NCBI RefSeq assembly: GCF_018476525.1
Contig: NZ_JAHCST010000009.1
Coordinates: 186,001-250,000, forward strand
Direction: 5' to 3'
Length of the DNA stretch: 64,000 bases
DNA from: Acrocarpospora catenulata
Lineage (GTDB): Bacteria > Actinomycetota > Actinomycetes > Streptosporangiales > Streptosporangiaceae
Shown here: in pieces, positions 1-64,000 of the stretch
Numbering within the stretch: the stretch's first letter is position 1
How the letters are laid out: every line of letters starts with the position of its first letter
Program-made: the position numbers and the translations under genes
The notes under the pieces: model-generated
The model's database searches: none
The model's input: the letters and a program-made list of their open reading frames with translations, nothing else
What the model was told of the DNA's origin: nothing

Positions 1-22
1 GCGGAACCTGGCCGCGTTGACC

Positions 23-42
23 TGTCAACAACTCCGTTGATA
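23..42. promoter_or_regulatory. Operator site 1 of the TGTCAAC-N6-GTTGACA family
   Basis: The site reads TGTCAAC, a 6-nt spacer, then GTTGATA, 43 bp before the start of the cyclase-family gene. Five related sites recur at 1704, 1747, 12999, 22723 and 22795, each in front of a catabolic transcription unit. A second inverted repeat, GTTGAC-CT-GTCAAC at 16-29, overlaps the left arm. A dimeric repressor is the natural ligand; the TetR at 17525 is the best local candidate, which is inference. Confidence 0.7.
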
Positions 43-84
43 ATCTCCTTGAGGCAGGTGAGCCGTCGTTCTTGGGAGGTTGCC

Positions 85-957
85 ATGCGGTATCGGTTCG
101 AGGTTGGCGACGAACGCGGAGCCCTCAACCTGGTCGACGAACGGGCGGTCCGGCGCGGGCTGGACAGCGCGAGCCACGGCACGGTCATCCCGCTGGCCCA
201 GCCGATCCGGGCCGGGGCGGCGCCGATCGCCGCCATGCGGACCCCACCGGTGCACTTCATGAGCCGGGACGGAGGCGACTACGCCGCCGGCCTGCCCGAG
301 CGGCCCGGCTTCGGCTTCGCCGACGACTCCATCCTGCTCGCCTGCCATGGCGCCACGCACCTCGACGCCCTCGCGCACGTCTGGCAGGACGGCGTCATGT
401 ACGGCGGGTTCAGCTCGGACGAGGTCACCAGCCGCGGGGCCAAACGCTGCGGCATCGACAAGGCCGGCCCGTTCGTCTGCCGGGGGCTGCTCGTCGACGC
501 GGTGCCCGAGGGCGCCGACGGCCTCGAACCCGGCACCCCGGTGCCCGTCGACGTCCTCCGCGCGGCCCTCGACGGCTGCGACCCCCGCCCCGGCGACGCG
601 CTGCTCGTACGGACCGGCTGGCCGGCGCTGTGGCGCGCGGACCCGTCGATCGGCACCGAGTCCTGGCCGGGGCTGGACGTGGACAGCGTCGAGTGGATCC
701 TGGAGGCGGGCTTCGCGCTGGTCGGCGCCGACACGATCGGCGTGGAGGTCTCCCCGTCGAGCGACCCGTCCTGCGCCTCGCCCCTGCACATCGCGCTGAT
801 CCGCGACCACGGAGTCTACTTCCTCGAACTGCTCGCGCTGGACGCGCTCGCCCAGGCCCTGGCCGCGGCCGGCCGCCGCGACTTCCTCCTCGTCGTCGCC
901 CCGCTGCCGATACACCAAGCGGTCGGCAGCCCGGTGGCGCCCGTGGCGGTACTGTAG
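85..957 (+). CDS. Cyclase family protein (kynurenine formamidase-like metal-dependent hydrolase)
   Basis: The protein has 290 residues from the ATG at 85, which follows a GGGAGG ribosome site; an in-frame ATG at 37 lies inside the operator region and is less likely. The hallmark metal-binding segment HGATHLDALAH sits at about residues 88-98 (H88, H92, D94, H98), as in the HxGTHxDxPxH motif of the cyclase/kynurenine formamidase family. These are cytosolic hydrolases that open amides, lactones or polyketide-like rings. It is first of a two-gene unit with the DUF2889 gene, whose ATG follows this stop codon directly. The upstream operator ties it to the catabolic regulon. Substrate unknown; a ring- or ester-opening step is an inference from context. 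Confidence 0.85.
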   Translation: MRYRFEVGDERGALNLVDERAVRRGLDSASHGTVIPLAQPIRAGAAPIAAMRTPPVHFMSRDGGDYAAGLPERPGFGFADDSILLACHGATHLDALAHVWQDGVMYGGFSSDEVTSRGAKRCGIDKAGPFVCRGLLVDAVPEGADGLEPGTPVPVDVLRAALDGCDPRPGDALLVRTGWPALWRADPSIGTESWPGLDVDSVEWILEAGFALVGADTIGVEVSPSSDPSCASPLHIALIRDHGVYFLELLALDALAQALAAAGRRDFLLVVAPLPIHQAVGSPVAPVAVL

Positions 958-1551
958 ATGGCCGGCCGCTCCTTCGCGCCGCGCGGCGCCCGGCGCGAGA
1001 AGCACCTCGACGTCCTACCCGTCTCCGACACCGAGATGCGGGTCGTCGCCACGCTGCGGGACACCAGCACGGCCATCGACGATCCCGCCGACATCGAGGT
1101 GATCCACGACCTCCGCCTGGATGCGACGATCACGATCCCAGACCTGACGATCCGGGAGATCTCCGCCCACTCCGCACAGCAGCCCTATGACCAGTGCGCC
1201 GTTACGGTCGCGCCGGTCTCCCGGCTGCGCGGCCTCAGCATCCGGCGCGGCTACCGGCGGCAGGTCCTCGAGGTGCTCGGCGGCACTCTGGGGTGCAGCC
1301 ACTTCCTCACCCTCGCCCTCGACCTGTCCGCGGCCAACGTCCTGTCCATCTACCTGCGGATGCGCGCCGAGGTGGACAACACCCCGGGCAACCGCGCCGA
1401 CGGCACCTGGACGCGTGCCGGCATGCGGATCGAGCCCAGGCTGCTGAACGCCTGCGCCGCGCTCGCCGCCGACTCGCCCGTCCAGCGCCGCGCCAAGCGT
1501 CCACAGCCACCGGTCACGAGCACGACCGGGCGCACAGACGACGAGGAGTGA
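958..1551 (+). CDS. DUF2889 domain-containing protein
   Basis: This 197-residue protein starts on the codon immediately after the cyclase stop, so the two are translationally coupled. It matches the DUF2889 family by its overall pattern: an N-terminal half rich in short strands ending in a conserved hydrophobic segment, then GCSHF at about residues 112-116 (usually GCTHL in the family) and a following helical stretch. The C-terminal 30 residues are polar and probably disordered. No catalytic function is established for DUF2889. Strict coupling to a cyclase-family hydrolase and the shared operator suggest a role in the same degradative pathway, but that is inference only. Confidence 0.75.
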   Translation: MAGRSFAPRGARREKHLDVLPVSDTEMRVVATLRDTSTAIDDPADIEVIHDLRLDATITIPDLTIREISAHSAQQPYDQCAVTVAPVSRLRGLSIRRGYRRQVLEVLGGTLGCSHFLTLALDLSAANVLSIYLRMRAEVDNTPGNRADGTWTRAGMRIEPRLLNACAALAADSPVQRRAKRPQPPVTSTTGRTDDEE

Positions 1552-1703
1552 CGCACCGAAGGCGTTGACGGAGGAGGGCATCATCGCGGGCCCTGAGCGG
1601 GCAGGTCCACCGGTGGGACGCCAGGGCGGGCACACTCGTCACGATCGTTCTCACCTCTCGTCGAGCTTGGGTCGCGACCGATGCTCGTCCGTGCGGGCCG
1701 AAA

Positions 1704-1723
1704 TGTCAACGGAGTCGTTGATA
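1704..1723. promoter_or_regulatory. Operator site 2 of the TGTCAAC-N6-GTTGACA family
   Basis: TGTCAAC, spacer GGAGTC, then GTTGATA. It lies in the 294-bp gap between the DUF2889 gene and the ABC importer operon, 123 bp before the substrate-binding protein start. The reverse complement of site 1 shares nearly the whole core with this site, spacer included. The rest of the gap holds no convincing gene. Confidence 0.75.
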
Positions 1724-1746
1724 TTGCGTTCTCGGGACACGGAAGC

Positions 1747-1766
1747 TGTAAACAGGTGCGTTGACA
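1747..1766. promoter_or_regulatory. Operator site 3 (one mismatch) of the same family
   Basis: TGTAAAC, spacer AGGTGC, then GTTGACA: one change from the consensus left arm and a perfect right arm. Its centre is 43 bp from that of site 2, about four helical turns, which would allow two repressor dimers on the same face of the DNA in front of the importer operon. Confidence 0.6.
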
Positions 1767-1845
1767 ACCCTGCGACCGGTAATTATCGTTCCGGGTCACA
1801 TGTCCGGATCGCACTGGTTCCGGCCCTGAGACATCGGAGAACGAC

Positions 1846-2988
1846 ATGGTCGTCTTATGGCTTCGCCATGCCCGGATAGTGGCCGCCACCGCGGTGATGC
1901 TCGCGGTGGCAGCGTGCGGCGATGACGGCGGGACATCGTCGAACACCTCGGAGAGCACCCTGAAGGTGGGCGTCTGCGTGCCCAACGGTCCTGGCCTTGC
2001 GGGTGTCGGGGAAGGTATAGCGAAGGGCGCCGACCTGGGCGCCCAGAAGGTCTCCGCCGACGGCGGGCCGACGGTCGAGATCGTTCCGATCGACACCGGT
2101 CAGCTGAATGCCGACCTCGCGATGGAGAACACGCAGAAGGCGGTCGAGCAGAACGGCGTGCAGGTCGTCCTGTGCTCCGGCTCGAACGTCGTCTCGGCGA
2201 TCGTTCCCTACCTCGAACGCCGGGGAGTGGCCAGCCTGCTGATCTCCAGCAGCGCCACGCCGTACGCCAACGGCGCCACGCTCGCCCAGCAGATGCAGGC
2301 TCTGCCCGCGACCGAGGCGGCGGCGATGTGGGACTTCCTCGCCTCCGGAGGGGCCGCCGCCGGCCGCGTCGGGGTGCTGTACGTCGACTACGAGTTCGGC
2401 CAGTCGATGGCCACGGCGGCACAGGACGCGGCGCGAAAAGCCGGCCAGGAGATCGTCGCGGTCGAGTCCTACCCACAGGGCAGCACCGACGTGCGGTCTC
2501 AGCTGTCGAAGGTCCTCGCCGCGAACCCGGACGCCATCTTCCTGGCCGCCACCTCCGGAGACGATGCCGGTCTCGCCGTGCGCCAGGGGCGCGAGCTCGG
2601 CTACTCCGGTGTCTTCCTGAGCAACTCCGGCGCGAAGACAGCGGCCCTGTCGTCCCTCCCGACCGCGCAGGACGGCGTCTATGTGTCGGGCAACGACGTG
2701 CCCGCGTCCACGCCCGGGCCGCTGTCAGACCTCGTGGCGAGGACGACCATCCACGCCCTGCTGACCTATGACTCCGTCGTCGAGGCGGGCACCGCCGCGA
2801 GGGCGGTCGGCGGGTCGATCACTGGCCGGGCCCTGATCGACGAGATCCGCCGCGACGGCGGCAGCGCGCCAACCGTCGGAAAGTACACTTTCCGGCCTGA
2901 CGGCAGCACGGACCTGGCATTCGGGGTGTTCCGCGTGTCTACGAGCGGCTTCGAGCAGGTGCACACCTACACGCCGTTGGCCGGCTGA
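1846..2988 (+). CDS. ABC transporter substrate-binding lipoprotein, LIV/branched-chain type (Peripla_BP_6)
   Basis: The 380-residue protein begins with a short basic stretch and a hydrophobic segment ending in a lipobox, VAAC, with the lipid-bearing cysteine at residue 24, followed by a polar Gly/Asp/Ser linker. The rest fits the type I periplasmic-binding fold of LivJ-like receptors. It is first of a five-gene operon with two permeases and two ATPases. In actinobacteria and proteobacteria, LIV-type importers in catabolic clusters often carry aromatic acids instead of amino acids, and this context (ring hydroxylases, acyl-CoA ligase, thiolases) favours that reading. Two operators upstream suggest substrate-induced derepression. 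The ligand itself cannot be told from the sequence. Confidence 0.9.
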   Translation: MVVLWLRHARIVAATAVMLAVAACGDDGGTSSNTSESTLKVGVCVPNGPGLAGVGEGIAKGADLGAQKVSADGGPTVEIVPIDTGQLNADLAMENTQKAVEQNGVQVVLCSGSNVVSAIVPYLERRGVASLLISSSATPYANGATLAQQMQALPATEAAAMWDFLASGGAAAGRVGVLYVDYEFGQSMATAAQDAARKAGQEIVAVESYPQGSTDVRSQLSKVLAANPDAIFLAATSGDDAGLAVRQGRELGYSGVFLSNSGAKTAALSSLPTAQDGVYVSGNDVPASTPGPLSDLVARTTIHALLTYDSVVEAGTAARAVGGSITGRALIDEIRRDGGSAPTVGKYTFRPDGSTDLAFGVFRVSTSGFEQVHTYTPLAG

Positions 2989-2999
2989 GGGAGACTGTC

Positions 3000-3881
3000 G
3001 TGACCGCTGTCCTGTCCCACGGGCTCTCGTCCGGTGCTCTCGCCGCGCTGTTCACGGTCGGGATCGCGCTGGCCTGGCGGGTCGTCGGCCTCATCGACTT
3101 CCATCTGCCGGCCGTCTTCGTCGTGGCCGGCTATGGGTCGGTGTCGTTCCAGGACCTCGGGCTGCCGCTGTTGCCCTCAGCCGTGCTTGGAGTCGGCGCG
3201 GCAGCGGGCTACGCCGCGCTGCTGTTCCTGCTGGCGCACCGGCCGCTGTTGCGCCGCGGAGCGAATCCGGACGCCATCCTCATCGCGACGCTCGGACTGC
3301 TCGCGATGGCGCAGGCGACGCTCGGATGGGTCTACGGGCCCGTCCGCCGCTATCCCTTCTCAGGGGTGCAGACCACGGTGGAGGTCGTCGGCTTCCGTTT
3401 CAGCACGGCCGACCTGGCCGCCATCGGACTGGCGATCCTGCTGATCCCGGCGCTGCTCACGTTCTTGCGGCGGACCTCGCTCGGCCTCTCCCTGGAGGCA
3501 CTCTCCGAGAACCGGCAGCTCGCTCTCGTGACTGGAGTGAACGAACCCGCGGCACAGGTACTGACCTACGTCCTGGTGGCGGTCTTCGCGGGTGCGGCCG
3601 GAGTTGTGTCCGGTGTCGTCGCGGGCGTCGATCCGGCTATCGGCGTCGGGCCGTTCCTGGTGGCCTTCGGCGCGGTGCTGGTCGGTGGCCACCAGTCGCT
3701 GGTGCGTCCGGTCGCGGCCGCCGTGCTGCTCCAGGTCGTCGTCGCGTTGATCAGCTGGCAACTGCCCGCCCAATGGGATCGGACGGTGCTGTTCACCGCG
3801 ATCGTCGTCACCTTACTCGCCCGTCGCATCGTGGTGCGCCAGGTCCAGCGCCGGCGGGTCATGCAGCTGGCGGCATCATGA
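3000..3881 (+). CDS. LIV-type ABC transporter permease (LivH-like)
   Basis: A 293-residue membrane protein starting at GTG 3000, 11 nt after the binding-protein stop. It shows about eight hydrophobic segments, and the segment around residues 165-180 (LGLSLEALSENRQLALVTGV) is the EAA-like cytoplasmic loop typical of LivH permeases, which contacts the ATPase. A glycine- and valine-rich stretch with VAGVDPAIGVGPFL follows, also typical of LivH. It overlaps the next permease by 4 nt, so the pair is translationally coupled and should form the transmembrane heterodimer of the importer. Confidence 0.88.
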   Translation: MTAVLSHGLSSGALAALFTVGIALAWRVVGLIDFHLPAVFVVAGYGSVSFQDLGLPLLPSAVLGVGAAAGYAALLFLLAHRPLLRRGANPDAILIATLGLLAMAQATLGWVYGPVRRYPFSGVQTTVEVVGFRFSTADLAAIGLAILLIPALLTFLRRTSLGLSLEALSENRQLALVTGVNEPAAQVLTYVLVAVFAGAAGVVSGVVAGVDPAIGVGPFLVAFGAVLVGGHQSLVRPVAAAVLLQVVVALISWQLPAQWDRTVLFTAIVVTLLARRIVVRQVQRRRVMQLAAS

Positions 3882-4825
3882 CCTACCTGCTGGCGGTTCT
3901 GCTCACGATCTGCATCTGGACGGTCGTCGCGCAGGGACTGGTGCTCGTCTTCGGGCACGGCGGCGTGTTCTCGGTGGCCCAGGTCGCCTGCATGGGCGTC
4001 GGCGGATACACCACGGCGCTCCTCGCGTCCGTCTACGAGAGCCCAGGACTCGGGTTTCTCATGGCGCCGGTCGTCGCCGCGGCGGTCGGGGCGGTGATAG
4101 GGCTTGCCGCTGTCGCGGGCGCGGGCGAGAGCGCTCTGCTTGTCACCTTCGCAGCGCAGTTCGTGTTCGAGGATGTGGTGACCAACCTCCGGGGGCTCAC
4201 GGGAGGTGCCAACGGCATCTCCGCGATACCTCCGCTCACCGTCAGCGGCGTGGCGCTGCTCGACCCACCCGAACTGCTCGCTCTGACGGTTCCGGTCCTG
4301 GCTGTGGTCGCGCTCGGGCTGTGGGCGCTGACGGCGAGCCCGTGGGGACGCCGGCTCCGGGCCCTGCGGGACAACCGCCATGCCGCGCCGGCCTACGGCA
4401 TCCCACGGACGGCGCCACTCGTCCAGGCGTTCGCCGTCTCGGCCGGCGTCGCGGGGATCGGCGGCGCACTCTATGTCGCCACCGCCGGATTCGTGTCGCC
4501 CCACTCCTTCGGCCTCGACCAGCTGGTGATGGTGCTCACCATCGTTGTGCTCGGTGGCCAGACGCGGCTCGCCGGTGCCGCCGTGGGCGCGGTCATCGTC
4601 ATCCTCCTGCAGCGGCTCCCCGCGTACGTGTCGTTCGGCGGGTCCGTGGACCAGCATCTGCCCCAGTTCCTCTTCGGTCTGCTCCTGGTGCTCGCGATGC
4701 TCCTGCTGCCCAACGGTCTGCTCCGGGAGAGAGCCTCAGTGCGGATCAAGCCCCGCAGCGACCGGACAGAACGACGCCCGCAGCTCACGACCTGGTTGAG
4801 GAGCACCTTGAGGAGGGCACGATGA
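3878..4825 (+). CDS. LIV-type ABC transporter permease (LivM-like)
   Basis: A 315-residue membrane protein; the start is the ATG at 3878, which overlaps the LivH-like stop in an ATGA junction. An in-frame ATG about 550 bp upstream exists only because the frame stays open over the preceding gene. The segment SPWGRRLRALRDNRHAAPAYGI near residues 155-175 is the LivM cytoplasmic loop, and GFVSPHSFGLDQLVMVLTIVVLGG is a conserved LivM stretch. A basic C-terminal tail of about 30 residues ends in the next gene's start codon. It pairs with the previous permease in the importer. Confidence 0.88.
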   Translation: MTYLLAVLLTICIWTVVAQGLVLVFGHGGVFSVAQVACMGVGGYTTALLASVYESPGLGFLMAPVVAAAVGAVIGLAAVAGAGESALLVTFAAQFVFEDVVTNLRGLTGGANGISAIPPLTVSGVALLDPPELLALTVPVLAVVALGLWALTASPWGRRLRALRDNRHAAPAYGIPRTAPLVQAFAVSAGVAGIGGALYVATAGFVSPHSFGLDQLVMVLTIVVLGGQTRLAGAAVGAVIVILLQRLPAYVSFGGSVDQHLPQFLFGLLLVLAMLLLPNGLLRERASVRIKPRSDRTERRPQLTTWLRSTLRRAR

Positions 4826-5619
4826 CCACCGCCGCGTGCGGGGGCACGCACGACGTGCTGACGGTGGAGGACGTCTCGAAGAGCTTCGGCGGGGTCCAGG
4901 CGCTCGACGGCTGCACGTTCTCGATGCGAGGCGGTGGCGTAACAGGGCTGATCGGCCCGAACGGCGCCGGGAAGAGCACCATCGTCAATATCGTGACCGG
5001 GTTCGTCAAGGCGGACCGCGGCACGGTGAGGCTGGGCGGGCACGGCCTCCACTCCCTCTCTCCGCTGGAGATCGCCCGGATCGGAGTCGGGCGAACCTTC
5101 CAAGACCTGCGGCTCTTCGACGGGATGACTGTCCTGGAGAACCTGCTCGTTGCCCGCGAGGCGCGTGACGCGCGGGAGGAGAGCACCTCCGTCGCGCGAC
5201 GCGGCAAACGGCGATCGGCGCGGAGGCCGAATCTCGACGCCGCCACGGAGGTACTCGATCGGCTCGGCCTCGGCGACGGCGCCGATCGGTGGGTCCGAGA
5301 GCTCTCGTACGCGGAGCGCAAGCTCGTCTCGCTGGCGCGGGTCCTGATGACCGAACCGCGGGTCGTGTTCCTCGATGAGCCCAGCTCAGGAGTCGACCTT
5401 AACGCCCTTGATCACTTCGGCAACGAGATCCGGATCCTGCGCGAGCGGGGCGCGATGGTCGGGGTGATCGAACACAATGTGGAGGTAATCCGGATGTGGT
5501 GCGACGACGTCGTGTTCATGACACGCGGCCAGGTGCTCCGGCAGGGCAGCCCCGACGAGGTCTTCGCGGACTCCACGGTGCTGTCGGAGTACGTCGGCGG
5601 AGGTGCGGCGCATGCCTGA
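4822..5619 (+). CDS. LIV-type ABC transporter ATP-binding protein (LivG-like)
   Basis: A 265-residue cytosolic ATPase starting at ATG 4822 in an ATGA overlap with the LivM-like gene. The Walker A motif GPNGAGKS lies at about residues 47-54 and the Walker B with switch glutamate is VVFLDEPSSG. The signature motif is LSYAERK in place of LSGGQ, a variation usual in LivG proteins, and the C-terminal segment with VIEHNVEVI resembles the LivG H-loop. A short Arg/Ser/Glu-rich insertion (about residues 112-135) is not usual. It overlaps the next ATPase gene by 8 nt. Confidence 0.9.
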   Translation: MTTAACGGTHDVLTVEDVSKSFGGVQALDGCTFSMRGGGVTGLIGPNGAGKSTIVNIVTGFVKADRGTVRLGGHGLHSLSPLEIARIGVGRTFQDLRLFDGMTVLENLLVAREARDAREESTSVARRGKRRSARRPNLDAATEVLDRLGLGDGADRWVRELSYAERKLVSLARVLMTEPRVVFLDEPSSGVDLNALDHFGNEIRILRERGAMVGVIEHNVEVIRMWCDDVVFMTRGQVLRQGSPDEVFADSTVLSEYVGGGAAHA

Positions 5620-6316
5620 CGCGCTCGTCGTGAGGGGGGTGACCGCTGGATACGGTTCCTCCCGCGTCCTCCGCGATGTCGACCTCACCGTCCGGAGTGG
5701 TGCGATCACCTGCCTCCTCGGCGCGAACGGCGCCGGCAAGACGACGCTCGTGCGGGTGGTGTCCGGTTTGATCACCCCGGTCGCCGGAGGCGTCACCGTC
5801 GACGGGGCATCGCTGCTCGGCACGCCGCCGTGGCATCGGGTCCGGGCCGGGCTCGGCACCTCACTGCAGGAGAACATCGTCTTCCCGGGTGTCTCCGTCC
5901 GGCAGAACCTCCTGCTCGCGGGCCGCAGCCTGCAGCGCAGGGCAAGGAACGAGCGGGCAGCGGAGCTGCTCGACCTGTTCCCGGCGCTGGCCGGCCGGGT
6001 CGACGTGCGAGCAGGCGCGCTCAGCGGCGGCGAGCAACGGATGCTCAGCGTGGCGATGGCGCTGACGCCCCGCCCCACAGTCCTGATGCTCGACGAGCCG
6101 TCGATCGGGTTGTCACCCGTCATGGTGGAAACGATCTTCGATCGCCTCCGGCACGTCCGCGACGCGACGGGCACCTCGATCCTGCTGGCGGAGCAGAACG
6201 CCATGGCCGCCCTCGCGATCAGCGAGGAGGCCTACGTCCTGCGGTCCGGATCCGTCGTGGCCCACCGCCCGGCCGCGGAACTGCGAACGAGCGAGCAGGT
6301 CATGGCCCTGTTGTGA
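5612..6316 (+). CDS. LIV-type ABC transporter ATP-binding protein (LivF-like)
   Basis: A 234-residue ATPase. The ATG at 5612 has a GGAGG eight bases upstream and is preferred to the GTG at 5603. Walker A is GANGAGKT, the signature is LSGGEQRMLS, and Walker B is VLMLDEPSIGLSP, the last a LivF hallmark; the H-loop histidine is absent because LivF proteins carry LLAEQNA at that place. It closes the five-gene importer operon. The 82-bp gap to the convergent DoxX gene shows no clear hairpin terminator. Confidence 0.9.
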   Translation: MPDALVVRGVTAGYGSSRVLRDVDLTVRSGAITCLLGANGAGKTTLVRVVSGLITPVAGGVTVDGASLLGTPPWHRVRAGLGTSLQENIVFPGVSVRQNLLLAGRSLQRRARNERAAELLDLFPALAGRVDVRAGALSGGEQRMLSVAMALTPRPTVLMLDEPSIGLSPVMVETIFDRLRHVRDATGTSILLAEQNAMAALAISEEAYVLRSGSVVAHRPAAELRTSEQVMALL

Positions 6317-6398
6317 GACCGACAAGCACCGACACCGCGACAAGGCCATACCCGCGCGACTGGGGATGCGGTCGCCTCTTGAGTTCGAAGAGCCGCCA

Positions 6399-6746
6399 TC
6401 ACGCGGTGAGCATGCTGAGCGTCAGCGCCGCGATGCTCAGCACGAGCATTCCTCCGGACGAGGTGAGGCTCCAGTCGCCGACCCGCAGGTGGGACGCGAC
6501 AGCGCCGGCAAAGTAGAGCACCACGCCGATCGCGGCGGCGATTCCGAGCGCCGGCACAGCGAAGCCGACCACCAGTCCCCCCGCGCCCAACAACTCGATC
6601 ACTGCGAGATACGGCACAAGGTTCTCCGGTACCCCGACTGTGCGCATCACTTCCATCTGCAAGTTCTGCCGGAGCAGCTTGCCTCCGGCGGAGGCGACTA
6701 GCGCGAGGATCAGCACGGCCGACACGATGACGCTGGCGATTGCCAC
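6399..6746 (-). CDS. DoxX family membrane protein
   Basis: A 115-residue protein starting at GTG 6746. It is almost entirely hydrophobic, with four predicted membrane helices and the short polar loop around GKLLRQNLQMEVMRTVGVPENLVPYLAVIELLG, characteristic of DoxX-like proteins. Members of this family often sit beside redox enzymes and may support quinone or thiol redox functions, but roles are poorly defined. It is last of a six-gene minus-strand series running from 12822, 143 bp after the flavoenzyme stop. Confidence 0.75.
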   Translation of the reverse strand: MAIASVIVSAVLILALVASAGGKLLRQNLQMEVMRTVGVPENLVPYLAVIELLGAGGLVVGFAVPALGIAAAIGVVLYFAGAVASHLRVGDWSLTSSGGMLVLSIAALTLSMLTA

Positions 6747-6889
6747 GTGTACTCCATTCTCATTTAGAAATTGATGTTCAGCGGAACGTCGAGTTCAGCG
6801 GTTTCCCGACAAAAGCCACCAATCCGCCACCGGGCTCTTGACAGTTTCCCGGACCGGACTAGCAGGAATGGCTTACTACGAAGCACCGA

Positions 6890-8884
6890 TCACAAGATGC
6901 CTCTACCAGCGAGGTGTCCCTCACGGATCGCGGTCTGCAGATCTCGGGGCGAAAGGGCATCGCCTACCCGGCTCACTGCCTTGCCGGCTGCGCGAAGTTC
7001 AACCGAAAGGTCATCGCACGCGGTCCGGTGCGTGAGTAGCACGACCGTATCCGCGGCCACTTCCGTTTCACCGTGGTCGACCGAGTGCACGACGCAGGAG
7101 CCTGGCGAGATACGTGTCAGCAGAGCATTCGGTCGAACGTCGAAACGCCGCCCAGATTCAGCGAAGCGCTTCCGCGCTGGAACAGTTCGCAACGTTCGAT
7201 CGGCTACCGGAGCAAAGGACGAGAATCGCGTGACGACCGTGACGTCAAGTCCCCGGACCAGGAGATACTCGACGACCGCCACCGACTCGTAGTGACCAAC
7301 GTCGTCATACACGACGGCCGTCCGTCCGAGTTCGCGCTTGTCGTCACCGAGAAGTTCCACCGAAGAGATTACGTGCGATTCTTCAACCCCCGCCACACGT
7401 TCACCCGGAGCCGAGATAAGAACGCCCGACTTATCGGGAACGCTCCCAGTGGCAACGATCACGAAGTCGGCCTCCTGACGCAGTACTCCCGCCGCGTCGA
7501 TGGGGCTCGACTTCCGCACATCCACGCCCAGCCGGCCCAGTTCGGCCTCCTGCCAGGTGACTACATCGAAGATTCCACCGAGATTCGGCGCACGCCGTGC
7601 GAAATTCAGCGCGCCCCCGAGACGAGGGGCGGCTTCGTAAAGAACGACTTCATGGCCACGTAGTGCCGCAGTTCGTGCGGCTTCCAGGCCGGCGGGCCCG
7701 CCACCGATCACGACGACCTTCCGGGGATTCGTCGTACGGCCGATCTGGTCTTCGGACAGCACATCGTCGAATCCGGCGATCGGATTCACCACACACCCGG
7801 TTCGCGTGTCCGTACCTGAGATGACCCCAAGGCAGCCCTGATTACATCCGATACACGGCCTGATTTCTCCGCGACGGCCGGTTCTCGTCTTCTCAACGAT
7901 ATCGGGAGCGGCAAGATGCGCCCGCACCATGCTAACGATGTCCGCAGCGCCCGACCGCAGGACCTCCTCGACTTCATCCAGGGCACGAAACCGGCCCGTG
8001 ACCAGGCGTGGAACCCTGGTGACCGAAGCGGTGATCTGCCCGCTCGATGGCAACTGGTAACCTGCCTTCGTCTCCATTCCGCCGATCGCGATATGCGGAC
8101 CGAAGAAGTCGCCCTGCGAAACATTCAGATAGTCGATCAGGCCATGATCGACGAGACTGTTCGCCACCTCGCTCAGTTCAGGCTCGCGAACTGCCCCCTT
8201 TCCCGCACCGGCACCCACCCGGACGCCGACTGCCATATCGGGTCCGACAGCATCGCGAACGGCGCGCAGCACCTCGACCAGAAAGCGCGCCCTGTTCTCG
8301 AGGGAGCCACCGTACTCATCATCCCGAGTGTTCGTCATCGGCGACAGGAACTGCTGAATTAGATAGCTGTGAGCGGCAGCTATCTCTACGCCGTCCAGAC
8401 CACCGGCGACAACGCGTCGGGCCGCGTCGGCATATGCCGAGACCAACTCGGCGATGTCCTCCCGCTCGAGGGGAACGGGAGGCACACCCAAGATCGGGCT
8501 CGTGACGGCAGAAACGCCTCTTGGCGGACGCCCGTCACCAGGCCCAAAATGATGGCCGCCATGCCATAGTTGTTGAAATACCCGGGTGCCATATGGCCGA
8601 ACTGCCGCCATAAGACGCTGGTAGCCTTCGATGATCCTGTCGTCGTAAGCCGCCAGGCAGGCAGGATTGTTGCTCACCGTACTCGACGGATGTACCGTCG
8701 CCGCCTCGAGAATGATCAGGCCGACACCTCCCTTCGCCCTTTCGGTGTGATAGGCGACGAGAGCATCTGTTATCACGGGCCCGTTGGCAAATCGCGTCTC
8801 GTGCGCCGCAATTGCGACACGATTCGGAATAATCGTCTTGCGGATCGCGATCGGCTCGAAAGTGCGCTCCAGTTCCGAAGACAT
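6890..8884 (-). CDS. OYE-type NADH:flavin oxidoreductase with Fe-S cluster and FAD/NAD domain (2,4-dienoyl-CoA reductase-like)
   Basis: The protein has 664 residues from ATG 8884, which follows TTGGAGAG; an upstream in-frame ATG at 8941 lacks such a site. The N-terminal half is an FMN-binding TIM barrel of the Old Yellow Enzyme class with AHSYLIQQFLSP (about 171-182). Four cysteines at about 344, 347, 351 and 364 form the CxxCxxxC-x12-C pattern of the 4Fe-4S site seen in 2,4-dienoyl-CoA reductase and trimethylamine dehydrogenase. A Rossmann motif VVIGGGPAGLE follows at about 391. It would reduce an activated C=C bond of an enone or dienoyl intermediate. The DNA here is clearly poorer in G+C than its surroundings, suggesting a different origin. 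Confidence 0.88.
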   Translation of the reverse strand: MSSELERTFEPIAIRKTIIPNRVAIAAHETRFANGPVITDALVAYHTERAKGGVGLIILEAATVHPSSTVSNNPACLAAYDDRIIEGYQRLMAAVRPYGTRVFQQLWHGGHHFGPGDGRPPRGVSAVTSPILGVPPVPLEREDIAELVSAYADAARRVVAGGLDGVEIAAAHSYLIQQFLSPMTNTRDDEYGGSLENRARFLVEVLRAVRDAVGPDMAVGVRVGAGAGKGAVREPELSEVANSLVDHGLIDYLNVSQGDFFGPHIAIGGMETKAGYQLPSSGQITASVTRVPRLVTGRFRALDEVEEVLRSGAADIVSMVRAHLAAPDIVEKTRTGRRGEIRPCIGCNQGCLGVISGTDTRTGCVVNPIAGFDDVLSEDQIGRTTNPRKVVVIGGGPAGLEAARTAALRGHEVVLYEAAPRLGGALNFARRAPNLGGIFDVVTWQEAELGRLGVDVRKSSPIDAAGVLRQEADFVIVATGSVPDKSGVLISAPGERVAGVEESHVISSVELLGDDKRELGRTAVVYDDVGHYESVAVVEYLLVRGLDVTVVTRFSSFAPVADRTLRTVPARKRFAESGRRFDVRPNALLTRISPGSCVVHSVDHGETEVAADTVVLLTHRTACDDLSVELRAAGKAVSRVGDALSPRDLQTAIREGHLAGRGIL

Positions 8885-8971
8885 TCGACTCTCCAAGTCA
8901 TCGTTTTCATGCGACAGGACTGCAGAAGCCGGGTAAATCATGTGAATTCGTGCCGCGAGCTGCGATGGCTG

Positions 8972-9370
8972 TCACGAATCGTTCGGAGATGCACCTGACA
9001 GCTCCCGCACCGGCGACGGATCCATGAAGATCCGATACTCTGCCAGATATTCACCCGAGAAGCGCATCAGCGTCATCGCCGGTAGTCTGACTCGACCACC
9101 CGACTCCCCCGTATAAGTAACCTCCACGAGGGTGGCGATGGAATCGTCTCGTTCCCATGTCTCGATGAGCTCGTGCGAGACCCCGGAAATACCCTGCAGA
9201 TACTCCCCCATCCATCGTTCGATGGCGGCCCTACCTGTCACAGGCGAGTTGTTGGCCATCTGAAATACGGTTTCCCCATCGAAGAATCCCAGGAGGCGGA
9301 CCGGGTCCGCGTCACCCGCGTGGAGCACGTCCGCGGCGCGGACAACCGCCGGTCTGGTCGAACTCGACAT
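8972..9370 (-). CDS. SnoaL-like / NTF2-fold protein
   Basis: A 132-residue protein starting at ATG 9370 after AAAGGAAA. The pattern of an N-terminal helix, a central FFDGETVFQMANNSPVTGRAAIERWM segment and four strands ending with a Y-R-I-F-MD stretch matches the SnoaL/NTF2-like fold, which includes cyclases, isomerases, epoxide hydrolases and many binding proteins. It lies between the FAD hydroxylase and the OYE-type reductase in one minus-strand series and probably acts on an intermediate of the same pathway. Like the reductase it is in DNA of lower G+C. No specific reaction can be assigned. Confidence 0.7.
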   Translation of the reverse strand: MSSSTRPAVVRAADVLHAGDADPVRLLGFFDGETVFQMANNSPVTGRAAIERWMGEYLQGISGVSHELIETWERDDSIATLVEVTYTGESGGRVRLPAMTLMRFSGEYLAEYRIFMDPSPVRELSGASPNDS

Positions 9371-9467
9371 TTCAATTTCCTTTCGATCATTCGCGATTGG
9401 CTCGTCCGCGTCTCGTCGCCTCCGGGTCGAGCCTCATGGTGCGGGCGTCGCCCTCAAGGGCAGTTCG

Positions 9468-11240
9468 TCAGCGGTACAGAACCGTCCCGATCGCGGCGGT
9501 CAACTCGTCGTCCGCAACGCCGGCGCAGTCGTGGGCCCGCCAGGCCACATGGTTGTCCGGCCGCACAAGAATCGCGCCGTCGTCGGCGACCTCACGCAAC
9601 CGGGCCCACGCACCGTCCGGAGCGAGGTAGGCCGCGCCGTCTCCGATCACCACCGTAGAAACCGGGACCCCGAATTTGGCGGTGGCTCGTGACGCGGCAG
9701 ATTCCCAGACGGATGCCCCCGACGGACCTGTCAGTAGAACGAACCCACCCGGGACACCGACAAGATCGTGCGTGGACAGTCGCTGCCCGTCGTGGACGAG
9801 CCACGCGTGCGGAAGCCTGTGACCGGGTCGGGTCGTGGGCTGATAGGCGAACCCCATCGGGTCACGAGGCGGCGCCTCGGAGCCGTCCGGGACAAGCGCC
9901 CCTGCCTCGTAGCCGAACCCGATCTCGATGTCGTGGGCCTGGAACTCCGTCCGCTGGGTGTCGGCGACCTCCGTGAAGCGGGCTCGAAGTGTCGCCCCGT
10001 GCGGAGTCTCGGAGAAGTACTCGGCGTAGGCCCGCTCGACCACCTCGGTCGGCGCTCCCGGCGGTAGCCCGAACCCGGCGTCGACCACGGCGTGGTTGGC
10101 GAAGGTGAACATCGCCCATTCGACGTTGCGGGCGCCCACCGGTCTGCGCTCGGCCTCGTAGGTGTCGAGCAACGCGTCCGCGGCCCACCCTTCGAGTACG
10201 GCGGCGAGCTTCCAGGCGAGGTTGTGCGCGTCCTGGATGGCGGTGTTCAATCCCAGGCCGGTGGTCGGCGGGTGCCGGTGGGCGGCATCCCCGGCCAACA
10301 GGACTCGGCCAACCCGACAACGATCGGCGAGCACGGCCTCGACGATCCAGTGGCTCAGATTGATCGGGATGATGTCGAGGTCGGGGAGGTTGAGCAGGCT
10401 CCGGATCTTCGGGATGATCGTGAATTCGTCGAACTTCTCCGGGTCATCGGGCCGGAACCCGAAGGTGATGCTCCACTCCTCTGAGCGCTTGCCCCAGGTC
10501 GGGCCCATCTGGGCCATCGCCCCGGCACCCCACGTGGAGCCGCCCGACGGGTTGTTGAAGAACGTGATCACCGTCCGGTCATCCCACCAGGGCGACAGGT
10601 CGGCGCGAAAGTGCAGGTTGACCATGTCGACGAGACCGGTGGGGCCCCGCAGTTCCACCCCGAACATCGGTCCGACGGTCTTGCCGCCGTCCGCCGCGAT
10701 CAGATACCGGGCACGCACTGTGTAGGTCTGGTCGTCGTCTCGATCGCGGATGATCGCGAGGACCCCGTCGTCGTCCTGGGTGAGGGTGAGGAGTTCGTGG
10801 TGGAAGCGGATCCTGCCCGGTGCGCGGCTCTCGGCATGCCGCCGCAGCAGCGGCTCCAGCCGGATCTGGGGGTAGTTCGTCGACGGTCCGGGGCTGTCAC
10901 GGTCGTAGGCCTTGGCAAGGGATCCGCCGCCGAAGGCGTCCATCTCCTGAAGGGTGCGGCGGTCGAGCGGGCCGTCACCGCCCAGCGTCGTAACCATCTT
11001 GACGGTGCCGAGGTTCTCCATCGGCGTGCCGACCGCGTAGACCTCGTCCGCCAGGCCGTGCTGACGGAAGATCTCCATGGTCCGCTGGTTGAGGTAGTGC
11101 GCTTTCGGCAGGAGGGAGGTCGACTGGTGGCGCTCCACCAGCAGATGGTCGATCCCGTGGTTGGAAAGGAAGATCGAGCTGGAGAGGCCACAGCCTCCGC
11201 CGCCAATGATCAGGACGGGCACGTCAAGACTGTCAGGCAC
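9468..11240 (-). CDS. FAD-dependent aromatic monooxygenase (PheA/TfdB/MhpA class)
   Basis: A 590-residue protein from GTG 11240, preceded by GGGGAG. The N-terminal GGGGCG dinucleotide-binding motif is at about residues 13-18, and the second FAD motif GDAAHRHPPTTGLGLNTA starts near 317; together these define class A flavoprotein hydroxylases. The last 100 residues, ending with ILVRPDNHVAWRA, match the thioredoxin-like C-terminal domain of phenol hydroxylases. Length is normal for the family. The expected reaction is NAD(P)H- and O2-dependent hydroxylation of a phenolic ring, which would supply the dihydroxy compound for the VOC dioxygenase two genes upstream in the operon. The exact substrate is unknown. 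Confidence 0.9.
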   Translation of the reverse strand: MPDSLDVPVLIIGGGGCGLSSSIFLSNHGIDHLLVERHQSTSLLPKAHYLNQRTMEIFRQHGLADEVYAVGTPMENLGTVKMVTTLGGDGPLDRRTLQEMDAFGGGSLAKAYDRDSPGPSTNYPQIRLEPLLRRHAESRAPGRIRFHHELLTLTQDDDGVLAIIRDRDDDQTYTVRARYLIAADGGKTVGPMFGVELRGPTGLVDMVNLHFRADLSPWWDDRTVITFFNNPSGGSTWGAGAMAQMGPTWGKRSEEWSITFGFRPDDPEKFDEFTIIPKIRSLLNLPDLDIIPINLSHWIVEAVLADRCRVGRVLLAGDAAHRHPPTTGLGLNTAIQDAHNLAWKLAAVLEGWAADALLDTYEAERRPVGARNVEWAMFTFANHAVVDAGFGLPPGAPTEVVERAYAEYFSETPHGATLRARFTEVADTQRTEFQAHDIEIGFGYEAGALVPDGSEAPPRDPMGFAYQPTTRPGHRLPHAWLVHDGQRLSTHDLVGVPGGFVLLTGPSGASVWESAASRATAKFGVPVSTVVIGDGAAYLAPDGAWARLREVADDGAILVRPDNHVAWRAHDCAGVADDELTAAIGTVLYR

Positions 11241-11324
11241 AGGTCAACTCCCCATTGAGTGCAGCCGAAGGCGGCTCGTGTCGAATTCGGGTGGGGTTGG
11301 TCAGCCGGGACGGGACGGTCCGGG

Positions 11325-12194
11325 TCAGCGGACCGGACCGGCATGGAAGTGGTGCCTCATCGATCCGATGCCCTCGACGTGGGTTAGGAGCACGTCGCCG
11401 GGTGTGATGAGGCGCTTCGGGTCTCGGGCGAAACCGACCCCGGACGGGGTCCCGGTGAAGATCAGGTCACCCGGCAGGAGCGGGAGCACCGAGGACAGGT
11501 AGGCAACGATGCCGGCGACCGAGAAGATCATGTCGCTGGTGCGCGCCTGCTGCATCTGCTCACCGTTGAGGTGACAACCGATCTCCAGGTCGGCGGGGTC
11601 CTCGAACTCGTCCGGGGTCACTACAGCCGGCCCGATCGGCGCGAACTTCGGAAACGACTTCGCCAGACTGAACTGCGGCGGATTCGGGGGCCCCGTCTGC
11701 AGCTCCCGCTCGGACAGATCCTGCCCGACGGTCAGCCCGGCGACATACTCCCAGGCCTGGTCAGCCGGGACGCGTTCGGCCCGCTTGCCGATGACGACCA
11801 CGAGCTCCGCCTCGAAGTCGACCGAACCGGGGGGCAGGGGGATGTCATCGTACGGACCGGCCACCGAGGACGGGAACTTGGTGAAGACCATCGGCGTCGT
11901 GTCAGAGGCCTCCAGCCCGCCCTCGGCGGCGTGGTCGCGGTAATTGAGGCCGATCGCGAAGACCTGCCGAGGCTCCGGAACCGGAGCAGCCAGGGTGACC
12001 TCGTCCAGCGCGGGGCCGCAGACCGCACCGGGTCGCACGCCACGCTCCTCGGCGGCCCACGCCACGAACTCCTCCCATCGGGCGTAGACGGCCTGGGGGG
12101 CTGCGTCGAACCGCCCGCCGCTGGCCTGCTCGACGTCGACGACCTGGCCGTCGACGACCACCGCGAGCCGACCCTCGACACTCACAACACGCAC
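11325..12194 (-). CDS. Fumarylacetoacetate hydrolase (FAH) family protein
   Basis: A 289-residue protein from GTG 12194 with a GAGGAG site upstream. Metal ligands of the FAH fold are visible: E128 and E130 in VDFEAEL and D159 in VGQDLSE. The segments GLNYRDHAAEGG and FTGTPSGVGFARDPKRLITPGD are family signatures. FAH enzymes hydrolyse, decarboxylate or hydrate 2-keto acids formed by ring cleavage, for example acylpyruvases and 2-hydroxyhepta-2,4-diene-1,7-dioate isomerase. Position between the ring hydroxylase and the extradiol-type dioxygenase fits processing of a meta-cleavage product. Confidence 0.9.
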   Translation of the reverse strand: MRVVSVEGRLAVVVDGQVVDVEQASGGRFDAAPQAVYARWEEFVAWAAEERGVRPGAVCGPALDEVTLAAPVPEPRQVFAIGLNYRDHAAEGGLEASDTTPMVFTKFPSSVAGPYDDIPLPPGSVDFEAELVVVIGKRAERVPADQAWEYVAGLTVGQDLSERELQTGPPNPPQFSLAKSFPKFAPIGPAVVTPDEFEDPADLEIGCHLNGEQMQQARTSDMIFSVAGIVAYLSSVLPLLPGDLIFTGTPSGVGFARDPKRLITPGDVLLTHVEGIGSMRHHFHAGPVR

Positions 12195-12240
12195 GTCACA
12201 CTGCTCCTCACCACTCCGGGTCCGCTGCCGAAAACGCTGA

Positions 12241-12822
12241 TCACGCAGGCGCGAACAGGCGAGCCATCGGCTCCGCGTAGGGCGAGCCGGCGTCGACAGC
12301 CCAGCTTCGGGTCGTGAGCTCCGCGGGGGAGGCGCCGGCGCGCAGGGCCTCGGCCATCTTCCGCGGATCGAACGAGGGGCCGACGGGGTCGGCTGCGTAC
12401 TCGGCCCCGGTCATGTAGGCAGTCGCGTCCTCGGGCTTGGCGAAGTTGTCGATCTGCAGTTCGACCGTGTTTCCGTCGGGGTCCCGGTAGTAGAGCGAGG
12501 TCGTCACGCCGTGCTGGATGGGCACCCGCGGCTCGATCCCGGCCGCGCGGAGGTCCTCGAACTTCTCCAGCAGCGTCTCGAGGCTGGGGAAGGTGAACGC
12601 GCTGTGCTGCAGGCCGACCGTGAATGGTGTCCGCTCGACCCACGGCTCGGCCGGCGACCCGACCAGCGCGATCCGGTGGTGCTCCTCGTCGAAGGTCAGG
12701 AAGCACATGCCCGGGTTCTCGTAAACGACGTCGGCGCCCAGGACGGTCCGGTACCAGTCGCGCATCTCGGCGACCTGGTTCGTCTGCAACACGATGTGCG
12801 CGAACTTCGGGGTGGCAGTCAT
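12241..12822 (-). CDS. VOC family extradiol-type ring-cleavage dioxygenase
   Basis: A 193-residue protein from ATG 12822. The likely metal triad of the vicinal-oxygen-chelate fold is H9 (FAHIVL), H73 (LQHSAF) and E121 (NTVELQ), and YYRDPDGNTVELQ is a strong VOC signature. The size corresponds to one pair of beta-alpha-beta-beta-beta modules plus a 60-residue C-terminal extension, so it resembles the small single-domain extradiol dioxygenases more than the 300-residue BphC type. As first gene of the minus-strand series, next to a FAH hydrolase and a ring hydroxylase, ring cleavage is the best guess. A glyoxalase-like or other VOC role is possible. Confidence 0.78.
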   Translation of the reverse strand: MTATPKFAHIVLQTNQVAEMRDWYRTVLGADVVYENPGMCFLTFDEEHHRIALVGSPAEPWVERTPFTVGLQHSAFTFPSLETLLEKFEDLRAAGIEPRVPIQHGVTTSLYYRDPDGNTVELQIDNFAKPEDATAYMTGAEYAADPVGPSFDPRKMAEALRAGASPAELTTRSWAVDAGSPYAEPMARLFAPA

Positions 12823-12920
12823 CCTCGTCCCACATCCTCGTCAGTCGGTGATCACCGGCGCCGCGCGGGCCAGCTGTGACCCGGCTTACACGGACCGGTA
12901 TCGGCCAAAAGTAGGACTTA

Positions 12921-12951
12921 GTTGAGTGGAAGTCAATGAGCGTCACTCAAC
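12921..12951. promoter_or_regulatory. Inverted repeat GTTGAGTG-N15-CACTCAAC, candidate operator
   Basis: A perfect 8-bp inverted repeat with a 15-nt spacer, 99 bp upstream of the minus-strand VOC gene. It sits in a 482-bp gene-free stretch (12823-13304) between divergent operons; the short open frames there look non-coding. Its sequence differs from the TGTCAAC operators, so a second regulator may act on the minus-strand operon. Confidence 0.5.
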
Positions 12952-12998
12952 GAGTATCTTCACAGGTGGGGGCAACCTCGACGCGTTCGAGCCCAATG

Positions 12999-13037
12999 AA
13001 TCAACGACACTGTTGACACTCGGTCCGCAGTGTCGTT
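12999..13037. promoter_or_regulatory. Operator site 4 overlapping a 10-bp inverted repeat
   Basis: Positions 12999-13018 read AATCAAC, spacer GACACT, then GTTGACA, a member of the operator family with a two-base change in the left arm. Overlapping it, AACGACACTG (13003-13012) and CAGTGTCGTT (13028-13037) form a perfect 10-bp inverted repeat with a 15-nt spacer. The site lies about 290 bp before the thiolase-like/DUF35 fusion gene, implying a long leader, and about 180 bp before the divergent VOC gene. Confidence 0.6.
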
Positions 13038-13304
13038 ACCGTCCCGGGAGAACTGGCTGGCGTGACCCGGTTCGTCCCGCCACGTACACGTTCGGAGAGG
13101 GCTGGGCACATGGACGGCGGCACCCGCGAACCCCCGGTCGCGCGCCCCGCGAACGATCGGGTCCCGCGCGGCAGACCTCCGCACTGCGACCGCTCCTGCA
13201 CTCGGCCCGTTCCTTGGTCGGCTGCACAATCACGCGGCTCGGGCCGAGGTCCATCGGCCGACCCCGCGCCGCGACGAGATCCCTGCCACTGAAATGAGTT
13301 GATC

Positions 13305-14645
13305 GTGCCCGATCTATCCAGACCTGCTGTGGTTGCGGCAGGCAGCTACACGCCGTCGTTCTCGGTCCGCCGTGGCCGCCACCGCGTCCTCGTCGCCAAC
13401 GGCGATGAGGACGCCGTCACCCTGGCGATCGAGGCCGCTCAGGACTGCCTCACCCGGTACGAAGGGCCCGTCGACGAACTCCACCTCGCGTTCGCCCGCC
13501 CCGAACTGGTCAACGGCCCGCAGGCCGAGATCGTCCGCGAGGCGGCCGGACTCGACGCCGGCGTCACCGTGTCGGTCAGCGCCGGCGACTCGCTTGCCGG
13601 ACTGGCGGCGCTCGCCGCAGCCATGAACGCCGTCCAGGCGGGCCGCGTGCGTTCGGTCCTGCTCGTCGCGACGGAGTCCGGTGACAGCGAGCGGGTCTCG
13701 GCGGGGGCCGTCGCCGTCCTCGTTGCCGACAGCGACGCGCCGGCGCTACGACCAGGGGCCCAGCGGAGCGCCGGCGACGTCGTCTACGGAAACTGGACCG
13801 ACGGCGATGGCGTGCGACACCTCGGCGACGGCCGCTACCTCGACCGATACGTCGCCGATCACGCGAAGGCAGCCCTGGCCGCGCTCATCGCGATGGACGG
13901 CCCCCCGCCCGCCGCCGTGACCGGCGTGGCCGCCGCAGCGGTGGCCACCGCCTGCGGCAGCGACCGGTCCGCCGTCCTCCCGGATCGCGGGGTGGCGGGT
14001 CCGCTCTTGGCCGTCCTCGCCGCCGGGTCCGCCGCGACGGGTTCGGCGGCCACCGTGGTCGCGACGACGGCGAGCCGCGCCGTCGCACTGAGCATCGAGG
14101 TCGACGCGGGGACCCGGCCCCTCCTCCCGACCCTCCCCGGGCCCGTCCCGGAGTTGCCGGAGCCGATCGATGTCCGCTCGTCGCCACCGCTGTCGCTGCC
14201 GGGCAGCTCGCCCTTCTTCAGGCGGTCCGCGCGGGAGCTGCTCCGGCTCGAGGGCGCCCGCTGCGACGGCTGCGGCCACGTCGTGTTCCCGCCCTCGCAG
14301 CGCACGATCTGCCCGTCGTGCCACGGCTACGGCTTCACGCCGGCACCGCTGAGCCGGACCGGCCGCGTCTACACCTTCATCGTCAACCGGTTCCTCCCCA
14401 CCGGTTTCGGCGACCAGATGATCCTCGTCCTCGCCGAACTGGACGACGGCTCGCGGTACTGGGCGCCGACGTCCGGCATGGGCCCGGACGAGGTGGAGAT
14501 CGGCGCCGCCGTCGAGCTGCGGGTCCGCCGGTTCACCGACGACGGCGGCGCACCCGTCTACGCCATGAAGTTCGTCCCGCCACGCACCGCCCGCGACGGC
14601 GCCGGATCCACGGGAGCCACGACCGAGTCGAGGAACGTCGCATGA
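13305..14645 (+). CDS. Thiolase-like/HMG-CoA-synthase-like protein fused to a DUF35 Zn-ribbon/OB-fold domain
   Basis: 446 residues from GTG 13305; a TTG at 13299 in the same frame is also possible and neither has a strong ribosome site. Residues 1-270 resemble half of the thiolase/HMG-CoA synthase fold, but the nucleophilic cysteine is absent: the aligned stretch reads VSVSAGDSLAG. Residues 300-430 are a DUF35 domain with a zinc ribbon (cysteines near 320, 323, 336 and 339) and an OB-fold. DUF35 proteins bridge thiolases to partner enzymes, as in the archaeal thiolase/HMG-CoA synthase/DUF35 complex. The gene overlaps an intact thiolase gene by 4 nt, so it is probably a scaffold or substrate-channelling partner of that thiolase. 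Confidence 0.8.
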   Translation: MPDLSRPAVVAAGSYTPSFSVRRGRHRVLVANGDEDAVTLAIEAAQDCLTRYEGPVDELHLAFARPELVNGPQAEIVREAAGLDAGVTVSVSAGDSLAGLAALAAAMNAVQAGRVRSVLLVATESGDSERVSAGAVAVLVADSDAPALRPGAQRSAGDVVYGNWTDGDGVRHLGDGRYLDRYVADHAKAALAALIAMDGPPPAAVTGVAAAAVATACGSDRSAVLPDRGVAGPLLAVLAAGSAATGSAATVVATTASRAVALSIEVDAGTRPLLPTLPGPVPELPEPIDVRSSPPLSLPGSSPFFRRSARELLRLEGARCDGCGHVVFPPSQRTICPSCHGYGFTPAPLSRTGRVYTFIVNRFLPTGFGDQMILVLAELDDGSRYWAPTSGMGPDEVEIGAAVELRVRRFTDDGGAPVYAMKFVPPRTARDGAGSTGATTESRNVA

Positions 14646-15811
14646 GGAACAAGGTGGCCATCGTCGGAGCGGGCATGACCCCCTTCGGCGAGCACTTCGA
14701 CCGCGGGCTCGAGCAGCTCGCCGCAGACGCCTACCGGACGGCGCTCGCCGGCGTCGACAAGGGAATCGACCCCGCCGACATCGAGGCCGGGTTCTTCGCC
14801 AACGTGATGGGCAGCCTGGGCGGCAACGAGATCCCGTCCGGCGCGACGCTGGCCAACGCCATCGGGCTGCCCGGGCTCCCGGTGAGCAGGATCGAGAACG
14901 GGTGTCCGAGCGGCAGCGACTCGATCCGAATCGGCGCGATGGCCGTGGCCTCAGGCGTGCACGACGTCGTCGTGGTCGTCGGCGCGGAGAAGCTGCGCGA
15001 GCGGCCGACCAAGGAGAGCCTGCTCGAGAGCGGACGGGTGGGCCATCCCATCCTTTCCTACGCCAACACCGCGGCGACGATCTTCGCCCCGCAGGCTGCC
15101 CGGCACATGCACGAGTACGGCACGACGCGCGAACAGCTCGCGATGGTCGCGGTCAAGGCCTGGGACAACGCTTCGCTGAACCCCAATGCCCAGCGCCAGG
15201 CGTCAATCACCGTCGACGACGTCCTGAACAGCCCCATGGTCTGTTCCCCGTTCACGGTGCTGGACTCCTGCCCCCAGTCCGACGGCGCCGCAGCGGTCGT
15301 GCTGTGCCGGGCCGACATCGCGCACCGGTTCACCGACTCCCCCGTCTACATCGCCGGGGTGGGGCTCGCGACCGAAGGGCTCTACTACCACGAGAAGACC
15401 CGGATGACCGGCTGGGACTGCACCCGGCTCGCATCCTCCCGCGCGTACGAGATGGCCGGGATCACCGCACAGGACCTCGACGCGGTCGAGTTGCACGACT
15501 GCTTCACCGGCACCGAGATCATGACCTACGAGGATCTCGGGCTCTGCGAGGAGGGCGCCGGGGGCAAACTCGTCGAGTCCGGCGATACGACCCTGCGCGG
15601 GCGGATCCCGGTCAACCCCAGCGGCGGCCTGCTCGCGAAGGGACACCCCGTGGGCGCCACGGGCGTGGCCCAGGTCGTCGAGCTGTTCGGGCAGCTGCGC
15701 GAGCAGGCCGGCGCCCGGCAGGTCTCGCTGCGCAACGGCAAGGCGCTCCAGCACAACGTCGGCGGTTACTCCGTCGGCATCTCCGTCGTCACAGTCCTGT
15801 CACGGGACTGA
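14642..15811 (+). CDS. Thiolase family acetyl/acyl-CoA acyltransferase (SCP2-type)
   Basis: A 389-residue protein from ATG 14642 in an ATGA overlap with the upstream fusion gene. It keeps the acyl-accepting cysteine in ENGCPSG (C88) and the HPVGATG histidine motif near the C-terminus, together with ELHDCF and NPSGGLLAKGHP, so it should be catalytically competent. This is the SCP2/SCPx-like subgroup used for steroid and branched side-chain thiolysis more than the FadA type. With the fused DUF35 subunit and the downstream acyl-CoA ligase it probably carries out CoA-dependent shortening of an acyl side chain. Confidence 0.88.
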   Translation: MRNKVAIVGAGMTPFGEHFDRGLEQLAADAYRTALAGVDKGIDPADIEAGFFANVMGSLGGNEIPSGATLANAIGLPGLPVSRIENGCPSGSDSIRIGAMAVASGVHDVVVVVGAEKLRERPTKESLLESGRVGHPILSYANTAATIFAPQAARHMHEYGTTREQLAMVAVKAWDNASLNPNAQRQASITVDDVLNSPMVCSPFTVLDSCPQSDGAAAVVLCRADIAHRFTDSPVYIAGVGLATEGLYYHEKTRMTGWDCTRLASSRAYEMAGITAQDLDAVELHDCFTGTEIMTYEDLGLCEEGAGGKLVESGDTTLRGRIPVNPSGGLLAKGHPVGATGVAQVVELFGQLREQAGARQVSLRNGKALQHNVGGYSVGISVVTVLSRD

Positions 15812-15826
15812 ACAGAGAGGCTAACG

Positions 15827-17485
15827 ATGGCTGAGCTCAGCACCTCGGATCTCCGCCGGCTCGTCGAGGCCGACCGGGACCTCCGCCGGCTCGTGGAGGA
15901 CCGTGCCGAGCGGTACACCGACAGAACGTTCCTCCGGTTCGGCGGTTCCGACCTGTCCTACGGCGAGATCGACTCCCTCGCCGACCGTGCCGCCCAGGGC
16001 CTGATCGCGCACGGGACAGGCCGCGGCGACGCGGTGGCGATCATGATGCGGAACTCCCCCGACTGGCTGTCCGCCTGGTTCGGTGCCATCAAGATCGGCG
16101 CGACGATCGTGCCGATCAACGTCGCGCTACGCGGGGACGGCCTGGTACACATCCTGAACGACTCCCGGGCCGCCATCGTGATCGTCGACGCCGACCTGCT
16201 CCCCCAGCTGCAGGCCGTGCTGGCAGAGCTCCCCCGCGTACAGCGTGTCGTCGTACGCGAGGCCGGCGGCCAGACAAGTCACGGCACCGGGCACGCCGAC
16301 ATCCGGGAGTTCCTCGATCACCCGGCCGTCCGGCCGCCGGCGCTGGACCTGCGCACCAAAGACCCGGCGACCATCCTCTACACGTCCGGTACGACCGGTC
16401 CGGCCAAGGGCTGCCTGCTCCCGCACGGACAGTACGTCGCCGCCGCGCACCAAATGGCCGTCAACCTCGAGTACGACTGCTCCGACACCCTGTACTCGTG
16501 CCTGCCGTTGTTCCACATCAACGCGCAGAACTACTCCGTGCTCTCCGCCTGGACCACCGGCGCCACGCTGGCCCTGGACGCGACGTTCACCGCGTCCGGC
16601 TTCTGGCGGCGGATCATCGACACCGGCGCCACCGCGTTCAACATCATCGGTGGCATCCCGCAGCTGCTCTGGAACCAGCCGCCGTCCGAGCTGGACCGGG
16701 CGCACAAGGCTCGGGCCGCCTTCGGGGTGCCGGTGCCGCTGGAGATCTGGGAGCAGTGGGAGGAACGCTTCGGGGTGCGGATCGTCTACGCCTACGGGAT
16801 GACCGAGAACGGGCTGCCGACGCTGTTTCCGTACGCCAACACCCCGGCACCCGCGTACCTGCGCGGATCGGGGGGGCAGGCCAGCGCCAGTGCGGAGGTC
16901 GCGATTCTGGACGAGGACGACCGGCTCGTCCCCGCCGGGACGGTCGGCGAGATCGCCACCCGGCCGAAGATCGCCCACACGATGATGCTGGAGTACTTCG
17001 GCAACCCGGCCGCGACGGTCGCCGCAACCCGCAACAGCTGGTTCCACACCGGCGACCTCGGCTACCTGGACGAGGAGGGCTACCTCTTCTATGTCGACCG
17101 CAAGAAGGACGCCATGCGCCGCCGGGGTGAGATGGTGTCGAGCTGGGACGTCGAGTCCGTCGTGCGCAAGCACCCGTCGGTAGCGGACTGCGCCGCGTAC
17201 GGGGTCCCCTCGCCGCTCGGCGAGGAAGAGATCATGATCACCGTCGTACCCGCGGCGAGTGGCGAGTTCGAGCCCGCCGCGCTGCTGGAGTTCTGCCGCG
17301 AGCGGATGGCCTTGTTCCAGCTTCCGCGCTACGTCCGAGTCGTCGCGTCCCTCCCCAGGACCCAGACCGAGCGGATCGAGAAGTACAAGCTCCGCGCGGA
17401 GGGGATCACGGAGGACACCTGGGACGCGACGGTGTCCCCCGCGGCCGGCGCGAAGATCGCAGGAATCGGCGCCGACGCAAACTGA
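15827..17485 (+). CDS. AMP-dependent acyl-CoA ligase
   Basis: A 552-residue enzyme of the ANL superfamily, starting at ATG 15827, 15 nt after the thiolase stop. The P-loop-like motif YTSGTTGPAKG lies near residue 185, the A5 motif is YAYGMTENG, A8 is GDLGYLDEEGYLFYVDRKKDAMRRRGE, and a lysine in the C-terminal LPRTQTERIEKYKLR segment would serve adenylation. The overall pattern is closest to the CaiC-like ATP-dependent acyl-CoA ligases. It likely activates the imported carboxylic acid as its CoA thioester ahead of the thiolase and aldolase steps. Confidence 0.9.
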   Translation: MAELSTSDLRRLVEADRDLRRLVEDRAERYTDRTFLRFGGSDLSYGEIDSLADRAAQGLIAHGTGRGDAVAIMMRNSPDWLSAWFGAIKIGATIVPINVALRGDGLVHILNDSRAAIVIVDADLLPQLQAVLAELPRVQRVVVREAGGQTSHGTGHADIREFLDHPAVRPPALDLRTKDPATILYTSGTTGPAKGCLLPHGQYVAAAHQMAVNLEYDCSDTLYSCLPLFHINAQNYSVLSAWTTGATLALDATFTASGFWRRIIDTGATAFNIIGGIPQLLWNQPPSELDRAHKARAAFGVPVPLEIWEQWEERFGVRIVYAYGMTENGLPTLFPYANTPAPAYLRGSGGQASASAEVAILDEDDRLVPAGTVGEIATRPKIAHTMMLEYFGNPAATVAATRNSWFHTGDLGYLDEEGYLFYVDRKKDAMRRRGEMVSSWDVESVVRKHPSVADCAAYGVPSPLGEEEIMITVVPAASGEFEPAALLEFCRERMALFQLPRYVRVVASLPRTQTERIEKYKLRAEGITEDTWDATVSPAAGAKIAGIGADAN

Positions 17486-17524
17486 GCGGGCGGCACCGGG
17501 TGGTCCTCGCGGCTATCGTCGACC

Positions 17525-18232
17525 GTGACAGACAGCCGCCGAGCAGCGGGAGACGCCGTGGAGACCCCTGAGCCGCCGAACCCACGCATTTCGCGGCGCC
17601 AGGCCGCGGCCGAGGAGAGCAGGCGCAGGCTTCTTGAGGCCGCCCTGTCCCACTTCTCCCGCCAGCCCTACGACGAGGTCACCGCCGCGGAGATCACCGA
17701 CACCGCCGGCGTCGCGGCCGGTCTGCTGTTCCACCATTTCCAGAACAAGCGCGGCATCTACCTGGAGGCACTGGCCGAGGCGACGCGTCGGCTCGAGGCC
17801 GCGCACAACACCGATCACGAGGCCGAGCCCGGCGTGCAGGTGCGCCAGATGCTGCACCACCACTTCACCTATCTCATCGCGAACAAGGAACTCGCGCTCA
17901 ACGTGATCCTCGCCCGCAACGCCGTCGGGCACGAGGCCTCTGACGCGTTCGAGCTCACCAGGTGGAACACCATCACCTGGGCCTGCCGACTGCTCGACCT
18001 GGATCCCAACCATCCCGCGCTGCGCCTGATGTGGCGGACCTTCGGCGGCGCCTCGGACCAGCTGACCGTCACGCTGCTGCAGACCGGGCAGCCCTACGCC
18101 ATCGACTCCCTCGTCGAGGCACTGGTCGAGGTCCTGGTGGGCGCGTTGCGGGGCGCCGCCATACTGGACCCCGACCTCCAGGTCGACAAGGCGGTGGACG
18201 AGCTCCGGCGGCACCGGCCGTCGGCGAGGTAG
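17525..18232 (+). CDS. TetR/AcrR family transcriptional regulator, likely regulator of the catabolic locus
   Basis: 235 residues from GTG 17525; a GTG at 17561 is an alternative. The TetR helix-turn-helix region spans about residues 28-75, with AAEITDTAGVAAGLLFHHFQNKRGIYLEAL as helices 2-4. The C-terminal half is a helical ligand-binding domain. It is the last gene of the plus-strand operon behind operator site 4. As the only regulator gene inside the 25-kb locus it is the best candidate to bind the six TGTCAAC-N6-GTTGACA sites, with a CoA thioester or the substrate as inducer. That assignment is inference. Confidence 0.85.
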   Translation: MTDSRRAAGDAVETPEPPNPRISRRQAAAEESRRRLLEAALSHFSRQPYDEVTAAEITDTAGVAAGLLFHHFQNKRGIYLEALAEATRRLEAAHNTDHEAEPGVQVRQMLHHHFTYLIANKELALNVILARNAVGHEASDAFELTRWNTITWACRLLDLDPNHPALRLMWRTFGGASDQLTVTLLQTGQPYAIDSLVEALVEVLVGALRGAAILDPDLQVDKAVDELRRHRPSAR

Positions 18233-18269
18233 CCGGCGCGCAGACCAGGCACGCACTGCCCTCAGGTGT

Positions 18270-19445
18270 TCAGGCCGACAGCACCGTGCAGGTCGAGAAC
18301 TGGTTCGCGCCCCCCTGCCCGGTCGCCACGGCGACCCTCGCGCCCGGGACCTGCCGCTCACCGGCGGAGCCCATGACCTGCTGGGCGCATTCCGCCAGCC
18401 TGATGAGTGCCGTGGCGCCGACCGGGTTGGCGGCCTGGGGCCCACCGGACGGGTTGATCACCGTCTCGGTCCCCCACCGGCCGAAACCGGAGCGGACGAG
18501 GTCCGGGCCGTCAGGTGCGTCGCACAGCCGCAGCGGGCCGTAGGCCATGGTCTCCGCGTGCGTGAAGGGGGCGTGGATCTCGACGACCTGCGCCTGCCGG
18601 GCATCCGAGATGCCGGCCTGCGCGTAGGCCCGCTCCGCCGACCGACTCAGGGTGATCATGTCCTCCAGGTTGCCGATCGGGCGGTGCACCCGGTCCCCCA
18701 TGTTGTAGGTGTCGCTCACCGAGGCCCTGCCCCGGACATGGGCCAGGGGGCGGCCAGAGCCCTCGAACCGCTCGGACCGGACGATCACGACGGCGCACAC
18801 CCCCTCCGACACCGGGCAGGCGTCCAGCTGCGTGACCGGCCACGCGATCATGCGCGACCGCAGCACGTCCTCCGCGCCGTACGGTGTGCGGATCTGCGCG
18901 AGCGGGTTGCGCGAGGCGTTGTCGAAGTTGCGCTCGGCGACCTGGGCCCAGACCTCCCGGGCGTAGCCCCAGCGCGCCATCATCCGGGTGGCGCGCAGCG
19001 CGCCCATCGAGATCGTCGACAGGCCGGTGTCCCGCTCGTAGATCGGGTCGAAGATCGAGTTGAAGACCGCGGGCACGCTGTTCGCCTGCGCCATCCGCTC
19101 GACCCCGACGACGACCGCCACGTCGCCGCGCCCGGCCTCGAGGAGGTCCATCGCGGCGTAGGCCGCTGCGATGCCGGTGGTGCCGCCCGTGTTGATCCGC
19201 ATGCTCCAGCGGCCGATCGCGCAGGCCGCGGGGAGGAAGCGCTTGTCCGGACAGTTCTCTCCCGCGAGGCCGTCCGGCGCGAAACCACCGACGACGATGT
19301 CGACGTCCCGGGCGGTGAGGCCGGCGTCGGCGAGCGCCTCCCGCACGGCCTGGCCCACCAGCTCGGGGGTGGATCCCTCATGCCGCCGCCGATAGGGCGT
19401 CTGCCCCACACCGGCGACCGCGAGCCCGTGGCCGGTCCTAGGCAT
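18270..19445 (-). CDS. Thiolase-fold protein without active-site cysteine (Ltp2-like CoA-dependent retro-aldolase)
   Basis: A 391-residue thiolase-superfamily protein from ATG 19445. The nucleophile position reads INTGGTTG where true thiolases have a cysteine, the HPxGATG motif is NPVGATA, and ELHDCF is EIHAPF. These losses are typical of Ltp2-type proteins, which act with a DUF35 partner (ChsH2) as aldolases that remove a short fragment from a beta-hydroxyacyl-CoA side chain in steroid catabolism. The DUF35 gene lies directly upstream with an 8-nt overlap, giving the same gene pair. It closes the P450-led minus-strand operon. A non-catalytic role cannot be excluded. Confidence 0.82.
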   Translation of the reverse strand: MPRTGHGLAVAGVGQTPYRRRHEGSTPELVGQAVREALADAGLTARDVDIVVGGFAPDGLAGENCPDKRFLPAACAIGRWSMRINTGGTTGIAAAYAAMDLLEAGRGDVAVVVGVERMAQANSVPAVFNSIFDPIYERDTGLSTISMGALRATRMMARWGYAREVWAQVAERNFDNASRNPLAQIRTPYGAEDVLRSRMIAWPVTQLDACPVSEGVCAVVIVRSERFEGSGRPLAHVRGRASVSDTYNMGDRVHRPIGNLEDMITLSRSAERAYAQAGISDARQAQVVEIHAPFTHAETMAYGPLRLCDAPDGPDLVRSGFGRWGTETVINPSGGPQAANPVGATALIRLAECAQQVMGSAGERQVPGARVAVATGQGGANQFSTCTVLSA

Positions 19446-19968
19446 CGGCGGCCACCAGCTCGAAGGCGAAGTCGGTGATGCGGCCCTCGCACTTGTCGGA
19501 GAAGACGACCCGCACCCGCGGCTGGGTCAGCAGCAACGCCCCCGCCTCGTCGAAGTCGTGCAGGTCGATCCCGTGGACCGCGTTCAGCAGGGCGGTGGAA
19601 GCTCCGTCGAGAGTGACGTAGCCGACCACGGTCGGCGGTTCCGGAAGCCCGGGGAACGATGTCGTCAGAATCGTGAAGCTGTCCAGGGTGCCTTCGGTAC
19701 CGACCTCTCGCCACTCGTCGATCTCGACGTAGCAGGCGTCGCAGAACCCGCGGGCCGGCACGAGCACCCGGTCGCACGTGGGGCAGTGCGTACCCATGAT
19801 CCGCTGGTTGAGCCGGAGCTCGTTGAAGAACCGGCTGGCCGAGGCACCTGCGAAGTAGGTGTACCCGAAGTCCCAGTGGCCCTGGATCGTCACCGGCTCC
19901 GCGACGGGGTCGGTCGTGCTCCCGTCCGCGGCCGCGTCGCCGTCCGGGGGAACCGGCGTGCTGCTCAT
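19438..19968 (-). CDS. DUF35 OB-fold / Zn-ribbon protein (ChsH2-type aldolase partner)
   Basis: A 176-residue protein; the ATG at 19968, six bases after GAGGAG, is preferred to the TTG one codon upstream. Four cysteines near 62, 65, 76 and 79 form the CxxC-x10-CxxC zinc ribbon, followed by the OB-fold. The first 30 residues are acidic and probably disordered. It overlaps the start of the Ltp2-like gene by 8 nt. In known systems such DUF35 chains bind the thiolase-fold partner and are required for its aldolase activity, so the two are expected to form one complex. Confidence 0.85.
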   Translation of the reverse strand: MSSTPVPPDGDAAADGSTTDPVAEPVTIQGHWDFGYTYFAGASASRFFNELRLNQRIMGTHCPTCDRVLVPARGFCDACYVEIDEWREVGTEGTLDSFTILTTSFPGLPEPPTVVGYVTLDGASTALLNAVHGIDLHDFDEAGALLLTQPRVRVVFSDKCEGRITDFAFELVAADA

Positions 19969-20005
19969 CAACTGCTCCTCGTGCTACTCGTCGGTGGGTT
20001 CCGGA

Positions 20006-21109
20006 TCACCTGCAGGACCGCCCGTGCGTCGTGTCGTGGCCTTCGGCACGCCCGAGTACCACGGCGGCCTGGGTCTGAGCTGCGACGACGGAGGACCCCG
20101 AGGCGAGGGCGAGGGCTCCGTCACCTTCGCGGACCCGCTGCACCGCCCGGGCGATCCGGGTCAGGCCCATCGCGGGGGCGCAGTAGCCGACCGACCGTGC
20201 TCCGGCCGGATCGAGCCGCGGGTCGAGTGCGAGCGCCTCCATCCCGCGCCCGGACCCGGTCGCCCCCACCGCCTCGAGCGCGAGCGCCTCGTCGAACATC
20301 GTCAAGGCGTCGATCTCCAGCACGTCGACCTCGTCGATGGAACGCCTGGCCTCGCGCAGGGCCTGCTCCCCAGCCGACCGCAGGGCGGGCAGGCCCGTCA
20401 GGTCACGGTCGCCGAGCTCGAACGGCTCGGTGCTCATCCCGGCCCCGAGCACCTCGACTGGCCCGGGCTCGCTGCTGAGCACCACCGCGGACACCACGTC
20501 TCCCCAGATCGGCAGCTCGGTGTCCCGCAACGGCCAGGCCGCAGCCGGGATCCGGCCCGCCGCGCCTTCGACCTCACCGCGGCGAGTCGCCGCCGCCGCA
20601 CGGTGCTCGGCGTACTCCGGGTGCTCGATGAGCGCGCGGGAGGCCCGTAGCCCGCTGACCCCGATCTCGGTCATGCCCAGCGGGCGCGTGGTGAACGGGT
20701 CGAACAGCGCGCGCGCGATGTCGTCGGCCGGACCCTCGCTCGCCCGGCCCCACGCGGCCACCAGACAGGTCCGGACCGAACCCGAGCGGATGCGGGCGTC
20801 GCCGAGGACGAACGCGGCGGCTCCGTCATCGCCCAGCCTGGTCTCGTCCTTCAGGAACGCCGCCGCTGCCGGCGCCGTGATCATGTTCGTGAGGGAGCGG
20901 CCGTCGACGAGGTCGTGCGCGGCGAGTACGACGGCCTCGAGGTCGCCGACCGGCATCCTCGCGTCGTCCAAGGCGCGGCGGACGCACCGGAAGATCAGGT
21001 CGGTGAGACTCGCCGACCCGTCCGCCCAGGAAGAGCTCACCGCCGTCCCGTGCACGTAGACGCGCTGCACATCGACCTCCTCGTCGTCGTTCGGGCGGGT
21101 CGCTCTCAT
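20006..21109 (-). CDS. Degenerate thiolase-like protein
   Basis: A 367-residue protein from ATG 21109, overlapping the ferredoxin stop in an ATGA junction. The thiolase fold can be followed from VRRALDDARMPVGDLEAVVLA to the C-terminal VGYCAPAMGLTRIARAVQRV, but both catalytic signatures are gone: the cysteine region reads RLGDDGAAAF and the HPxGATG region reads GYCAPAMG. It is therefore unlikely to be a thiolase in the chemical sense. It lies next to the DUF35/Ltp2-like pair and may form a heteromer with one of these proteins. A role as a structural or regulatory subunit is inferred. Confidence 0.75.
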   Translation of the reverse strand: MRATRPNDDEEVDVQRVYVHGTAVSSSWADGSASLTDLIFRCVRRALDDARMPVGDLEAVVLAAHDLVDGRSLTNMITAPAAAAFLKDETRLGDDGAAAFVLGDARIRSGSVRTCLVAAWGRASEGPADDIARALFDPFTTRPLGMTEIGVSGLRASRALIEHPEYAEHRAAAATRRGEVEGAAGRIPAAAWPLRDTELPIWGDVVSAVVLSSEPGPVEVLGAGMSTEPFELGDRDLTGLPALRSAGEQALREARRSIDEVDVLEIDALTMFDEALALEAVGATGSGRGMEALALDPRLDPAGARSVGYCAPAMGLTRIARAVQRVREGDGALALASGSSVVAAQTQAAVVLGRAEGHDTTHGRSCR

Positions 21110-21324
21110 CCGTCGTCATTCACGTCGCCGACCAGAGAGATCGCCTCCATCGGGCAGGCGTAGGCGGCCTCACGCAGCTCGCTCTCGGTCCACTCCCCGG
21201 ATGGCAGGAAGAACGCCTGCCCCTCGTCGTCGAAGTCGAACGCACCCGGGGCGTGCTGCACGCACATGCCGACCCCGGCGCACCTGCCGTGGTCGACCTC
21301 GGCCCCCTCAAGCCTGGCTGTCAT
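21106..21324 (-). CDS. 3Fe-4S ferredoxin, P450 redox partner
   Basis: A 72-residue acidic ferredoxin from ATG 21324, which overlaps the P450 stop codon by 4 nt. The cluster ligands are visible in CAGVGMC and ACPMEAI; the C-x5-C spacing with a residue other than cysteine in the middle is typical of single 3Fe-4S ferredoxins that serve bacterial P450s. Coupling to the P450 gene supports electron transfer to that enzyme. No ferredoxin reductase gene lies nearby, so a reductase encoded elsewhere is needed. Confidence 0.9.
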   Translation of the reverse strand: MTARLEGAEVDHGRCAGVGMCVQHAPGAFDFDDEGQAFFLPSGEWTESELREAAYACPMEAISLVGDVNDDG

Positions 21325-22565
21325 GACTCGTAAAAGGTGACGTGCAGCTGGGTGAGGCTGCGGGAGACCACCGTCGGCGCGTAATGCAGCTCCTGCTCGT
21401 GGATCGTGTAGCGGGGGAACGCCTGCGACAGGCCGCGAAACGCCTCCTCCGCCTCCAGCCGGGCGAGCGGGGCCCCGAGGCAGGTGTGGATCCCCTGGCC
21501 GAACGCGGTGTGCTTATTCGGCCTGCGCGCGATGTCGAGCCGTTCCGGGTCGGTGAAACCCGCGGGATCGCGGTTGGCGGCGTGCTGCACGAGCAGCACC
21601 CGGTCGCCGACCTCGATCCGCTGGCCGGCCAACTCCAGCGGCTCCTTCGCCCAGCGGGCCTGGGCACGAATCGGCCCGTCGAAGCGCAACACCTCGTCCA
21701 CGGCGGAGCGCGCCAGCGTGGGGTCCGCGCGCAGCCGTGCCCACTGGTCGGGGAACTCGTCGAACGCGACCATGCCATTGGCCAGCAGGTTCATCGTCGT
21801 CTCGTGGCCGGCGAACACCATCAAGATCGCGTTTGCGACCACCTCGTCGTCGGTGAACGCGTCGCCGCCGTCCGCGGCCTGCACCATGCCCGAGATCAGG
21901 TCCTCCCGGGGATCCCGCCGCCGCTCGGCGATGATCGGCTTGAGGAACTCGGCGAGATCGTGCATCGCCTGCTCGCCCTTACGCATCCGGTCGGTGTCGT
22001 TGCCCCGGACGAAGATCACCGCCCCCAGGTCCTCGGACCACTTCCGTACTGACTCCCGGGCCTCGGCGGGAACGCCCAGGTACTCCGCGATGACCACCAC
22101 CGGGAGGGTGAACGCGAAGCGGGCGAAGAAGTCGACCTCCTGCTGTCCCCGGATCGGCTCGATGAGCGAGCTGACGAGCTCCTGGATCCGCGGCCGGAGC
22201 ACCTCGACGCTGCGCGGGGTGAAGGCCTTGTTGACCAGCTTGCGCATCCGGGTGTGGTAGGGCGGATCCTTCCACACGAAGATCTTCGACAGCAGTCTGA
22301 AGAGCTGCTGGTACTGAGACGACGCCTCGCTGAGGTCCTCGCCGAACGGACCGGAGAAGCGGTCCGAGGACAGCTTCGTGTGGCTCCGGAAGCCCTCGAC
22401 GACCTCCGGGTATCCGGTGACGATCCAGCCGTTCCACCGCTTGTTCCAGTAGACGGAGCGGGTCTCCCGGAGCCGCCGGTAGTACTGGAACGGCCGGTCG
22501 ATCGCCTCGGGCGACAGCAGGTCGTCGAGATCGGTTGGGTTGTCCGGCAGGACTGTCTCGCTCAC
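21321..22565 (-). CDS. Cytochrome P450
   Basis: A 414-residue P450 from GTG 22565 with GGAGG upstream. The oxygen-binding I-helix motif AGHETT is at about 252-257, the ExxR motif is EVLR near 291, and the heme loop FGQGIHTCLG carries the thiolate cysteine C362. Length and motifs are those of a soluble bacterial class I enzyme. It leads the operon ferredoxin - degenerate thiolase - DUF35 - Ltp2-like, so it probably hydroxylates a side chain before aldol cleavage, as in sterol side-chain catabolism. Two TGTCAAC operators lie between it and the divergent TPP-enzyme gene. Confidence 0.92.
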   Translation of the reverse strand: MSETVLPDNPTDLDDLLSPEAIDRPFQYYRRLRETRSVYWNKRWNGWIVTGYPEVVEGFRSHTKLSSDRFSGPFGEDLSEASSQYQQLFRLLSKIFVWKDPPYHTRMRKLVNKAFTPRSVEVLRPRIQELVSSLIEPIRGQQEVDFFARFAFTLPVVVIAEYLGVPAEARESVRKWSEDLGAVIFVRGNDTDRMRKGEQAMHDLAEFLKPIIAERRRDPREDLISGMVQAADGGDAFTDDEVVANAILMVFAGHETTMNLLANGMVAFDEFPDQWARLRADPTLARSAVDEVLRFDGPIRAQARWAKEPLELAGQRIEVGDRVLLVQHAANRDPAGFTDPERLDIARRPNKHTAFGQGIHTCLGAPLARLEAEEAFRGLSQAFPRYTIHEQELHYAPTVVSRSLTQLHVTFYES

Positions 22566-22677
22566 TGCCGCCTCCGTTCGTATCCGCTCTGATGGGCGTT
22601 CCGCACTCCGCCCCGTTCAGAGCGCGCACGGTGCCCCGTGGCCGGTGCGGGCGCGTCGCCGCACCTCTGCTCGCCGG

Positions 22678-22714
22678 CCCGACTGTAGGCAGTGCCCGAC
22701 TGTAGGCAGTGCCC
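22678..22714. repeat. Tandem 17-bp direct repeat, two copies
   Basis: The unit CCCGACTGTAGGCAGTG occurs twice in a row, at 22678-22694 and 22695-22711, followed by a further CCC. It lies in the 343-bp divergent promoter region between the P450 and the TPP enzyme, just upstream of operator site 5 on the P450 side. It could be a recent duplication or a second regulator site. Confidence 0.6.
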
Positions 22715-22722
22715 GCCGAGGG

Positions 22723-22742
22723 TGTCAACATAGTCGTTGACA
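22723..22742. promoter_or_regulatory. Operator site 5, perfect TGTCAAC-N6-GTTGACA
   Basis: TGTCAAC, spacer ATAGTC, then GTTGACA: both 7-bp arms are perfect. It lies 158 bp from the P450 start and about 170 bp from the divergent TPP-enzyme start. Confidence 0.78.
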
Positions 22743-22794
22743 TATTTGGCGACAGGGGGTGGACGCCGTCGCCCGGCACCCTGCGATGAGGCTT

Positions 22795-22814
22795 TGTCAA
22801 CGGATATGTTGACA
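22795..22814. promoter_or_regulatory. Operator site 6, perfect TGTCAAC-N6-GTTGACA
   Basis: TGTCAAC, spacer GGATAT, then GTTGACA with perfect arms. Its centre is 72 bp from site 5, so the divergent promoter carries one site per direction, and it lies 95 bp before the TPP-enzyme start. Confidence 0.78.
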
Positions 22815-22908
22815 CAACCGTTTAAGGACTCTCTAATGGAGCGCACAGGCGTGGCGGGGCGTTTCGACGCGATGAGCCACCCCGGACAACAGCGCGAAGG
22901 AGCTCGGC

Positions 22909-25299
22909 ATGAGGGTGGTGGACCAGGCCCCCCAAGGCACCCACCCGACGCCTGCCTCCCTGAAAGGATTCCCTGTGACCGCCGACACCAGCACGGAACA
23001 CGCCATCGGGCGCCTGGAGACGCTGCGCACGATCGAGCAACGAGTGCTGTGGCTGTCGACCGCGATCGTCGACCATGCGAACCGGGTGCGGCCCAACCCG
23101 ACCGGGCTGAAGGTCGGCGGGCACCAGGCTTCGTCAGCGTCGATGACCACGATCATGACCGCGCTGTGGTTCGAGCAACTACGGGCCGGCGACCGGGTCT
23201 CGGTCAAACCGCATGCCTCGCCGGTGCTGCACGCGATCAACTACGTGCTCGGCGACCTGGACCGGTCCTACCTGACGACGTTGCGGTCCTTCGGCGGGTT
23301 GCAGTCCTACCCCTCGCGGTCGAAGGACCCGGATCCGGTCGACTACTCCACCGGATCGGTCGGGATCGGCGCCACGGCGCCGATCTGGGGTGCGCTCGCG
23401 CGCCGCTACGTCTCCACCCTGGGTGACCAGGCCGGGGCAGGACGCCAGTATTCGTTGGTCGGGGACGCCGAGCTGGACGAGGGCGCGGTGTGGGAGGCGA
23501 TCTGCGACCCGATGGTCGCCGAGCTCGGCGAGGTCGTGTGGATCGTCGATTTGAACCGGCAGTCCCTGGACCGGGTCGTGCCCGACATCGGCACCCCGCG
23601 ATTGCAGGGCATGTTCGACGCCGCAGGCTGGCAGGTCCTCACCGTCAAGTACGGCCGCCTGCTGGAGGAGCTGTTCACCCGGCCCGGCGGGGAGCACCTG
23701 CGCCGCCGCATCGACCAGATGCCCAATGCCGAGTACCAGCGGCTGCTCCGCTGTACCCTCGCCCAGCTGCGCGAACGGCTGCCCGGCACCGGTGACGACG
23801 CCGGCGTGCCGGCCTCCCTCGTCGCTTCCCTGGACGACGCCACGCTGCACGCCGCGGTCCGCAACCTCGGCGGGCACGACCTGCGCGCGGTCGGTGACGC
23901 CTTCGCCGCGATCGACGACACCCGGCCCACCGTGATCTTCGCGTACACGGTCAAGGGCTTCGGGCTCCCCTCCGAAGGACACCCGCAGAATCACTCCTCG
24001 CTGCTGTCCGAGGAGCAGATGCGCAAGCTCGCCGCCCGGTGCGGGACCTCGCTGGAGAACCCGTGGGAGCGCTTCGCGGAGGGCACGCAGGCAGCGCGGC
24101 TGTGTACGGTCACGGCGCAGCGGCTGCGCCGTGACCCGATCGACCCTGCCGCGGCGCCCACGCTACCGGTCGACATCGGCCGCACCCCTTCCGGGAAGGC
24201 CACCACCCAGGCCGCGCTCGGCCGGGCATTGCTCGACCTGACTCGCTCCGCCCCCGACGCCGCCCGCCGGATCGTCACGCTGTGCCCGGACGTGTCGTCG
24301 TCGACGAACCTGGGCGGCTGGGTGAACAAGGTCGGCGTCTGGTCACCCGATGAGCGCCGGGACTGGTTCGAGGACGACCCCGAGACGATCCTGCACTGGC
24401 GGGAACGCCCGACCGGGCAGCACATCGAGCTCGGCATCGCCGAGGGCAACCTCGTCGGCGCGCTCGGCGAGCTCGGCGCCACCTGGTCCCGCTGGGGACA
24501 GCCGCTGCTGCCGATCGGGGTGCTCTACGACCCGTTCGTCGAACGCGCCTTGGAACCCTGGTCGTTCGGGATCTACGCGGGCGGGCAGTCGATCCTGGTC
24601 GGCACCCCCTCCGGAGTCACCCTGGCCCCCGAGGGCGGGGCACACCAGTCGATCACCACCCCGTCCGTCGGGCTGGAACAACCCGGCTGCATCACCTACG
24701 AACCCGCGTTCGCCCTCGACACCGAATGGACCCTGCTCGCTTCCCTCGCCCGCCTCGGGCGCCCCGACGGCAGCTCGGCCTACCTACGGCTGTCCACCCG
24801 CCCGGTCGAGCAGTCACTCGCCGCAGTCCCGGCCGACCCGGCCGCCCGGGAACGACGCCGCCGCCAGGTCGTCGCGGGTGCCTACCCCCTCCGCCGGGCC
24901 GACGCCGACACCCCCGCGCTGACGATCGCCGCGATGGGCGCGACCATGCCCGAAGCCCTCGCCGCCGCCGAACGACTCGAATCGCTCGGCATCCCCGTCG
25001 ACGTCGTCTGCGTGACGAGCCCCGGCCTGCTCTTCGACGCCGTCCAGGCCCGCGCCGGCCGCGGTGCCGCAGAGACGTGGATCCTCGACGCCGCCTTCCC
25101 CGCCCGCCGGGCCGCACCGCTCGTCACCCTCCTCGACGGGCACCCACACACCCTCGCCTTCCTCGCCGGGGTCAACCAGATCCGCGCCACCCACCTCGGC
25201 GTCACCCGGTTCGGCCAGTCCGGGGACCTGGAATCGGTGTACCGTTACCACGGCCTCGACACCGACAGCGTCGTCGCCGCAGGTCTCGACCTCCTCTGA
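22909..25299 (+). CDS. TPP-dependent 2-oxoacid dehydrogenase E1, homodimeric pyruvate dehydrogenase (AceE)-like
   Basis: A 796-residue protein from ATG 22909, preceded by GAAGGAG; a GTG at 22975 is an alternative start. The order of parts is that of AceE: an N-terminal TPP-binding domain with GDAELDEG and VDLNRQS (the GDG-like/N motif), a central pyrimidine-binding domain with HIELGIAEGNLVGALGELG, and a C-terminal transketolase-like domain. It is shorter than the usual 880-900 residues, mostly in the middle. No E2 or E3 gene is adjacent. In this regulon it may handle a 2-oxoacid released by aldol or FAH cleavage, either as an E1 using the cell's E2/E3 or as a free carboligase or decarboxylase. 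Confidence 0.85.
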   Translation: MRVVDQAPQGTHPTPASLKGFPVTADTSTEHAIGRLETLRTIEQRVLWLSTAIVDHANRVRPNPTGLKVGGHQASSASMTTIMTALWFEQLRAGDRVSVKPHASPVLHAINYVLGDLDRSYLTTLRSFGGLQSYPSRSKDPDPVDYSTGSVGIGATAPIWGALARRYVSTLGDQAGAGRQYSLVGDAELDEGAVWEAICDPMVAELGEVVWIVDLNRQSLDRVVPDIGTPRLQGMFDAAGWQVLTVKYGRLLEELFTRPGGEHLRRRIDQMPNAEYQRLLRCTLAQLRERLPGTGDDAGVPASLVASLDDATLHAAVRNLGGHDLRAVGDAFAAIDDTRPTVIFAYTVKGFGLPSEGHPQNHSSLLSEEQMRKLAARCGTSLENPWERFAEGTQAARLCTVTAQRLRRDPIDPAAAPTLPVDIGRTPSGKATTQAALGRALLDLTRSAPDAARRIVTLCPDVSSSTNLGGWVNKVGVWSPDERRDWFEDDPETILHWRERPTGQHIELGIAEGNLVGALGELGATWSRWGQPLLPIGVLYDPFVERALEPWSFGIYAGGQSILVGTPSGVTLAPEGGAHQSITTPSVGLEQPGCITYEPAFALDTEWTLLASLARLGRPDGSSAYLRLSTRPVEQSLAAVPADPAARERRRRQVVAGAYPLRRADADTPALTIAAMGATMPEALAAAERLESLGIPVDVVCVTSPGLLFDAVQARAGRGAAETWILDAAFPARRAAPLVTLLDGHPHTLAFLAGVNQIRATHLGVTRFGQSGDLESVYRYHGLDTDSVVAAGLDLL

Positions 25300-25364
25300 A
25301 CCAACCTCTCCGACCCTGCTCGGACGCCCCGCACCGAAGAGTACGTGCTCGCCGTACGGGCGAT

Positions 25365-25602
25365 CTGGGACTGCTGGGCGCAGGAACCTTCCAGAACGTC
25401 GCCTCGATCGCAGGGAAGGGTTACCGCAACACGTCGGTGGTCGCGTACGCCGCGGCCAAGGCGGGCGTCATCGCGATGGACGCGGGTGGCCTCCGCAGCG
25501 TTGGCGCCCGGCATCCGGGTCTGCCCGGGACGGGTGCGTACGGCGTTCTTGCTTGAGGGCATGCAGATCATGGCAGACCAGAGCGGCATGGTCTTCGACT
25601 GA
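25365..25602 (+). pseudogene. Remnant of a short-chain dehydrogenase/reductase (SDR) gene
   Basis: Two reading frames together give the C-terminal half of an SDR. The first (from about 25365) encodes GTFQNVASIAGKGY and then VVAYAAAKAGVIAMD, which hold the NxxS-type motif and the YxxxK catalytic pair. The second, entered after about 25495, encodes LAPGIRVCPGRVRTAFLLEG and ends with a stop at 25602. The N-terminal Rossmann part and a start codon are missing and at least one frameshift separates the pieces. It directly follows the TPP-enzyme gene and was probably once a member of that operon. Confidence 0.7.
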
Positions 25603-25785
25603 CCGACCGGCGTCACGCCGGACCCTGGTTCAGCAGTGTCACCGATCATCGCGTTTGGCCGCCAGGTCTGGCGTGGCGAGGGTTCCCTCGTGCGCACGCA
25701 CCAGCTCGGCCCGCAGTCCACCGGAGTCACCGTGCAGGTTGCCGCGTTACCGCAAAGATCATCGATCACCACATCTCCGGACATA

Positions 25786-25817
25786 GGACTCAGTTCCACA
25801 ATTACGATACTGAGTCC
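25786..25817. promoter_or_regulatory. Inverted repeat GGACTCAGT-N14-ACTGAGTCC, likely TetR operator
   Basis: Perfect 9-bp arms separated by 14 nt, 41 bp upstream of the TetR gene at 25858. Position and symmetry suggest an autoregulatory site. It is unrelated to the TGTCAAC operators, so this TetR is probably not the master regulator of the locus. Confidence 0.6.
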
Positions 25818-25857
25818 CGCGATCCACGACAACACCGGGGTCCGCAAGAATGGCCGC

Positions 25858-26535
25858 ATGGCCACCATGTCCATCAGTCACCGCCTCGCCGAGGCAGCGG
25901 TGGCGCTCTTCGACGAGAACGGCTACGACGAGACCACCGTCGACGACATCGCGGCCCGGGCAGGAGTCAGCCGCAGCACCTTCTTCCGGTACTACCGGTC
26001 GAAGGACGACGCCGTCTTCCCCGACCACGACATGCTGATCGGCAAGGTGGACGCCCGCCTGCGCGCCTCGACCGTGGATCCCGCCATCGTGGCCGTGGCC
26101 GACGCGCTCCGCATCGTGCTCGCGTACTACGTGGACGACGCCGAGGTGTCGCTGCGCAGGTACCGCCTCGTCGGCCGGGTCCCCGCCCTGCGCCACCGGG
26201 AGATCGCCAGCGTCGCCCGCTACCAGCGGCTGTTCCGCGAGTTCATCGTCCGGAGCCTGGCGGGGACCCCCGACGCCGACCTGCGCGCCGAGTTGATGGC
26301 CGCCTCCGCCGTCGCCGCCCACAACCAGGTCCTGCGCGGCTGGCTACGCGCCGGCGGCACCTACGACCCCTCCGGCCCCCTCGACCACGCCCTCGGCTAC
26401 GTGATCGAAACCTTCCGCCACCAGGAGCGGCAACCACACGCCCGCGACGAGATCGTCGTCGCCGCCTTCCCCCGCTCGGCCTCCCCCCAGGCGGTCATGG
26501 ACGCCATCCAGGCCCAACTGAACTCCCGCCCCTGA
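25858..26535 (+). CDS. TetR/AcrR family transcriptional regulator
   Basis: 225 residues from ATG 25858; the open frame extends upstream to 25636 but that stretch contains the inverted repeat. The DNA-binding domain spans about residues 5-55, with TVDDIAARAGVSRSTFFRYYRSKDDAVF as the recognition helices, a sequence very typical of actinobacterial TetR proteins. The C-terminal domain is Ala/Arg-rich and helical. It is convergent with the lanthipeptide operon and separated from the catabolic genes by the SDR remnant, so its target beyond its own promoter is unclear. Confidence 0.87.
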   Translation: MATMSISHRLAEAAVALFDENGYDETTVDDIAARAGVSRSTFFRYYRSKDDAVFPDHDMLIGKVDARLRASTVDPAIVAVADALRIVLAYYVDDAEVSLRRYRLVGRVPALRHREIASVARYQRLFREFIVRSLAGTPDADLRAELMAASAVAAHNQVLRGWLRAGGTYDPSGPLDHALGYVIETFRHQERQPHARDEIVVAAFPRSASPQAVMDAIQAQLNSRP

Positions 26536-26602
26536 CTGCCAGGCCCGACAGGCCGAGGGCAGCTTGCCGACCAGCGAGTCGATCTGGGTGTCGAGCGCGG
26601 CT

Positions 26603-27412
26603 TCAGTCGTTGAACACGACGCTTTTCGCCGCCTGCGAGAGGTTTGCCTGTATATGGTATGGAATGCCCATCCGGTTCCAGTGGAAGATCACATGGTGGG
26701 CTATCACTGCGCGAATTCCCCGGCTCAACCGCCCTTCCTCGGCCAGGGCCCGGAGCGTACAGCCCGCCCTCTCGAAGCCGGACAACCAGTCGCCTGCGAA
26801 GACCAGCGGTCCCGTGCGAAGATCGCTCGCCGTGCTCGTGTCTGCGGTGAGGAGACGTTCAACGGCGGACTGGAAGGTCGGTCCCTGCGTCAGAGGGGCG
26901 ATTTCCTTGGACGGCCGTAGCTGGACGACTCTCGCCCAGACGTCTCCCCACTCAAACCAGTCCAGCCCGGCCGCCCGCATGAGGGCAGTGCACAGCAGAA
27001 CCGACAGCTCACGCCGTTGGACAGGTTGATCTTCGCCGAGTCGGGCGAGCTGAGCGAAGATGTGGCGGCTGTCGTGGTGGAACAGGGTATGAGCGGCGAC
27101 CATACCGAGTTCACCGCCGAATGCGTGGCTCTCGGGTTCGTAGATCGTTTCTGCGCAGTGCGAGACATGACGGGTCGCCCGCAGACGATTCACTGCCTCC
27201 TTGAAGAGGTCCCGTACCTCGTCGGCGGCGTCATCAGCCGGTTGGTAGCGGACACGCCATTGCTGTTTTCGGATGAAGAACCAGGACCTCACAAGCGCGG
27301 CAGTGTCGATGCGTAGCAGAACCGGGCCGAGGTGGGTGAAAGCGTACTGCTCAGCGGCATGACGATCGGTGAACGTCACGGCGATCTGCCGCCAGGGCGA
27401 AAGCCGGTCCAT
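26603..27412 (-). CDS. Thiopeptide-type bacteriocin biosynthesis protein (stand-alone SpaB_C-like domain)
   Basis: 269 residues from ATG 27412, two nt after the LanC stop; in-frame upstream starts would overlap lanC. The N-terminal segment WRQIAVTFTDRHAAEQYAFTHLGPVL and the following WFFIRKQQWRVRYQP are hallmarks of the thiopeptide-type biosynthesis family, which is the glutamate-elimination domain of split LanB dehydratases. Here it accompanies a full-length LanB with its own C-terminal elimination domain, which is a recurring arrangement in FxLD clusters. It is the last gene of the operon and probably helps dehydrate the precursor or binds another precursor or tRNA-activated residue; its exact part is unknown. 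Confidence 0.85.
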   Translation of the reverse strand: MDRLSPWRQIAVTFTDRHAAEQYAFTHLGPVLLRIDTAALVRSWFFIRKQQWRVRYQPADDAADEVRDLFKEAVNRLRATRHVSHCAETIYEPESHAFGGELGMVAAHTLFHHDSRHIFAQLARLGEDQPVQRRELSVLLCTALMRAAGLDWFEWGDVWARVVQLRPSKEIAPLTQGPTFQSAVERLLTADTSTASDLRTGPLVFAGDWLSGFERAGCTLRALAEEGRLSRGIRAVIAHHVIFHWNRMGIPYHIQANLSQAAKSVVFND

Positions 27413-27414
27413 CG

Positions 27415-28635
27415 CTATCCGTTCTGGTCGTATGGCGGGTCGAGCAGAAGACATGCGTCCCAGCTGGTGATGGGTTGCTCGGTGGCCACGCTGGTGAGCG
27501 TCAGCGCCAGACCCGCCGCGCCGGACAGGAATCCGGGCTCCAGATTGGAGGGAAGGTCGGGGAAGCGGCCGGTGAGGTTGTTCACGCTGTCGGTGAGGGC
27601 GGCTGTGTCGGCGGTGGCCGCGATGCGCCGAGAAGTATGGAGCAGGCCCGCCCATCCGTGGCACAGGCCGGGGCCAGTGATGCGGTCCAGTTGTCGGGGA
27701 TCGGCCAGACAGCCCTGCAGCGCATGTTCAGCGTGGCGTCGCCGGTCGATGTCGCCGAGCGCGATCCCAGCAAGTTGCTGTGCACGCGCGTGCCCGGGGG
27801 TGCCGTAGCACCAGGACGGCCGCGCCGGTGCGGGCTGCCGGGTCTGCCCGGTCATGGCCTCCTCGAGCGTGACCACCTCAGGCCACCAGGAACCTGCTGG
27901 GTGGGCTTGCCGCCAGGTGTCGGTCCAGTCGCAGATCCGGCGGATCGCGTCGGTTTGGCCGTCGACGACGATCCCACGCACGGTGGCCAGGGACAGCAGC
28001 GCCAGGGGGCCGCTGATGCCGTGGGCCATGCTGAGGTTGCCGTGCCCGCCTGTGGCTCTGTTCGCGCGCCGCCCGGACGGCGCTTCGTGGGTCCACCAGC
28101 CGGGCAGGTCGTCACGGCCGAGAGGCCGCGTCAGCCGTACGAGATAGGCGAGCACCTCGGCGAGCACCTCGCTCCCGGGGTGGCGGCGCAGTAGGTGGGC
28201 ACCGAGCCCGGTCAGGCCCTTGAACAGGTCGAGCTCGGCGAGGGAAGGGCGCTCGCCGCGGTCGATCCGGTTGTTGGCCTGATTGAGACGTTGCCGGGTG
28301 AGGCCGGTGATCTGCGCGTCCAGCTTGGCCAGGGCACGCTCGTACCGGCCGGGAGCGGCGGCGCCGTGGAGGACGTAGGCGAGGGCCGGTGCGCCGAACA
28401 GCAGGTTAGCCTGCGGGCTCGCGGTGATGAGACCGCTCGCGGCGATGGTGAGCCAGGAGTGGGCCGTGGTCCAGTCTCCCAAACCGGCGGCGGCGCGTTC
28501 GATGTGAAGCAGGGCGACACCGGCGGCGCCTCGGCTCAGTGACTGGGGGTGGCCGTCCGGATCCGACACCTGGTCGGGGACTGCGAGGCTGGCGGCCAAC
28601 TCGGCCGTGTAGGTGGAGACGTTGAGGCGGGTCAT
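27415..28635 (-). CDS. Lanthionine synthetase C family cyclase (LanC)
   Basis: 406 residues from ATG 28635, overlapping the LanB stop by 4 nt; the open frame runs on upstream but only as a shadow of lanB. Zinc ligands of LanC cyclases are present: C276 in WCYGTPG, and C325-H326 in GLCHGWAG; MAHGISG near residue 205 is another family motif. It catalyses addition of cysteine thiols to dehydroalanine or dehydrobutyrine in the precursor to form lanthionine rings. Gene order LanB-LanC-SpaB_C follows the precursor gene. Confidence 0.92.
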   Translation of the reverse strand: MTRLNVSTYTAELAASLAVPDQVSDPDGHPQSLSRGAAGVALLHIERAAAGLGDWTTAHSWLTIAASGLITASPQANLLFGAPALAYVLHGAAAPGRYERALAKLDAQITGLTRQRLNQANNRIDRGERPSLAELDLFKGLTGLGAHLLRRHPGSEVLAEVLAYLVRLTRPLGRDDLPGWWTHEAPSGRRANRATGGHGNLSMAHGISGPLALLSLATVRGIVVDGQTDAIRRICDWTDTWRQAHPAGSWWPEVVTLEEAMTGQTRQPAPARPSWCYGTPGHARAQQLAGIALGDIDRRRHAEHALQGCLADPRQLDRITGPGLCHGWAGLLHTSRRIAATADTAALTDSVNNLTGRFPDLPSNLEPGFLSGAAGLALTLTSVATEQPITSWDACLLLDPPYDQNG

Positions 28636-31600
28636 CTCTTCGACCGGTGTTGATGGGCCAGGGCAGCGGCGCGAGCAAGGCGCAGGCAGAGGCGTTCGCT
28701 CGCGTGGTCGATCCCGGTCATTCGGGCGTGATGCAGGTGCAGCAGGCTGGCCAGGACGGCGTCGGGTTGCGATTGCCCGGCGGGATGTCCGGGGGTGTGT
28801 TGATCGGCCAGGTGGGCGCGGTAGGCGGCCAGCGTCTGGCGGCGTCGCTGCCAGGCGCGGGTGACCTGGTCGCCGCCGGGCAGAGCGCGCAACGCGGCCC
28901 AGTCGCGGCACGGGTTGGCCAGCGACTGGGCTTCGTTGTGGAGTGCGCGGTCGATGGGCGGGGCTGGGCGGCGGGGGACATGCTGAACGAGCCATGCCGT
29001 TCCGGCATCGTTGCCGCCGGTGAATGCGGTGGCCAGGTCGAAGATGCTCGCGGTGGTGACAGCGGCTGGGCATAGGCCCGCGAGGGCGGTCATCGTCAGT
29101 TGGGCGAGAGTGGCACGGGAGTCGGCGGCGAACACGGTTTCGGCAGCCTGCAGGGCGGCGCCGGCGCCGTACCGGCCGGGCTCGGGATAGTAGGTGTCGA
29201 ACACCAGGTCGCGTAGCAACCCACGCTCGCGGACACGGCTGGCCCATGCGCCGACGCGACGGGCGGCCGGGCCGTAGTGGTCGACATCGTGAAGCGGAAA
29301 CCGTAGCCGTAGGTGGGGCTGCGGATTGTGATGCCGCAGAAACCACCAGCCGTCTTCGGGGCCTTCCTGCCATTCGGCGAGCAGGCCGGAAAGGTGCCTG
29401 GTGAGGATCTCGCTCTGGCTGTCGGGCTGGGCGTACAGGCGGACGTACAGCCATGGTGAAGCGCCTGGCGGGTGCCCGGGGTGGTGGAGCGGAAGAAGCG
29501 GCGTGCCCACATGCCCAGCCGGGGGCGCGGTATTTCCGGGGCGTGGGGCAGGGGCGGCGGCCAGCGGAAGAACGATCTCGTGGGCATGACCGCCGGTCCA
29601 GCCGTACGCCTGGTGGCCGGGGGCCTCGGTCAAAGTTGCGGCATGTTCTCGGTTCAGGTGGGCGCGCAGGATGGCCAGGTGCGCGGGCTCGTCCAGGTCC
29701 AGGCGAAGGCGGACGTCGCTGTCGCCGAGGAAGACCAGGCCGGGGATGCGGTGGAGGGTGCGCAGGCTCTGCCATGCCTGCGCCCATGCCGGCCAGTCCG
29801 TTTGGGGGTTGGGTAAATCCGTGGCGGTTAGATTCCAGGTGGCGGGACTCAGAATGGTCCGGCGGTAGCGGATCCGCGGCAGGAATGGCAGGGTGGCGGC
29901 GGCGCCCCAGGTGAACGGCACACACGCGGCCGAGCGGGCGTATGTGATCTCGCACAGGAACCGGGCGAGGGGGTGAGTGGCGCGGCGGAGGTCCAGCGCG
30001 TTGGCCATGAGCGGCTCCACGACCTCCCCACGGGACAAGGAGACCAGGAACAGGCGGTGAGCGTCGCCGCTGACCGCCAGGTCGTGCAGCGGGAGGTGGT
30101 CGAGTTCCGGAAGCTGGTGTTCGCCGAGCGGGATCAGGGTGGTGATGGCCGGGCCGCGAGCAAGATTGGCCGCGCGGGGGGACAGCGGCGGGCAGGAGAT
30201 CTGGGCGAGCACAGCGCCGGGGTGCAGCGTGGGCAACTCGGCCAGCACGCCGGCCATCCGGTCACGGTCGCCGGGCGGTAGCAGGTGCAGGAACCGGCCC
30301 ACGGTGGTGCCGGCCTGGCGGGCGGCGCTGACGACCACCAGCGTGAAGTCGCCTGCGTTGATAGCTGCGGTGGTGGCGGCATGGAGGGCGAAGCGCAACT
30401 CGGTGTGCGGCACCGGATACGGCGGTCGCGGTTCGTCGGCGCCCGCGGCCAACTTGATCAGGGTGTCCTCGTCGAGGACGACCTCTTGGCCGTGGAGCGC
30501 AGCCCGTTGCGCAAGCCGCAGTAGAGCCCGGTCGCGGCCGGTGAGCGGAGGCGGACTGCCTTTGGCGGGTGAGCCGCGGTAGCCGGCCGGATAGCCGAGC
30601 CCGGTGTCGGCGTTCACGACGTCGGCGAGCGGGACGACCGCGCCGATCCCCCACCGGTTCAGGAACGCCTCGTGGTAGTCCCGCCAAGACGGGCTGCCAT
30701 ACGGGTGCTGGGACAGGCGAACCAGGACGGCTGCGGCCCCTGCCGCCTCACGGACAACCGTGTCGGGCAGCGTCGTACGGCAGTCGAGCCGGAGGTCGAT
30801 GGCGAGTGCGGGCGCGGGACGATCATGCACGGTGGCCATCCGCTCGGTCGCCGAGGTGCGTTTGGCGTGGCGCTCGTGGGATGAGACCGAGCGGGCGTGC
30901 TGGGCCAGCTCATCCCGGATGGTCCGCAACTGGCAGAGGACGTCCGCGGGGGCGGCGTGGCCGAGGGCGGCGAGGTTGGCGATGAGATGTGTGAGCGGAT
31001 CTGTGACGTCCATCGGCGGGTGGAGGCTGCTGATCAGGACACTGTGCTGCACCAGAACGGCCAACATCGACTCGATCTCGGCCACCGGATGGTCGGGGCG
31101 CTCGGTGGCCAGCAGCCGCGTCAGCTCGGCGATCGTGATGGGCGTGCAGGCGGCCTTTAGCACCGCCTGCACCGCCGGGGTGTTCCGGATCGTCACATCG
31201 GCCGTCGCCGCGCCGCCGGGTTGCAGGCGGCAGGGGACCACGAGACGGTCGCCACGCTCGAACGCCAGGGTGTTGGCCACGACCTGCAAGTGGGCCCGGA
31301 GGTCGGGGCGGGCTTCCAGACGATTGATCAGCGCGGTGAGCCAGGCGCCGTCAGCTCGTGCGATGGCTCGATGCCCTGTTCCCCATTCCATGACCGCCTT
31401 GGTGGCGAGCCGTACTGCAGCTACCCCCGCGAACAGGCCGAATGGGGTGGCGCGGCCGCTGGCACGCAGAAGGTAGCGGAGGGCGGATTCGACCACCCGC
31501 CGGACGCGGCGCGGGTGCGTGACCCTCCCCTCGCACAACTCCCGTATTCGGTCGGCCAGATCGGGGCTTGCGACCGTGACAGCCTCGGCGAAGTGCTCAT

Positions 31601-31757
31601 CTGCCCAGACCTGGCGCAACCAGGCAACCCACTCAGCTACGGGGGCAGGGTTGCTGCCGGTCAGGTCCGGCCACGAGGGGAGGCCGGAGAGCGAGGGAAA
31701 GAGCGAGGCGCGGATGATGGCCGCGTCCACATGGCGGAACCGGACTTGATTGATCAA
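28632..31757 (-). CDS. Full-length class I lanthipeptide dehydratase (LanB)
   Basis: 1041 residues if translation starts at TTG 31757, five bases after GGGAG; the open frame continues upstream through the precursor gene in another frame, which has no LanB similarity. The N-terminal part FRHVDAAIIRASLFPSL and SALRYLLRASGRATPFGLFAGVA match the glutamylation domain of LanB proteins. The last 280 residues, from SPWLYVRLYAQP, match the SpaB_C elimination domain. The enzyme uses Glu-tRNA to activate Ser/Thr and then eliminates glutamate. It is coupled by a 4-nt overlap to lanC. The TTG start is unusual but no ATG or GTG fits better. Confidence 0.88.
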   Translation of the reverse strand: MINQVRFRHVDAAIIRASLFPSLSGLPSWPDLTGSNPAPVAEWVAWLRQVWADEHFAEAVTVASPDLADRIRELCEGRVTHPRRVRRVVESALRYLLRASGRATPFGLFAGVAAVRLATKAVMEWGTGHRAIARADGAWLTALINRLEARPDLRAHLQVVANTLAFERGDRLVVPCRLQPGGAATADVTIRNTPAVQAVLKAACTPITIAELTRLLATERPDHPVAEIESMLAVLVQHSVLISSLHPPMDVTDPLTHLIANLAALGHAAPADVLCQLRTIRDELAQHARSVSSHERHAKRTSATERMATVHDRPAPALAIDLRLDCRTTLPDTVVREAAGAAAVLVRLSQHPYGSPSWRDYHEAFLNRWGIGAVVPLADVVNADTGLGYPAGYRGSPAKGSPPPLTGRDRALLRLAQRAALHGQEVVLDEDTLIKLAAGADEPRPPYPVPHTELRFALHAATTAAINAGDFTLVVVSAARQAGTTVGRFLHLLPPGDRDRMAGVLAELPTLHPGAVLAQISCPPLSPRAANLARGPAITTLIPLGEHQLPELDHLPLHDLAVSGDAHRLFLVSLSRGEVVEPLMANALDLRRATHPLARFLCEITYARSAACVPFTWGAAATLPFLPRIRYRRTILSPATWNLTATDLPNPQTDWPAWAQAWQSLRTLHRIPGLVFLGDSDVRLRLDLDEPAHLAILRAHLNREHAATLTEAPGHQAYGWTGGHAHEIVLPLAAAPAPRPGNTAPPAGHVGTPLLPLHHPGHPPGASPWLYVRLYAQPDSQSEILTRHLSGLLAEWQEGPEDGWWFLRHHNPQPHLRLRFPLHDVDHYGPAARRVGAWASRVRERGLLRDLVFDTYYPEPGRYGAGAALQAAETVFAADSRATLAQLTMTALAGLCPAAVTTASIFDLATAFTGGNDAGTAWLVQHVPRRPAPPIDRALHNEAQSLANPCRDWAALRALPGGDQVTRAWQRRRQTLAAYRAHLADQHTPGHPAGQSQPDAVLASLLHLHHARMTGIDHASERLCLRLARAAALAHQHRSKR

Positions 31758-31839
31758 CAGTTCTCCCTGACGACTCCCTCGACCGGAGACAGGCCGGGAC
31801 CGACCGCGAGCGACGTGGCCGGTCCCGGAGGGGGTGCTG

Positions 31840-31971
31840 TCAGCAGGTGACGCCGGCGCTGTCCTCGGTGCCGCCGCAGCCGTCGCCAGTGCAGTCCTCC
31901 GAGGCGACCCGGGCGGCCGGGGTGCTGTATCGGGTGAACCGGACATCAAGGTCAAGGTCGCTGGTGCCCAT
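31840..31971 (-). CDS. FxLD family lanthipeptide precursor
   Basis: A 43-residue peptide with a strong ribosome site (GGAAGGAG) before ATG 31971. The leader carries SDLDLDVRF at residues 4-12, the region that names the family, although the first phenylalanine of FxLD is serine here. The core begins around residue 23 and holds three cysteines (27, 32, 43) and five dehydratable residues (S24, T28, T35, S38, T42), ending in VTC. An Asp-Gly pair at 30-31 inside TGDGC is the obvious place for aspartimide or isoaspartate formation by the neighbouring PCMT-like methyltransferase. It sits between the methyltransferase and lanB. Confidence 0.88.
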   Translation of the reverse strand: MGTSDLDLDVRFTRYSTPAARVASEDCTGDGCGGTEDSAGVTC

Positions 31972-32012
31972 GGAGCTCCTTCCTTCAAACGGGTTGGGAG
32001 ATGGTGCAGTGC

Positions 32013-33287
32013 CTACCTGGCAAGGTGTGGCCAGGCGAGCACGATCGCGGTATGCCGCTTGTGCAGCACAAATCCGGCCGGCATGTCGGTGATCGGGGTA
32101 GTGGAGCGGTGGATGGTGACGTGCGGCGCCGGACGGCCATGCCGGTCCCACTGGCGGATCTGCTCGGCGAACCTTACGGCGAGATTGGCGGCGTCGGGGC
32201 CGTGAGCGTACGCGCCGAATTCGAATGTGGTCTTGTCCGCGTCAACGGGGCGCAGCTTGGCCCGGTAGGCCAGAGTGGCAGCATCGGCCACGGCCGGGGT
32301 GCCCAGCCGCCAGGACGGGGTTACCACGCCGGAGTCGACGGCGTCCTGCTGGGCGGTGAGAACAGCGAAGCCGTCCAGGTGAGTGGCCAGCCACAGGTCC
32401 AGGTCGTGGAAGGGTTCCCCCTTGCCCAGAGTGACGCCCGACCAGACCTCGGCCCGCGGTGTCGCCAAGACGTCGCCGAGGGCTGCGGTGTCGGCGTGCT
32501 CGACTTCGTCAAACCACAGGCCGACCTGGTCGCCCCGCAGTTCCACACCGTGGCCCTGATGTCCGCCAGCGCCCTGCATAGGGACGAATCCGCACATGAG
32601 GTGGCTGCGGCTCTCCAGATGGTCGCTGACACGTTCGAGGGCCCAGGAGCGGGTCAGGCCGAACGTGCGCAGCGGAAGAACGAGCCGTCCCCCCTCGGCG
32701 AGCTGGTCCGTCCAGGCGGGCGGGATGTCCCACGCCCCGGCGGTGACGATGATCAGGTCAAACGGGCGGCCGGTATCGGAGACACCGAACTCGCCGTCTC
32801 GGCACAGGACTCGGACGTCGTCGTACCCGGCGGCGGCCAGGCATTCCTCGGCGCGCTGGACCACGTCGGCGTCGATGTCGATCGTGGTGACCGAGCCGCT
32901 GGGGCCGACCAGCTCGCGTAGGAGCGCCGCGTTGTAGCCGCCGGAGCCGATCTCCAGGACATGGGTGCCATCGAGGGGCCCGGCCTGGGCCAGCATCGTG
33001 GCAACGGTGGGTGGCGCGGATACTGTGCTGAGCATGACGCCGCGTTCGTCGCGTTTGGCGACGATGGAGTCGGTGCCGTAGGCCGATTCCGGTGGGACGC
33101 CGAGGGTGAACAGGTGGCGGGGCACCTTCCTGAGTGCTGTTTCGACAGCGGGCGGCAGCGGCATGCCCACGCTGGCGCTGCGGATGCAGAGCTGGTCAAC
33201 CAATCGGTCGCGTAGTGCTGTGATGTCCTGATCGGTGTACGCGCCCTCACGGGCGGTGTCGGCTGTCACCTTGCGGAGCTTAGTCAC
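32013..33287 (-). CDS. FxLD-system methyltransferase (PCMT-like, acts on precursor Asp)
   Basis: 424 residues from GTG 33287, which follows AGGAAG; an ATG at 33377 would add 30 basic residues but starts right at the operator. The N-terminal half is like protein-L-isoaspartate O-methyltransferase, with VPRHLF and the SAM motif VLEIGSGGYNAALL followed by VTTIDIDADVV. The C-terminal half of about 200 residues is the extension found in RiPP-associated PCMT homologues. Such enzymes methylate a precursor aspartate, which then closes to an aspartimide or becomes isoaspartate. It is first in the lanthipeptide operon, 41 nt before the precursor. Confidence 0.88.
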   Translation of the reverse strand: MTKLRKVTADTAREGAYTDQDITALRDRLVDQLCIRSASVGMPLPPAVETALRKVPRHLFTLGVPPESAYGTDSIVAKRDERGVMLSTVSAPPTVATMLAQAGPLDGTHVLEIGSGGYNAALLRELVGPSGSVTTIDIDADVVQRAEECLAAAGYDDVRVLCRDGEFGVSDTGRPFDLIIVTAGAWDIPPAWTDQLAEGGRLVLPLRTFGLTRSWALERVSDHLESRSHLMCGFVPMQGAGGHQGHGVELRGDQVGLWFDEVEHADTAALGDVLATPRAEVWSGVTLGKGEPFHDLDLWLATHLDGFAVLTAQQDAVDSGVVTPSWRLGTPAVADAATLAYRAKLRPVDADKTTFEFGAYAHGPDAANLAVRFAEQIRQWDRHGRPAPHVTIHRSTTPITDMPAGFVLHKRHTAIVLAWPHLAR

Positions 33288-33385
33288 GCCCACTTCCTGT
33301 TCTGTGGTGTCGCGCGAAGCCAAGTCGAGCTGGGCCGATAGACGGGGGTTTCTTCTCTTACGGCCCTCAGAACTCATCTGCCCTA

Positions 33386-33449
33386 AGTACGTACTACATA
33401 CTTCTTAATTTGGAGGGCTTAAGGAGTCAATGGGTATGTAGTACGTACT
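33386..33449. promoter_or_regulatory. Perfect 16-bp inverted repeat between methyltransferase and GntR genes
   Basis: AGTACGTACTACATAC (33386-33401) and its exact reverse complement GTATGTAGTACGTACT (33434-33449) flank a 32-nt A+T-richer spacer. Each arm contains the perfect palindrome AGTACGTACT, so two GntR dimers could bind, one over each divergent promoter. Regulation of both the lanthipeptide operon and the gntR gene from this site is inferred. Confidence 0.75.
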
Positions 33450-33466
33450 ATCGCTAAGGTGAGCTC

Positions 33467-34234
33467 ATGATGAGTCCGGGAGGCCATTACCGCGTAGTGG
33501 CAGACACGATTCGCCAGGCCATCCATGATGGCCGCTACCCGCGTGGCTCCCTGCTACCCAACGAGGAACAACTGGCCGAGGAACTCGACGTCCACCGAGC
33601 CGTGGTGAACAAAGCCCTGAAGATCCTCAAAGACGAAGGGCTGGTCTATGTGCACATGGGCGTCGGGACCTATGTCCACAAGCTCCCGCCCATCCTCCGA
33701 GATGCCGCCGTACGGCACAGCCGAACCCACCGCGAACGCGGCGGCGTACGCGGCTCGCTGGCCAGCGAACTCGCCGAGCTCAACTACACGCTGGACTCCA
33801 ACAACACCGTCGGCCCCGGCAAGCCTCCGCCGGACGTGGCGGAGGTCCTCGGCGTCGACCCGGACACCGACAGCGTCATCATCCGGGCCCGGCGCATGCG
33901 CGCAGAAGGCGTGCCCATCCAGATCGTCACCAGCTACATCCCCCGCTCAATCGCAGATGGCACCCCCATCGCCGAACGCGACCCGGGCGTGGGCGGGATC
34001 AGCAGCCGCCTGGCCGAACTCGGCCACGCGCAGGCTGACATCCAGGAGGACCTTGTCGTCCGCTCGCCCACACCCGAGGAGGCGCGCTTCCTGCGCATGA
34101 CTCCCGACCAGCGGGTCTTCGAGATCTTCCACATCGGACTGACGGCGACCATGCAGGCCGTGAAGGTCAACATCTACATCATGCCGACGCACCAATGGAA
34201 CCTGCGCTATCGCTACCCTGTCGACTCGGACTGA
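33467..34234 (+). CDS. GntR/HutC family transcriptional regulator (UTRA domain)
   Basis: 255 residues from ATG 33467 after AAGGTGAG. Residues 5-70 are a winged-helix GntR domain (HYRVVADTIRQAIHDGRYPRGSLLPNEEQLAEELDVHRAVVNKALKILKDEGLV, here only described as the standard pattern LPNEEQLAEEL then VNKALKILKDEGLV). The C-terminal 150 residues match the UTRA ligand-binding domain of the HutC subfamily. It is divergent from the lanthipeptide operon across a perfect 16-bp inverted repeat and is very likely its local regulator. Confidence 0.9.
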   Translation: MMSPGGHYRVVADTIRQAIHDGRYPRGSLLPNEEQLAEELDVHRAVVNKALKILKDEGLVYVHMGVGTYVHKLPPILRDAAVRHSRTHRERGGVRGSLASELAELNYTLDSNNTVGPGKPPPDVAEVLGVDPDTDSVIIRARRMRAEGVPIQIVTSYIPRSIADGTPIAERDPGVGGISSRLAELGHAQADIQEDLVVRSPTPEEARFLRMTPDQRVFEIFHIGLTATMQAVKVNIYIMPTHQWNLRYRYPVDSD

Positions 34235-34467
34235 CCCAGCAGCCACAGCGGGCGGCGCCGGCCGAACGCCTGGGCCCGCCACGGGCAGGACGCGCCGTAC
34301 CTGTGCGTTTCCGGCTGTGCTGGGGCGACACAAGGCAAAAGCCCGTGCCGCAAGGGTGTTTCGGTGACATCTCTACATGAATTATGTGTCGCTCTAATCA
34401 CACCTCTTGTGCCATATCACATGTGATCACTACGAATGGGAGGGTCCTTTCTATACGGAGGCTTCCT

Positions 34468-37074
34468 TTGCGTTTACCCATCGCCCTCTTGAGCGTCGCC
34501 GTCTCGGCCACCCTCCTCGTCTCGCCGAGCGCGGCGGTCGCCGACCCCGCCGAACCGCCCCAGCGGGCGGTACGGGACTTCGGCAACGGCCCCGAGCGGA
34601 ACGAGGAGGCGGCCGGTCTGCCCGAGCAGCAGGCCGCCGGGACACTCCGCGCCCTCGGGGCACAGCAGCCGAACCTCGATGAGAAGCAGCAGTACCCCTT
34701 CTTCCATGACCGGGATCGCGGATACCCCCGGCAGACGCAGCTGCCGGTGCCGCCCGAGAACCCGGCCGACGCCTCCATCAAGCTCGGGCTGGTGCCCTAC
34801 CACGGCATCGCCCCGGTGCTGAACAGCCTGCAGGCGCGCAGCAAGCGGGTGAGCGTCGAGACCATCGGCCGCTCGCACGAGGGCCGTGACCTCTACCTCG
34901 TGACCGTCACCGCTCCGGAGAGCAAGAACGAGACCCGGGCGCAGGACAAGATCCGCGAGCGTATCCAGAACGACTCGGCCCACGCCGCCCGCGACAAGAA
35001 GCTCCCCAAGGAGTACAAGGCGCCGATCTTCGTCAACAACAACATCCACGGCAACGAGTGGGAGGGCACCGACGCCGCCCTCCGGGTGATCGAAGAGCTG
35101 GCCACCAGCACCGATCCCAAGGTCGCCGACCTGCTCAGCCGTACCCGGTTGTACTTCAACGTCACCGCCAACCCCGACGGCCGGTTCAACGGGGTGCGCG
35201 CCAACGGCGCGGGCTTCGACATGAACCGGGACTTCATCACCGCCTCGCAGCCCGAGGTCCGGGCGATGCGCCAGGTGATGATCGACACTCAGCCGGTCGC
35301 CATGATCGACCTGCACGGTTACGTCAACGGCACGCTCATCGAGCCGACCACGCCGCCGCACGGCGCCAACTACGAGTACGACCTGTTCATCAAGAACACC
35401 TACGCCAACGGGCTCGGCATGGAGGCCGCCGTCCTGGCGCTGGGCTACACGCGGGAGGCCGACGGCGTCAATCCGCCGCAGATCCCGTTCCGGGACGACG
35501 CGGAGGGCTGGGACGACTGGCCGCCGATCTTCACCCCGCAGTACGCCCCCTTCCAGGGCGCGGTCGCCTCGCACACCATCGAGTTCCCGATGCGGGTCAA
35601 CGGCTCCGACTACAACAACCTGCCCGTCGACGAACTCCGCCGCCGTTCCTCGATCAACGTCGCCATCGCCGCCGCGGTCATGCGCGCCACCTACGGCTAC
35701 GTGCAGGTCAACCACGACCAGTTGATCGCCGACCAGATCGAGGTCTTCCGCCGGGGCGCCGCGGGCGAGGCCTCCAAGCCCGTTCCGCTCGACATCGTGC
35801 CCGGCTTCGGCCCCGAGGACGTCTACAACACCACCTACCCCCGGGCGTACGTGATCCCGGCGGGCGGTCAGCAGCGCTCGGCCACCGCCGCCGCGCGCCT
35901 GGTCGACCATCTGATCGCCAATGACGTCAAGGTGGAGCAGGCGAAGAAGGCGTTCCGCCTGAACGGCAAGGACTACCCGGCCGACTCCTACCTCGTGGAC
36001 ATGCACCAGCCCAAGCGCGGACTGGCCAACGTGATGCTGGAGCCGGGCGCCGACATCACGCCCAAGGTCAACGCGATGTACGACATCTCCGGCTGGAGCC
36101 ACGCCCTGCTCTGGGGCGCCACCGTGGACACCGTCACCGGCGACTCCTTCAAGGTGAACACCAAGCCGGTCACGGCCGCCGGGCCGACCGGCTCGGTCGC
36201 GAAGACCAACCACCCGCTGGCGCTGAAGATCACCGACGCCAAGGAGGTCATGGCGCTGAACGACCTGCTGGCCCAGGGCGTCGCGGTGACCTGGGGCAAC
36301 GACGGCACCGCGACCGTCCCCGCCACCGCGCGGAAGGCCGCAGAGACGGCGGCCGACCGGTACGGCGTGGCCTTCACCCAGGCCGGCTCCACCTCGGGCG
36401 TCCCGCTGTCCCAGGTGCGGATCGCCGCGGCGGCCTCCGCCGACGAACTGTTCACCCTGCGTGAGATGGGCTTCCAGGTCACCCCGGTGTCCACCGCGGT
36501 CCTCAACGCCGGCTTCGACTGGAGCGCGACCGATGCGCTCTTCGTCTCCAGCGGGCTGAGCTACACCGCGCTGAACCCGGCCGCCAGGGCGTCCCTCGAC
36601 GCGTTCCTGACCACCGGCGGCGTGGTCACCCGGGGCAGCACCGGCGCGACCTTCAACACCGCCGCCGGGCTGCTCACCGCGACCTCGGTCGCCGGGCGCA
36701 GCGACGCCAACGGTGTGGTCCGGGTGGTCTCCTCCGGCGGTCCCGTCGGCGGCGACTCGCCGGACCACGCCTTCGTCTACTCGCCGCGCTGGTTCACCGG
36801 CCTCGGCCCCGAGGTCAAGGTCGAGCAGTCCTACGCGACCGACGGACCGCTGGTCTCCGGCCACTGGCGGGCCAACGCCAACGGCACCGGCGGCCAGGAC
36901 GCGGCCAAGGGCCAGGCCGCCGTCGTCAGCGGCCGGGACGAGCGGGGCGCGGCCGTGGTGCTTTTCGGCACCGAGCCGATGTTCCGCAACCACCCGAAGG
37001 GCCTGTTCTCCCAGGTGGCGAAGGCGCTGTACTGGTCGGCCACGACCGCCGACGTGACGGCCACCACGCCCTGA
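34468..37074 (+). CDS. Secreted M14 family zinc carboxypeptidase
   Basis: 868 residues if translation starts at TTG 34468, six bases after CGGAGG; an upstream in-frame ATG at 34384 would place 28 non-signal-like residues before the signal peptide. The N-terminus LRLPIALLSVAVSATLLVSP followed by SAAVADP is a Sec signal peptide. The zinc site is HGNEWE (H194, E197) with the third ligand H283 in DLHGY. After the catalytic domain (to about residue 430) comes a long C-terminal region of beta-rich repeats, probably accessory domains outside the cell. It lies 233 bp after gntR and is closed by a strong hairpin. Confidence 0.88.
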   Translation: MRLPIALLSVAVSATLLVSPSAAVADPAEPPQRAVRDFGNGPERNEEAAGLPEQQAAGTLRALGAQQPNLDEKQQYPFFHDRDRGYPRQTQLPVPPENPADASIKLGLVPYHGIAPVLNSLQARSKRVSVETIGRSHEGRDLYLVTVTAPESKNETRAQDKIRERIQNDSAHAARDKKLPKEYKAPIFVNNNIHGNEWEGTDAALRVIEELATSTDPKVADLLSRTRLYFNVTANPDGRFNGVRANGAGFDMNRDFITASQPEVRAMRQVMIDTQPVAMIDLHGYVNGTLIEPTTPPHGANYEYDLFIKNTYANGLGMEAAVLALGYTREADGVNPPQIPFRDDAEGWDDWPPIFTPQYAPFQGAVASHTIEFPMRVNGSDYNNLPVDELRRRSSINVAIAAAVMRATYGYVQVNHDQLIADQIEVFRRGAAGEASKPVPLDIVPGFGPEDVYNTTYPRAYVIPAGGQQRSATAAARLVDHLIANDVKVEQAKKAFRLNGKDYPADSYLVDMHQPKRGLANVMLEPGADITPKVNAMYDISGWSHALLWGATVDTVTGDSFKVNTKPVTAAGPTGSVAKTNHPLALKITDAKEVMALNDLLAQGVAVTWGNDGTATVPATARKAAETAADRYGVAFTQAGSTSGVPLSQVRIAAAASADELFTLREMGFQVTPVSTAVLNAGFDWSATDALFVSSGLSYTALNPAARASLDAFLTTGGVVTRGSTGATFNTAAGLLTATSVAGRSDANGVVRVVSSGGPVGGDSPDHAFVYSPRWFTGLGPEVKVEQSYATDGPLVSGHWRANANGTGGQDAAKGQAAVVSGRDERGAAVVLFGTEPMFRNHPKGLFSQVAKALYWSATTADVTATTP

Positions 37075-37094
37075 CCTGCTGACGCGGCACACCG

Positions 37095-37123
37095 GGCCGG
37101 CGACCTCCCCGAGGTCGCCGGCC
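37095..37123. terminator. Bidirectional hairpin terminator between the M14 gene and pntB
   Basis: A perfect 13-bp stem, GGCCGGCGACCTC against GAGGTCGCCGGCC, with a CCC loop, in the 56-bp gap between two convergent genes. There is no long T run on either side, as is common in actinobacteria. Confidence 0.8.
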
Positions 37124-37130
37124 TCTTCGG

Positions 37131-38561
<1,431 letters not shown>

Positions 38562-38594
38562 TGGCTTCTCAGCTCCCCATGACTAACGCGCGGC

Positions 38595-40142
38595 CTACGA
38601 ACGAGAGAACATGGCGAGCATGCGGCGGGTCACCGCGAAGCCACCGAAGACGTTGATACTGGCCAGCAGGATCGCCACGCACGCCAGCACGGTGATCACC
38701 CCGCCGCCGGCCTGCCCGGTGTGGCCGATCTGCAGCAGGGCGCCGATCACGATGATTCCGGAGATCGCGTTGGTCACCGACATCAGCGGGGTGTGCAGCG
38801 CGTGGTGCACGTGGCCGATGACGTAGTAACCGATCACGATCGCCAGCGCGAACACGGTCAGATGCACCTGCAGCGCGGCCGGTGAGACCGCGATCAGGGC
38901 GAACAACGCGGCCGCGGTGACGCCGACGATGCCCAGCCGGCGGCCGGCCGATATCGGCCGCTTGGCGTGCGGCTCCACCGCCCCGCCCGCGGCGGTCGGG
39001 ACCGCGGGTGCGGCGGACACCTGGACCGGCGGTGGCGGCCAGGTCAGCTCGCCTTCCTTGACCACGGTCATGGAGCGGACGACCACGTCGTCGAAGTCGA
39101 CCACCAGGCGGCCGTCCTTCTCCGGGGTCATCAGCTTCATCAGGTTCACCAGGTTTGTGCCGTACAGCTGCGAGGCCTGCGCGGGCAGGCGCCCGGCCAG
39201 GTCGGTGTAGCCGATGATGGTGACGCCGTTGGCCGTGACGATCTTCTCGCCGGGGACCGTGCCCTCGACGTTCCCGCCGTTGGCGGCCGCCAGGTCCACG
39301 ATCACGCTGCCCGGGGTCATGGACGCGACCATGTCCGCGGTGATGATCCGCGGGGCCGGGCGTCCCGGGATCAGCGCGGTGGTGACGATGATGTCGACGT
39401 CCTTGCACTGCTCGGCGTACAGGGCCGCCTCACGGGCCTTGTAGTCCTCGTCCATCTCCTTGGCGTAGCCGGTCGCCGACACCTCGACTTCCGCCGAATC
39501 GATGGGGATGTACTCACCGCCCATCGATTTCACCTGTTCTGCCACCTCGGGCCGGGGGTCGGTCGCCCGTACGATCGCACCCAGCGAACCGGCGGCGCCG
39601 ATCGCGGCCAGCCCCGCGACCCCGGCCCCGACGACCAGCACCTTGGCCGGCGGGACCTTGCCAGCGGCGGTGACCTGACCGGTGAAGAACCGGCCGAACT
39701 CGTGCGCCGCCTCGACCACCGCGCGATAGCCGGCGATATTGGCCATCGAGGACAGCACATCCAGCGACTGCGCCCGCGAGATCCGCGGTACGGCGTCCAT
39801 CGCCAGCGCGGTGATCGGCCGCCGGGACAGGTCCTCGACCAGCGCCGGGTCGAGCCTCGGGGCGAGCAGGCTGACCAGCGTCGCGCCGTTGCCCAGCCCG
39901 TCCAGCTGCCCGGCGGAGGGCGCGTTGACCCCGAAGACGATGTCCGCCCCCAGTGCCTCAGCGGCATTGCCGATCGTGGCACCCGCCTCGGCGTACATCT
40001 CGTCGGCGAAGCTCGACGCCTCGCCCGCGCCCGACTCGACGACCACGCCGTACCCGAGCCTGAGCAGCTGGGCGACGGTCGCGGGGGTCGCCGCGACACG
40101 TGTCTCGCCGGGGCGCGACTCCCTGATGACTCCAATGATCAC
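38595..40142 (-). CDS. pntA: NAD(P) transhydrogenase subunit alpha, fused PntAA-PntAB form
   Basis: 515 residues from GTG 40142. Domain I (residues 1-375) binds NAD(H), with the Rossmann segment [22 protein letters not shown] and the alanine-dehydrogenase-like start [17 protein letters not shown]. The C-terminal 110 residues carry four membrane helices of domain II, so the alpha-1 and alpha-2 chains that are separate in many actinobacteria are one protein here, as in E. coli. A proline/alanine linker (about 365-385) joins them. It is cotranscribed with pntB. Confidence 0.96.
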
Positions 40143-40544
40143 TGCAACTCCTACTTAGACGGAAAACGGGCACGTCACAGCCCCGGGCGACCGGTATCGG
40201 CGCTGGTACGTCGGCGGCCCGGTGTGGCGACAGCGTGGCCACCAGGCGGGAAAGCCTGGGCCGCTTTCGCGGCCGGGTTCTCCCTTGGCGACCTTGTCGC
40301 GCAGGATGGCAGGAGGATCGAATCAACTACCTACTTCACGGGCCAAGTGTTCCGCGATCGCCAATTGAACATCAAACCCCACCATATCGGTCGTCTTCGG
40401 CGGCCCGTCGGTTGCATATAGCCAAACGTCACAGCCGTGTTCGGCGATGATCGCCACCGGGGCCGCTGTCGCTTTCAGATCGGTTGCGGTGACTCGCGGC
40501 TTAGGCGAGACTCGTCGGCGATCGCCAGGAGGGTGGAGGGGACG
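40143..40544. other. 402-bp divergent intergenic region between pntA and the SPFH gene
   Basis: This stretch must hold the pntA promoter and that of the SPFH gene. Part of it (about 40320-40460) has lower G+C and contains a 44-codon minus-strand open frame (GTG 40457 to stop 40323) whose predicted product, including HGCDVWLYATDGPPKTTD, looks protein-like. No ribosome site precedes it, so it may be a gene remnant; it was not called as a gene. Confidence 0.4.
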
Positions 40545-41906
40545 ATGAGCACCACCGGTAAGGGCAATTCCTATCTGGAACAGGTGGTCGCGCAGCAGGC
40601 GGTGCTCGAGGACGACCTCAAGGCGCCCAGGAGGGCAAGCCCGCTGGCCAAGCGTGACCGGGCACTTGGCGGGGCGGTGCCGGAGAAGCTGACGCCTGGG
40701 CCGGTGGAGGTGCGGATCACCGGCTTCTGGCGCTGGAAGAACCTGCTCGTCCCGCCCAACGCGTTCGTGGTGCACACCCGGCGGGGTCAGGCGAAGCCGA
40801 TGCACATCGGGCTGGGGGTGTCGTTCCGGTTCAACCCCGCCACCGATTCCTTCCTGGTGGTGCCGGGGGCGACCCAGACCATCCTGATCAACGCGTACTG
40901 CATCTGCCGGGAACTGCAGGGCGTACTGGTGCAGGGCTATGTGCAGTGGATCATCCAGGACTTCGGGAGCGCCTACCGCAAGCTGGACTTCGGTGACCCG
41001 GAGGACCCGATGCGGCTGGTCAATCTCCAGCTGCGGGAGCAGGCGGAGGCGGCGATCAAGGACAAGGTCGCGACCATGGGCGTCCGCGACGTGCTCAGCG
41101 ACAAGCAGCCCATCATCGAGGAGCTGACCGCCCGGCTGCGCGCGGTGGCCGAGGGCGAGGACAACAGCGACCAAGGGCTCGGCCTGCGCATCGTCACCGT
41201 CCAGATCAAGGAGGCCGTGGTCAGCTCGTCGCGGCTCTGGGAGAACCTGCAGAAGCCGTACCGGGCCGAACAGGGTCAGCTCGCGCGGCTGGCCGAGCTG
41301 CAGGCCGAGGAGGCGATCGCCCAGCGGGAGATGTCGGCCGGCCGGCTCAAGGAAACCCAGCGCCTGGGGCACGAGCGGGAGCTCGCCGAGCTGCGCGCCC
41401 GCAACGAGGCGTCGCGGTTCGACACCGAGACGGCCGAACGGCTGCGGCGCGCCCAGCTGGAGCACGACCAGGCCAGGGTGGTCGCGGAGCTGGAGACCGA
41501 GACCACCCGGCACGCGCTGCGGATGGAGCGGGAACGGCACGCCGAGGAAGCCGAGACCGGCAGGCTCCGGATCGAGCGGGAGCAGGAGCTCAAGCGCCTG
41601 GAGCTCGAGGGCGAGCTGGAGGCGGCCCGTACCAGGGCGCAGTCCGACCACCAGCGGGCGCTGCTGGACGTGGAGCGCGCGCGGATGCGGGCCGACATCG
41701 AGAACCAGCAGACGCCGGCCAGCCTGCAGGCCAGGCTGATCAGCTCGCTGCCCGAGATCATGGCGAGGCTGCCCAAGCCGGAGGAATTACGCATGGTGTC
41801 GATCAACGGCAGCGACCGGACCGCCGTGTCGGGCCTGCTGGCCGAGATCGCCACCGTGATCGGCGCGCTGCGCGCCGCGGTCGACACCGACCGTCCGGGT
41901 TCCTGA
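40545..41906 (+). CDS. SPFH/band 7 domain protein with long coiled coil
   Basis: 453 residues from ATG 40545 after GGAGGGG. Residues 50-220 match the SPFH (band 7/stomatin-like) domain: FWRWKNLLVPPNAFVVHTRRG, then a beta-rich section and LREQAEAAIKDKVATMGVRDVLSDKQPIIEEL. Residues 240-400 are Glu/Arg/Ala/Leu heptads predicted to be a continuous coiled coil. There is no clear membrane segment or signal peptide, unlike most flotillins. Such proteins form large ring- or cage-like oligomers on membranes; here membrane attachment would have to be peripheral. The cellular role is unknown. Confidence 0.8.
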   Translation: MSTTGKGNSYLEQVVAQQAVLEDDLKAPRRASPLAKRDRALGGAVPEKLTPGPVEVRITGFWRWKNLLVPPNAFVVHTRRGQAKPMHIGLGVSFRFNPATDSFLVVPGATQTILINAYCICRELQGVLVQGYVQWIIQDFGSAYRKLDFGDPEDPMRLVNLQLREQAEAAIKDKVATMGVRDVLSDKQPIIEELTARLRAVAEGEDNSDQGLGLRIVTVQIKEAVVSSSRLWENLQKPYRAEQGQLARLAELQAEEAIAQREMSAGRLKETQRLGHERELAELRARNEASRFDTETAERLRRAQLEHDQARVVAELETETTRHALRMERERHAEEAETGRLRIEREQELKRLELEGELEAARTRAQSDHQRALLDVERARMRADIENQQTPASLQARLISSLPEIMARLPKPEELRMVSINGSDRTAVSGLLAEIATVIGALRAAVDTDRPGS

Positions 41907-41938
41907 TCACATCATTGGCCTTCGACCCCACGGTTCAC

Positions 41939-42388
41939 TCAGTTGAGCTTGAGCTTGAATCCCTCATGTGACGCGGCGAACCCGAGCGCGACATAGAACC
42001 GGTGGGCGTCCACCCGCTGCTTGTCGCTGGTGAGCTGGACCAGCGCGCAACCTCGGGCTCGCCCGCGCTCGATCGCCCAATCGATCATCGTCCGTCCGAG
42101 CCCCTTGCCACGGTGGGCCTCCGCGACCCGGACCGCCTCCACCTGAAGCCGCCATGCGCCGTTCCTCGACAGGCCCGGCAGGTAGGTGAGCTGCATCGTC
42201 CCGACGATGACACCGCCGAGCTCGGCCACCACCAGCTCGTTGTTGGGGTCCTCCGTGATCGCGTCGAAGGCGGCCCAGTGATCGTCTGTGGTCCCGTCGA
42301 CAACCCCCCGTGACCGGGACACCGCGTCGTCGTTGAGCAAAGCCACGATCGTGGGTACGTCGTCTCGTTCCGCCAGACGGATGACCAT
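41939..42388 (-). CDS. GNAT family N-acetyltransferase
   Basis: 149 residues. The acetyl-CoA-binding motif A, VRVAEAHRGKGLGRTMIDWAIERGRARGC, with the Q/RxxGxG/A pattern HRGKGLG, is near residues 90-100. The N-terminal VIRLAERDDVPTIVALLNDD and C-terminal AHRFYVALGFAASHEGFKLKL are typical of GNAT proteins. It is convergent with the SPFH gene; substrate unknown. Confidence 0.9.
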   Translation of the reverse strand: MVIRLAERDDVPTIVALLNDDAVSRSRGVVDGTTDDHWAAFDAITEDPNNELVVAELGGVIVGTMQLTYLPGLSRNGAWRLQVEAVRVAEAHRGKGLGRTMIDWAIERGRARGCALVQLTSDKQRVDAHRFYVALGFAASHEGFKLKLN

Positions 42389-42540
42389 CCCCGTGTATCC
42401 CCCTCATGCGCCCCGTCACGAACGTCCGCCATCTTGCCAGGCCCGGCCCGCTGGATCGTCATCGCGCGTGGTCACGGCGCTGCGGGGCAGAACTGTCGGT
42501 GCCGTCCTCTAGCTTCACTGGCAACGACGAGGAGGTTCCA

Positions 42541-42861
42541 GTGTTCCGCCAGGGAGACATTCTGATCATGCCGGTCGCCGAGGAATCGGTGCCCAAGCAG
42601 CGGCCGGCCGCGCCCCGGGACGGGCGCGACCGGCTGGTTCTGGCGCTCGGTGAGGCGACGGGTCACGCGCATGCCATTCCGGGCCCTGGCACGTTGCTGC
42701 TGGACCGGGATTCCGCGTTTCCCGAATTCCTTCACCTGCCGGAGGGCGGGCGGCTGGTGCATGAGGAGCATGCCACCATTCCCCTCCCGAAGGGATGGTT
42801 CCGGATCGTGCGGCAGGCCGAATACGTGCCCGGTGAGTACCGCCGATTCGTCGCCGACTAA
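42541..42861 (+). CDS. Small conserved hypothetical protein paired with DUF6745 gene
   Basis: 106 residues from GTG 42541, six bases after GGAGG; the open frame to 42406 has no better start. It begins FRQGDILIMPV and contains GEATGHAHAIPGPGTLLLD and LPEGGRLVHEEHATIPLPKGWFRIVRQAEY, the look of a small beta-barrel (cupin- or Hedgehog/intein-like) protein with a regularly placed His pair. It lies 52 bp before the DUF6745 gene in the same direction, and the two are likely one operon. Function not known. Confidence 0.7.
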   Translation: MFRQGDILIMPVAEESVPKQRPAAPRDGRDRLVLALGEATGHAHAIPGPGTLLLDRDSAFPEFLHLPEGGRLVHEEHATIPLPKGWFRIVRQAEYVPGEYRRFVAD

Positions 42862-42913
42862 GGAACGCGCCTGGTCCCCGCCCACCACCAACCCCCCGAC
42901 AGCCAGGAAGCCC

Positions 42914-44098
42914 ATGAACCCCCTTGCCCTCCCGCCCGAACTGGCCGCGCAGCTCGCCGACGCCGTCACCAGGTGGGAGCTCACCGCCTACACCACCGGG
43001 CCGGCGAACCGGCCCGCCGCCGAGGAAGGTGTCCGTGCCGCATACCGCGGCGCCGGGCTGCCGGAACCGGAGCAGATCATCTGGCTCCCCTCGCCCGCGC
43101 AGGCCGCGGTGGCCGCTACGGTCCTCGCCGGTGACACGGAAACCCGGACCGCCGCCGGGGAGTCGCAGGCCTTCCCTGAGGCGCTTCTCGGGCTGGACGC
43201 CGGGTCGCCCGTCCGCGACCTCGTCAGGACCGCGCCGTGGGAACGTGTCCGCGCCCAGACCACCTCTCTGCTCACGCCCGCCGGCTGGGCGGCGGCCTGG
43301 GAGTTCGTCAACGCGACCTGCTGGCCGAGGGTCAACCGGCTCGCCGGGGAGATCCGGCGCGGAATCGGCCGCCTGGTGGCCGCGCCGACGGGAACCACGG
43401 CGACCAGTCCGGTTGCCCGTCGTCGCCGGCCGCGCTCGGACAGCAGCGTCGAGATGCTGCTCCGCCGGGTGACCCTCGACGCGGTCCTCGGCCAGCACGA
43501 CGCGCCCTGGCTGGCGTTCTTCGAGGCCTTCGGAGAGACGTTCAAGATCGATCTGGCCCCGCTCGACGGCCTGATGCGCGTGGCGCGGGAGGCCGGCTGG
43601 TGGTGGCCCTTCGAGCGTGTGGTCCTGATCTGCGAACGCCCGGCCGAGCTGCACCTCGACGACCTGGGCCGCCTGCACCGCGCCGTGGGCCCCGCGCTCG
43701 CCTTCCCGGACGGCTTCGCCCTGCACGCCTGGCACGGTATGCCCGTCCCGGCGGAGTTCGGCGCCGCGATGGCCGATCTGTCCGTGGCTCGCATCAGGGA
43801 GGAGCCCAACGCCGAGCTGCGCCGGGTGATGCTGGAGCACTTCGGGTTCGACCGCTACCTGCTGGAGTCCGGGGCCGAAGCCATGCACCGGGACGAGACC
43901 GGGGTGCTCTGGAAGGCCGAAGTCGCCGACGACGAGCCTCTCGTCATGGTCGAGGTGGTCAACTCGACGCCGGAGCCCGACGGTACAAGCCGGACCTCCT
44001 TCCTGCGGGTGCCGCCGTGGACCACCACGGCGCGCCAGGGCGTGGCGTGGACCTTCGGCCTGTCGGCCGAGGAGTACGAGCCGCTGCGGCAGACCTGA
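42914..44098 (+). CDS. DUF6745 domain-containing protein
   Basis: 394 residues from ATG 42914 after AGGAAG. The N-terminal pattern EEGVRAAYRGAGLPEPEQIIWLPSPAQA is a hallmark of DUF6745 proteins, and the C-terminal part has MVEVVNSTPEPDGTSRTSFLRVPPW and the closing TARQGVAWTFGLSAEEY typical of the family. No enzymatic activity is established. It follows the small protein above and converges on the STM4011-STM4015 operon with only 14 nt between stop codons. Confidence 0.75.
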   Translation: MNPLALPPELAAQLADAVTRWELTAYTTGPANRPAAEEGVRAAYRGAGLPEPEQIIWLPSPAQAAVAATVLAGDTETRTAAGESQAFPEALLGLDAGSPVRDLVRTAPWERVRAQTTSLLTPAGWAAAWEFVNATCWPRVNRLAGEIRRGIGRLVAAPTGTTATSPVARRRRPRSDSSVEMLLRRVTLDAVLGQHDAPWLAFFEAFGETFKIDLAPLDGLMRVAREAGWWWPFERVVLICERPAELHLDDLGRLHRAVGPALAFPDGFALHAWHGMPVPAEFGAAMADLSVARIREEPNAELRRVMLEHFGFDRYLLESGAEAMHRDETGVLWKAEVADDEPLVMVEVVNSTPEPDGTSRTSFLRVPPWTTTARQGVAWTFGLSAEEYEPLRQT

Positions 44099-44124
44099 TC
44101 AAGGCGGCCAGATCAAGGCGGCCA
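44097..44124. repeat. Tandem 14-bp direct repeat over two convergent stop codons
   Basis: GATCAAGGCGGCCA occurs twice in a row (44097-44110, 44111-44124). The stop codon of the plus-strand DUF6745 gene ends in the first copy and the stop of the minus-strand radical SAM gene lies in the second, so a duplication has extended one of the two reading frames or set the gap between them. Confidence 0.6.
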
Positions 44125-45120
44125 GGCGGCTGGCAGGCGTTCGAGCACGCCTCCCGCGAACGTGCGGTAGAGGTCGAGCGGTTCGAGATGCACGTACCCG
44201 ATGTGGCAGTCGCACACCGGAAGGGGGCACGGCCGGGGCCGGAGGGCGCGCAGGGCCGACCCGTCGTAGAGGTTGCCGAGGGGCGGGGTGACGAAGTGAC
44301 ACCGCCGCACCGTGCCGTCCCCGTCCACCGACACCACGCTCTCGCCGGTACGGCACGGCAGCCCCTGGCTGCGGTGCGGCTCCCTGCTGTAGCCGAACAA
44401 CGGGTCGATCGCCGTCCAGACGGCCGCCTCCTGATCGGAGTAGACATGCCCTTCAGCGGCGTTGACCCACAGATACACCTCGGCAGGCAGCTCCGCCCGG
44501 AGCCGCCTGGCCGGTTCGACCTGGTCAGGCAGGCCGACCACGCCCACGCTGAACCGCACCCCACGGGTGAGCAACTCCCGGCACCTGGCCAGGAAGCGTT
44601 CGTGCGCCACCTGGCTGGGGTGGTAGGTGACCCAGAGGGCGAGTGTGTCGAGGTCGGCCTCGGCGAGCCAGCCCAGCCGACCGCTCAGGTTGGTCTGGAT
44701 GGCCACTCTGCGCACGTGGTCCAGCTGGCTCAGCTCCACCATGGCCGAGCGGTACCACGACCTGACGAGCCCTTCGCCCCACGGCGTGAACAGCACCGAG
44801 ATCGGGAAGTCCTGCGCCGCGACCCAGGCGGTGAAGCGCCCGAGCGCCGCCCGGTCGGCGCGCAACCGCTCGGGGCTGTCGCGGCGCTTCGCGAAGGGGC
44901 AGTACCCGCAGTCGTAGTCGCAGCTGGCCAATGGGCCCCGGTAGAGCAGGGTCAGCTCTCTGGGCTTGGGGACGTCGCCAACCGGGGGCGGCGGGTCCAC
45001 GTGCCGGGGCGTGATGTCCCAGATCGACAGTGGCACCCGCCCGGCGGCAGGCCCCGGTTCGGCTGACAGGGCGGCGTCCGGAACACCACCCCGTCCCCCC
45101 GAGCCGTCAGCGGAGGTCAT
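44113..45120 (-). CDS. STM4011 family radical SAM protein
   Basis: 335 residues from ATG 45120. The radical SAM cluster motif is CDYDCGYCPF near residue 67, and the C-terminal part carries further cysteines in LPCRTGESVVSVDGDGTVRRCHF and CDCHIGYVHL, which could hold an auxiliary Fe-S cluster as in SPASM-type enzymes. It is the last gene of the five-gene STM4015-STM4011 operon and overlaps the STM4012-family gene by 14 nt. The reaction is unknown. The N-terminal 50 residues are low complexity, so the start could be further downstream. Confidence 0.87.
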   Translation of the reverse strand: MTSADGSGGRGGVPDAALSAEPGPAAGRVPLSIWDITPRHVDPPPPVGDVPKPRELTLLYRGPLASCDYDCGYCPFAKRRDSPERLRADRAALGRFTAWVAAQDFPISVLFTPWGEGLVRSWYRSAMVELSQLDHVRRVAIQTNLSGRLGWLAEADLDTLALWVTYHPSQVAHERFLARCRELLTRGVRFSVGVVGLPDQVEPARRLRAELPAEVYLWVNAAEGHVYSDQEAAVWTAIDPLFGYSREPHRSQGLPCRTGESVVSVDGDGTVRRCHFVTPPLGNLYDGSALRALRPRPCPLPVCDCHIGYVHLEPLDLYRTFAGGVLERLPAAWPP

Positions 45121-46399
45121 AGGAATCCATCAGATCGCGGACCCGGTCGGAGAAGAGGGCGGGCCCGATGGCGTCGGAATGGGCCAGACCTCGCGGCGTC
45201 AGCCGTACGCGGGCGGAGTCGTCCTCCACCCAGCCTCGCTCCGCGAACGCGTCGAGTGAGAAGTCCGCCAGCACATCGCTGCCGAAGCGCTCACGGTAGA
45301 CGGCACGATCGAGCCCGTCCGCCTGCAGCAGGGACTGGATGAGGTGACGGCGGCGCCGTTCGGCGTCGTCGAGCGCGAAACCGATGTTGGCGAAGGCGAA
45401 CTCGGCGCGCGGCAGCCCGACGAACTCGTCGATGATCGCGCGGACGTGTCGCACGCCCACGGCGTACTCGAAGGAGTAGTGCAGGCGCGAGGTGTACGAA
45501 CGGGCCCCGCAGCCGAGACCGACCATGCCGTCACGCTGGCAGGAGTACTCGGTGCCGGAGTCCGTGCCCGGTAGCCGGAACATCCGCATGGAGACCTGTT
45601 CGTAGCCGGCGGCCAGCAGGTGATCCCGGCCCTGGCCGTAGAGGCTGAGCCGCTGGTCGTCCCAGTCGCGGCCGTGCAGTCCCAGCCCGGTGAGCGGCCG
45701 GACGTACAGCGGGTAGAGGTAGATCTCCTCCGGACGCCAGGCGAGGGCGGCGTCGAGGGAGTGCCGCCAGGTCGTCGCTGTCTGACCGTCGATGCCATAG
45801 ATCAGATCGATGTTGAGCGTGGGGATCGCGGCCGCGCGGATGGCGGCCAGCGCGGTCTCGACGTCGGCGCGACGCTGCGGACGCAGGGCGGCCCTGGCCT
45901 CGGTGTCGACGAAACTCTGCACCCCGATCGAGACCCGCCTGGTGCCGCGGTCGGCGAGTACGGCCAGGCGATCCGGCGTGGCGGTGGCCGGGGAGGTCTC
46001 GATCCCCAGCGGGGTGGCCGAGAAGTCGACCCCCAGGGTCCGCTCGGCCAGGTCGAGCAGCCGGGCCAGCTCCGCCGCCTCCAGGTAGGTGGGCGTGCCG
46101 CCGCCGATGGCCGCGGCGGCGAACCGCGTCGCGGATGGCAGCGCCTGCCGCACGACGTCCGCCTGGCGCTGGAGCGCGTCGAGATAGGCGGCCACCAGCT
46201 CGGCAGGGGCGCCGGTCCTGGTGAACAGGTTGCAGAAGCCGCACCGCATCTCGCAGAAGGGCACGTGCAGGTAGAGGAACAGCGCGTCGGTACGCTCGTC
46301 CGCCCAGACCTCCCGCAGTGGCGGCCGGGGATCGAGCGGGCGGTAGGCCGTCTTGTGCGGATAGGCGTAGACGTAGCCTTCGTAAGGCCTCACGGCCAC
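45107..46399 (-). CDS. STM4012 family radical SAM protein (HemN-like)
   Basis: 430 residues from GTG 46399. It starts with RPYEGYVYAYPHKTAYRPL, a strong family signature, followed by the radical SAM motif CEMRCGFCNLF near residue 52 and the IGGGTPT motif of coproporphyrinogen dehydrogenase-like enzymes. The C-terminal HemN domain with LIYGIDGQT and the GLGCGARSYTSRLHYS stretch is also present. Despite HemN likeness it is part of a distinct operon, so heme synthesis is not implied. It overlaps its neighbours on both sides. Confidence 0.9.
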   Translation of the reverse strand: MAVRPYEGYVYAYPHKTAYRPLDPRPPLREVWADERTDALFLYLHVPFCEMRCGFCNLFTRTGAPAELVAAYLDALQRQADVVRQALPSATRFAAAAIGGGTPTYLEAAELARLLDLAERTLGVDFSATPLGIETSPATATPDRLAVLADRGTRRVSIGVQSFVDTEARAALRPQRRADVETALAAIRAAAIPTLNIDLIYGIDGQTATTWRHSLDAALAWRPEEIYLYPLYVRPLTGLGLHGRDWDDQRLSLYGQGRDHLLAAGYEQVSMRMFRLPGTDSGTEYSCQRDGMVGLGCGARSYTSRLHYSFEYAVGVRHVRAIIDEFVGLPRAEFAFANIGFALDDAERRRRHLIQSLLQADGLDRAVYRERFGSDVLADFSLDAFAERGWVEDDSARVRLTPRGLAHSDAIGPALFSDRVRDLMDSYDLR

Positions 46400-47196
46400 T
46401 CCCCCGGTTGCAGCACGAATTCGCCGTAGGGCACCGTCCAGACCACCTCGTGGCCGATCCGATGACCGACATATCCGCCTTCGCCGTAGGCGGTCCCGTG
46501 GTCGGAGCAGACGATGGCCAGGCAGGGCCGTCGCGCGGTCATCAGGGCGAAGAGGCGTCCGAGGTGGCGGTCGACGTACTCCAGGGCGGCGGCGTGCGTC
46601 TCGCGCGAGTCGCCGGACGCGCCGGGCAGGTAGAAGTGGTTCGGCTGGTGCAGCGCCGACACGTTGACGAGCAGGAACACCGGCTCCGCGCGGTCACGCA
46701 CCGCCCGCTCGGCACACGCCAGCTGCGCTTCGAAGGAGGTCGGCGAGGTGACGCCGAACGACGGCCGCCAGTGTGACTCGGCGAACAACGACGGCAGCGC
46801 CGTACCGAGCGGGGTCAGCTTGTTGAAGAAGCCGACGCCGCCGACGCACACCGTGTGGTAGCCCGCGCCGGCCAGCCCGCCCGGCAGGTCGGCGGCGTGG
46901 AAGACCCAGGTGCCCGCGGCGGTTGTCTCGCTGCCGGGGAAGGCGGCGGCGAACAGCCTGGGGTGCGGGCCGGGGCCGACCGGGGTGGGCAGGAATCCGG
47001 CCAGGATGGCCGCGTGCGCGGCGTAGGTGAAGCTGCCCGGCGAGTGCCGCCGTTCCCACGCGCCGCCCGGCAGCACGCTCGCGAGCGTGGGGAGCCTGCC
47101 CTGGTCGAGCAGTTCGGCCGCGACGTCGTAACGCAGGGTGTCGAGCGTGACCAGCAGCAGGTCGTGGGCGCCGATGATCTCGCCCATGTCCCTCAC
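46390..47196 (-). CDS. STM4013/SEN3800 family sulfatase-like hydrolase
   Basis: 268 residues from GTG 47196, overlapping the STM4014 stop by 4 nt; an ATG at 47187 is an alternative. LLLVTLDTLRYDV near the start and the C-terminal AIVCSDHGTAYGEGGYVGHRIGHE are the metal-binding motifs of the alkaline-phosphatase/sulfatase superfamily. The usual sulfatase CxPxR formylglycine motif is not seen, so a phosphoester or phosphonate-type hydrolase or a transferase role is likelier. It is much shorter than a typical sulfatase. It is part of the STM4011-STM4015 set. Confidence 0.87.
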   Translation of the reverse strand: MRDMGEIIGAHDLLLVTLDTLRYDVAAELLDQGRLPTLASVLPGGAWERRHSPGSFTYAAHAAILAGFLPTPVGPGPHPRLFAAAFPGSETTAAGTWVFHAADLPGGLAGAGYHTVCVGGVGFFNKLTPLGTALPSLFAESHWRPSFGVTSPTSFEAQLACAERAVRDRAEPVFLLVNVSALHQPNHFYLPGASGDSRETHAAALEYVDRHLGRLFALMTARRPCLAIVCSDHGTAYGEGGYVGHRIGHEVVWTVPYGEFVLQPGEWP

Positions 47197-48302
47197 GCCG
47201 CGCTCCGGGAGGCGAGGATGTGGGCCACCTGCGCGTGGTAGCTGTCCAGGCCGCCGGCTCCGCTCTCGGGCAGGCCGGGGAGCCGGGGCAGCAGGTCACC
47301 GAAGGCGTTCACCTCGGCCACGGCGAAACGGTCCCAGCCGATGCCCACCATCAGGTCGACTCCGACCATGCCGGAACCGGGAAAACACGCGGCGGCCCGC
47401 GCGCAGATCCGCATGGCCTGCTCCCATCGGGCCGCCCCGAGCCGGGCGCGGACCTGGTCGAGATCGCCGCGGGTGCCGCCCAGGTGCAGGTTGGTCATCG
47501 GCTTGCGACTGGCACGCACGACGGCATGCGTGGGCCGCCCGCCGATCACCACGACGCGCAGATCGAACACGTGCCCGTCCGACGACGCTTTGGGGAACCA
47601 TCGCTCCACGTGCAGCCCGTCGGGCGCGAGCGCATCGACGATCGCGGCTATGTCGGCTTCGTCGGTGTAGGTGGGTACGCGAAGCGAGTTGTGGAGTTCG
47701 ACGACTCCCGGCCGAGGGCGGATGAGGTCGACGGAACTGACCGCGTGGAGCTGCGAACCCCGGGTCTGGAGCGCCACGATCCCGGCGGCGGACGAACCGT
47801 GGGCCGACTTGACGAACACCCGGTTCCAGCCCGCTCGCGCCATGAGCTCGCGCAGGTGGGAGTAGCCGGTGACTTCCTCAGGCAGCGCGGAGGGCACGGG
47901 CACGCCCGCGGCCAGCAGGCGGGCGTGGCAGCGCCGCTTGTCGAACATCACGGCGATCTCCTCGACGTCGCCGAGCAGCCGCGCGCCGGGCGCCCGCGCC
48001 ACCGCTCGGCGGACACGCTCAAGGCCCCGCACGAACGCGGCGTGCCAGGACGCGCCGCCGCCGACCCGGGTGGGCGAGCCGGGGCCGCGCAGCAACGCGT
48101 CGGCCTCGGCATCCTCCCCAGGTGAGTCGACTCGGACCAGGGCACGCTCGGGGATCCGGATCTCGGCCCCGGCCAGCACGTCGCGCCAGGCGACGACGGA
48201 AGGTTCTGCCAGGCCGTGCGCCCTTAGAGCCGATGCGAACATGGACACCCTCCGGTCTCCCGGCGTGCCGACGACCACGAACGCGGGTGTCGCCCCGAGC
48301 AT
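47193..48302 (-). CDS. STM4014 family protein, ATP-grasp-like
   Basis: 369 residues from ATG 48302, two nt after the LRR gene's stop; the frame continues open further upstream as a shadow. Features of an ATP-grasp ligase are visible: VFVKSAHGSSAAGIVALQ (P-loop-like lysine/glycine stretch) near residue 180, LRVVVIGGRPTHAVVRAS and a C-terminal FAVAEVNAFGDLLPRLP with the metal-binding E-x-N. The N-terminal part VVVGTPGDRRVSMFASALRAHG is a Rossmann-like pre-ATP-grasp domain. It would join an acid to an amine or thiol using ATP. Substrate unknown. Confidence 0.85.
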   Translation of the reverse strand: MLGATPAFVVVGTPGDRRVSMFASALRAHGLAEPSVVAWRDVLAGAEIRIPERALVRVDSPGEDAEADALLRGPGSPTRVGGGASWHAAFVRGLERVRRAVARAPGARLLGDVEEIAVMFDKRRCHARLLAAGVPVPSALPEEVTGYSHLRELMARAGWNRVFVKSAHGSSAAGIVALQTRGSQLHAVSSVDLIRPRPGVVELHNSLRVPTYTDEADIAAIVDALAPDGLHVERWFPKASSDGHVFDLRVVVIGGRPTHAVVRASRKPMTNLHLGGTRGDLDQVRARLGAARWEQAMRICARAAACFPGSGMVGVDLMVGIGWDRFAVAEVNAFGDLLPRLPGLPESGAGGLDSYHAQVAHILASRSAA

Positions 48303-48304
48303 GG

Positions 48305-49225
48305 TCACTCGGACACCTCGATGAAGCGCCAGGTGTCCTCGGCGTCCTGCCGGTCGGACAGGTCGACCTCGACGCCGGGGAGCGTGTCCAGGATCTTCGC
48401 GGCCATCTCCTCGCTGAGGAAGTGATGACGCAGGTTGAGGTGCTTGAGGTGGGTGAGCGGCTGGCCGGACAGCAGCGCCTCGGCGCCCTCGTCGGTCAGG
48501 GAGCCCATGGACAGGTCGAGCGACTCCAGCCGGGCCACGATGGGCGCGGTGGCGACGGCGGCGGCCACCTCGTCCTGCCGCGCGCTGTCCTGCAGGCCCA
48601 GGCGGGTCAGCGCGGGCAGGCCGCCGCCCGCGAGGATCGCCGCCCAGTCGCCCGGCCCGGAGTCGCCCTGGTATTCCTCCGTGCCGAGCCACAGCTCCAG
48701 GTCGCGGAGCGCGGGCAGCGTGGACGCGCCGATCGCGCGGACCACCGCGGCAGGCAACCCGCCGGACTCGAAACGGAGGGTCTCCAGCGAGGTGTGTTCG
48801 ACGGGATGGAGTTCGAGCCCGTCACTACCGCGCACGTCGAGCCTCTTCAGCCGGGGATAGGCGGTCAGGAGGGGCGTCACGTCGGCCTGCCCGATCCAGG
48901 AGATCTCTGACTCCTCGCTGACATAGTCCCCCAGAAAGATCGCCTCCAGCGCGGGGAGCCGGGACGCGGCCTCGACAAGCAGCCGGACCGGCACATCGGC
49001 CCGTTGATTCTCGTGCGCCCACCCCCACGTGCCCACGACGAGCGCCCGCACGACATCGCAGTCAACCTCGTCGAACAACTGCCGAAAGCTGTCGTCGATG
49101 GGATCCGCGCCCTCGTAGGGATCCCCGAAGACCCGCCAGGCGACCTGCGAGGCGGACGCGGCGCCTGCTCCACCGATGTACTGAACGGGAAGACCGTGGA
49201 ACTCGGTGAGATGCGCGTGGATCAC
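48305..49225 (-). CDS. STM4015 family leucine-rich-repeat protein
   Basis: 306 residues from GTG 49225. The middle and C-terminal parts hold about six leucine-rich repeats of the LPALRDLELWLG / LPALTRLGLQ / LTHLKHLNLR type, and the N-terminal IHAHLTEFHGLPVQYI is the family start. It is the first gene of the STM4015-STM4014-STM4013-STM4012-STM4011 operon. LRR domains usually bind other proteins, so it may present or recognise the substrate of the four enzymes. No signal peptide is seen. Confidence 0.87.
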   Translation of the reverse strand: MIHAHLTEFHGLPVQYIGGAGAASASQVAWRVFGDPYEGADPIDDSFRQLFDEVDCDVVRALVVGTWGWAHENQRADVPVRLLVEAASRLPALEAIFLGDYVSEESEISWIGQADVTPLLTAYPRLKRLDVRGSDGLELHPVEHTSLETLRFESGGLPAAVVRAIGASTLPALRDLELWLGTEEYQGDSGPGDWAAILAGGGLPALTRLGLQDSARQDEVAAAVATAPIVARLESLDLSMGSLTDEGAEALLSGQPLTHLKHLNLRHHFLSEEMAAKILDTLPGVEVDLSDRQDAEDTWRFIEVSE

Positions 49226-49328
49226 AGGAACTCCTCAACGAAGACGGGGGAGTCAAGTTCTAGCAGCAGTCACCGACAAACCGCGGATCGTCGCCGCGGC
49301 AAAAAGCGCTGACCTGCGACATGTGGAG

Positions 49329-50300
49329 CTAGGACCGGAGGGCCGGTCCCCCGGCCATCGCCGCCAGGCGGCGGGCGAGCCGGGCGACGGCCTCGCGTAG
49401 TTCCGGAGGGTCCAGTACCTCCGCCTCGAAGCCCAGCCCGGCCACGCGTACGGCGAGCCAGTTCAGGTCGTCACCGCCGACGACGAGCACGCACCACCCG
49501 TCGCGGTCGTCCTCGACGCGCCCGATCTGGGGTGGCACCAGCTCCCGGACCCGGTCGGGCCGGGCGTGCACCCGTACCCGGGCGAGGTACCGGTACGGCG
49601 CCTCGGTCACGGAACGCTGCACGTAGGCGACCGGGTCCGGATGCTCTCTCACCCGGAAGCGCCAGGTCGTCGGCACCACCTCGCGCATCCGGTCCAGCCG
49701 GAAGGTGCGCCAGTCGTCGCGGTCGACGTCCCAGGCCATCAGGTACCAGCGGCGGCCGGTGGCGACCATCCGCACCGGCTCGACCGTGCGCTCGCGGTCC
49801 GCACCGCCGCGGGCGGCGTACCGGAACCGCACCCGTACGGCGTCGCGGCAGGCCCGCGCGAGCGTCACCAGCAGCTCCGCGTCGATCTCGACCCCGGGGC
49901 TGACGAGGGTCTCGGTGGCGCCGTACACCGCCCGCACCTCGCCGCGCAGCCGGGGCGGCATCACCTGGTCGAGCTTGGCGAGCGCGCGCAGCGCCGCCTC
50001 GCCCGCACCGGCGACCGTGCCTCCCGACGCCAGCCGCAGGGACACCGCCGTCGCGATCGCCTCCTCGTCGTCGAGGAGCAGCGGCGGCAGCCGGGTGCCC
50101 GCGCCGAGCTGGTAGCCGCCGCCGACGCCCGCCGTCGCGTGTACGGGGTAGCCGAGCGTGCGCAGCCGTTCCACGTCGCGGCGCACCGAGCGGTCGGTGA
50201 CCCCCAGTTCGGCGGCGAGTTCGGCGGCGGTCCAGGATGCCCGGTGCTGCAGCAGCGCCAGCAACCGCAGTACCCGCTCGGTTGTCGCCTCGACGGTCAC
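49329..50300 (-). CDS. YafY/WYL-domain transcriptional regulator
   Basis: 323 residues from GTG 50300. An N-terminal winged-helix domain (TAAELAAELGVTDRSVRRDVERLRTLGYPV, described here as the HTH_11 pattern) spans residues 5-60, and the WYL domain follows at about 140-215 with RWYLMAWDVDRDDWRTFRLDRM. The C-terminal 90 residues are the WCX extension. It is divergent from a VOC-protein gene and probably regulates it or itself; WYL regulators often sense small ligands. Confidence 0.9.
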   Translation of the reverse strand: MTVEATTERVLRLLALLQHRASWTAAELAAELGVTDRSVRRDVERLRTLGYPVHATAGVGGGYQLGAGTRLPPLLLDDEEAIATAVSLRLASGGTVAGAGEAALRALAKLDQVMPPRLRGEVRAVYGATETLVSPGVEIDAELLVTLARACRDAVRVRFRYAARGGADRERTVEPVRMVATGRRWYLMAWDVDRDDWRTFRLDRMREVVPTTWRFRVREHPDPVAYVQRSVTEAPYRYLARVRVHARPDRVRELVPPQIGRVEDDRDGWCVLVVGGDDLNWLAVRVAGLGFEAEVLDPPELREAVARLARRLAAMAGGPALRS

Positions 50301-50422
50301 CCGCCCATCGTTTCACGAATCACGGAACGATCCTGTCCGCAATATCTGGCAGGCTGCAACCATGATCAAACACGTCCTCCTCCGCGACATCCACCAGCAG
50401 ACCCGGCCGGAGGTGAGCTGAG

Positions 50423-50860
50423 ATGGCCCGCGACGTACAGATCACCTTCGACTGCGCCGACCCGGCCGGGTTGGCGGCGTTCTGGGCCGAGGCCCTCGGC
50501 TACCGGCTGCAAGACCCGCCCGCGGGCTTCGCGTCGTGGGAGCAGGCCCTGGAGGCGATGGGCGTGCCGCCCGAGAGACGCAACGACGCCTCGGCGGTGG
50601 TCGATCCCGAGGGCTCGGGGCCGCGGCTGTTCTTCCAGCGCGTTCCGGAAGGCAAGCAGGTCAAGAACCGCGTGCACCTCGATGTGCGGGCCGCCCCGGG
50701 GCTCGCGGGCGACGCGCGGATGGCGGCTCTGGAGGCGGAGGCCGAGCGGCTCATCGCCCACGGCGCCACCCGGCTCCAGCGTCATGAGCCCGCTCCCCCG
50801 CTCGGCGCCGGGCACATCGTGATGGCCGATCCCGAGGGCAACGAGTTCTGTCTTGACTGA
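50423..50860 (+). CDS. VOC family protein (glyoxalase-like)
   Basis: 145 residues from ATG 50423, after GGAGGTGAG. It starts DVQITFDCADPAGLAAFWAEALGY and ends with HIVMADPEGNEFCLD, the standard signature of the actinobacterial glyoxalase-like VOC subfamily. The metal pattern is not complete, so binding rather than catalysis is possible. A 19-codon open frame (50362-50421) directly upstream ends one base before this start and was not called. It is divergent from the WYL regulator. Confidence 0.88.
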   Translation: MARDVQITFDCADPAGLAAFWAEALGYRLQDPPAGFASWEQALEAMGVPPERRNDASAVVDPEGSGPRLFFQRVPEGKQVKNRVHLDVRAAPGLAGDARMAALEAEAERLIAHGATRLQRHEPAPPLGAGHIVMADPEGNEFCLD

Positions 50861-50927
50861 TCAGCCGCACGACGAGGCTGGGCCCACACGTGCTCGTCAG
50901 CGCCGGGGGGGCTCCTACCATACGCGC

Positions 50928-51833
50928 ATGACCTCCCACGGATTCACGCTCACCGCCAAGGGCCCGTTCGAATTCGGTGCCTCGCTCCGCTTCGTGGAGG
51001 ACTGGCCCGCCACCAGTGCGCTGCCCTCCAACGGGCGGGCGCTGCGCTTCGCCTACTGCGCGGAGTCCGACTGGCTGCCGATCGGCGTGACCGTGACGGC
51101 CGCGCCGGGCGGAGTGGCGGTCGCGCCGACGCGGGCCGCGGGGCCGGGGATCCGGGGCGAGGTGGCTCGAATCCTCTCCCTCGACGTGGACGGCACGGGC
51201 TTCGCCGAACTCGGCGAAGCCGACCCCGTGCTCGGTGACCTGCAACGCCGCAGTCCCGGCCTGCGGCCGGTGTGCTTCTGGAGCCCGTGGGAGGCGGCGT
51301 GCTGGGCGGTGATCGTGCAGCGCTCGTCGATGCTAATCGCCTCCCGGATCAAGCAGCGCATCGCGGAGCGGTACGGCGCGCGGGTCACCGTGGACGGGCA
51401 GTCGTTCGCGGCGTTCCCGCCGCCGGTGACGCTGCTGGAGGCCGACGGTCTCGGCCTGCCCGCGCAGAAGGAGGAATGGCTGCGCGGACTGGCCCGCGCG
51501 GCACTGGATGGAGTGCTCACCACCGAGCACCTGCGCTCGGTCGGCCCGGAGGAGGCTCTGGCCGAACTACGGACACTGACCGGCGTGGGGCCGTTCTCCG
51601 CGGGCCTGATCCTGATCCGCGGAGCGGGGGCGCCGGACGCTTTTCCGGGCGACGAGCCGCGCCTGTTCGCCATCCTGCGCGAGGCGTACGGCCTCCCGGA
51701 GGACGCGCCACCGTCCGCGTACCGGAAACTGGCCGAGACGTGGCGGCCCTATCGGTCCTGGGCCTCCTTCCTGTTCCGGGCCTCGACCTACGGCGCCATG
51801 GACGATCAAGATCTCAAGGCACGCCGAGCCTGA
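50928..51833 (+). CDS. DNA-3-methyladenine glycosylase II (AlkA) family protein
   Basis: 301 residues from ATG 50928. The helix-hairpin-helix segment LRTLTGVGPFSAGLILIRG is near residue 215, and the aspartate in DAFPGDEPRL downstream corresponds to the catalytic Asp of AlkA. The N-terminal 100 residues form the TBP-like beta domain seen in AlkA. It removes alkylated bases in base excision repair; exact substrate range is unknown. It converges on the DUF47 gene with a 3-nt gap. Confidence 0.85.
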   Translation: MTSHGFTLTAKGPFEFGASLRFVEDWPATSALPSNGRALRFAYCAESDWLPIGVTVTAAPGGVAVAPTRAAGPGIRGEVARILSLDVDGTGFAELGEADPVLGDLQRRSPGLRPVCFWSPWEAACWAVIVQRSSMLIASRIKQRIAERYGARVTVDGQSFAAFPPPVTLLEADGLGLPAQKEEWLRGLARAALDGVLTTEHLRSVGPEEALAELRTLTGVGPFSAGLILIRGAGAPDAFPGDEPRLFAILREAYGLPEDAPPSAYRKLAETWRPYRSWASFLFRASTYGAMDDQDLKARRA

Positions 51834-51836
51834 CCG

Positions 51837-52469
51837 TCACCGCTTCATCGCGCCGTCGGCGATGGCGTCGGCGGCGTCGCTGATCGCGGTGCCGACGATC
51901 TCCAGGCGGCGGACCAGCTCCCGCTCCCGCAGGGCCTCGGAGGTGATCTCCGAGGCCAGGATCCGGGCGATCTCGTACTGGTACATGCGCCGGATGGTCC
52001 CGCCGACCTTCTTGGCCTCCAGGGCGTCATGGCCGGTGGCGGAGGAGCTAGCGGCCAGGTCGAGCACGGACTTCTCCAGGGCGTCGATCCCGACGATGAC
52101 CTGATCGAGCATGGGCGCGAACCGCTGGCGGCCGCGCACCCGGTACAGGTGGGACTCGCGGACGAAGTCGCGTAACGAGTCCAGGATGTCGTCGATCGAG
52201 CGGGACAGCCGGAAGAGGTCCTCGCGGTCGATCGGCGTGACCAGCGCGCCGGACAGTTCGGCGATCAGCCTGGCGCGGTAGGTGTCGCCGCGGTGCTCGA
52301 TCGCGCGCATCGTCTCGTGTGCCTTGGTCCTGCCGATCTCACCGCCGATCATGGCCATCGCCAGCCACGCGCCCTCCTTGGTCGCCTCCAGCTGGCCGAT
52401 CAACGCCTCCGCCAGCGCGCCGTCCATCCGCCCGCGCATCATGCCCGAGACCCGTCTGAGCCACCTCAC
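51837..52469 (-). CDS. DUF47/PhoU-like phosphate transport accessory protein
   Basis: 210 residues from GTG 52469, overlapping the transporter stop by 4 nt. Helical throughout, with EHRGDTYRARLIAELSGALVTPIDREDLFRLSRSIDDILDSLRDFV, the core DUF47 pattern (E/H and D/E clusters that bind metal in PhoU-like bundles). DUF47 proteins (Pit accessory protein) are coded with PiT transporters and support or gate them. It forms an operon with the PiT gene. Confidence 0.9.
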   Translation of the reverse strand: MRWLRRVSGMMRGRMDGALAEALIGQLEATKEGAWLAMAMIGGEIGRTKAHETMRAIEHRGDTYRARLIAELSGALVTPIDREDLFRLSRSIDDILDSLRDFVRESHLYRVRGRQRFAPMLDQVIVGIDALEKSVLDLAASSSATGHDALEAKKVGGTIRRMYQYEIARILASEITSEALRERELVRRLEIVGTAISDAADAIADGAMKR

Positions 52470-53401
52470 GCGATCACCCCCTTGACCACCAGCGCCGACA
52501 CCAGTCCCAGCAGTCCGCTGACCGGCAGGGTCAGCGTCCAGGCCAGGACGATCTTCGTGGTCGCCGCCCAGCGGACCCGCCGTACGCTCTCGGCCACGCC
52601 CGCCCCGACGAGGCCGCCCGCGATGGCCTGCGTCATGCTGACCGGCGTGCCGACCGCGGCGCAGCCGATCACCGAGAGGCTGCTGCCCATCTCGGCCGCC
52701 ACCGCGTGGATCGGCCGCGCCGCCAGCAGTTCCCTGGCGAAGGTACGGCCCGCGCGGGGCAGCCCGTACACCGCGCCGATCCCGAACAGCACCGCGATCA
52801 GCAGGCAGAGCAGGGGCGGCGCCCCGGTCACGCCCAGCCCGATGACGAACACCGCCAGCATCTTCTGCCCGTCGTTGGCCGCGTAGGCCAGGCACTGCAG
52901 GGCGAACCCGCCCCAGTGCAGGCGCGGCAGGTGCACGGCGTCGGCCAGCCGGGCCACCAGCCGGCTCGCGACCACCGCCATCGCGCCGCCGACGAAGGGC
53001 GCCGCGACCCCGGCCGCGAGCACCAGCAGCACACCACCCGGCGAGACCGGCAGGCCCCAGCCGGTGGCGGCCCCGGTGATCCCGCCGACCACGGCCAGCG
53101 TCAGGCTGGTGGGCAGGCCGCGGCGGCTCAGCGTCCAGACCACGGTGAGGGCGGACACGACCGCGACGGCCATCGCCATCTGCCCGGCCGGGCCCGGCAG
53201 CGACGCGAGGCGGGTGGTGAAGGTGACAGCGACCTGGGAGCTCACCAGCGGTACGACCGCGACCGTGGCCATCAGCGCGAGCAGGCCCGCCACCGGGCGC
53301 ACGCCGGGCACTTTCAGCCCGGTGCCGAGCAGGGCGCCGCCGTCGTTGACCCCTGAGACGAGCGCGAAGATGCCCGCGAGCACTGCCAGTCCGGCCTGCA
53401 A
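52466..53401 (-). CDS. PiT family inorganic phosphate transporter
   Basis: 311 residues from TTG 53401, the first start in frame, with GGAGG twelve bases upstream. Duplicated PiT signatures are GVNDGG in the first helix and AANDGQ in the middle; about ten membrane helices are visible and TPVSMTQAIAGGLVGAG is the second-half repeat. It is somewhat short for the family, whose members usually have 330-420 residues. It is a metal-phosphate/proton symporter. PHO boxes 90-180 bp upstream indicate PhoP control. Confidence 0.9.
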   Translation of the reverse strand: MQAGLAVLAGIFALVSGVNDGGALLGTGLKVPGVRPVAGLLALMATVAVVPLVSSQVAVTFTTRLASLPGPAGQMAMAVAVVSALTVVWTLSRRGLPTSLTLAVVGGITGAATGWGLPVSPGGVLLVLAAGVAAPFVGGAMAVVASRLVARLADAVHLPRLHWGGFALQCLAYAANDGQKMLAVFVIGLGVTGAPPLLCLLIAVLFGIGAVYGLPRAGRTFARELLAARPIHAVAAEMGSSLSVIGCAAVGTPVSMTQAIAGGLVGAGVAESVRRVRWAATTKIVLAWTLTLPVSGLLGLVSALVVKGVIA

Positions 53402-53425
53402 CGGCTTTCAGCACCTCCAACGAAA

Positions 53426-53450
53426 TATTCCTACTAGTTTACTAGGAATA
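53426..53450. promoter_or_regulatory. Inverted repeat TATTCCTA-N9-TAGGAATA upstream of the PiT gene
   Basis: Perfect 8-bp arms with a 9-nt A+T-rich spacer, 24 bp before the TTG start. It overlaps the place where the leader and the -10 region should be and may be an operator or a leader hairpin. Confidence 0.45.
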
Positions 53451-53492
53451 GCGCCGCCTGTTCCTCGGGAACCCGCTCCCCAGCGCCAGATC

Positions 53493-53514
53493 GTTCACCC
53501 TCTGTTCACCTTTG
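53493..53514. promoter_or_regulatory. PHO box (PhoP binding site), two 11-bp direct repeats
   Basis: GTTCACCCTCT followed at once by GTTCACCTTTG: two direct repeats of the GTTCACC unit at 11-bp spacing, as known for PhoP sites of Streptomyces and relatives. It lies 92 bp upstream of the PiT start. Confidence 0.78.
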
Positions 53515-53558
53515 AGGTTGCAGCGCCTGGTCAACCCTATGACAAACCTTGGCGGTTC

Positions 53559-53580
53559 GTTCACCTGTTGTTCACTCTGA
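53559..53580. promoter_or_regulatory. Second PHO box, two 11-bp direct repeats
   Basis: GTTCACCTGTT followed by GTTCACTCTGA, the same repeat type in the same orientation, 45 bp beyond the first box and 3 bp before the stop codon of the ABC exporter gene. Two boxes suggest cooperative PhoP binding at the PiT promoter under phosphate limitation. Confidence 0.75.
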
Positions 53581-53583
53581 CCG

Positions 53584-55350
53584 TCAGGCCGGCTGGGCTC
53601 CGGACTGGAGTCCTGAGTAGACGCCGCGCCGGGCGGTCAGTTCCTCGTGTGTGCCCACCTCGGCGATCCGGCCGTCGCGCAGGACGACGATGCGGTCCGC
53701 GCCGCGGATGGTGGACAGGCGGTGCGCCACGACGAACACGGTACGGCCGGCCACCAACCGGTTCATGGCCTGCTGGATGAGCGCCTCCGAGGCCGTGTCC
53801 AGGGCCGAGGTGGCCTCGTCCAGGACGAGCACCCGGGGATCGCGGACGAGCGCGCGGGCGATCGCCAGGCGCTGCTTCTGCCCGCCCGACAGCCGGGTGC
53901 CGCGCTCCCCCACGATCGTGTCGAGACCGTGCGGCAGCCGGTCGATGAACTCCAGCGCGTTGGCGTCCCGCAGCGCGGCACGCAGGGTCTCCTCCGGCAC
54001 GTCGGGCATGCCGTAGGTGACGTTGTCGCGGATGCTGCCCTCGAAGAGGATCGACTCCTGCGGCACCACCGAGAGGAACCGCCGGTAGGTGCGCAGGTCG
54101 AGGTCCTCCATGTCGCGCCCGTCCAGCAGGATGCGCCCGGAGGTGGGGCGCAGGAAGCCGATGACGAGGTTGAGCACGGTGGACTTGCCCGCGCCCGAGG
54201 CGCCGACCAGGGCGATGGTCTCCCCGGCGGGAACCCGGAGGCTGAAGCCCTCCACGGCGACCCGCCCCGACTCGTAGGCGAAGCCGACCTCCTCGAACTC
54301 GACTTCGCCCCGTACGGTCTCCACCTCGGCCTTGCCGTCGTTGCTCTCCAGGTCGGGGGCCTGGAGCACCTCCCCGATCGAACGCACCGACTCGAGCCCC
54401 TTGGTGATGACCGGCGTCAGGCTCAGCAGCGTGGTGACGGAGGTGGTGAGCGTGGTGAAGAACGTGCTGAGCATGACCACGTCGCCCGCAGTGAGCGGCA
54501 GCACCTGGTAATAGGAGATCAACGCGGAACCGGCCAGGAAGCCGGCGGCCAGGACGTTGAGCGTGATCCAGGCCATCGCGCCGAACCGGCCGTTGAGCAG
54601 GTCGAGCCGCAGGCCGGTACGGAGCACGCGGGTCAGCGTGCCGTCCATCCGGTGCAGCGCGTCCTGCTCAAGACCGTGCGCCCGGGTGATCGGGATCAGG
54701 TGCGTCATCTCGGTCACCCGGGCGGACAGCCGTTCCACCTCCTGGCGGAAGCTCTCGTTGTCGGCACGGAGGCGGTTGCGCATCCGCATCACCAGGATCG
54801 CGGCCGCCGGGACGACCAGCAGGAACACCGGCAGCATGACCGGCACGCGTACGGCGATGACCACGAGCCCGCCCAGGAGCATGGTCACGGCCGCCAGCCC
54901 GCTGTCGGCGGTCTGCTGGACCATCTGCTCCACGCCCTCGACGTCGCGGATGACCTTGGTCTGCAGCACGCCCGCGCTGACCCGCGAGTGGTAGCCGATC
55001 GACAGGTGCTGCATGCGGCGGCATAACGCCGACCGCAGCGCCATCCCCACCTGGCGGATGGCCCCGTGCAGGCACCGGACGTACAGCAGGTGGCCGGGGA
55101 GGTTCAGGAGCAGCAGGACCAGCAGCAGGCCCACGTTGAGCAGCAGGCCGCCGACGGGCCGGTGCTGCACCAGCGCGTCGATGACGTTGGCGGTGACCAG
55201 CGGGAGCAGCCAGGTCGGGCTGTGCTTGACGATGAAGGCCGCCACAGCCAGCACGAGCCGGGCCCGGTGCTCCCGGAAGAGGTAGGCGAGCGTGCGGAGC
55301 GGATGCTCGCCCCGGTATCGATGGTCGAGCGTATTGTGCGGCAGCACCAT
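53584..55350 (-). CDS. ABC exporter, fused permease and ATPase
   Basis: 588 residues from ATG 55350. The N-terminal 310 residues are a six-helix exporter membrane domain, with the intracellular-loop motif RLSARVTEMTHLIPITRAHGLE. The ATPase follows, with Walker A GASGAGKS (near 390), signature LSGGQKQRLAIARAL and Walker B VLVLDEATSALD. It is one polypeptide and so a homodimer. Substrate unknown; it lies 20 kb from the lanthipeptide genes, so a link to them is not supported. Confidence 0.92.
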   Translation of the reverse strand: MVLPHNTLDHRYRGEHPLRTLAYLFREHRARLVLAVAAFIVKHSPTWLLPLVTANVIDALVQHRPVGGLLLNVGLLLVLLLLNLPGHLLYVRCLHGAIRQVGMALRSALCRRMQHLSIGYHSRVSAGVLQTKVIRDVEGVEQMVQQTADSGLAAVTMLLGGLVVIAVRVPVMLPVFLLVVPAAAILVMRMRNRLRADNESFRQEVERLSARVTEMTHLIPITRAHGLEQDALHRMDGTLTRVLRTGLRLDLLNGRFGAMAWITLNVLAAGFLAGSALISYYQVLPLTAGDVVMLSTFFTTLTTSVTTLLSLTPVITKGLESVRSIGEVLQAPDLESNDGKAEVETVRGEVEFEEVGFAYESGRVAVEGFSLRVPAGETIALVGASGAGKSTVLNLVIGFLRPTSGRILLDGRDMEDLDLRTYRRFLSVVPQESILFEGSIRDNVTYGMPDVPEETLRAALRDANALEFIDRLPHGLDTIVGERGTRLSGGQKQRLAIARALVRDPRVLVLDEATSALDTASEALIQQAMNRLVAGRTVFVVAHRLSTIRGADRIVVLRDGRIAEVGTHEELTARRGVYSGLQSGAQPA

Positions 55351-55630
55351 GTCCCGGCCGCTTTCAGGACGCCGCGACGGCGCCGGTCACGCGCCCGCGC
55401 TGTCGATCCAACCGACAAGGTCTTCTCATGGGCTTTCCCTTCGGCCACTCCTGATCATGCCACGGGACCTGCTGACGGAGACCAGCCGGGACCGGCGCCG
55501 AGCACGGCCGGCGCCGCCCGCCGGCCTGCCCGGTTCGCGGTGGCACAGATGCTGACCGGTCTCGGAGTTCTCGGCGGGGCGGTTTGGGTAATGAAGCCCG
55601 TGGCCGATCCCAGGAAAGAGGGCAACTTCG

Positions 55631-56509
55631 ATGGACTTCCGCGATGACGTGGATCTTGACGCGTCCCAGGTTGAGGAGCGCGGCGGTGGGGGGTTCTCGG
55701 GTGGCGGGCTCGCCATCGGTGGGGGTGTCGTAGGGGTCATCACGCTGGTTGTCGCCCTGGTTCTGGGGGTTCGCCCGGAGAGTCTGCTGCCTGGTGGAGG
55801 TTCCCCGCCGCAGGGTGCGCCTGCGACGTCGAATCTGGCTGATCAGTGCAAGAAGGGCAGTGACGCGGATCAGTCGGAGAAGTGCCGTGTCGTGGGGGTG
55901 GTCAACAGCGTTCAGCGGTACTGGCGGGACGCTTTCACCCAGCGTGGCAAGCAGTCGTACCGCAGTTCGCGGACCGTCCTGTTCACCACGGGCGTGAGCA
56001 CCGGGTGCGGCCAGGCCAGTTCGGCCGTGGGGCCGTTCTACTGTCCGGCCGACAGCCGGGTCTATCTTGATCTGGGCTTCTTCGAGGATTTGGAGCGTCG
56101 GTTCGGCGCCAAGGGCGGGCCGTTCGCCCAGGCGTACGTGATCGCTCACGAGTATGGGCACCACGTGCAGAACCTGCTCGGCACCACCAGGCGGGTCGGC
56201 GACAACAGCCAGGGGGCCGACAGCGCCTCCGTGCGGCTTGAGCTGCAGGCCGACTGCTACGCCGGTGTGTGGGCGAAGAACGCCGTCGACACCGGGTTCT
56301 ACGAGGGGCCGTTCACGTCGTCGGACATTCGGGAGGCGCTGGACGCCGCGGCGGCGGTGGGCGACGACAGGATCCAGGAACGCGCCCAGGGCCGGGTGAA
56401 TCCCGAGGGGTGGACACACGGGAGTTCCCGGCAGCGGGTGAAGTGGTTCACCACGGGATACGAGACGGGCGCTCCCGCAAAGTGCGACACATTCTCGGCC
56501 AATATCTGA
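55631..56509 (+). CDS. Neutral zinc metallopeptidase (YpfJ/KPN_02809 family)
   Basis: 292 residues from ATG 55631. The start MDFRDDVDLDASQVEERGGGGFSGGG and a single membrane helix (about residues 28-46) are typical of the family. The zinc site HEYGHH is at 173-178 and a downstream ELQADCYAGVWA provides the third ligand region. The protein is probably anchored in the cytoplasmic membrane with the peptidase domain outside. The 280-bp gap to the divergent ABC exporter shows no other gene. Confidence 0.92.
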   Translation: MDFRDDVDLDASQVEERGGGGFSGGGLAIGGGVVGVITLVVALVLGVRPESLLPGGGSPPQGAPATSNLADQCKKGSDADQSEKCRVVGVVNSVQRYWRDAFTQRGKQSYRSSRTVLFTTGVSTGCGQASSAVGPFYCPADSRVYLDLGFFEDLERRFGAKGGPFAQAYVIAHEYGHHVQNLLGTTRRVGDNSQGADSASVRLELQADCYAGVWAKNAVDTGFYEGPFTSSDIREALDAAAAVGDDRIQERAQGRVNPEGWTHGSSRQRVKWFTTGYETGAPAKCDTFSANI

Positions 56510-56704
56510 CGGCGCATTTATCCACTCAACAGCGGAAAAATCATTCCGGCGTAACAATCGTAGAGAGCGAGCACACCTACCAGCGCCCATAACGCGAGGG
56601 CGACCATTCGCTGTTGCTCCCCTGCCCGCATGTCCTCACCCCGGCTCGATGGCATAATGCTTGCTACTTTGCGCAACTATACAACCGGGGTGCCGAGGGC
56701 GGAC

Positions 56705-56975
56705 ATGGCCAGACCTACCAGGGAACGGCGGCGTAGACAGCGCCGGGTTCCCCGACCAGCGCGGCCGGACGCGACCGGGCCCGCCCCTCTTCCACGGCCA
56801 CCCCCACGCCCGTGTCCGGCGCCGGCATCCGCCTGGCGGTCTACAACGGCACCACCGTCAACGGCCTGGGCGCCCGCGCCACCGCCAAACCGTTCCCACG
56901 CCGGCTCCCACGATCTTCAAGGACCGGGCGCGCTCGGCCGATGACGATCCCTGCTCCAACCTGTCCTACGGCTGA
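56705..56975 (+). pseudogene. Remnant of a LytR C-terminal domain (LytR_C) protein gene
   Basis: One frame encodes IRLAVYNGTTVNGLGARATAK near 56825, the start of a LytR_C domain, and another frame ends with IFKDRARSADDDPCSNLSYG and a stop at 56975, the usual C-terminus of these proteins. At least one frameshift and a loss of most of the domain lie between them. An ATG at 56705 may be the old start. The tail overlaps the 3' end of the P-type ATPase gene on the other strand. Apart from this remnant the stretch 56510-56916 is gene-free. Confidence 0.65.
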
Positions 56976-59424
56976 CGGCCAGCAGCGCCCCGCCGTACGC
57001 CACGGCCACCAGGGACAGCCACAGATAGCTCTGGACGGGCGGTGCGACCAGCCCGAACATGTCCGCCAGCGGTGAGAGCGGTAGCAGCAGGCCGACCGTG
57101 GCGAGTGCGCCCGTGGCCACTCCGAGCGGGCGGGACACCCGGGTGGTCGGGCGCAGGAGGAGCATGATGACGGCCTGGGTGAGCATGTTCTCGATGAACC
57201 AGCCGGTGTGGAAGGCCGGCTCTCCCGGCACGCCGATGACCCGGGTCAGGACGGCGAAGGTGACCAGGTCCGCCACGGCGTTCAGGGCGCCGAAGCCCAG
57301 GATGAAGCGGAGCAGGCCACGCGGCCGGAGCCGGAAGGGCCGGCGCAGGATGGCCGGGTCGGCCCGGTCGAAGGCGAAGGCGAGTTGCGCGGCGTCGAAG
57401 CACAGGTTCTGCACCAGCACCTGGGCGGGCAGCATCGGCAGGAACGGCAGCGCCAGTCCGGCCGCGAGCATGGCGATCACGTTTCCGAAGTTGGACGACA
57501 ACGCGATGCGCAGGTAGGTGGTGATGTTGCCGGTGCTGCGCCGCCCGACGACGACCGCCTGCTCGATCGCCGAGAGATCCTTGGCCGCCAGCACGATGTC
57601 GGCGGCCTCCCGGGTCACGTCCACCGCGGGGCGGGCGCAGATGCCGACGTCGGCGGCACGCATCGCCGGCAGGTCGTTGACGCCGTCGCCGAGGAAACCG
57701 ACCGTGTGCCCGGCCGCGCGCAGTTCCGTGACCACGCGGGCCTTGTGCTCGGGGGTGCAGCGGGCGATCACCGTCGCCGCCCTGACCGCCTCGGGCGTCA
57801 GCTGGGCGGCGTCGGCCACCGCCCCCAGATCGAGCCGCAGTTCCCGGCAGACCCGGGCGGCGGTGGCCGGGTGGTCGCCGGTCAGCACCTTCAGCGTGAT
57901 CCCGCGCCGGGCCAGCGCCGCCAGCGCTTCGGCCGCGTCCGGCGAGGGCTCGTCGACCAGCGTGACGAAACCGGCGAGTTCCAGGCCATGCTCCTCGCCC
58001 AGGCGGTGGGAGGCGAGGCGCTCGGCGGTGGCGACCGCGAGCACCCGGGCCCCGGCTCCGGCCAGGGCCGCGGCGACCTCACCCGCGCGCTGCCGCTGTG
58101 TCGCGGTCATCGCACACCGCTCCAGCACCGCTTCCACGGCCCCTTTGACCACCACGACGTGCCTGCCGCCCTCGAAGACCAGCGCGCAGGAGATCCTGCG
58201 CGCGGGGTCGAACGGCGTGGCGTCCAGCCCTTCCACGTCGCCCACGTCCGGTACCCCCGCGAGGAGCGCCTCGTCCAGCGGGTCGGGCGTCGGCGGGTCG
58301 GTCAGGTGGAGCGTCCAGAAGCTGTTGACGGCCGCCCAGCGCAGCGCCTCGGGGTCCGCCCGCCCATCCGGTCCGACGGAGCCGCTGAGCACGGGACGGT
58401 CCTGGGTGAGCGTGCCGGTCTTGTCCACGCACAGCACATCGATCGCACCCACGTCGTGCAGCGCCGACAGCCTTTTGACGATCACACCGAAGCGGGCCAG
58501 CAGCGCCGAGCCCCTGGCCAGCGTCATGGTGACCACGACCGGCAGCATCTCCGGCGTCAGGCCGACGGCCACCGCCACCGCGAACGGCAGCGCCTCCAGC
58601 CCCTTGCCGCGCAGCACCGCGTTGGCCACCAGCGCCACCGGCGGGATGACCAGCATGAGCCTGACCAGGATCCAGGAGATGCCGTTCACCGAACGGTCGA
58701 AGGCGGATAGCCTCCGTACCGGCGCGTGGTAGGCGCCCGCGAACAGGGTGCCGGCCCCCGTGGCCGTCACCACGGCCAGCGCGGTGCCGGAGGCCACGCT
58801 GCTGCCCTGCCAGCACAGATGGTCCTGGCCGTTGGGAAGATCACGCGCTCGTTTGGGCACCGGCGCCGACTCCCCCGTCAGCGGTGCCTGGTGCACGGTC
58901 AGACCGCTGGCCCGCAGCAGGCGCAGATCGGCCGGGACCAGGTCCCCGGGCCCCAGCTTGATCACGTCACCGGGCACCAGCTGGTCGACGGGGATCTCCC
59001 ACTCCCGTGGCTCGGCGTCCTCCGAGGTGCGCCGCCGTACCGTCGCCGTGGTGGCGACCAGCGTGCGCAGTGCCCTGGTGGAGCGGTCGGCCCGGGACTC
59101 GCCGTTGGAGCGGAGCACGCAGCTGGCCACGACGAGAGCCACGATGACGCCCGCCGTACCCCACGAAGCGATCATGGTGGAGACCAGGCCCAGGGCGAGC
59201 AGCACCATCGTGAACGGGTCGCGCAGGCTGCGGGCCAGGCGACGCGGCCAGGACGCCGGTCTATCGAAGGGGATCGTGTTCTCGCCGTACTCCAGCAGGC
59301 GCGTCTCGGCCTGCGCCTCGGTCAGGCCGCGCGGCCCGCTGCGCAGCAGTCGCAGCGCCTGGAGCCGGCTCAGCGTGGCCTGATCGGCTGGGGCCGTGGG
59401 CGGCGCGTCAGGCGCCCAGACCAT
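56917..59424 (-). CDS. P-type ATPase, magnesium-translocating (MgtA-like)
   Basis: 835 residues if started at ATG 59424, which overlaps the ArsR stop by 17 nt. P-type motifs are present: TGES in the actuator domain, DKTGT with the phosphorylated aspartate, and VAVAVGLTPEMLPVVVTMTLARGS, a P3B (MgtA) signature in membrane helix 4; GDGVNDLPAMRAADVGIC is the hinge motif. It is close to full length. The last residues are coded opposite the LytR_C remnant and do not resemble the usual MgtA end, so the C-terminus may have been altered. The ion is inferred to be Mg2+ from family likeness; the ArsR partner raises other metals as an option. Confidence 0.88.
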   Translation of the reverse strand: MVWAPDAPPTAPADQATLSRLQALRLLRSGPRGLTEAQAETRLLEYGENTIPFDRPASWPRRLARSLRDPFTMVLLALGLVSTMIASWGTAGVIVALVVASCVLRSNGESRADRSTRALRTLVATTATVRRRTSEDAEPREWEIPVDQLVPGDVIKLGPGDLVPADLRLLRASGLTVHQAPLTGESAPVPKRARDLPNGQDHLCWQGSSVASGTALAVVTATGAGTLFAGAYHAPVRRLSAFDRSVNGISWILVRLMLVIPPVALVANAVLRGKGLEALPFAVAVAVGLTPEMLPVVVTMTLARGSALLARFGVIVKRLSALHDVGAIDVLCVDKTGTLTQDRPVLSGSVGPDGRADPEALRWAAVNSFWTLHLTDPPTPDPLDEALLAGVPDVGDVEGLDATPFDPARRISCALVFEGGRHVVVVKGAVEAVLERCAMTATQRQRAGEVAAALAGAGARVLAVATAERLASHRLGEEHGLELAGFVTLVDEPSPDAAEALAALARRGITLKVLTGDHPATAARVCRELRLDLGAVADAAQLTPEAVRAATVIARCTPEHKARVVTELRAAGHTVGFLGDGVNDLPAMRAADVGICARPAVDVTREAADIVLAAKDLSAIEQAVVVGRRSTGNITTYLRIALSSNFGNVIAMLAAGLALPFLPMLPAQVLVQNLCFDAAQLAFAFDRADPAILRRPFRLRPRGLLRFILGFGALNAVADLVTFAVLTRVIGVPGEPAFHTGWFIENMLTQAVIMLLLRPTTRVSRPLGVATGALATVGLLLPLSPLADMFGLVAPPVQSYLWLSLVAVAYGGALLAVSRRTGWSRDRHRPSAPGP

Positions 59425-59758
59425 GCTCGCGTTCCCCGGAGACACCGTCCCGGTCGGACAGCCGCCCGACCAGGCCGCGGACGGTGGCCACGATGTCATC
59501 GTCGTCGATCAGGTAGATCACTCTGCGGCCCTCGCGCCTGGACCGGACGAGGCCGGCGAGCTTGAGCTTGGCCAGGTGCTGACTGACCGCGGGCAGCGCG
59601 CCGCCCACCCGCTCGGCCAGCCCGGTCACGTCGCACTCGCCCTGCGCCAGCGCCCAGACGATGTGCAACCGAGGAGGGGAGGAGAGCAACGCGAAGGCGG
59701 CCGCGGCCTCGGCCAGCACCTCAGCCGACGGGTCAACGATCTCTCTGCTCGCCACCAT
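59408..59758 (-). CDS. ArsR/SmtB family metalloregulator
   Basis: 116 residues from ATG 59758 after GGAAGGG; the ATG at 59785 has no good site. The winged-helix core includes FALLSSPPRLHIVWALAQGECDVTGLAERVGGALPAVSQHLAKLKLAGLV and a beta-hairpin RREGRRVIYLI, described here as the family pattern. Only one cysteine, in GECDV, is found in the helix where ArsR/CadC members carry two or three, so the sensing site, if metal-binding, is different. It is coded just before, and overlaps, the P-type ATPase gene and probably controls it. Confidence 0.87.
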   Translation of the reverse strand: MVASREIVDPSAEVLAEAAAAFALLSSPPRLHIVWALAQGECDVTGLAERVGGALPAVSQHLAKLKLAGLVRSRREGRRVIYLIDDDDIVATVRGLVGRLSDRDGVSGEREHGLGA

Positions 59759-59914
59759 CACCCTTCCGCCGCACAAGTGGCCCAAGTCTAGGCGTGCTCA
59801 CCGGTAACCATTGAAGATCCAGCGGCGGTTCGCCGAGGGCGTCAAACAGTTGCGCAAGTCGGATAGCGTCCGTCTCGCGCAGGTAGCTGGAGGAAGGCCG
59901 ATGGGATGCGCGCT

Positions 59915-59959
59915 GAGCCCCATCGAGCCGGTTGATGGGGGCCCGGCTCGACGGGGCTC
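59915..59959. terminator. Hairpin terminator after gltA
   Basis: A 17-bp stem with one mismatch (GAGCCCC-A-TCGAGCCGG against CCGGCTCGA-C-GGGGCTC) and an 11-nt loop, starting 9 bp after the citrate synthase stop on the minus strand. There is no T run. The rest of the 209-bp gap between gltA and arsR shows no gene. Confidence 0.72.
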
Positions 59960-59967
59960 GGGAAGCC

Positions 59968-61278
<1,311 letters not shown>

Positions 61279-61332
61279 CGGACTCCTAGCTCCTGTTCTC
61301 CAGAAACGTTTGCCATCGCATCCACACTTCGG

Positions 61333-61536
61333 TCACCACGCTGTTTCGAGGACGTGCAGGAGGTCGTCGTCGTCGGTTACGGGTCGCGGACTGGCAAGAA
61401 CAAACGTGTTGACTATACGACCGGTCATCTCACCGCCCTCGGCCGGGATGCCGATTCCGCCGCGATCTTCTCCGGCTCCCGGTGCGAGAGCAGGCCCTAT
61501 TGCCAGGGTAAGCGTGTCGAGGCCAGGGGCGGCCAC
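61333..61536 (-). CDS. Possible small hypothetical protein downstream of the GS-like gene
   Basis: A 67-codon open frame starting 12 nt after the stop of the glutamine-synthetase-like gene in the same direction. The product is acidic with the C-terminus TDDDDLLHVLETAW and no known motif. Position in the operon is its only support; it may not be expressed. Confidence 0.3.
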   Translation of the reverse strand: MAAPGLDTLTLAIGPALAPGAGEDRGGIGIPAEGGEMTGRIVNTFVLASPRPVTDDDDLLHVLETAW

Positions 61537-61548
61537 GAGGTGGAGGAG

Positions 61549-63072
61549 TCAGAGCAGGTCGAAGTACTCGCGTTGTTCCCAGTCGGAGACCTCGTCAAGG
61601 TAGCGGTGGTATTCGGCGCGTTTGAGGTGGACGTACCAGTCGACGACCTCGTCGCCGAGGACGCGGCGGAAGAGCGGGCTGGTGTCCAGGGCCTGGATGG
61701 CGTCGCCGAGGGTGCGGGGCAGCCTGGTGGCGTCGTCGCGGTACGGGGACTCGGTGGGGGCGCCGGGGGAAAGGCCGCGGTCCATGCCGTCCAGGCCGGT
61801 GATGAGCTGGGACAGGATGTACAGGTACGGGTTGGCGCCGGGTTCGCCGGAACGGTTCTCCAGGTGGGCGTTCGGGTCGCCGGGGGTGCCGACGGCTCTG
61901 ACCATGGCGCCCTTGTTGTCCAGGCCCCACAGCACCCGGTCGGGGGCCAGCGAGTACGGCTGGTACCGCTTGTAGCCGTTGACGGTCGGCGTGGTGAACG
62001 CGGCGGCGGCCGCGGCGTGGGTGAGGAGGCCGGCCAGGTAGGAGAGGCCCTGCGGGGAGAGCACGCTGCCGGGGTCGGTGGACGCGAAGACGGGGGCGCC
62101 GGTCACGGCGTCGCCGAGGGACTGGTGCAGGTGCCAGCCGGTGGAGGCGGTCTCGGCGCCGCGCGGGCGGGACATGAAGGTGGCGTGCAGCCCGAGTCGA
62201 TGACAGATCTGCTTGAGCGCCATCCGGCAGAGGACCACCTGGTCGGCCACGTCGGCCGCGTCCCCGGCGTCCAGGGTCACCTCGAACTGGCTGGGGCCGA
62301 ATTCCAGCTCGATCGAGCGGAGCGGCAGGTCGAGCCGGGTGAGGCCGCGGTGGATCTCAGCGACCAGGTCGTCGGCCTCGTCCAGGGTGTCCACGCGGAG
62401 CAACTGGGAGCCGGGGGTGATCGGCCGTACGGCGGGCGCGACCCCCGGGCTGCCGGGGCGGCCCACCCGGGCAGGGTGCATCCCCTCGTCGACCCGGGCG
62501 AAGACGTGGAATTCGAGCTCGGGCCCGACGGTCATCGACAGGCCCCGCTCGGTGAGCCAGGCCAGGTGCCGCCGGAGCAGGCCGCGGGTGCAGTACGGTA
62601 CGGCTCCGCCGTCCGGATACCGCAGGTCGGCCAGGATCATCCCGGTCCGCTCCGACCACGGGAGCACCCGGAAGGTGGTCGGGTCGGGCACCAGCACGAC
62701 GTCCCCGGCCCCGGAGAAGCCCCGGTACCCGCCGAGGCTGAGGGCGTCGAACACGGCGAACGACGACTTGCCCGAGGTGTCCTTCAGCAGCAGCGAGGAG
62801 GGCACGGTGAGCCCGGATCTGAGCACGCCGGGCAGGGCGGCCCTGGTGATGGACTTGCCGCGGAGCACGCCGTGCTGGTCCACGAAGCAGACCCTGACCA
62901 GGTCGATGCCGAGTTCGTCGATGACCCGGCGCATCTGGGCGGCGCCGGCGTACTGCTCCTCCGTCCAGAGCCCGTGCCGTTCCACGAAACCGCCTCGTTC
63001 GGCGGCCAGCATGGGCCGGGCGCCGCGTCCCCCGCCGCCTTCCGCGACGGGCCGTTCGTCGATGTTACGCAT
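61549..63072 (-). CDS. Glutamine synthetase family protein (gamma-glutamyl-amine ligase type)
   Basis: 507 residues from ATG 63072, overlapping the Rieske gene's stop by 8 nt. Family motifs are VGPELEFHVF (glutamate/metal site, near residue 182), STGWHLHQSL (the GxGxHxHxSL ATP loop) and ENRSGEPGANPYLYIL; spacing is that of GS-like enzymes such as PuuA, IpuC and AtdA1/TdnQ more than of GlnA. Such enzymes attach glutamate to amines. The gene pair GS-like plus Rieske oxygenase recalls aniline and alkylamine catabolism, where gamma-glutamylation comes before oxidation. The real amine is unknown. Confidence 0.85.
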   Translation of the reverse strand: MRNIDERPVAEGGGGRGARPMLAAERGGFVERHGLWTEEQYAGAAQMRRVIDELGIDLVRVCFVDQHGVLRGKSITRAALPGVLRSGLTVPSSLLLKDTSGKSSFAVFDALSLGGYRGFSGAGDVVLVPDPTTFRVLPWSERTGMILADLRYPDGGAVPYCTRGLLRRHLAWLTERGLSMTVGPELEFHVFARVDEGMHPARVGRPGSPGVAPAVRPITPGSQLLRVDTLDEADDLVAEIHRGLTRLDLPLRSIELEFGPSQFEVTLDAGDAADVADQVVLCRMALKQICHRLGLHATFMSRPRGAETASTGWHLHQSLGDAVTGAPVFASTDPGSVLSPQGLSYLAGLLTHAAAAAAFTTPTVNGYKRYQPYSLAPDRVLWGLDNKGAMVRAVGTPGDPNAHLENRSGEPGANPYLYILSQLITGLDGMDRGLSPGAPTESPYRDDATRLPRTLGDAIQALDTSPLFRRVLGDEVVDWYVHLKRAEYHRYLDEVSDWEQREYFDLL

Positions 63073-64000
63073 CGGTCTCAGACCCCCACGGGGAAGCCGC
63101 GCGCCGTTTGGCGTCGTGTTCCGGCCAGCGTTCCTCCCAGCCGTCGGTGGGGCTGATCATGTCCACCGCGATCGGGCCGGTCAGCCGCCGGGCGCTCGGC
63201 GCGTCGAGCGGCTGGGCGGGCAGCGGGTTGCCGGCCTCGAACGCCTCCAGCGCGCGCAGCAGCAGGCGGCGGTTGGCGGTCACCGCGCGGTCCGACACGC
63301 CGAGCCGTTCCACCGTGCGGTCCTGGATGGGGCCCATGCTCTCCACCGCCCACTGGTCGTGGACGTTGATGTCCAGGCCCATCCCGGTGTAGGTGAGGTC
63401 CCGCTGTTCGGCGGGGTCGAAGCCCCAGTCGTTGGCGCGGTTCCTGATCGGCCGGTAGTCGGGGAGGGTGACCTGGGAGAGCCGCTGGGCGAGCAGGGTC
63501 TCCTTGTCGGTCCGCTCGGCGAAGTCGTAGAAGATCATGTACCAGTAGTGGTTCTCGTCGTCGATCGGGACGTGCCACTGGGTGAAGACCTTGCTGTTGC
63601 CGAACGGGACCACGAAGGCGTTCGGGAAGAGCAGGTTGGTGATCCGGACGTGCTTGATCTCCTCGGTCAGCTGCCGGAGGGCGAAGACCCGCAGCCCGTG
63701 CTCGGCCTGTTCGACCTCGATGTCGGGGCGGTAGTGGTCGCCGACCAGCTTGGAGAGCTTCTGCCCGGTCCCGGCCACCACCTCGCTGAACTGCTGCCCG
63801 TAGACGTCGCGGGGGTCCTCCCCCACGAAGCGGTGCAGGAACGAGACGTGGCTCGGGTCGATGCCGCCCTCGACGCCCTGGAGCCAGTTGCACTCCCAGA
63901 GGCCCTTGAACGCGAAGGTGTACTCCTCCGGCGCGGTGAAGCAGTCGTAGGCGGGGAACGGGGGCGGGTCGCCGGCGCCGAGGTAGGCGAAGACGATGCC
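63065..64000 (-). CDS. Rieske non-heme iron oxygenase, catalytic domain (partial, cut by window edge)
   Basis: The frame is open to the window end and the N-terminal Rieske 2Fe-2S domain is outside it. The 311 visible residues hold the catalytic domain: NWLQGVEGGIDPSHVSFLHRF carries the Asp-x2-His-x4-His mononuclear iron site, and VTLPDYRPIRNRANDW and DINVHDQWAVESMGPIQDRTVERLG resemble phthalate-dioxygenase-type (alpha-only) oxygenases. The residues after the iron site fit ring-hydroxylating or demethylating enzymes of the same group. It overlaps the GS-like gene, so the two act together. A reductase may lie outside the window. Confidence 0.87.
   Translation of the reverse strand, partial: GIVFAYLGAGDPPPFPAYDCFTAPEEYTFAFKGLWECNWLQGVEGGIDPSHVSFLHRFVGEDPRDVYGQQFSEVVAGTGQKLSKLVGDHYRPDIEVEQAEHGLRVFALRQLTEEIKHVRITNLLFPNAFVVPFGNSKVFTQWHVPIDDENHYWYMIFYDFAERTDKETLLAQRLSQVTLPDYRPIRNRANDWGFDPAEQRDLTYTGMGLDINVHDQWAVESMGPIQDRTVERLGVSDRAVTANRRLLLRALEAFEAGNPLPAQPLDAPSARRLTGPIAVDMISPTDGWEERWPEHDAKRRAASPWGSETDA

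Follow-up and report, generated by a model that had tools for sequence, protein, structure and literature searches.

Our results suggest that the catabolic locus studied here, about 32 kb in length and extending some 9 kb to the left of the window (by which we mean the whole 64-kb stretch of DNA that was analysed), is served by ten copies of one palindromic site in eight intergenic regions. A TetR-family repressor encoded upstream of the window very probably uses these sites as its operators; judged from sequence, it would repress its own gene, occlude the -35 box and be released by a pathway intermediate. An earlier note on this DNA had proposed a single regulon with one operator, TGTCAAC-N6-GTTGACA, under the TetR encoded at 17525. 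The way the sites are confined within the genome and comparative genomics both support the single regulon, whereas the regulator is very probably another protein.

The six sites that had been described in the window are these:

23..42, no strand: operator TGTCAACAACTCCGTTGATA, preceding the cyclase/DUF2889 unit, 43 bp from its start at 85
1704..1723, no strand: operator TGTCAACGGAGTCGTTGATA, preceding the ABC importer; kept in A. macrocephala
1747..1766, no strand: operator TGTAAACAGGTGCGTTGACA, preceding the ABC importer; kept in A. macrocephala
12999..13018, no strand: operator AATCAACGACACTGTTGACA, between the divergent VOC (minus) and OB-fold/thiolase (plus) units; kept in A. macrocephala
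22723..22742, no strand: perfect operator, with one change in its A. macrocephala counterpart
22795..22814, no strand: perfect operator, kept in A. macrocephala

A motif scan of the window returned exactly these positions, with 1, 1, 1, 2, 0 and 0 mismatches in the same order, and no further match anywhere in the 64 kb at a tolerance of up to three mismatches. None of the six overlaps a gene as called by our own simple gene caller, in agreement with the statement that all lie in gene-free DNA. In 100 shuffled windows the mean number of matches was 1.03 and the maximum five, so that none reached six. The same gene caller gave the coordinates of the units in the window:

85..1551, plus strand: cyclase (85-957) and DUF2889 protein (958-1551)
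1846..6316, plus strand: ABC importer with a binding protein, two permeases and two ATPases, the second permease and second ATPase being assigned from the gene call and synteny only
6890..12822, minus strand: VOC protein, FAA hydrolase, aromatic hydroxylase and FMN oxidoreductase, divergent from the unit at 13329 and possibly under the predicted site at 12999
13329..18232, plus strand: OB-fold (ChsH2-type) protein, thiolase, AMP-ligase and TetR (17558-18232)
18270..22565, minus strand: P450, ferredoxin, thiolase-like protein, OB-fold protein and thiolase
22909..25299, plus strand: TPP-dependent (transketolase/PDH-E1-like) enzyme

Comparison with plasmid relatives and two annotated plasmid regions yielded no pathway name for the locus.

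A scan of the whole genome (10.29 Mb in 181 contigs) placed all eight sites with at most one mismatch inside C171:177115-208814. Two of the 13 two-mismatch sites also lie in the locus, and TCAAC-N6-GTTGA, the core of the motif, is missing from each of the other 11. Exact copies of the core number ten in the genome, nine of them in the locus and one before a MerR-like gene on contig C175; a reversed-pattern control occurs four times genome-wide. The binomial probability of finding nine of ten cores within a 32-kb stretch is about 2e-22, a rough figure because the stretch was itself defined by the sites. Four of the sites lie to the left of the window, at C171:177115, 180380, 181431 and 183149, and one of them precedes a second tetR gene. 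The locus thus reaches beyond the window, and ten sites in eight intergenic regions would serve about nine units rather than five. The catabolic genes of the locus as one regulon are thus supported.

The second tetR gene, hereafter the upstream tetR, is placed as follows:

C171:180472-181143 (L017:10472-11143): upstream tetR gene, inside the locus, 5.5 to 4.9 kb to the left of the window

Its product matches PF00440 (TetR_N HTH, E 3.2e-13) and PF17932 (TetR_C_24, E 2.9e-24), has no close paralog in its own genome (best score 354 bits, next 95), and is on this sequence evidence a TetR-family member whose own gene has a predicted palindromic operator 73 bp ahead of the start. The linkage recurs in relatives: 14 of 17 loci of upstream TetR relatives have the exact core within 1.5 kb of the gene. 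The same scan found the core in none of five loci for the TetR at 17525. Two further candidates were rejected, the TetR at 25858 with the exact core in none of 20 loci (20 of its 46 matches had loci), and the other relatives of the upstream TetR in its own genome, with none among 11 scanned of 14 found. In a wider set, the best 80 of 136 relatives, which make up 79 distinct loci with near-duplicates among them, motif or core was present in 69 loci and neither in the remaining 10. These motif-linked relatives come from Actinobacteria and Proteobacteria, including Novosphingobium, Sphingobium, Pseudomonas, Nocardioides and Frankia relatives. All nine genomes with a near full-length cyclase of at least 54% identity also carry a TetR of the upstream type. 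The compared stretches were parts of contigs, except for C83, a whole contig; in the 20 kb read of one cluster, that of G105 with a 50% relative of the upstream TetR, only three-mismatch sites were seen.

The relatives' loci, 1.39 Mb in all, contain 18 perfect, 59 one-mismatch and 112 two-mismatch sites, against at most one match at up to one mismatch for each of 12 permuted palindromes. When 73 of the loci were searched for palindromes of any sequence, TCAAC-N6-GTTGA ranked first among 7,894 types (217 observed, 0.43 expected), and only 22 of the 217 cores fall inside ORFs, compared with a coding share of 70%. Six loci with a DRAA helix were treated separately from the 73, and a search for a substitute palindrome in them gave nothing convincing, mostly CG-rich repeats. 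The recognition-helix region of the motif-linked family reads DRA[ST]xYYY, from an alignment of our own TetR (locus L020), 14 of the 17 relative loci and the 17525 TetR (L026 and L027 excluded) and a wider one of 38 of the 79 loci.

The TetR at 17525 (17558 in our gene call) is a very unlikely regulator of the sites in its own locus, although it sits inside that locus and A. macrocephala keeps a TetR of its type (92% identity) on contig C83 together with seven sites and no upstream tetR, in a comparison covering matches of at least 38% identity only. A. macrocephala has an upstream-type TetR, 45% identical and of the same helix class, on a different contig. The recognition-helix region of the 17525 TetR, VAAGLLFHH, is unlike DRA[ST]xYYY, and neither the motif (up to two mismatches) nor the core lies within 1.5 kb in its own locus or those of four relatives, whereas the motif tracks the upstream TetR relatives. 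At E 1e-20 its relatives occur in only three of 149 and three of 396 genomes (its own counted in both), and the motif in many more. Being encoded by the last gene of the unit that starts behind site 12999, the 17525 TetR probably belongs among the targets of the regulon and is not its likely regulator. A perfect GTTGAGTG-N15-CACTCAAC repeat at 12921-12951 was looked at as a candidate operator for it; no common repeat was seen in the four other loci of this type, where general inverted repeats only were considered.

The motif consensus is TGTCAAC-R-N4-Y-GTTGACA, and its outer arm TTGACA often appears to double as a -35 box. Hexamers resembling a -10 box are most frequent 17-18 bp beyond the arm, with 55 cases there compared with 6.4 in shuffles, in a test of 184 of 189 sites and of the 322 of 368 arms that read TTGAC or TTGAT; by the strict TANNNT criterion the geometry is found in only 55 of the 184 sites of relatives. 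In the window, TATCGT lies 17 bp beyond the right arm of site 1747, a candidate -35 box, and TACCGT 18 bp beyond that of site 12999; TACAGT lies 18 bp beyond the minus-strand arm of site 22723, toward the P450 unit, and TCTAAT 17 bp beyond the plus-strand arm of site 22795, toward the TPP enzyme.

Some TetR proteins act as activators, and four of the ten own sites are off any obvious -35 box, with no good -10 hexamer toward a gene, so the upstream TetR could bind these sites yet activate, or do both. We consider this very improbable, since the 17-18 bp spacing over 184 sites would place the regulator over the -35 box, a position that speaks for occlusion.

It is hardly credible that some other, unrelated regulator with this core owns the sites. 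The foremost candidate would be SufR, for which the operator CAAC-N6-GTTG is given in Streptomyces avermitilis (in part of PMC11995493) and cyanobacteria (in part of PMC8593673): the SufR core is exact in five of six window sites, but the own suf region (8 kb, C101:83001-91000) contains none, our arms are longer, and the sites accompany the upstream TetR relatives. The same excerpts describe SufR as an iron-sulphur protein of ArsR/DeoR type that belongs to the suf operon and is no TetR, and the likeness of the two cores is convergent.

Under repression by the upstream TetR, a dimer would bind TGTCAAC-R-N4-Y-GTTGACA, and as the outer half of the arm would also be the -35 element, the bound repressor would exclude RNA polymerase and shut down its own gene as well. 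The operator would be freed by an intermediate of the pathway, for which an acyl-CoA thioester is the likeliest candidate, and about nine units would be switched on jointly, among them the one holding the 17525 TetR. The effector is probably an acyl-CoA by analogy, because the entry titles of AibR and FadR show isovaleryl-CoA and stearoyl-CoA complexes. More tentatively, and at somewhat less than an even chance, the DRA[ST]xYYY subfamily may have kept one operator across Actinobacteria and Proteobacteria while the pathways under its control were exchanged. The reason would be that the arm of the operator itself forms the -35 box: the promoter would have moved between phyla together with the operator, as one unit able to work with the common housekeeping sigma factor, and a single S/T-to-A change in the helix would mark a lineage that left the operator.

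An uncharacterised catabolic locus thus gains a predicted regulator and operator together with a set of putatively co-controlled units, and an easy mistake is corrected, namely taking the TetR visible in the window as the likely regulator. Knowing the predicted operator of this TetR subfamily would help to find regulons and build sensors in organisms carrying relatives. Among the matches listed in literature motif searches, no TetR was credited with a TGTCAAC-N6-GTTGACA operator; the motif match in a dsz TetR paper was, in the portion available, a primer (PMC6534649).

The upstream TetR scores below the NCBIfam equivalog cut-offs for FadR (53.1 against 200 bits) and KstR (21.7 against 280 bits). 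The folds nearest its modelled relative include PfmR, KstR2, AibR and FadR. KstR2 of Mycobacterium tuberculosis (PDB 4W1U/4W97) is among the nearest in both sequence profile and fold, with 24% identity to the modelled relative; it acts locally, repressing a catabolic locus that depends on CoA, and its operator AnCAAGnnCTTGnT differs from ours. AibR and FadR have a fold similar to the model and are only 21-22% identical among the rows compared. PfmR (TTHB023) of Thermus thermophilus (PDB 3VPR) has a TetR fold and ranks near the top by sequence as well as by structure. According to the excerpted text of PMC7022988 it controls genes of acyl metabolism and also the promoter of its own gene; the 16-mer consensus given there, (a/c)Y(g/t)A(A/C)YGryCR(g/t)T(c/a)R(g/t), is by eye unlike TGTCAAC-R-N4-Y-GTTGACA. 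EdcR of Caenibius tardaugens, which governs an oestrogen regulon, has a TetR_C_11 domain instead of TetR_C_24, and its palindrome TnnCnnTACnAnTnGTAnnGnnA differs from the locus operator and overlaps the -10 box, not the -35 box; as described in the sections of PMC8700777 at hand, it is a TetR that represses a catabolic cluster in which several promoters, its own among them, share one palindrome.

All six copies of the palindrome TGTCAAC-N6-GTTGACA that the earlier note described in the window were found where it had placed them (window positions 23, 1704, 1747, 12999, 22723 and 22795), with no further window match at up to three mismatches; shuffled sequence gave a mean of 1.03 matches and reached six in none of 100 shuffles. 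The claim that the motif is confined to this locus held in a scan of the whole genome, where C171:177115-208814 contains all eight sites with no more than one mismatch and nine of the ten exact copies of the core TCAAC-N6-GTTGA in 10.29 Mb; the sole core outside this stretch precedes a MerR-like gene. The window (C171:186001-250000) holds only the right part of the stretch, and the locus extends about 9 kb further than had been described, with four additional sites in the extension. None of the ten locus sites overlaps a called gene, and the reading of the locus as a single regulon is supported. Genes were called with a simple coding-score script and domains were assigned by Pfam.

Gene content of the locus, from left to right (gene calls, Pfam; strand where noted)
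Leftmost: two acyl-CoA dehydrogenases and an enoyl-CoA hydratase
2nd: upstream tetR gene
3rd: AMP-ligase
4th: flavin monooxygenase and SDR
5th: cyclase and DUF2889
6th: ABC importer
7th, minus strand: VOC, FAA hydrolase, aromatic hydroxylase, FMN oxidoreductase
8th: OB-fold protein, thiolase, AMP-ligase, 17525 TetR
9th, minus strand: P450, ferredoxin, thiolase-like, OB-fold, thiolase
Rightmost: TPP enzyme

This gene set looks like a candidate pathway for the CoA-dependent degradation of some compound. The locus carries two distinct ChsH2-type OB-fold and thiolase sets (window 13329-15811 and 18270-21109), of the kind found when steroid side chains are degraded through retro-aldol steps. Upstream of site 22723, a 17-base unit, cgactgtaggcagtgcc, occurs twice in tandem (window 22680-22713); the aligned A. 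macrocephala promoter has a single copy.

The proposal that the TetR at 17525 is the regulator was not borne out. At E 1e-30, relatives of the upstream TetR (C171:180472-181143) occur in 12 of 149 related genomes, our own included, at 17 loci; allowing up to two mismatches, the motif lies within 1.5 kb of 12 of these, and the exact core lies within 1.5 kb of 14. Within the same distance, neither motif nor core was found at the 17525 TetR and its relatives (0/5 loci), the TetR at 25858 and its relatives (0/20), or further relatives of the upstream TetR in our own genome (0/11). The motif-linked family has the recognition helix DRA[ST]xYYY, unlike the 17525 TetR, which reads VAAGLLFHH at the aligned position. 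On these comparisons, the upstream TetR very probably takes the place of the 17525 TetR as regulator.

Among 79 distinct loci from the best 80 of 136 relatives, read with flanks of up to 10 kb, 69 contain the motif or core and 48 have at least one site with at most one mismatch. These counts fall when flanks are cut to 1.5 kb (motif in 32, core in 33), so other promoters of the neighbourhood often carry sites in distant relatives. The loci hold 18 perfect, 59 one-mismatch and 112 two-mismatch sites, against at most one match at one mismatch or better for each of 12 permuted palindromes. Neither motif nor core was found in ten loci, including two whose contigs measure 3.5-4.1 kb. The six loci whose TetR has the variant helix DRAA lack both, whereas 69 of the remaining 73 have one or the other; because the six are mutually similar, and possibly one lineage, this loss may be a single event. 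An open search of those 73 loci, covering all five-base half-sites with spacers of 0-14, placed TCAAC with a six-base spacer at the top of 7,894 palindrome types (217 observed against 0.43 expected, in 66 loci), followed by its register-shifted versions, GTCAA with spacer 8 and CAACA with spacer 4. Only 22 of the 217 cores are inside ORFs, against 70% of the DNA being coding.

The gene cluster travels with the upstream-type TetR. Relatives of the locus enzymes adjoin a TetR relative on contigs of genomes G092, G015, G105, G104 and G003 (A. macrocephala, contig C30), and all nine genomes with a nearly full-length cyclase at 54% identity or more have such a TetR. They make up nine of the 12 TetR-bearing genomes, and another of the 12, G021, has a partial cyclase. 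Across six genomes that carry a TetR relative, 26 sites have no more than one mismatch; 19 of them fall within 23 kb of a relative and 5 in a partial locus on A. macrocephala contig C83, 24 in all. Of two same-genus genomes in which no relative passes the E threshold, one has a single site and the other has none. In the 20 kb read of the G105 cluster, whose TetR relative is 50% identical, every site has three mismatches.

The C83 locus is 89-99% identical to ours and carries seven sites, none with more than two mismatches. Read whole for matches of at least 38% identity, C83 has none for the upstream tetR, dehydrogenases, hydratase, monooxygenase, cyclase, DUF2889 or the P450 unit's thiolase/OB set. 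About half of the locus genes are gone and operator sites are retained; at L040:2008-4865 (G003:C83) the monooxygenase gene is lost and a perfect operator is left directly before the SDR. The C83 sites could be controlled by the 17525-type TetR there. Our own explanation is that they would be controlled in trans: a second cluster, on C30, has relatives of most genes missing from C83, core sites of its own and an intact TetR, 45% identical to the upstream TetR, with the helix DRASLYYYV.

In the 79 loci, 184 sites were scanned for TANNNT hexamers 8 to 39 bp beyond the TTGAC[AT] arm. A spacing of 17 bp accounts for 32 hexamers and one of 18 bp for 23, against 0 to 5 at any other spacing, so the operator arm is often the -35 box. 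Shuffling the downstream bases 500 times gave a mean of 6.4 and a maximum of 16 at 17-18 bp against the 55 observed. Six of the ten sites in our own genome follow a looser form of this geometry, and the sites are conserved in aligned A. macrocephala promoters.

Own sites fitting the -35/-10 spacing
C171:177115, plus strand
C171:183149, plus strand (TATCAA, outside strict TANNNT)
C171:187747, plus strand
C171:198999, plus strand
C171:208723, minus strand
C171:208795, plus strand (TCTAAT, outside strict TANNNT)

Given their strands, the last two, between the P450 and TPP units, face one gene each. A structure model of L061, a 72%-identical relative of the upstream TetR (mean pLDDT 85.5), is closest in fold to 3DCF, PfmR and KstR2, with DarR, AibR and FadR lower in the list; the structure entries for AibR and FadR have titles that mention complexes with CoA thioesters. 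We infer that the upstream TetR, bound over the -35 arm, would repress the promoter sterically and that an acyl-CoA would act as inducer.

Another inverted repeat, GTTGAGTG-N15-CACTCAAC, has perfect arms and lies between the VOC and OB-fold units (window 12921-12951). A. macrocephala has it too; elsewhere the two genomes contain no copy, apart from one two-mismatch match in A. macrocephala. This repeat could be the operator of the 17525 TetR. TCAAC-N6-GTTGA pairs spaced exactly 46 bp occur in same-genus genomes away from the locus (G002:C162:1743, G003:C109:4107, G004:C5:164960) and are perhaps the paired operator of a different regulator.

The SufR operator core, as given in excerpts of PMC11995493 and PMC8593673, is CAAC-N6-GTTG, the same core as in the locus sites; our own suf region has no CAAC-N6-GTTG. 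Among the papers listed by literature searches for the operator motif, none gave an earlier description linking it to a TetR. Local TetR catabolic regulons are a known kind of system, to which this locus would belong with its predicted operator.
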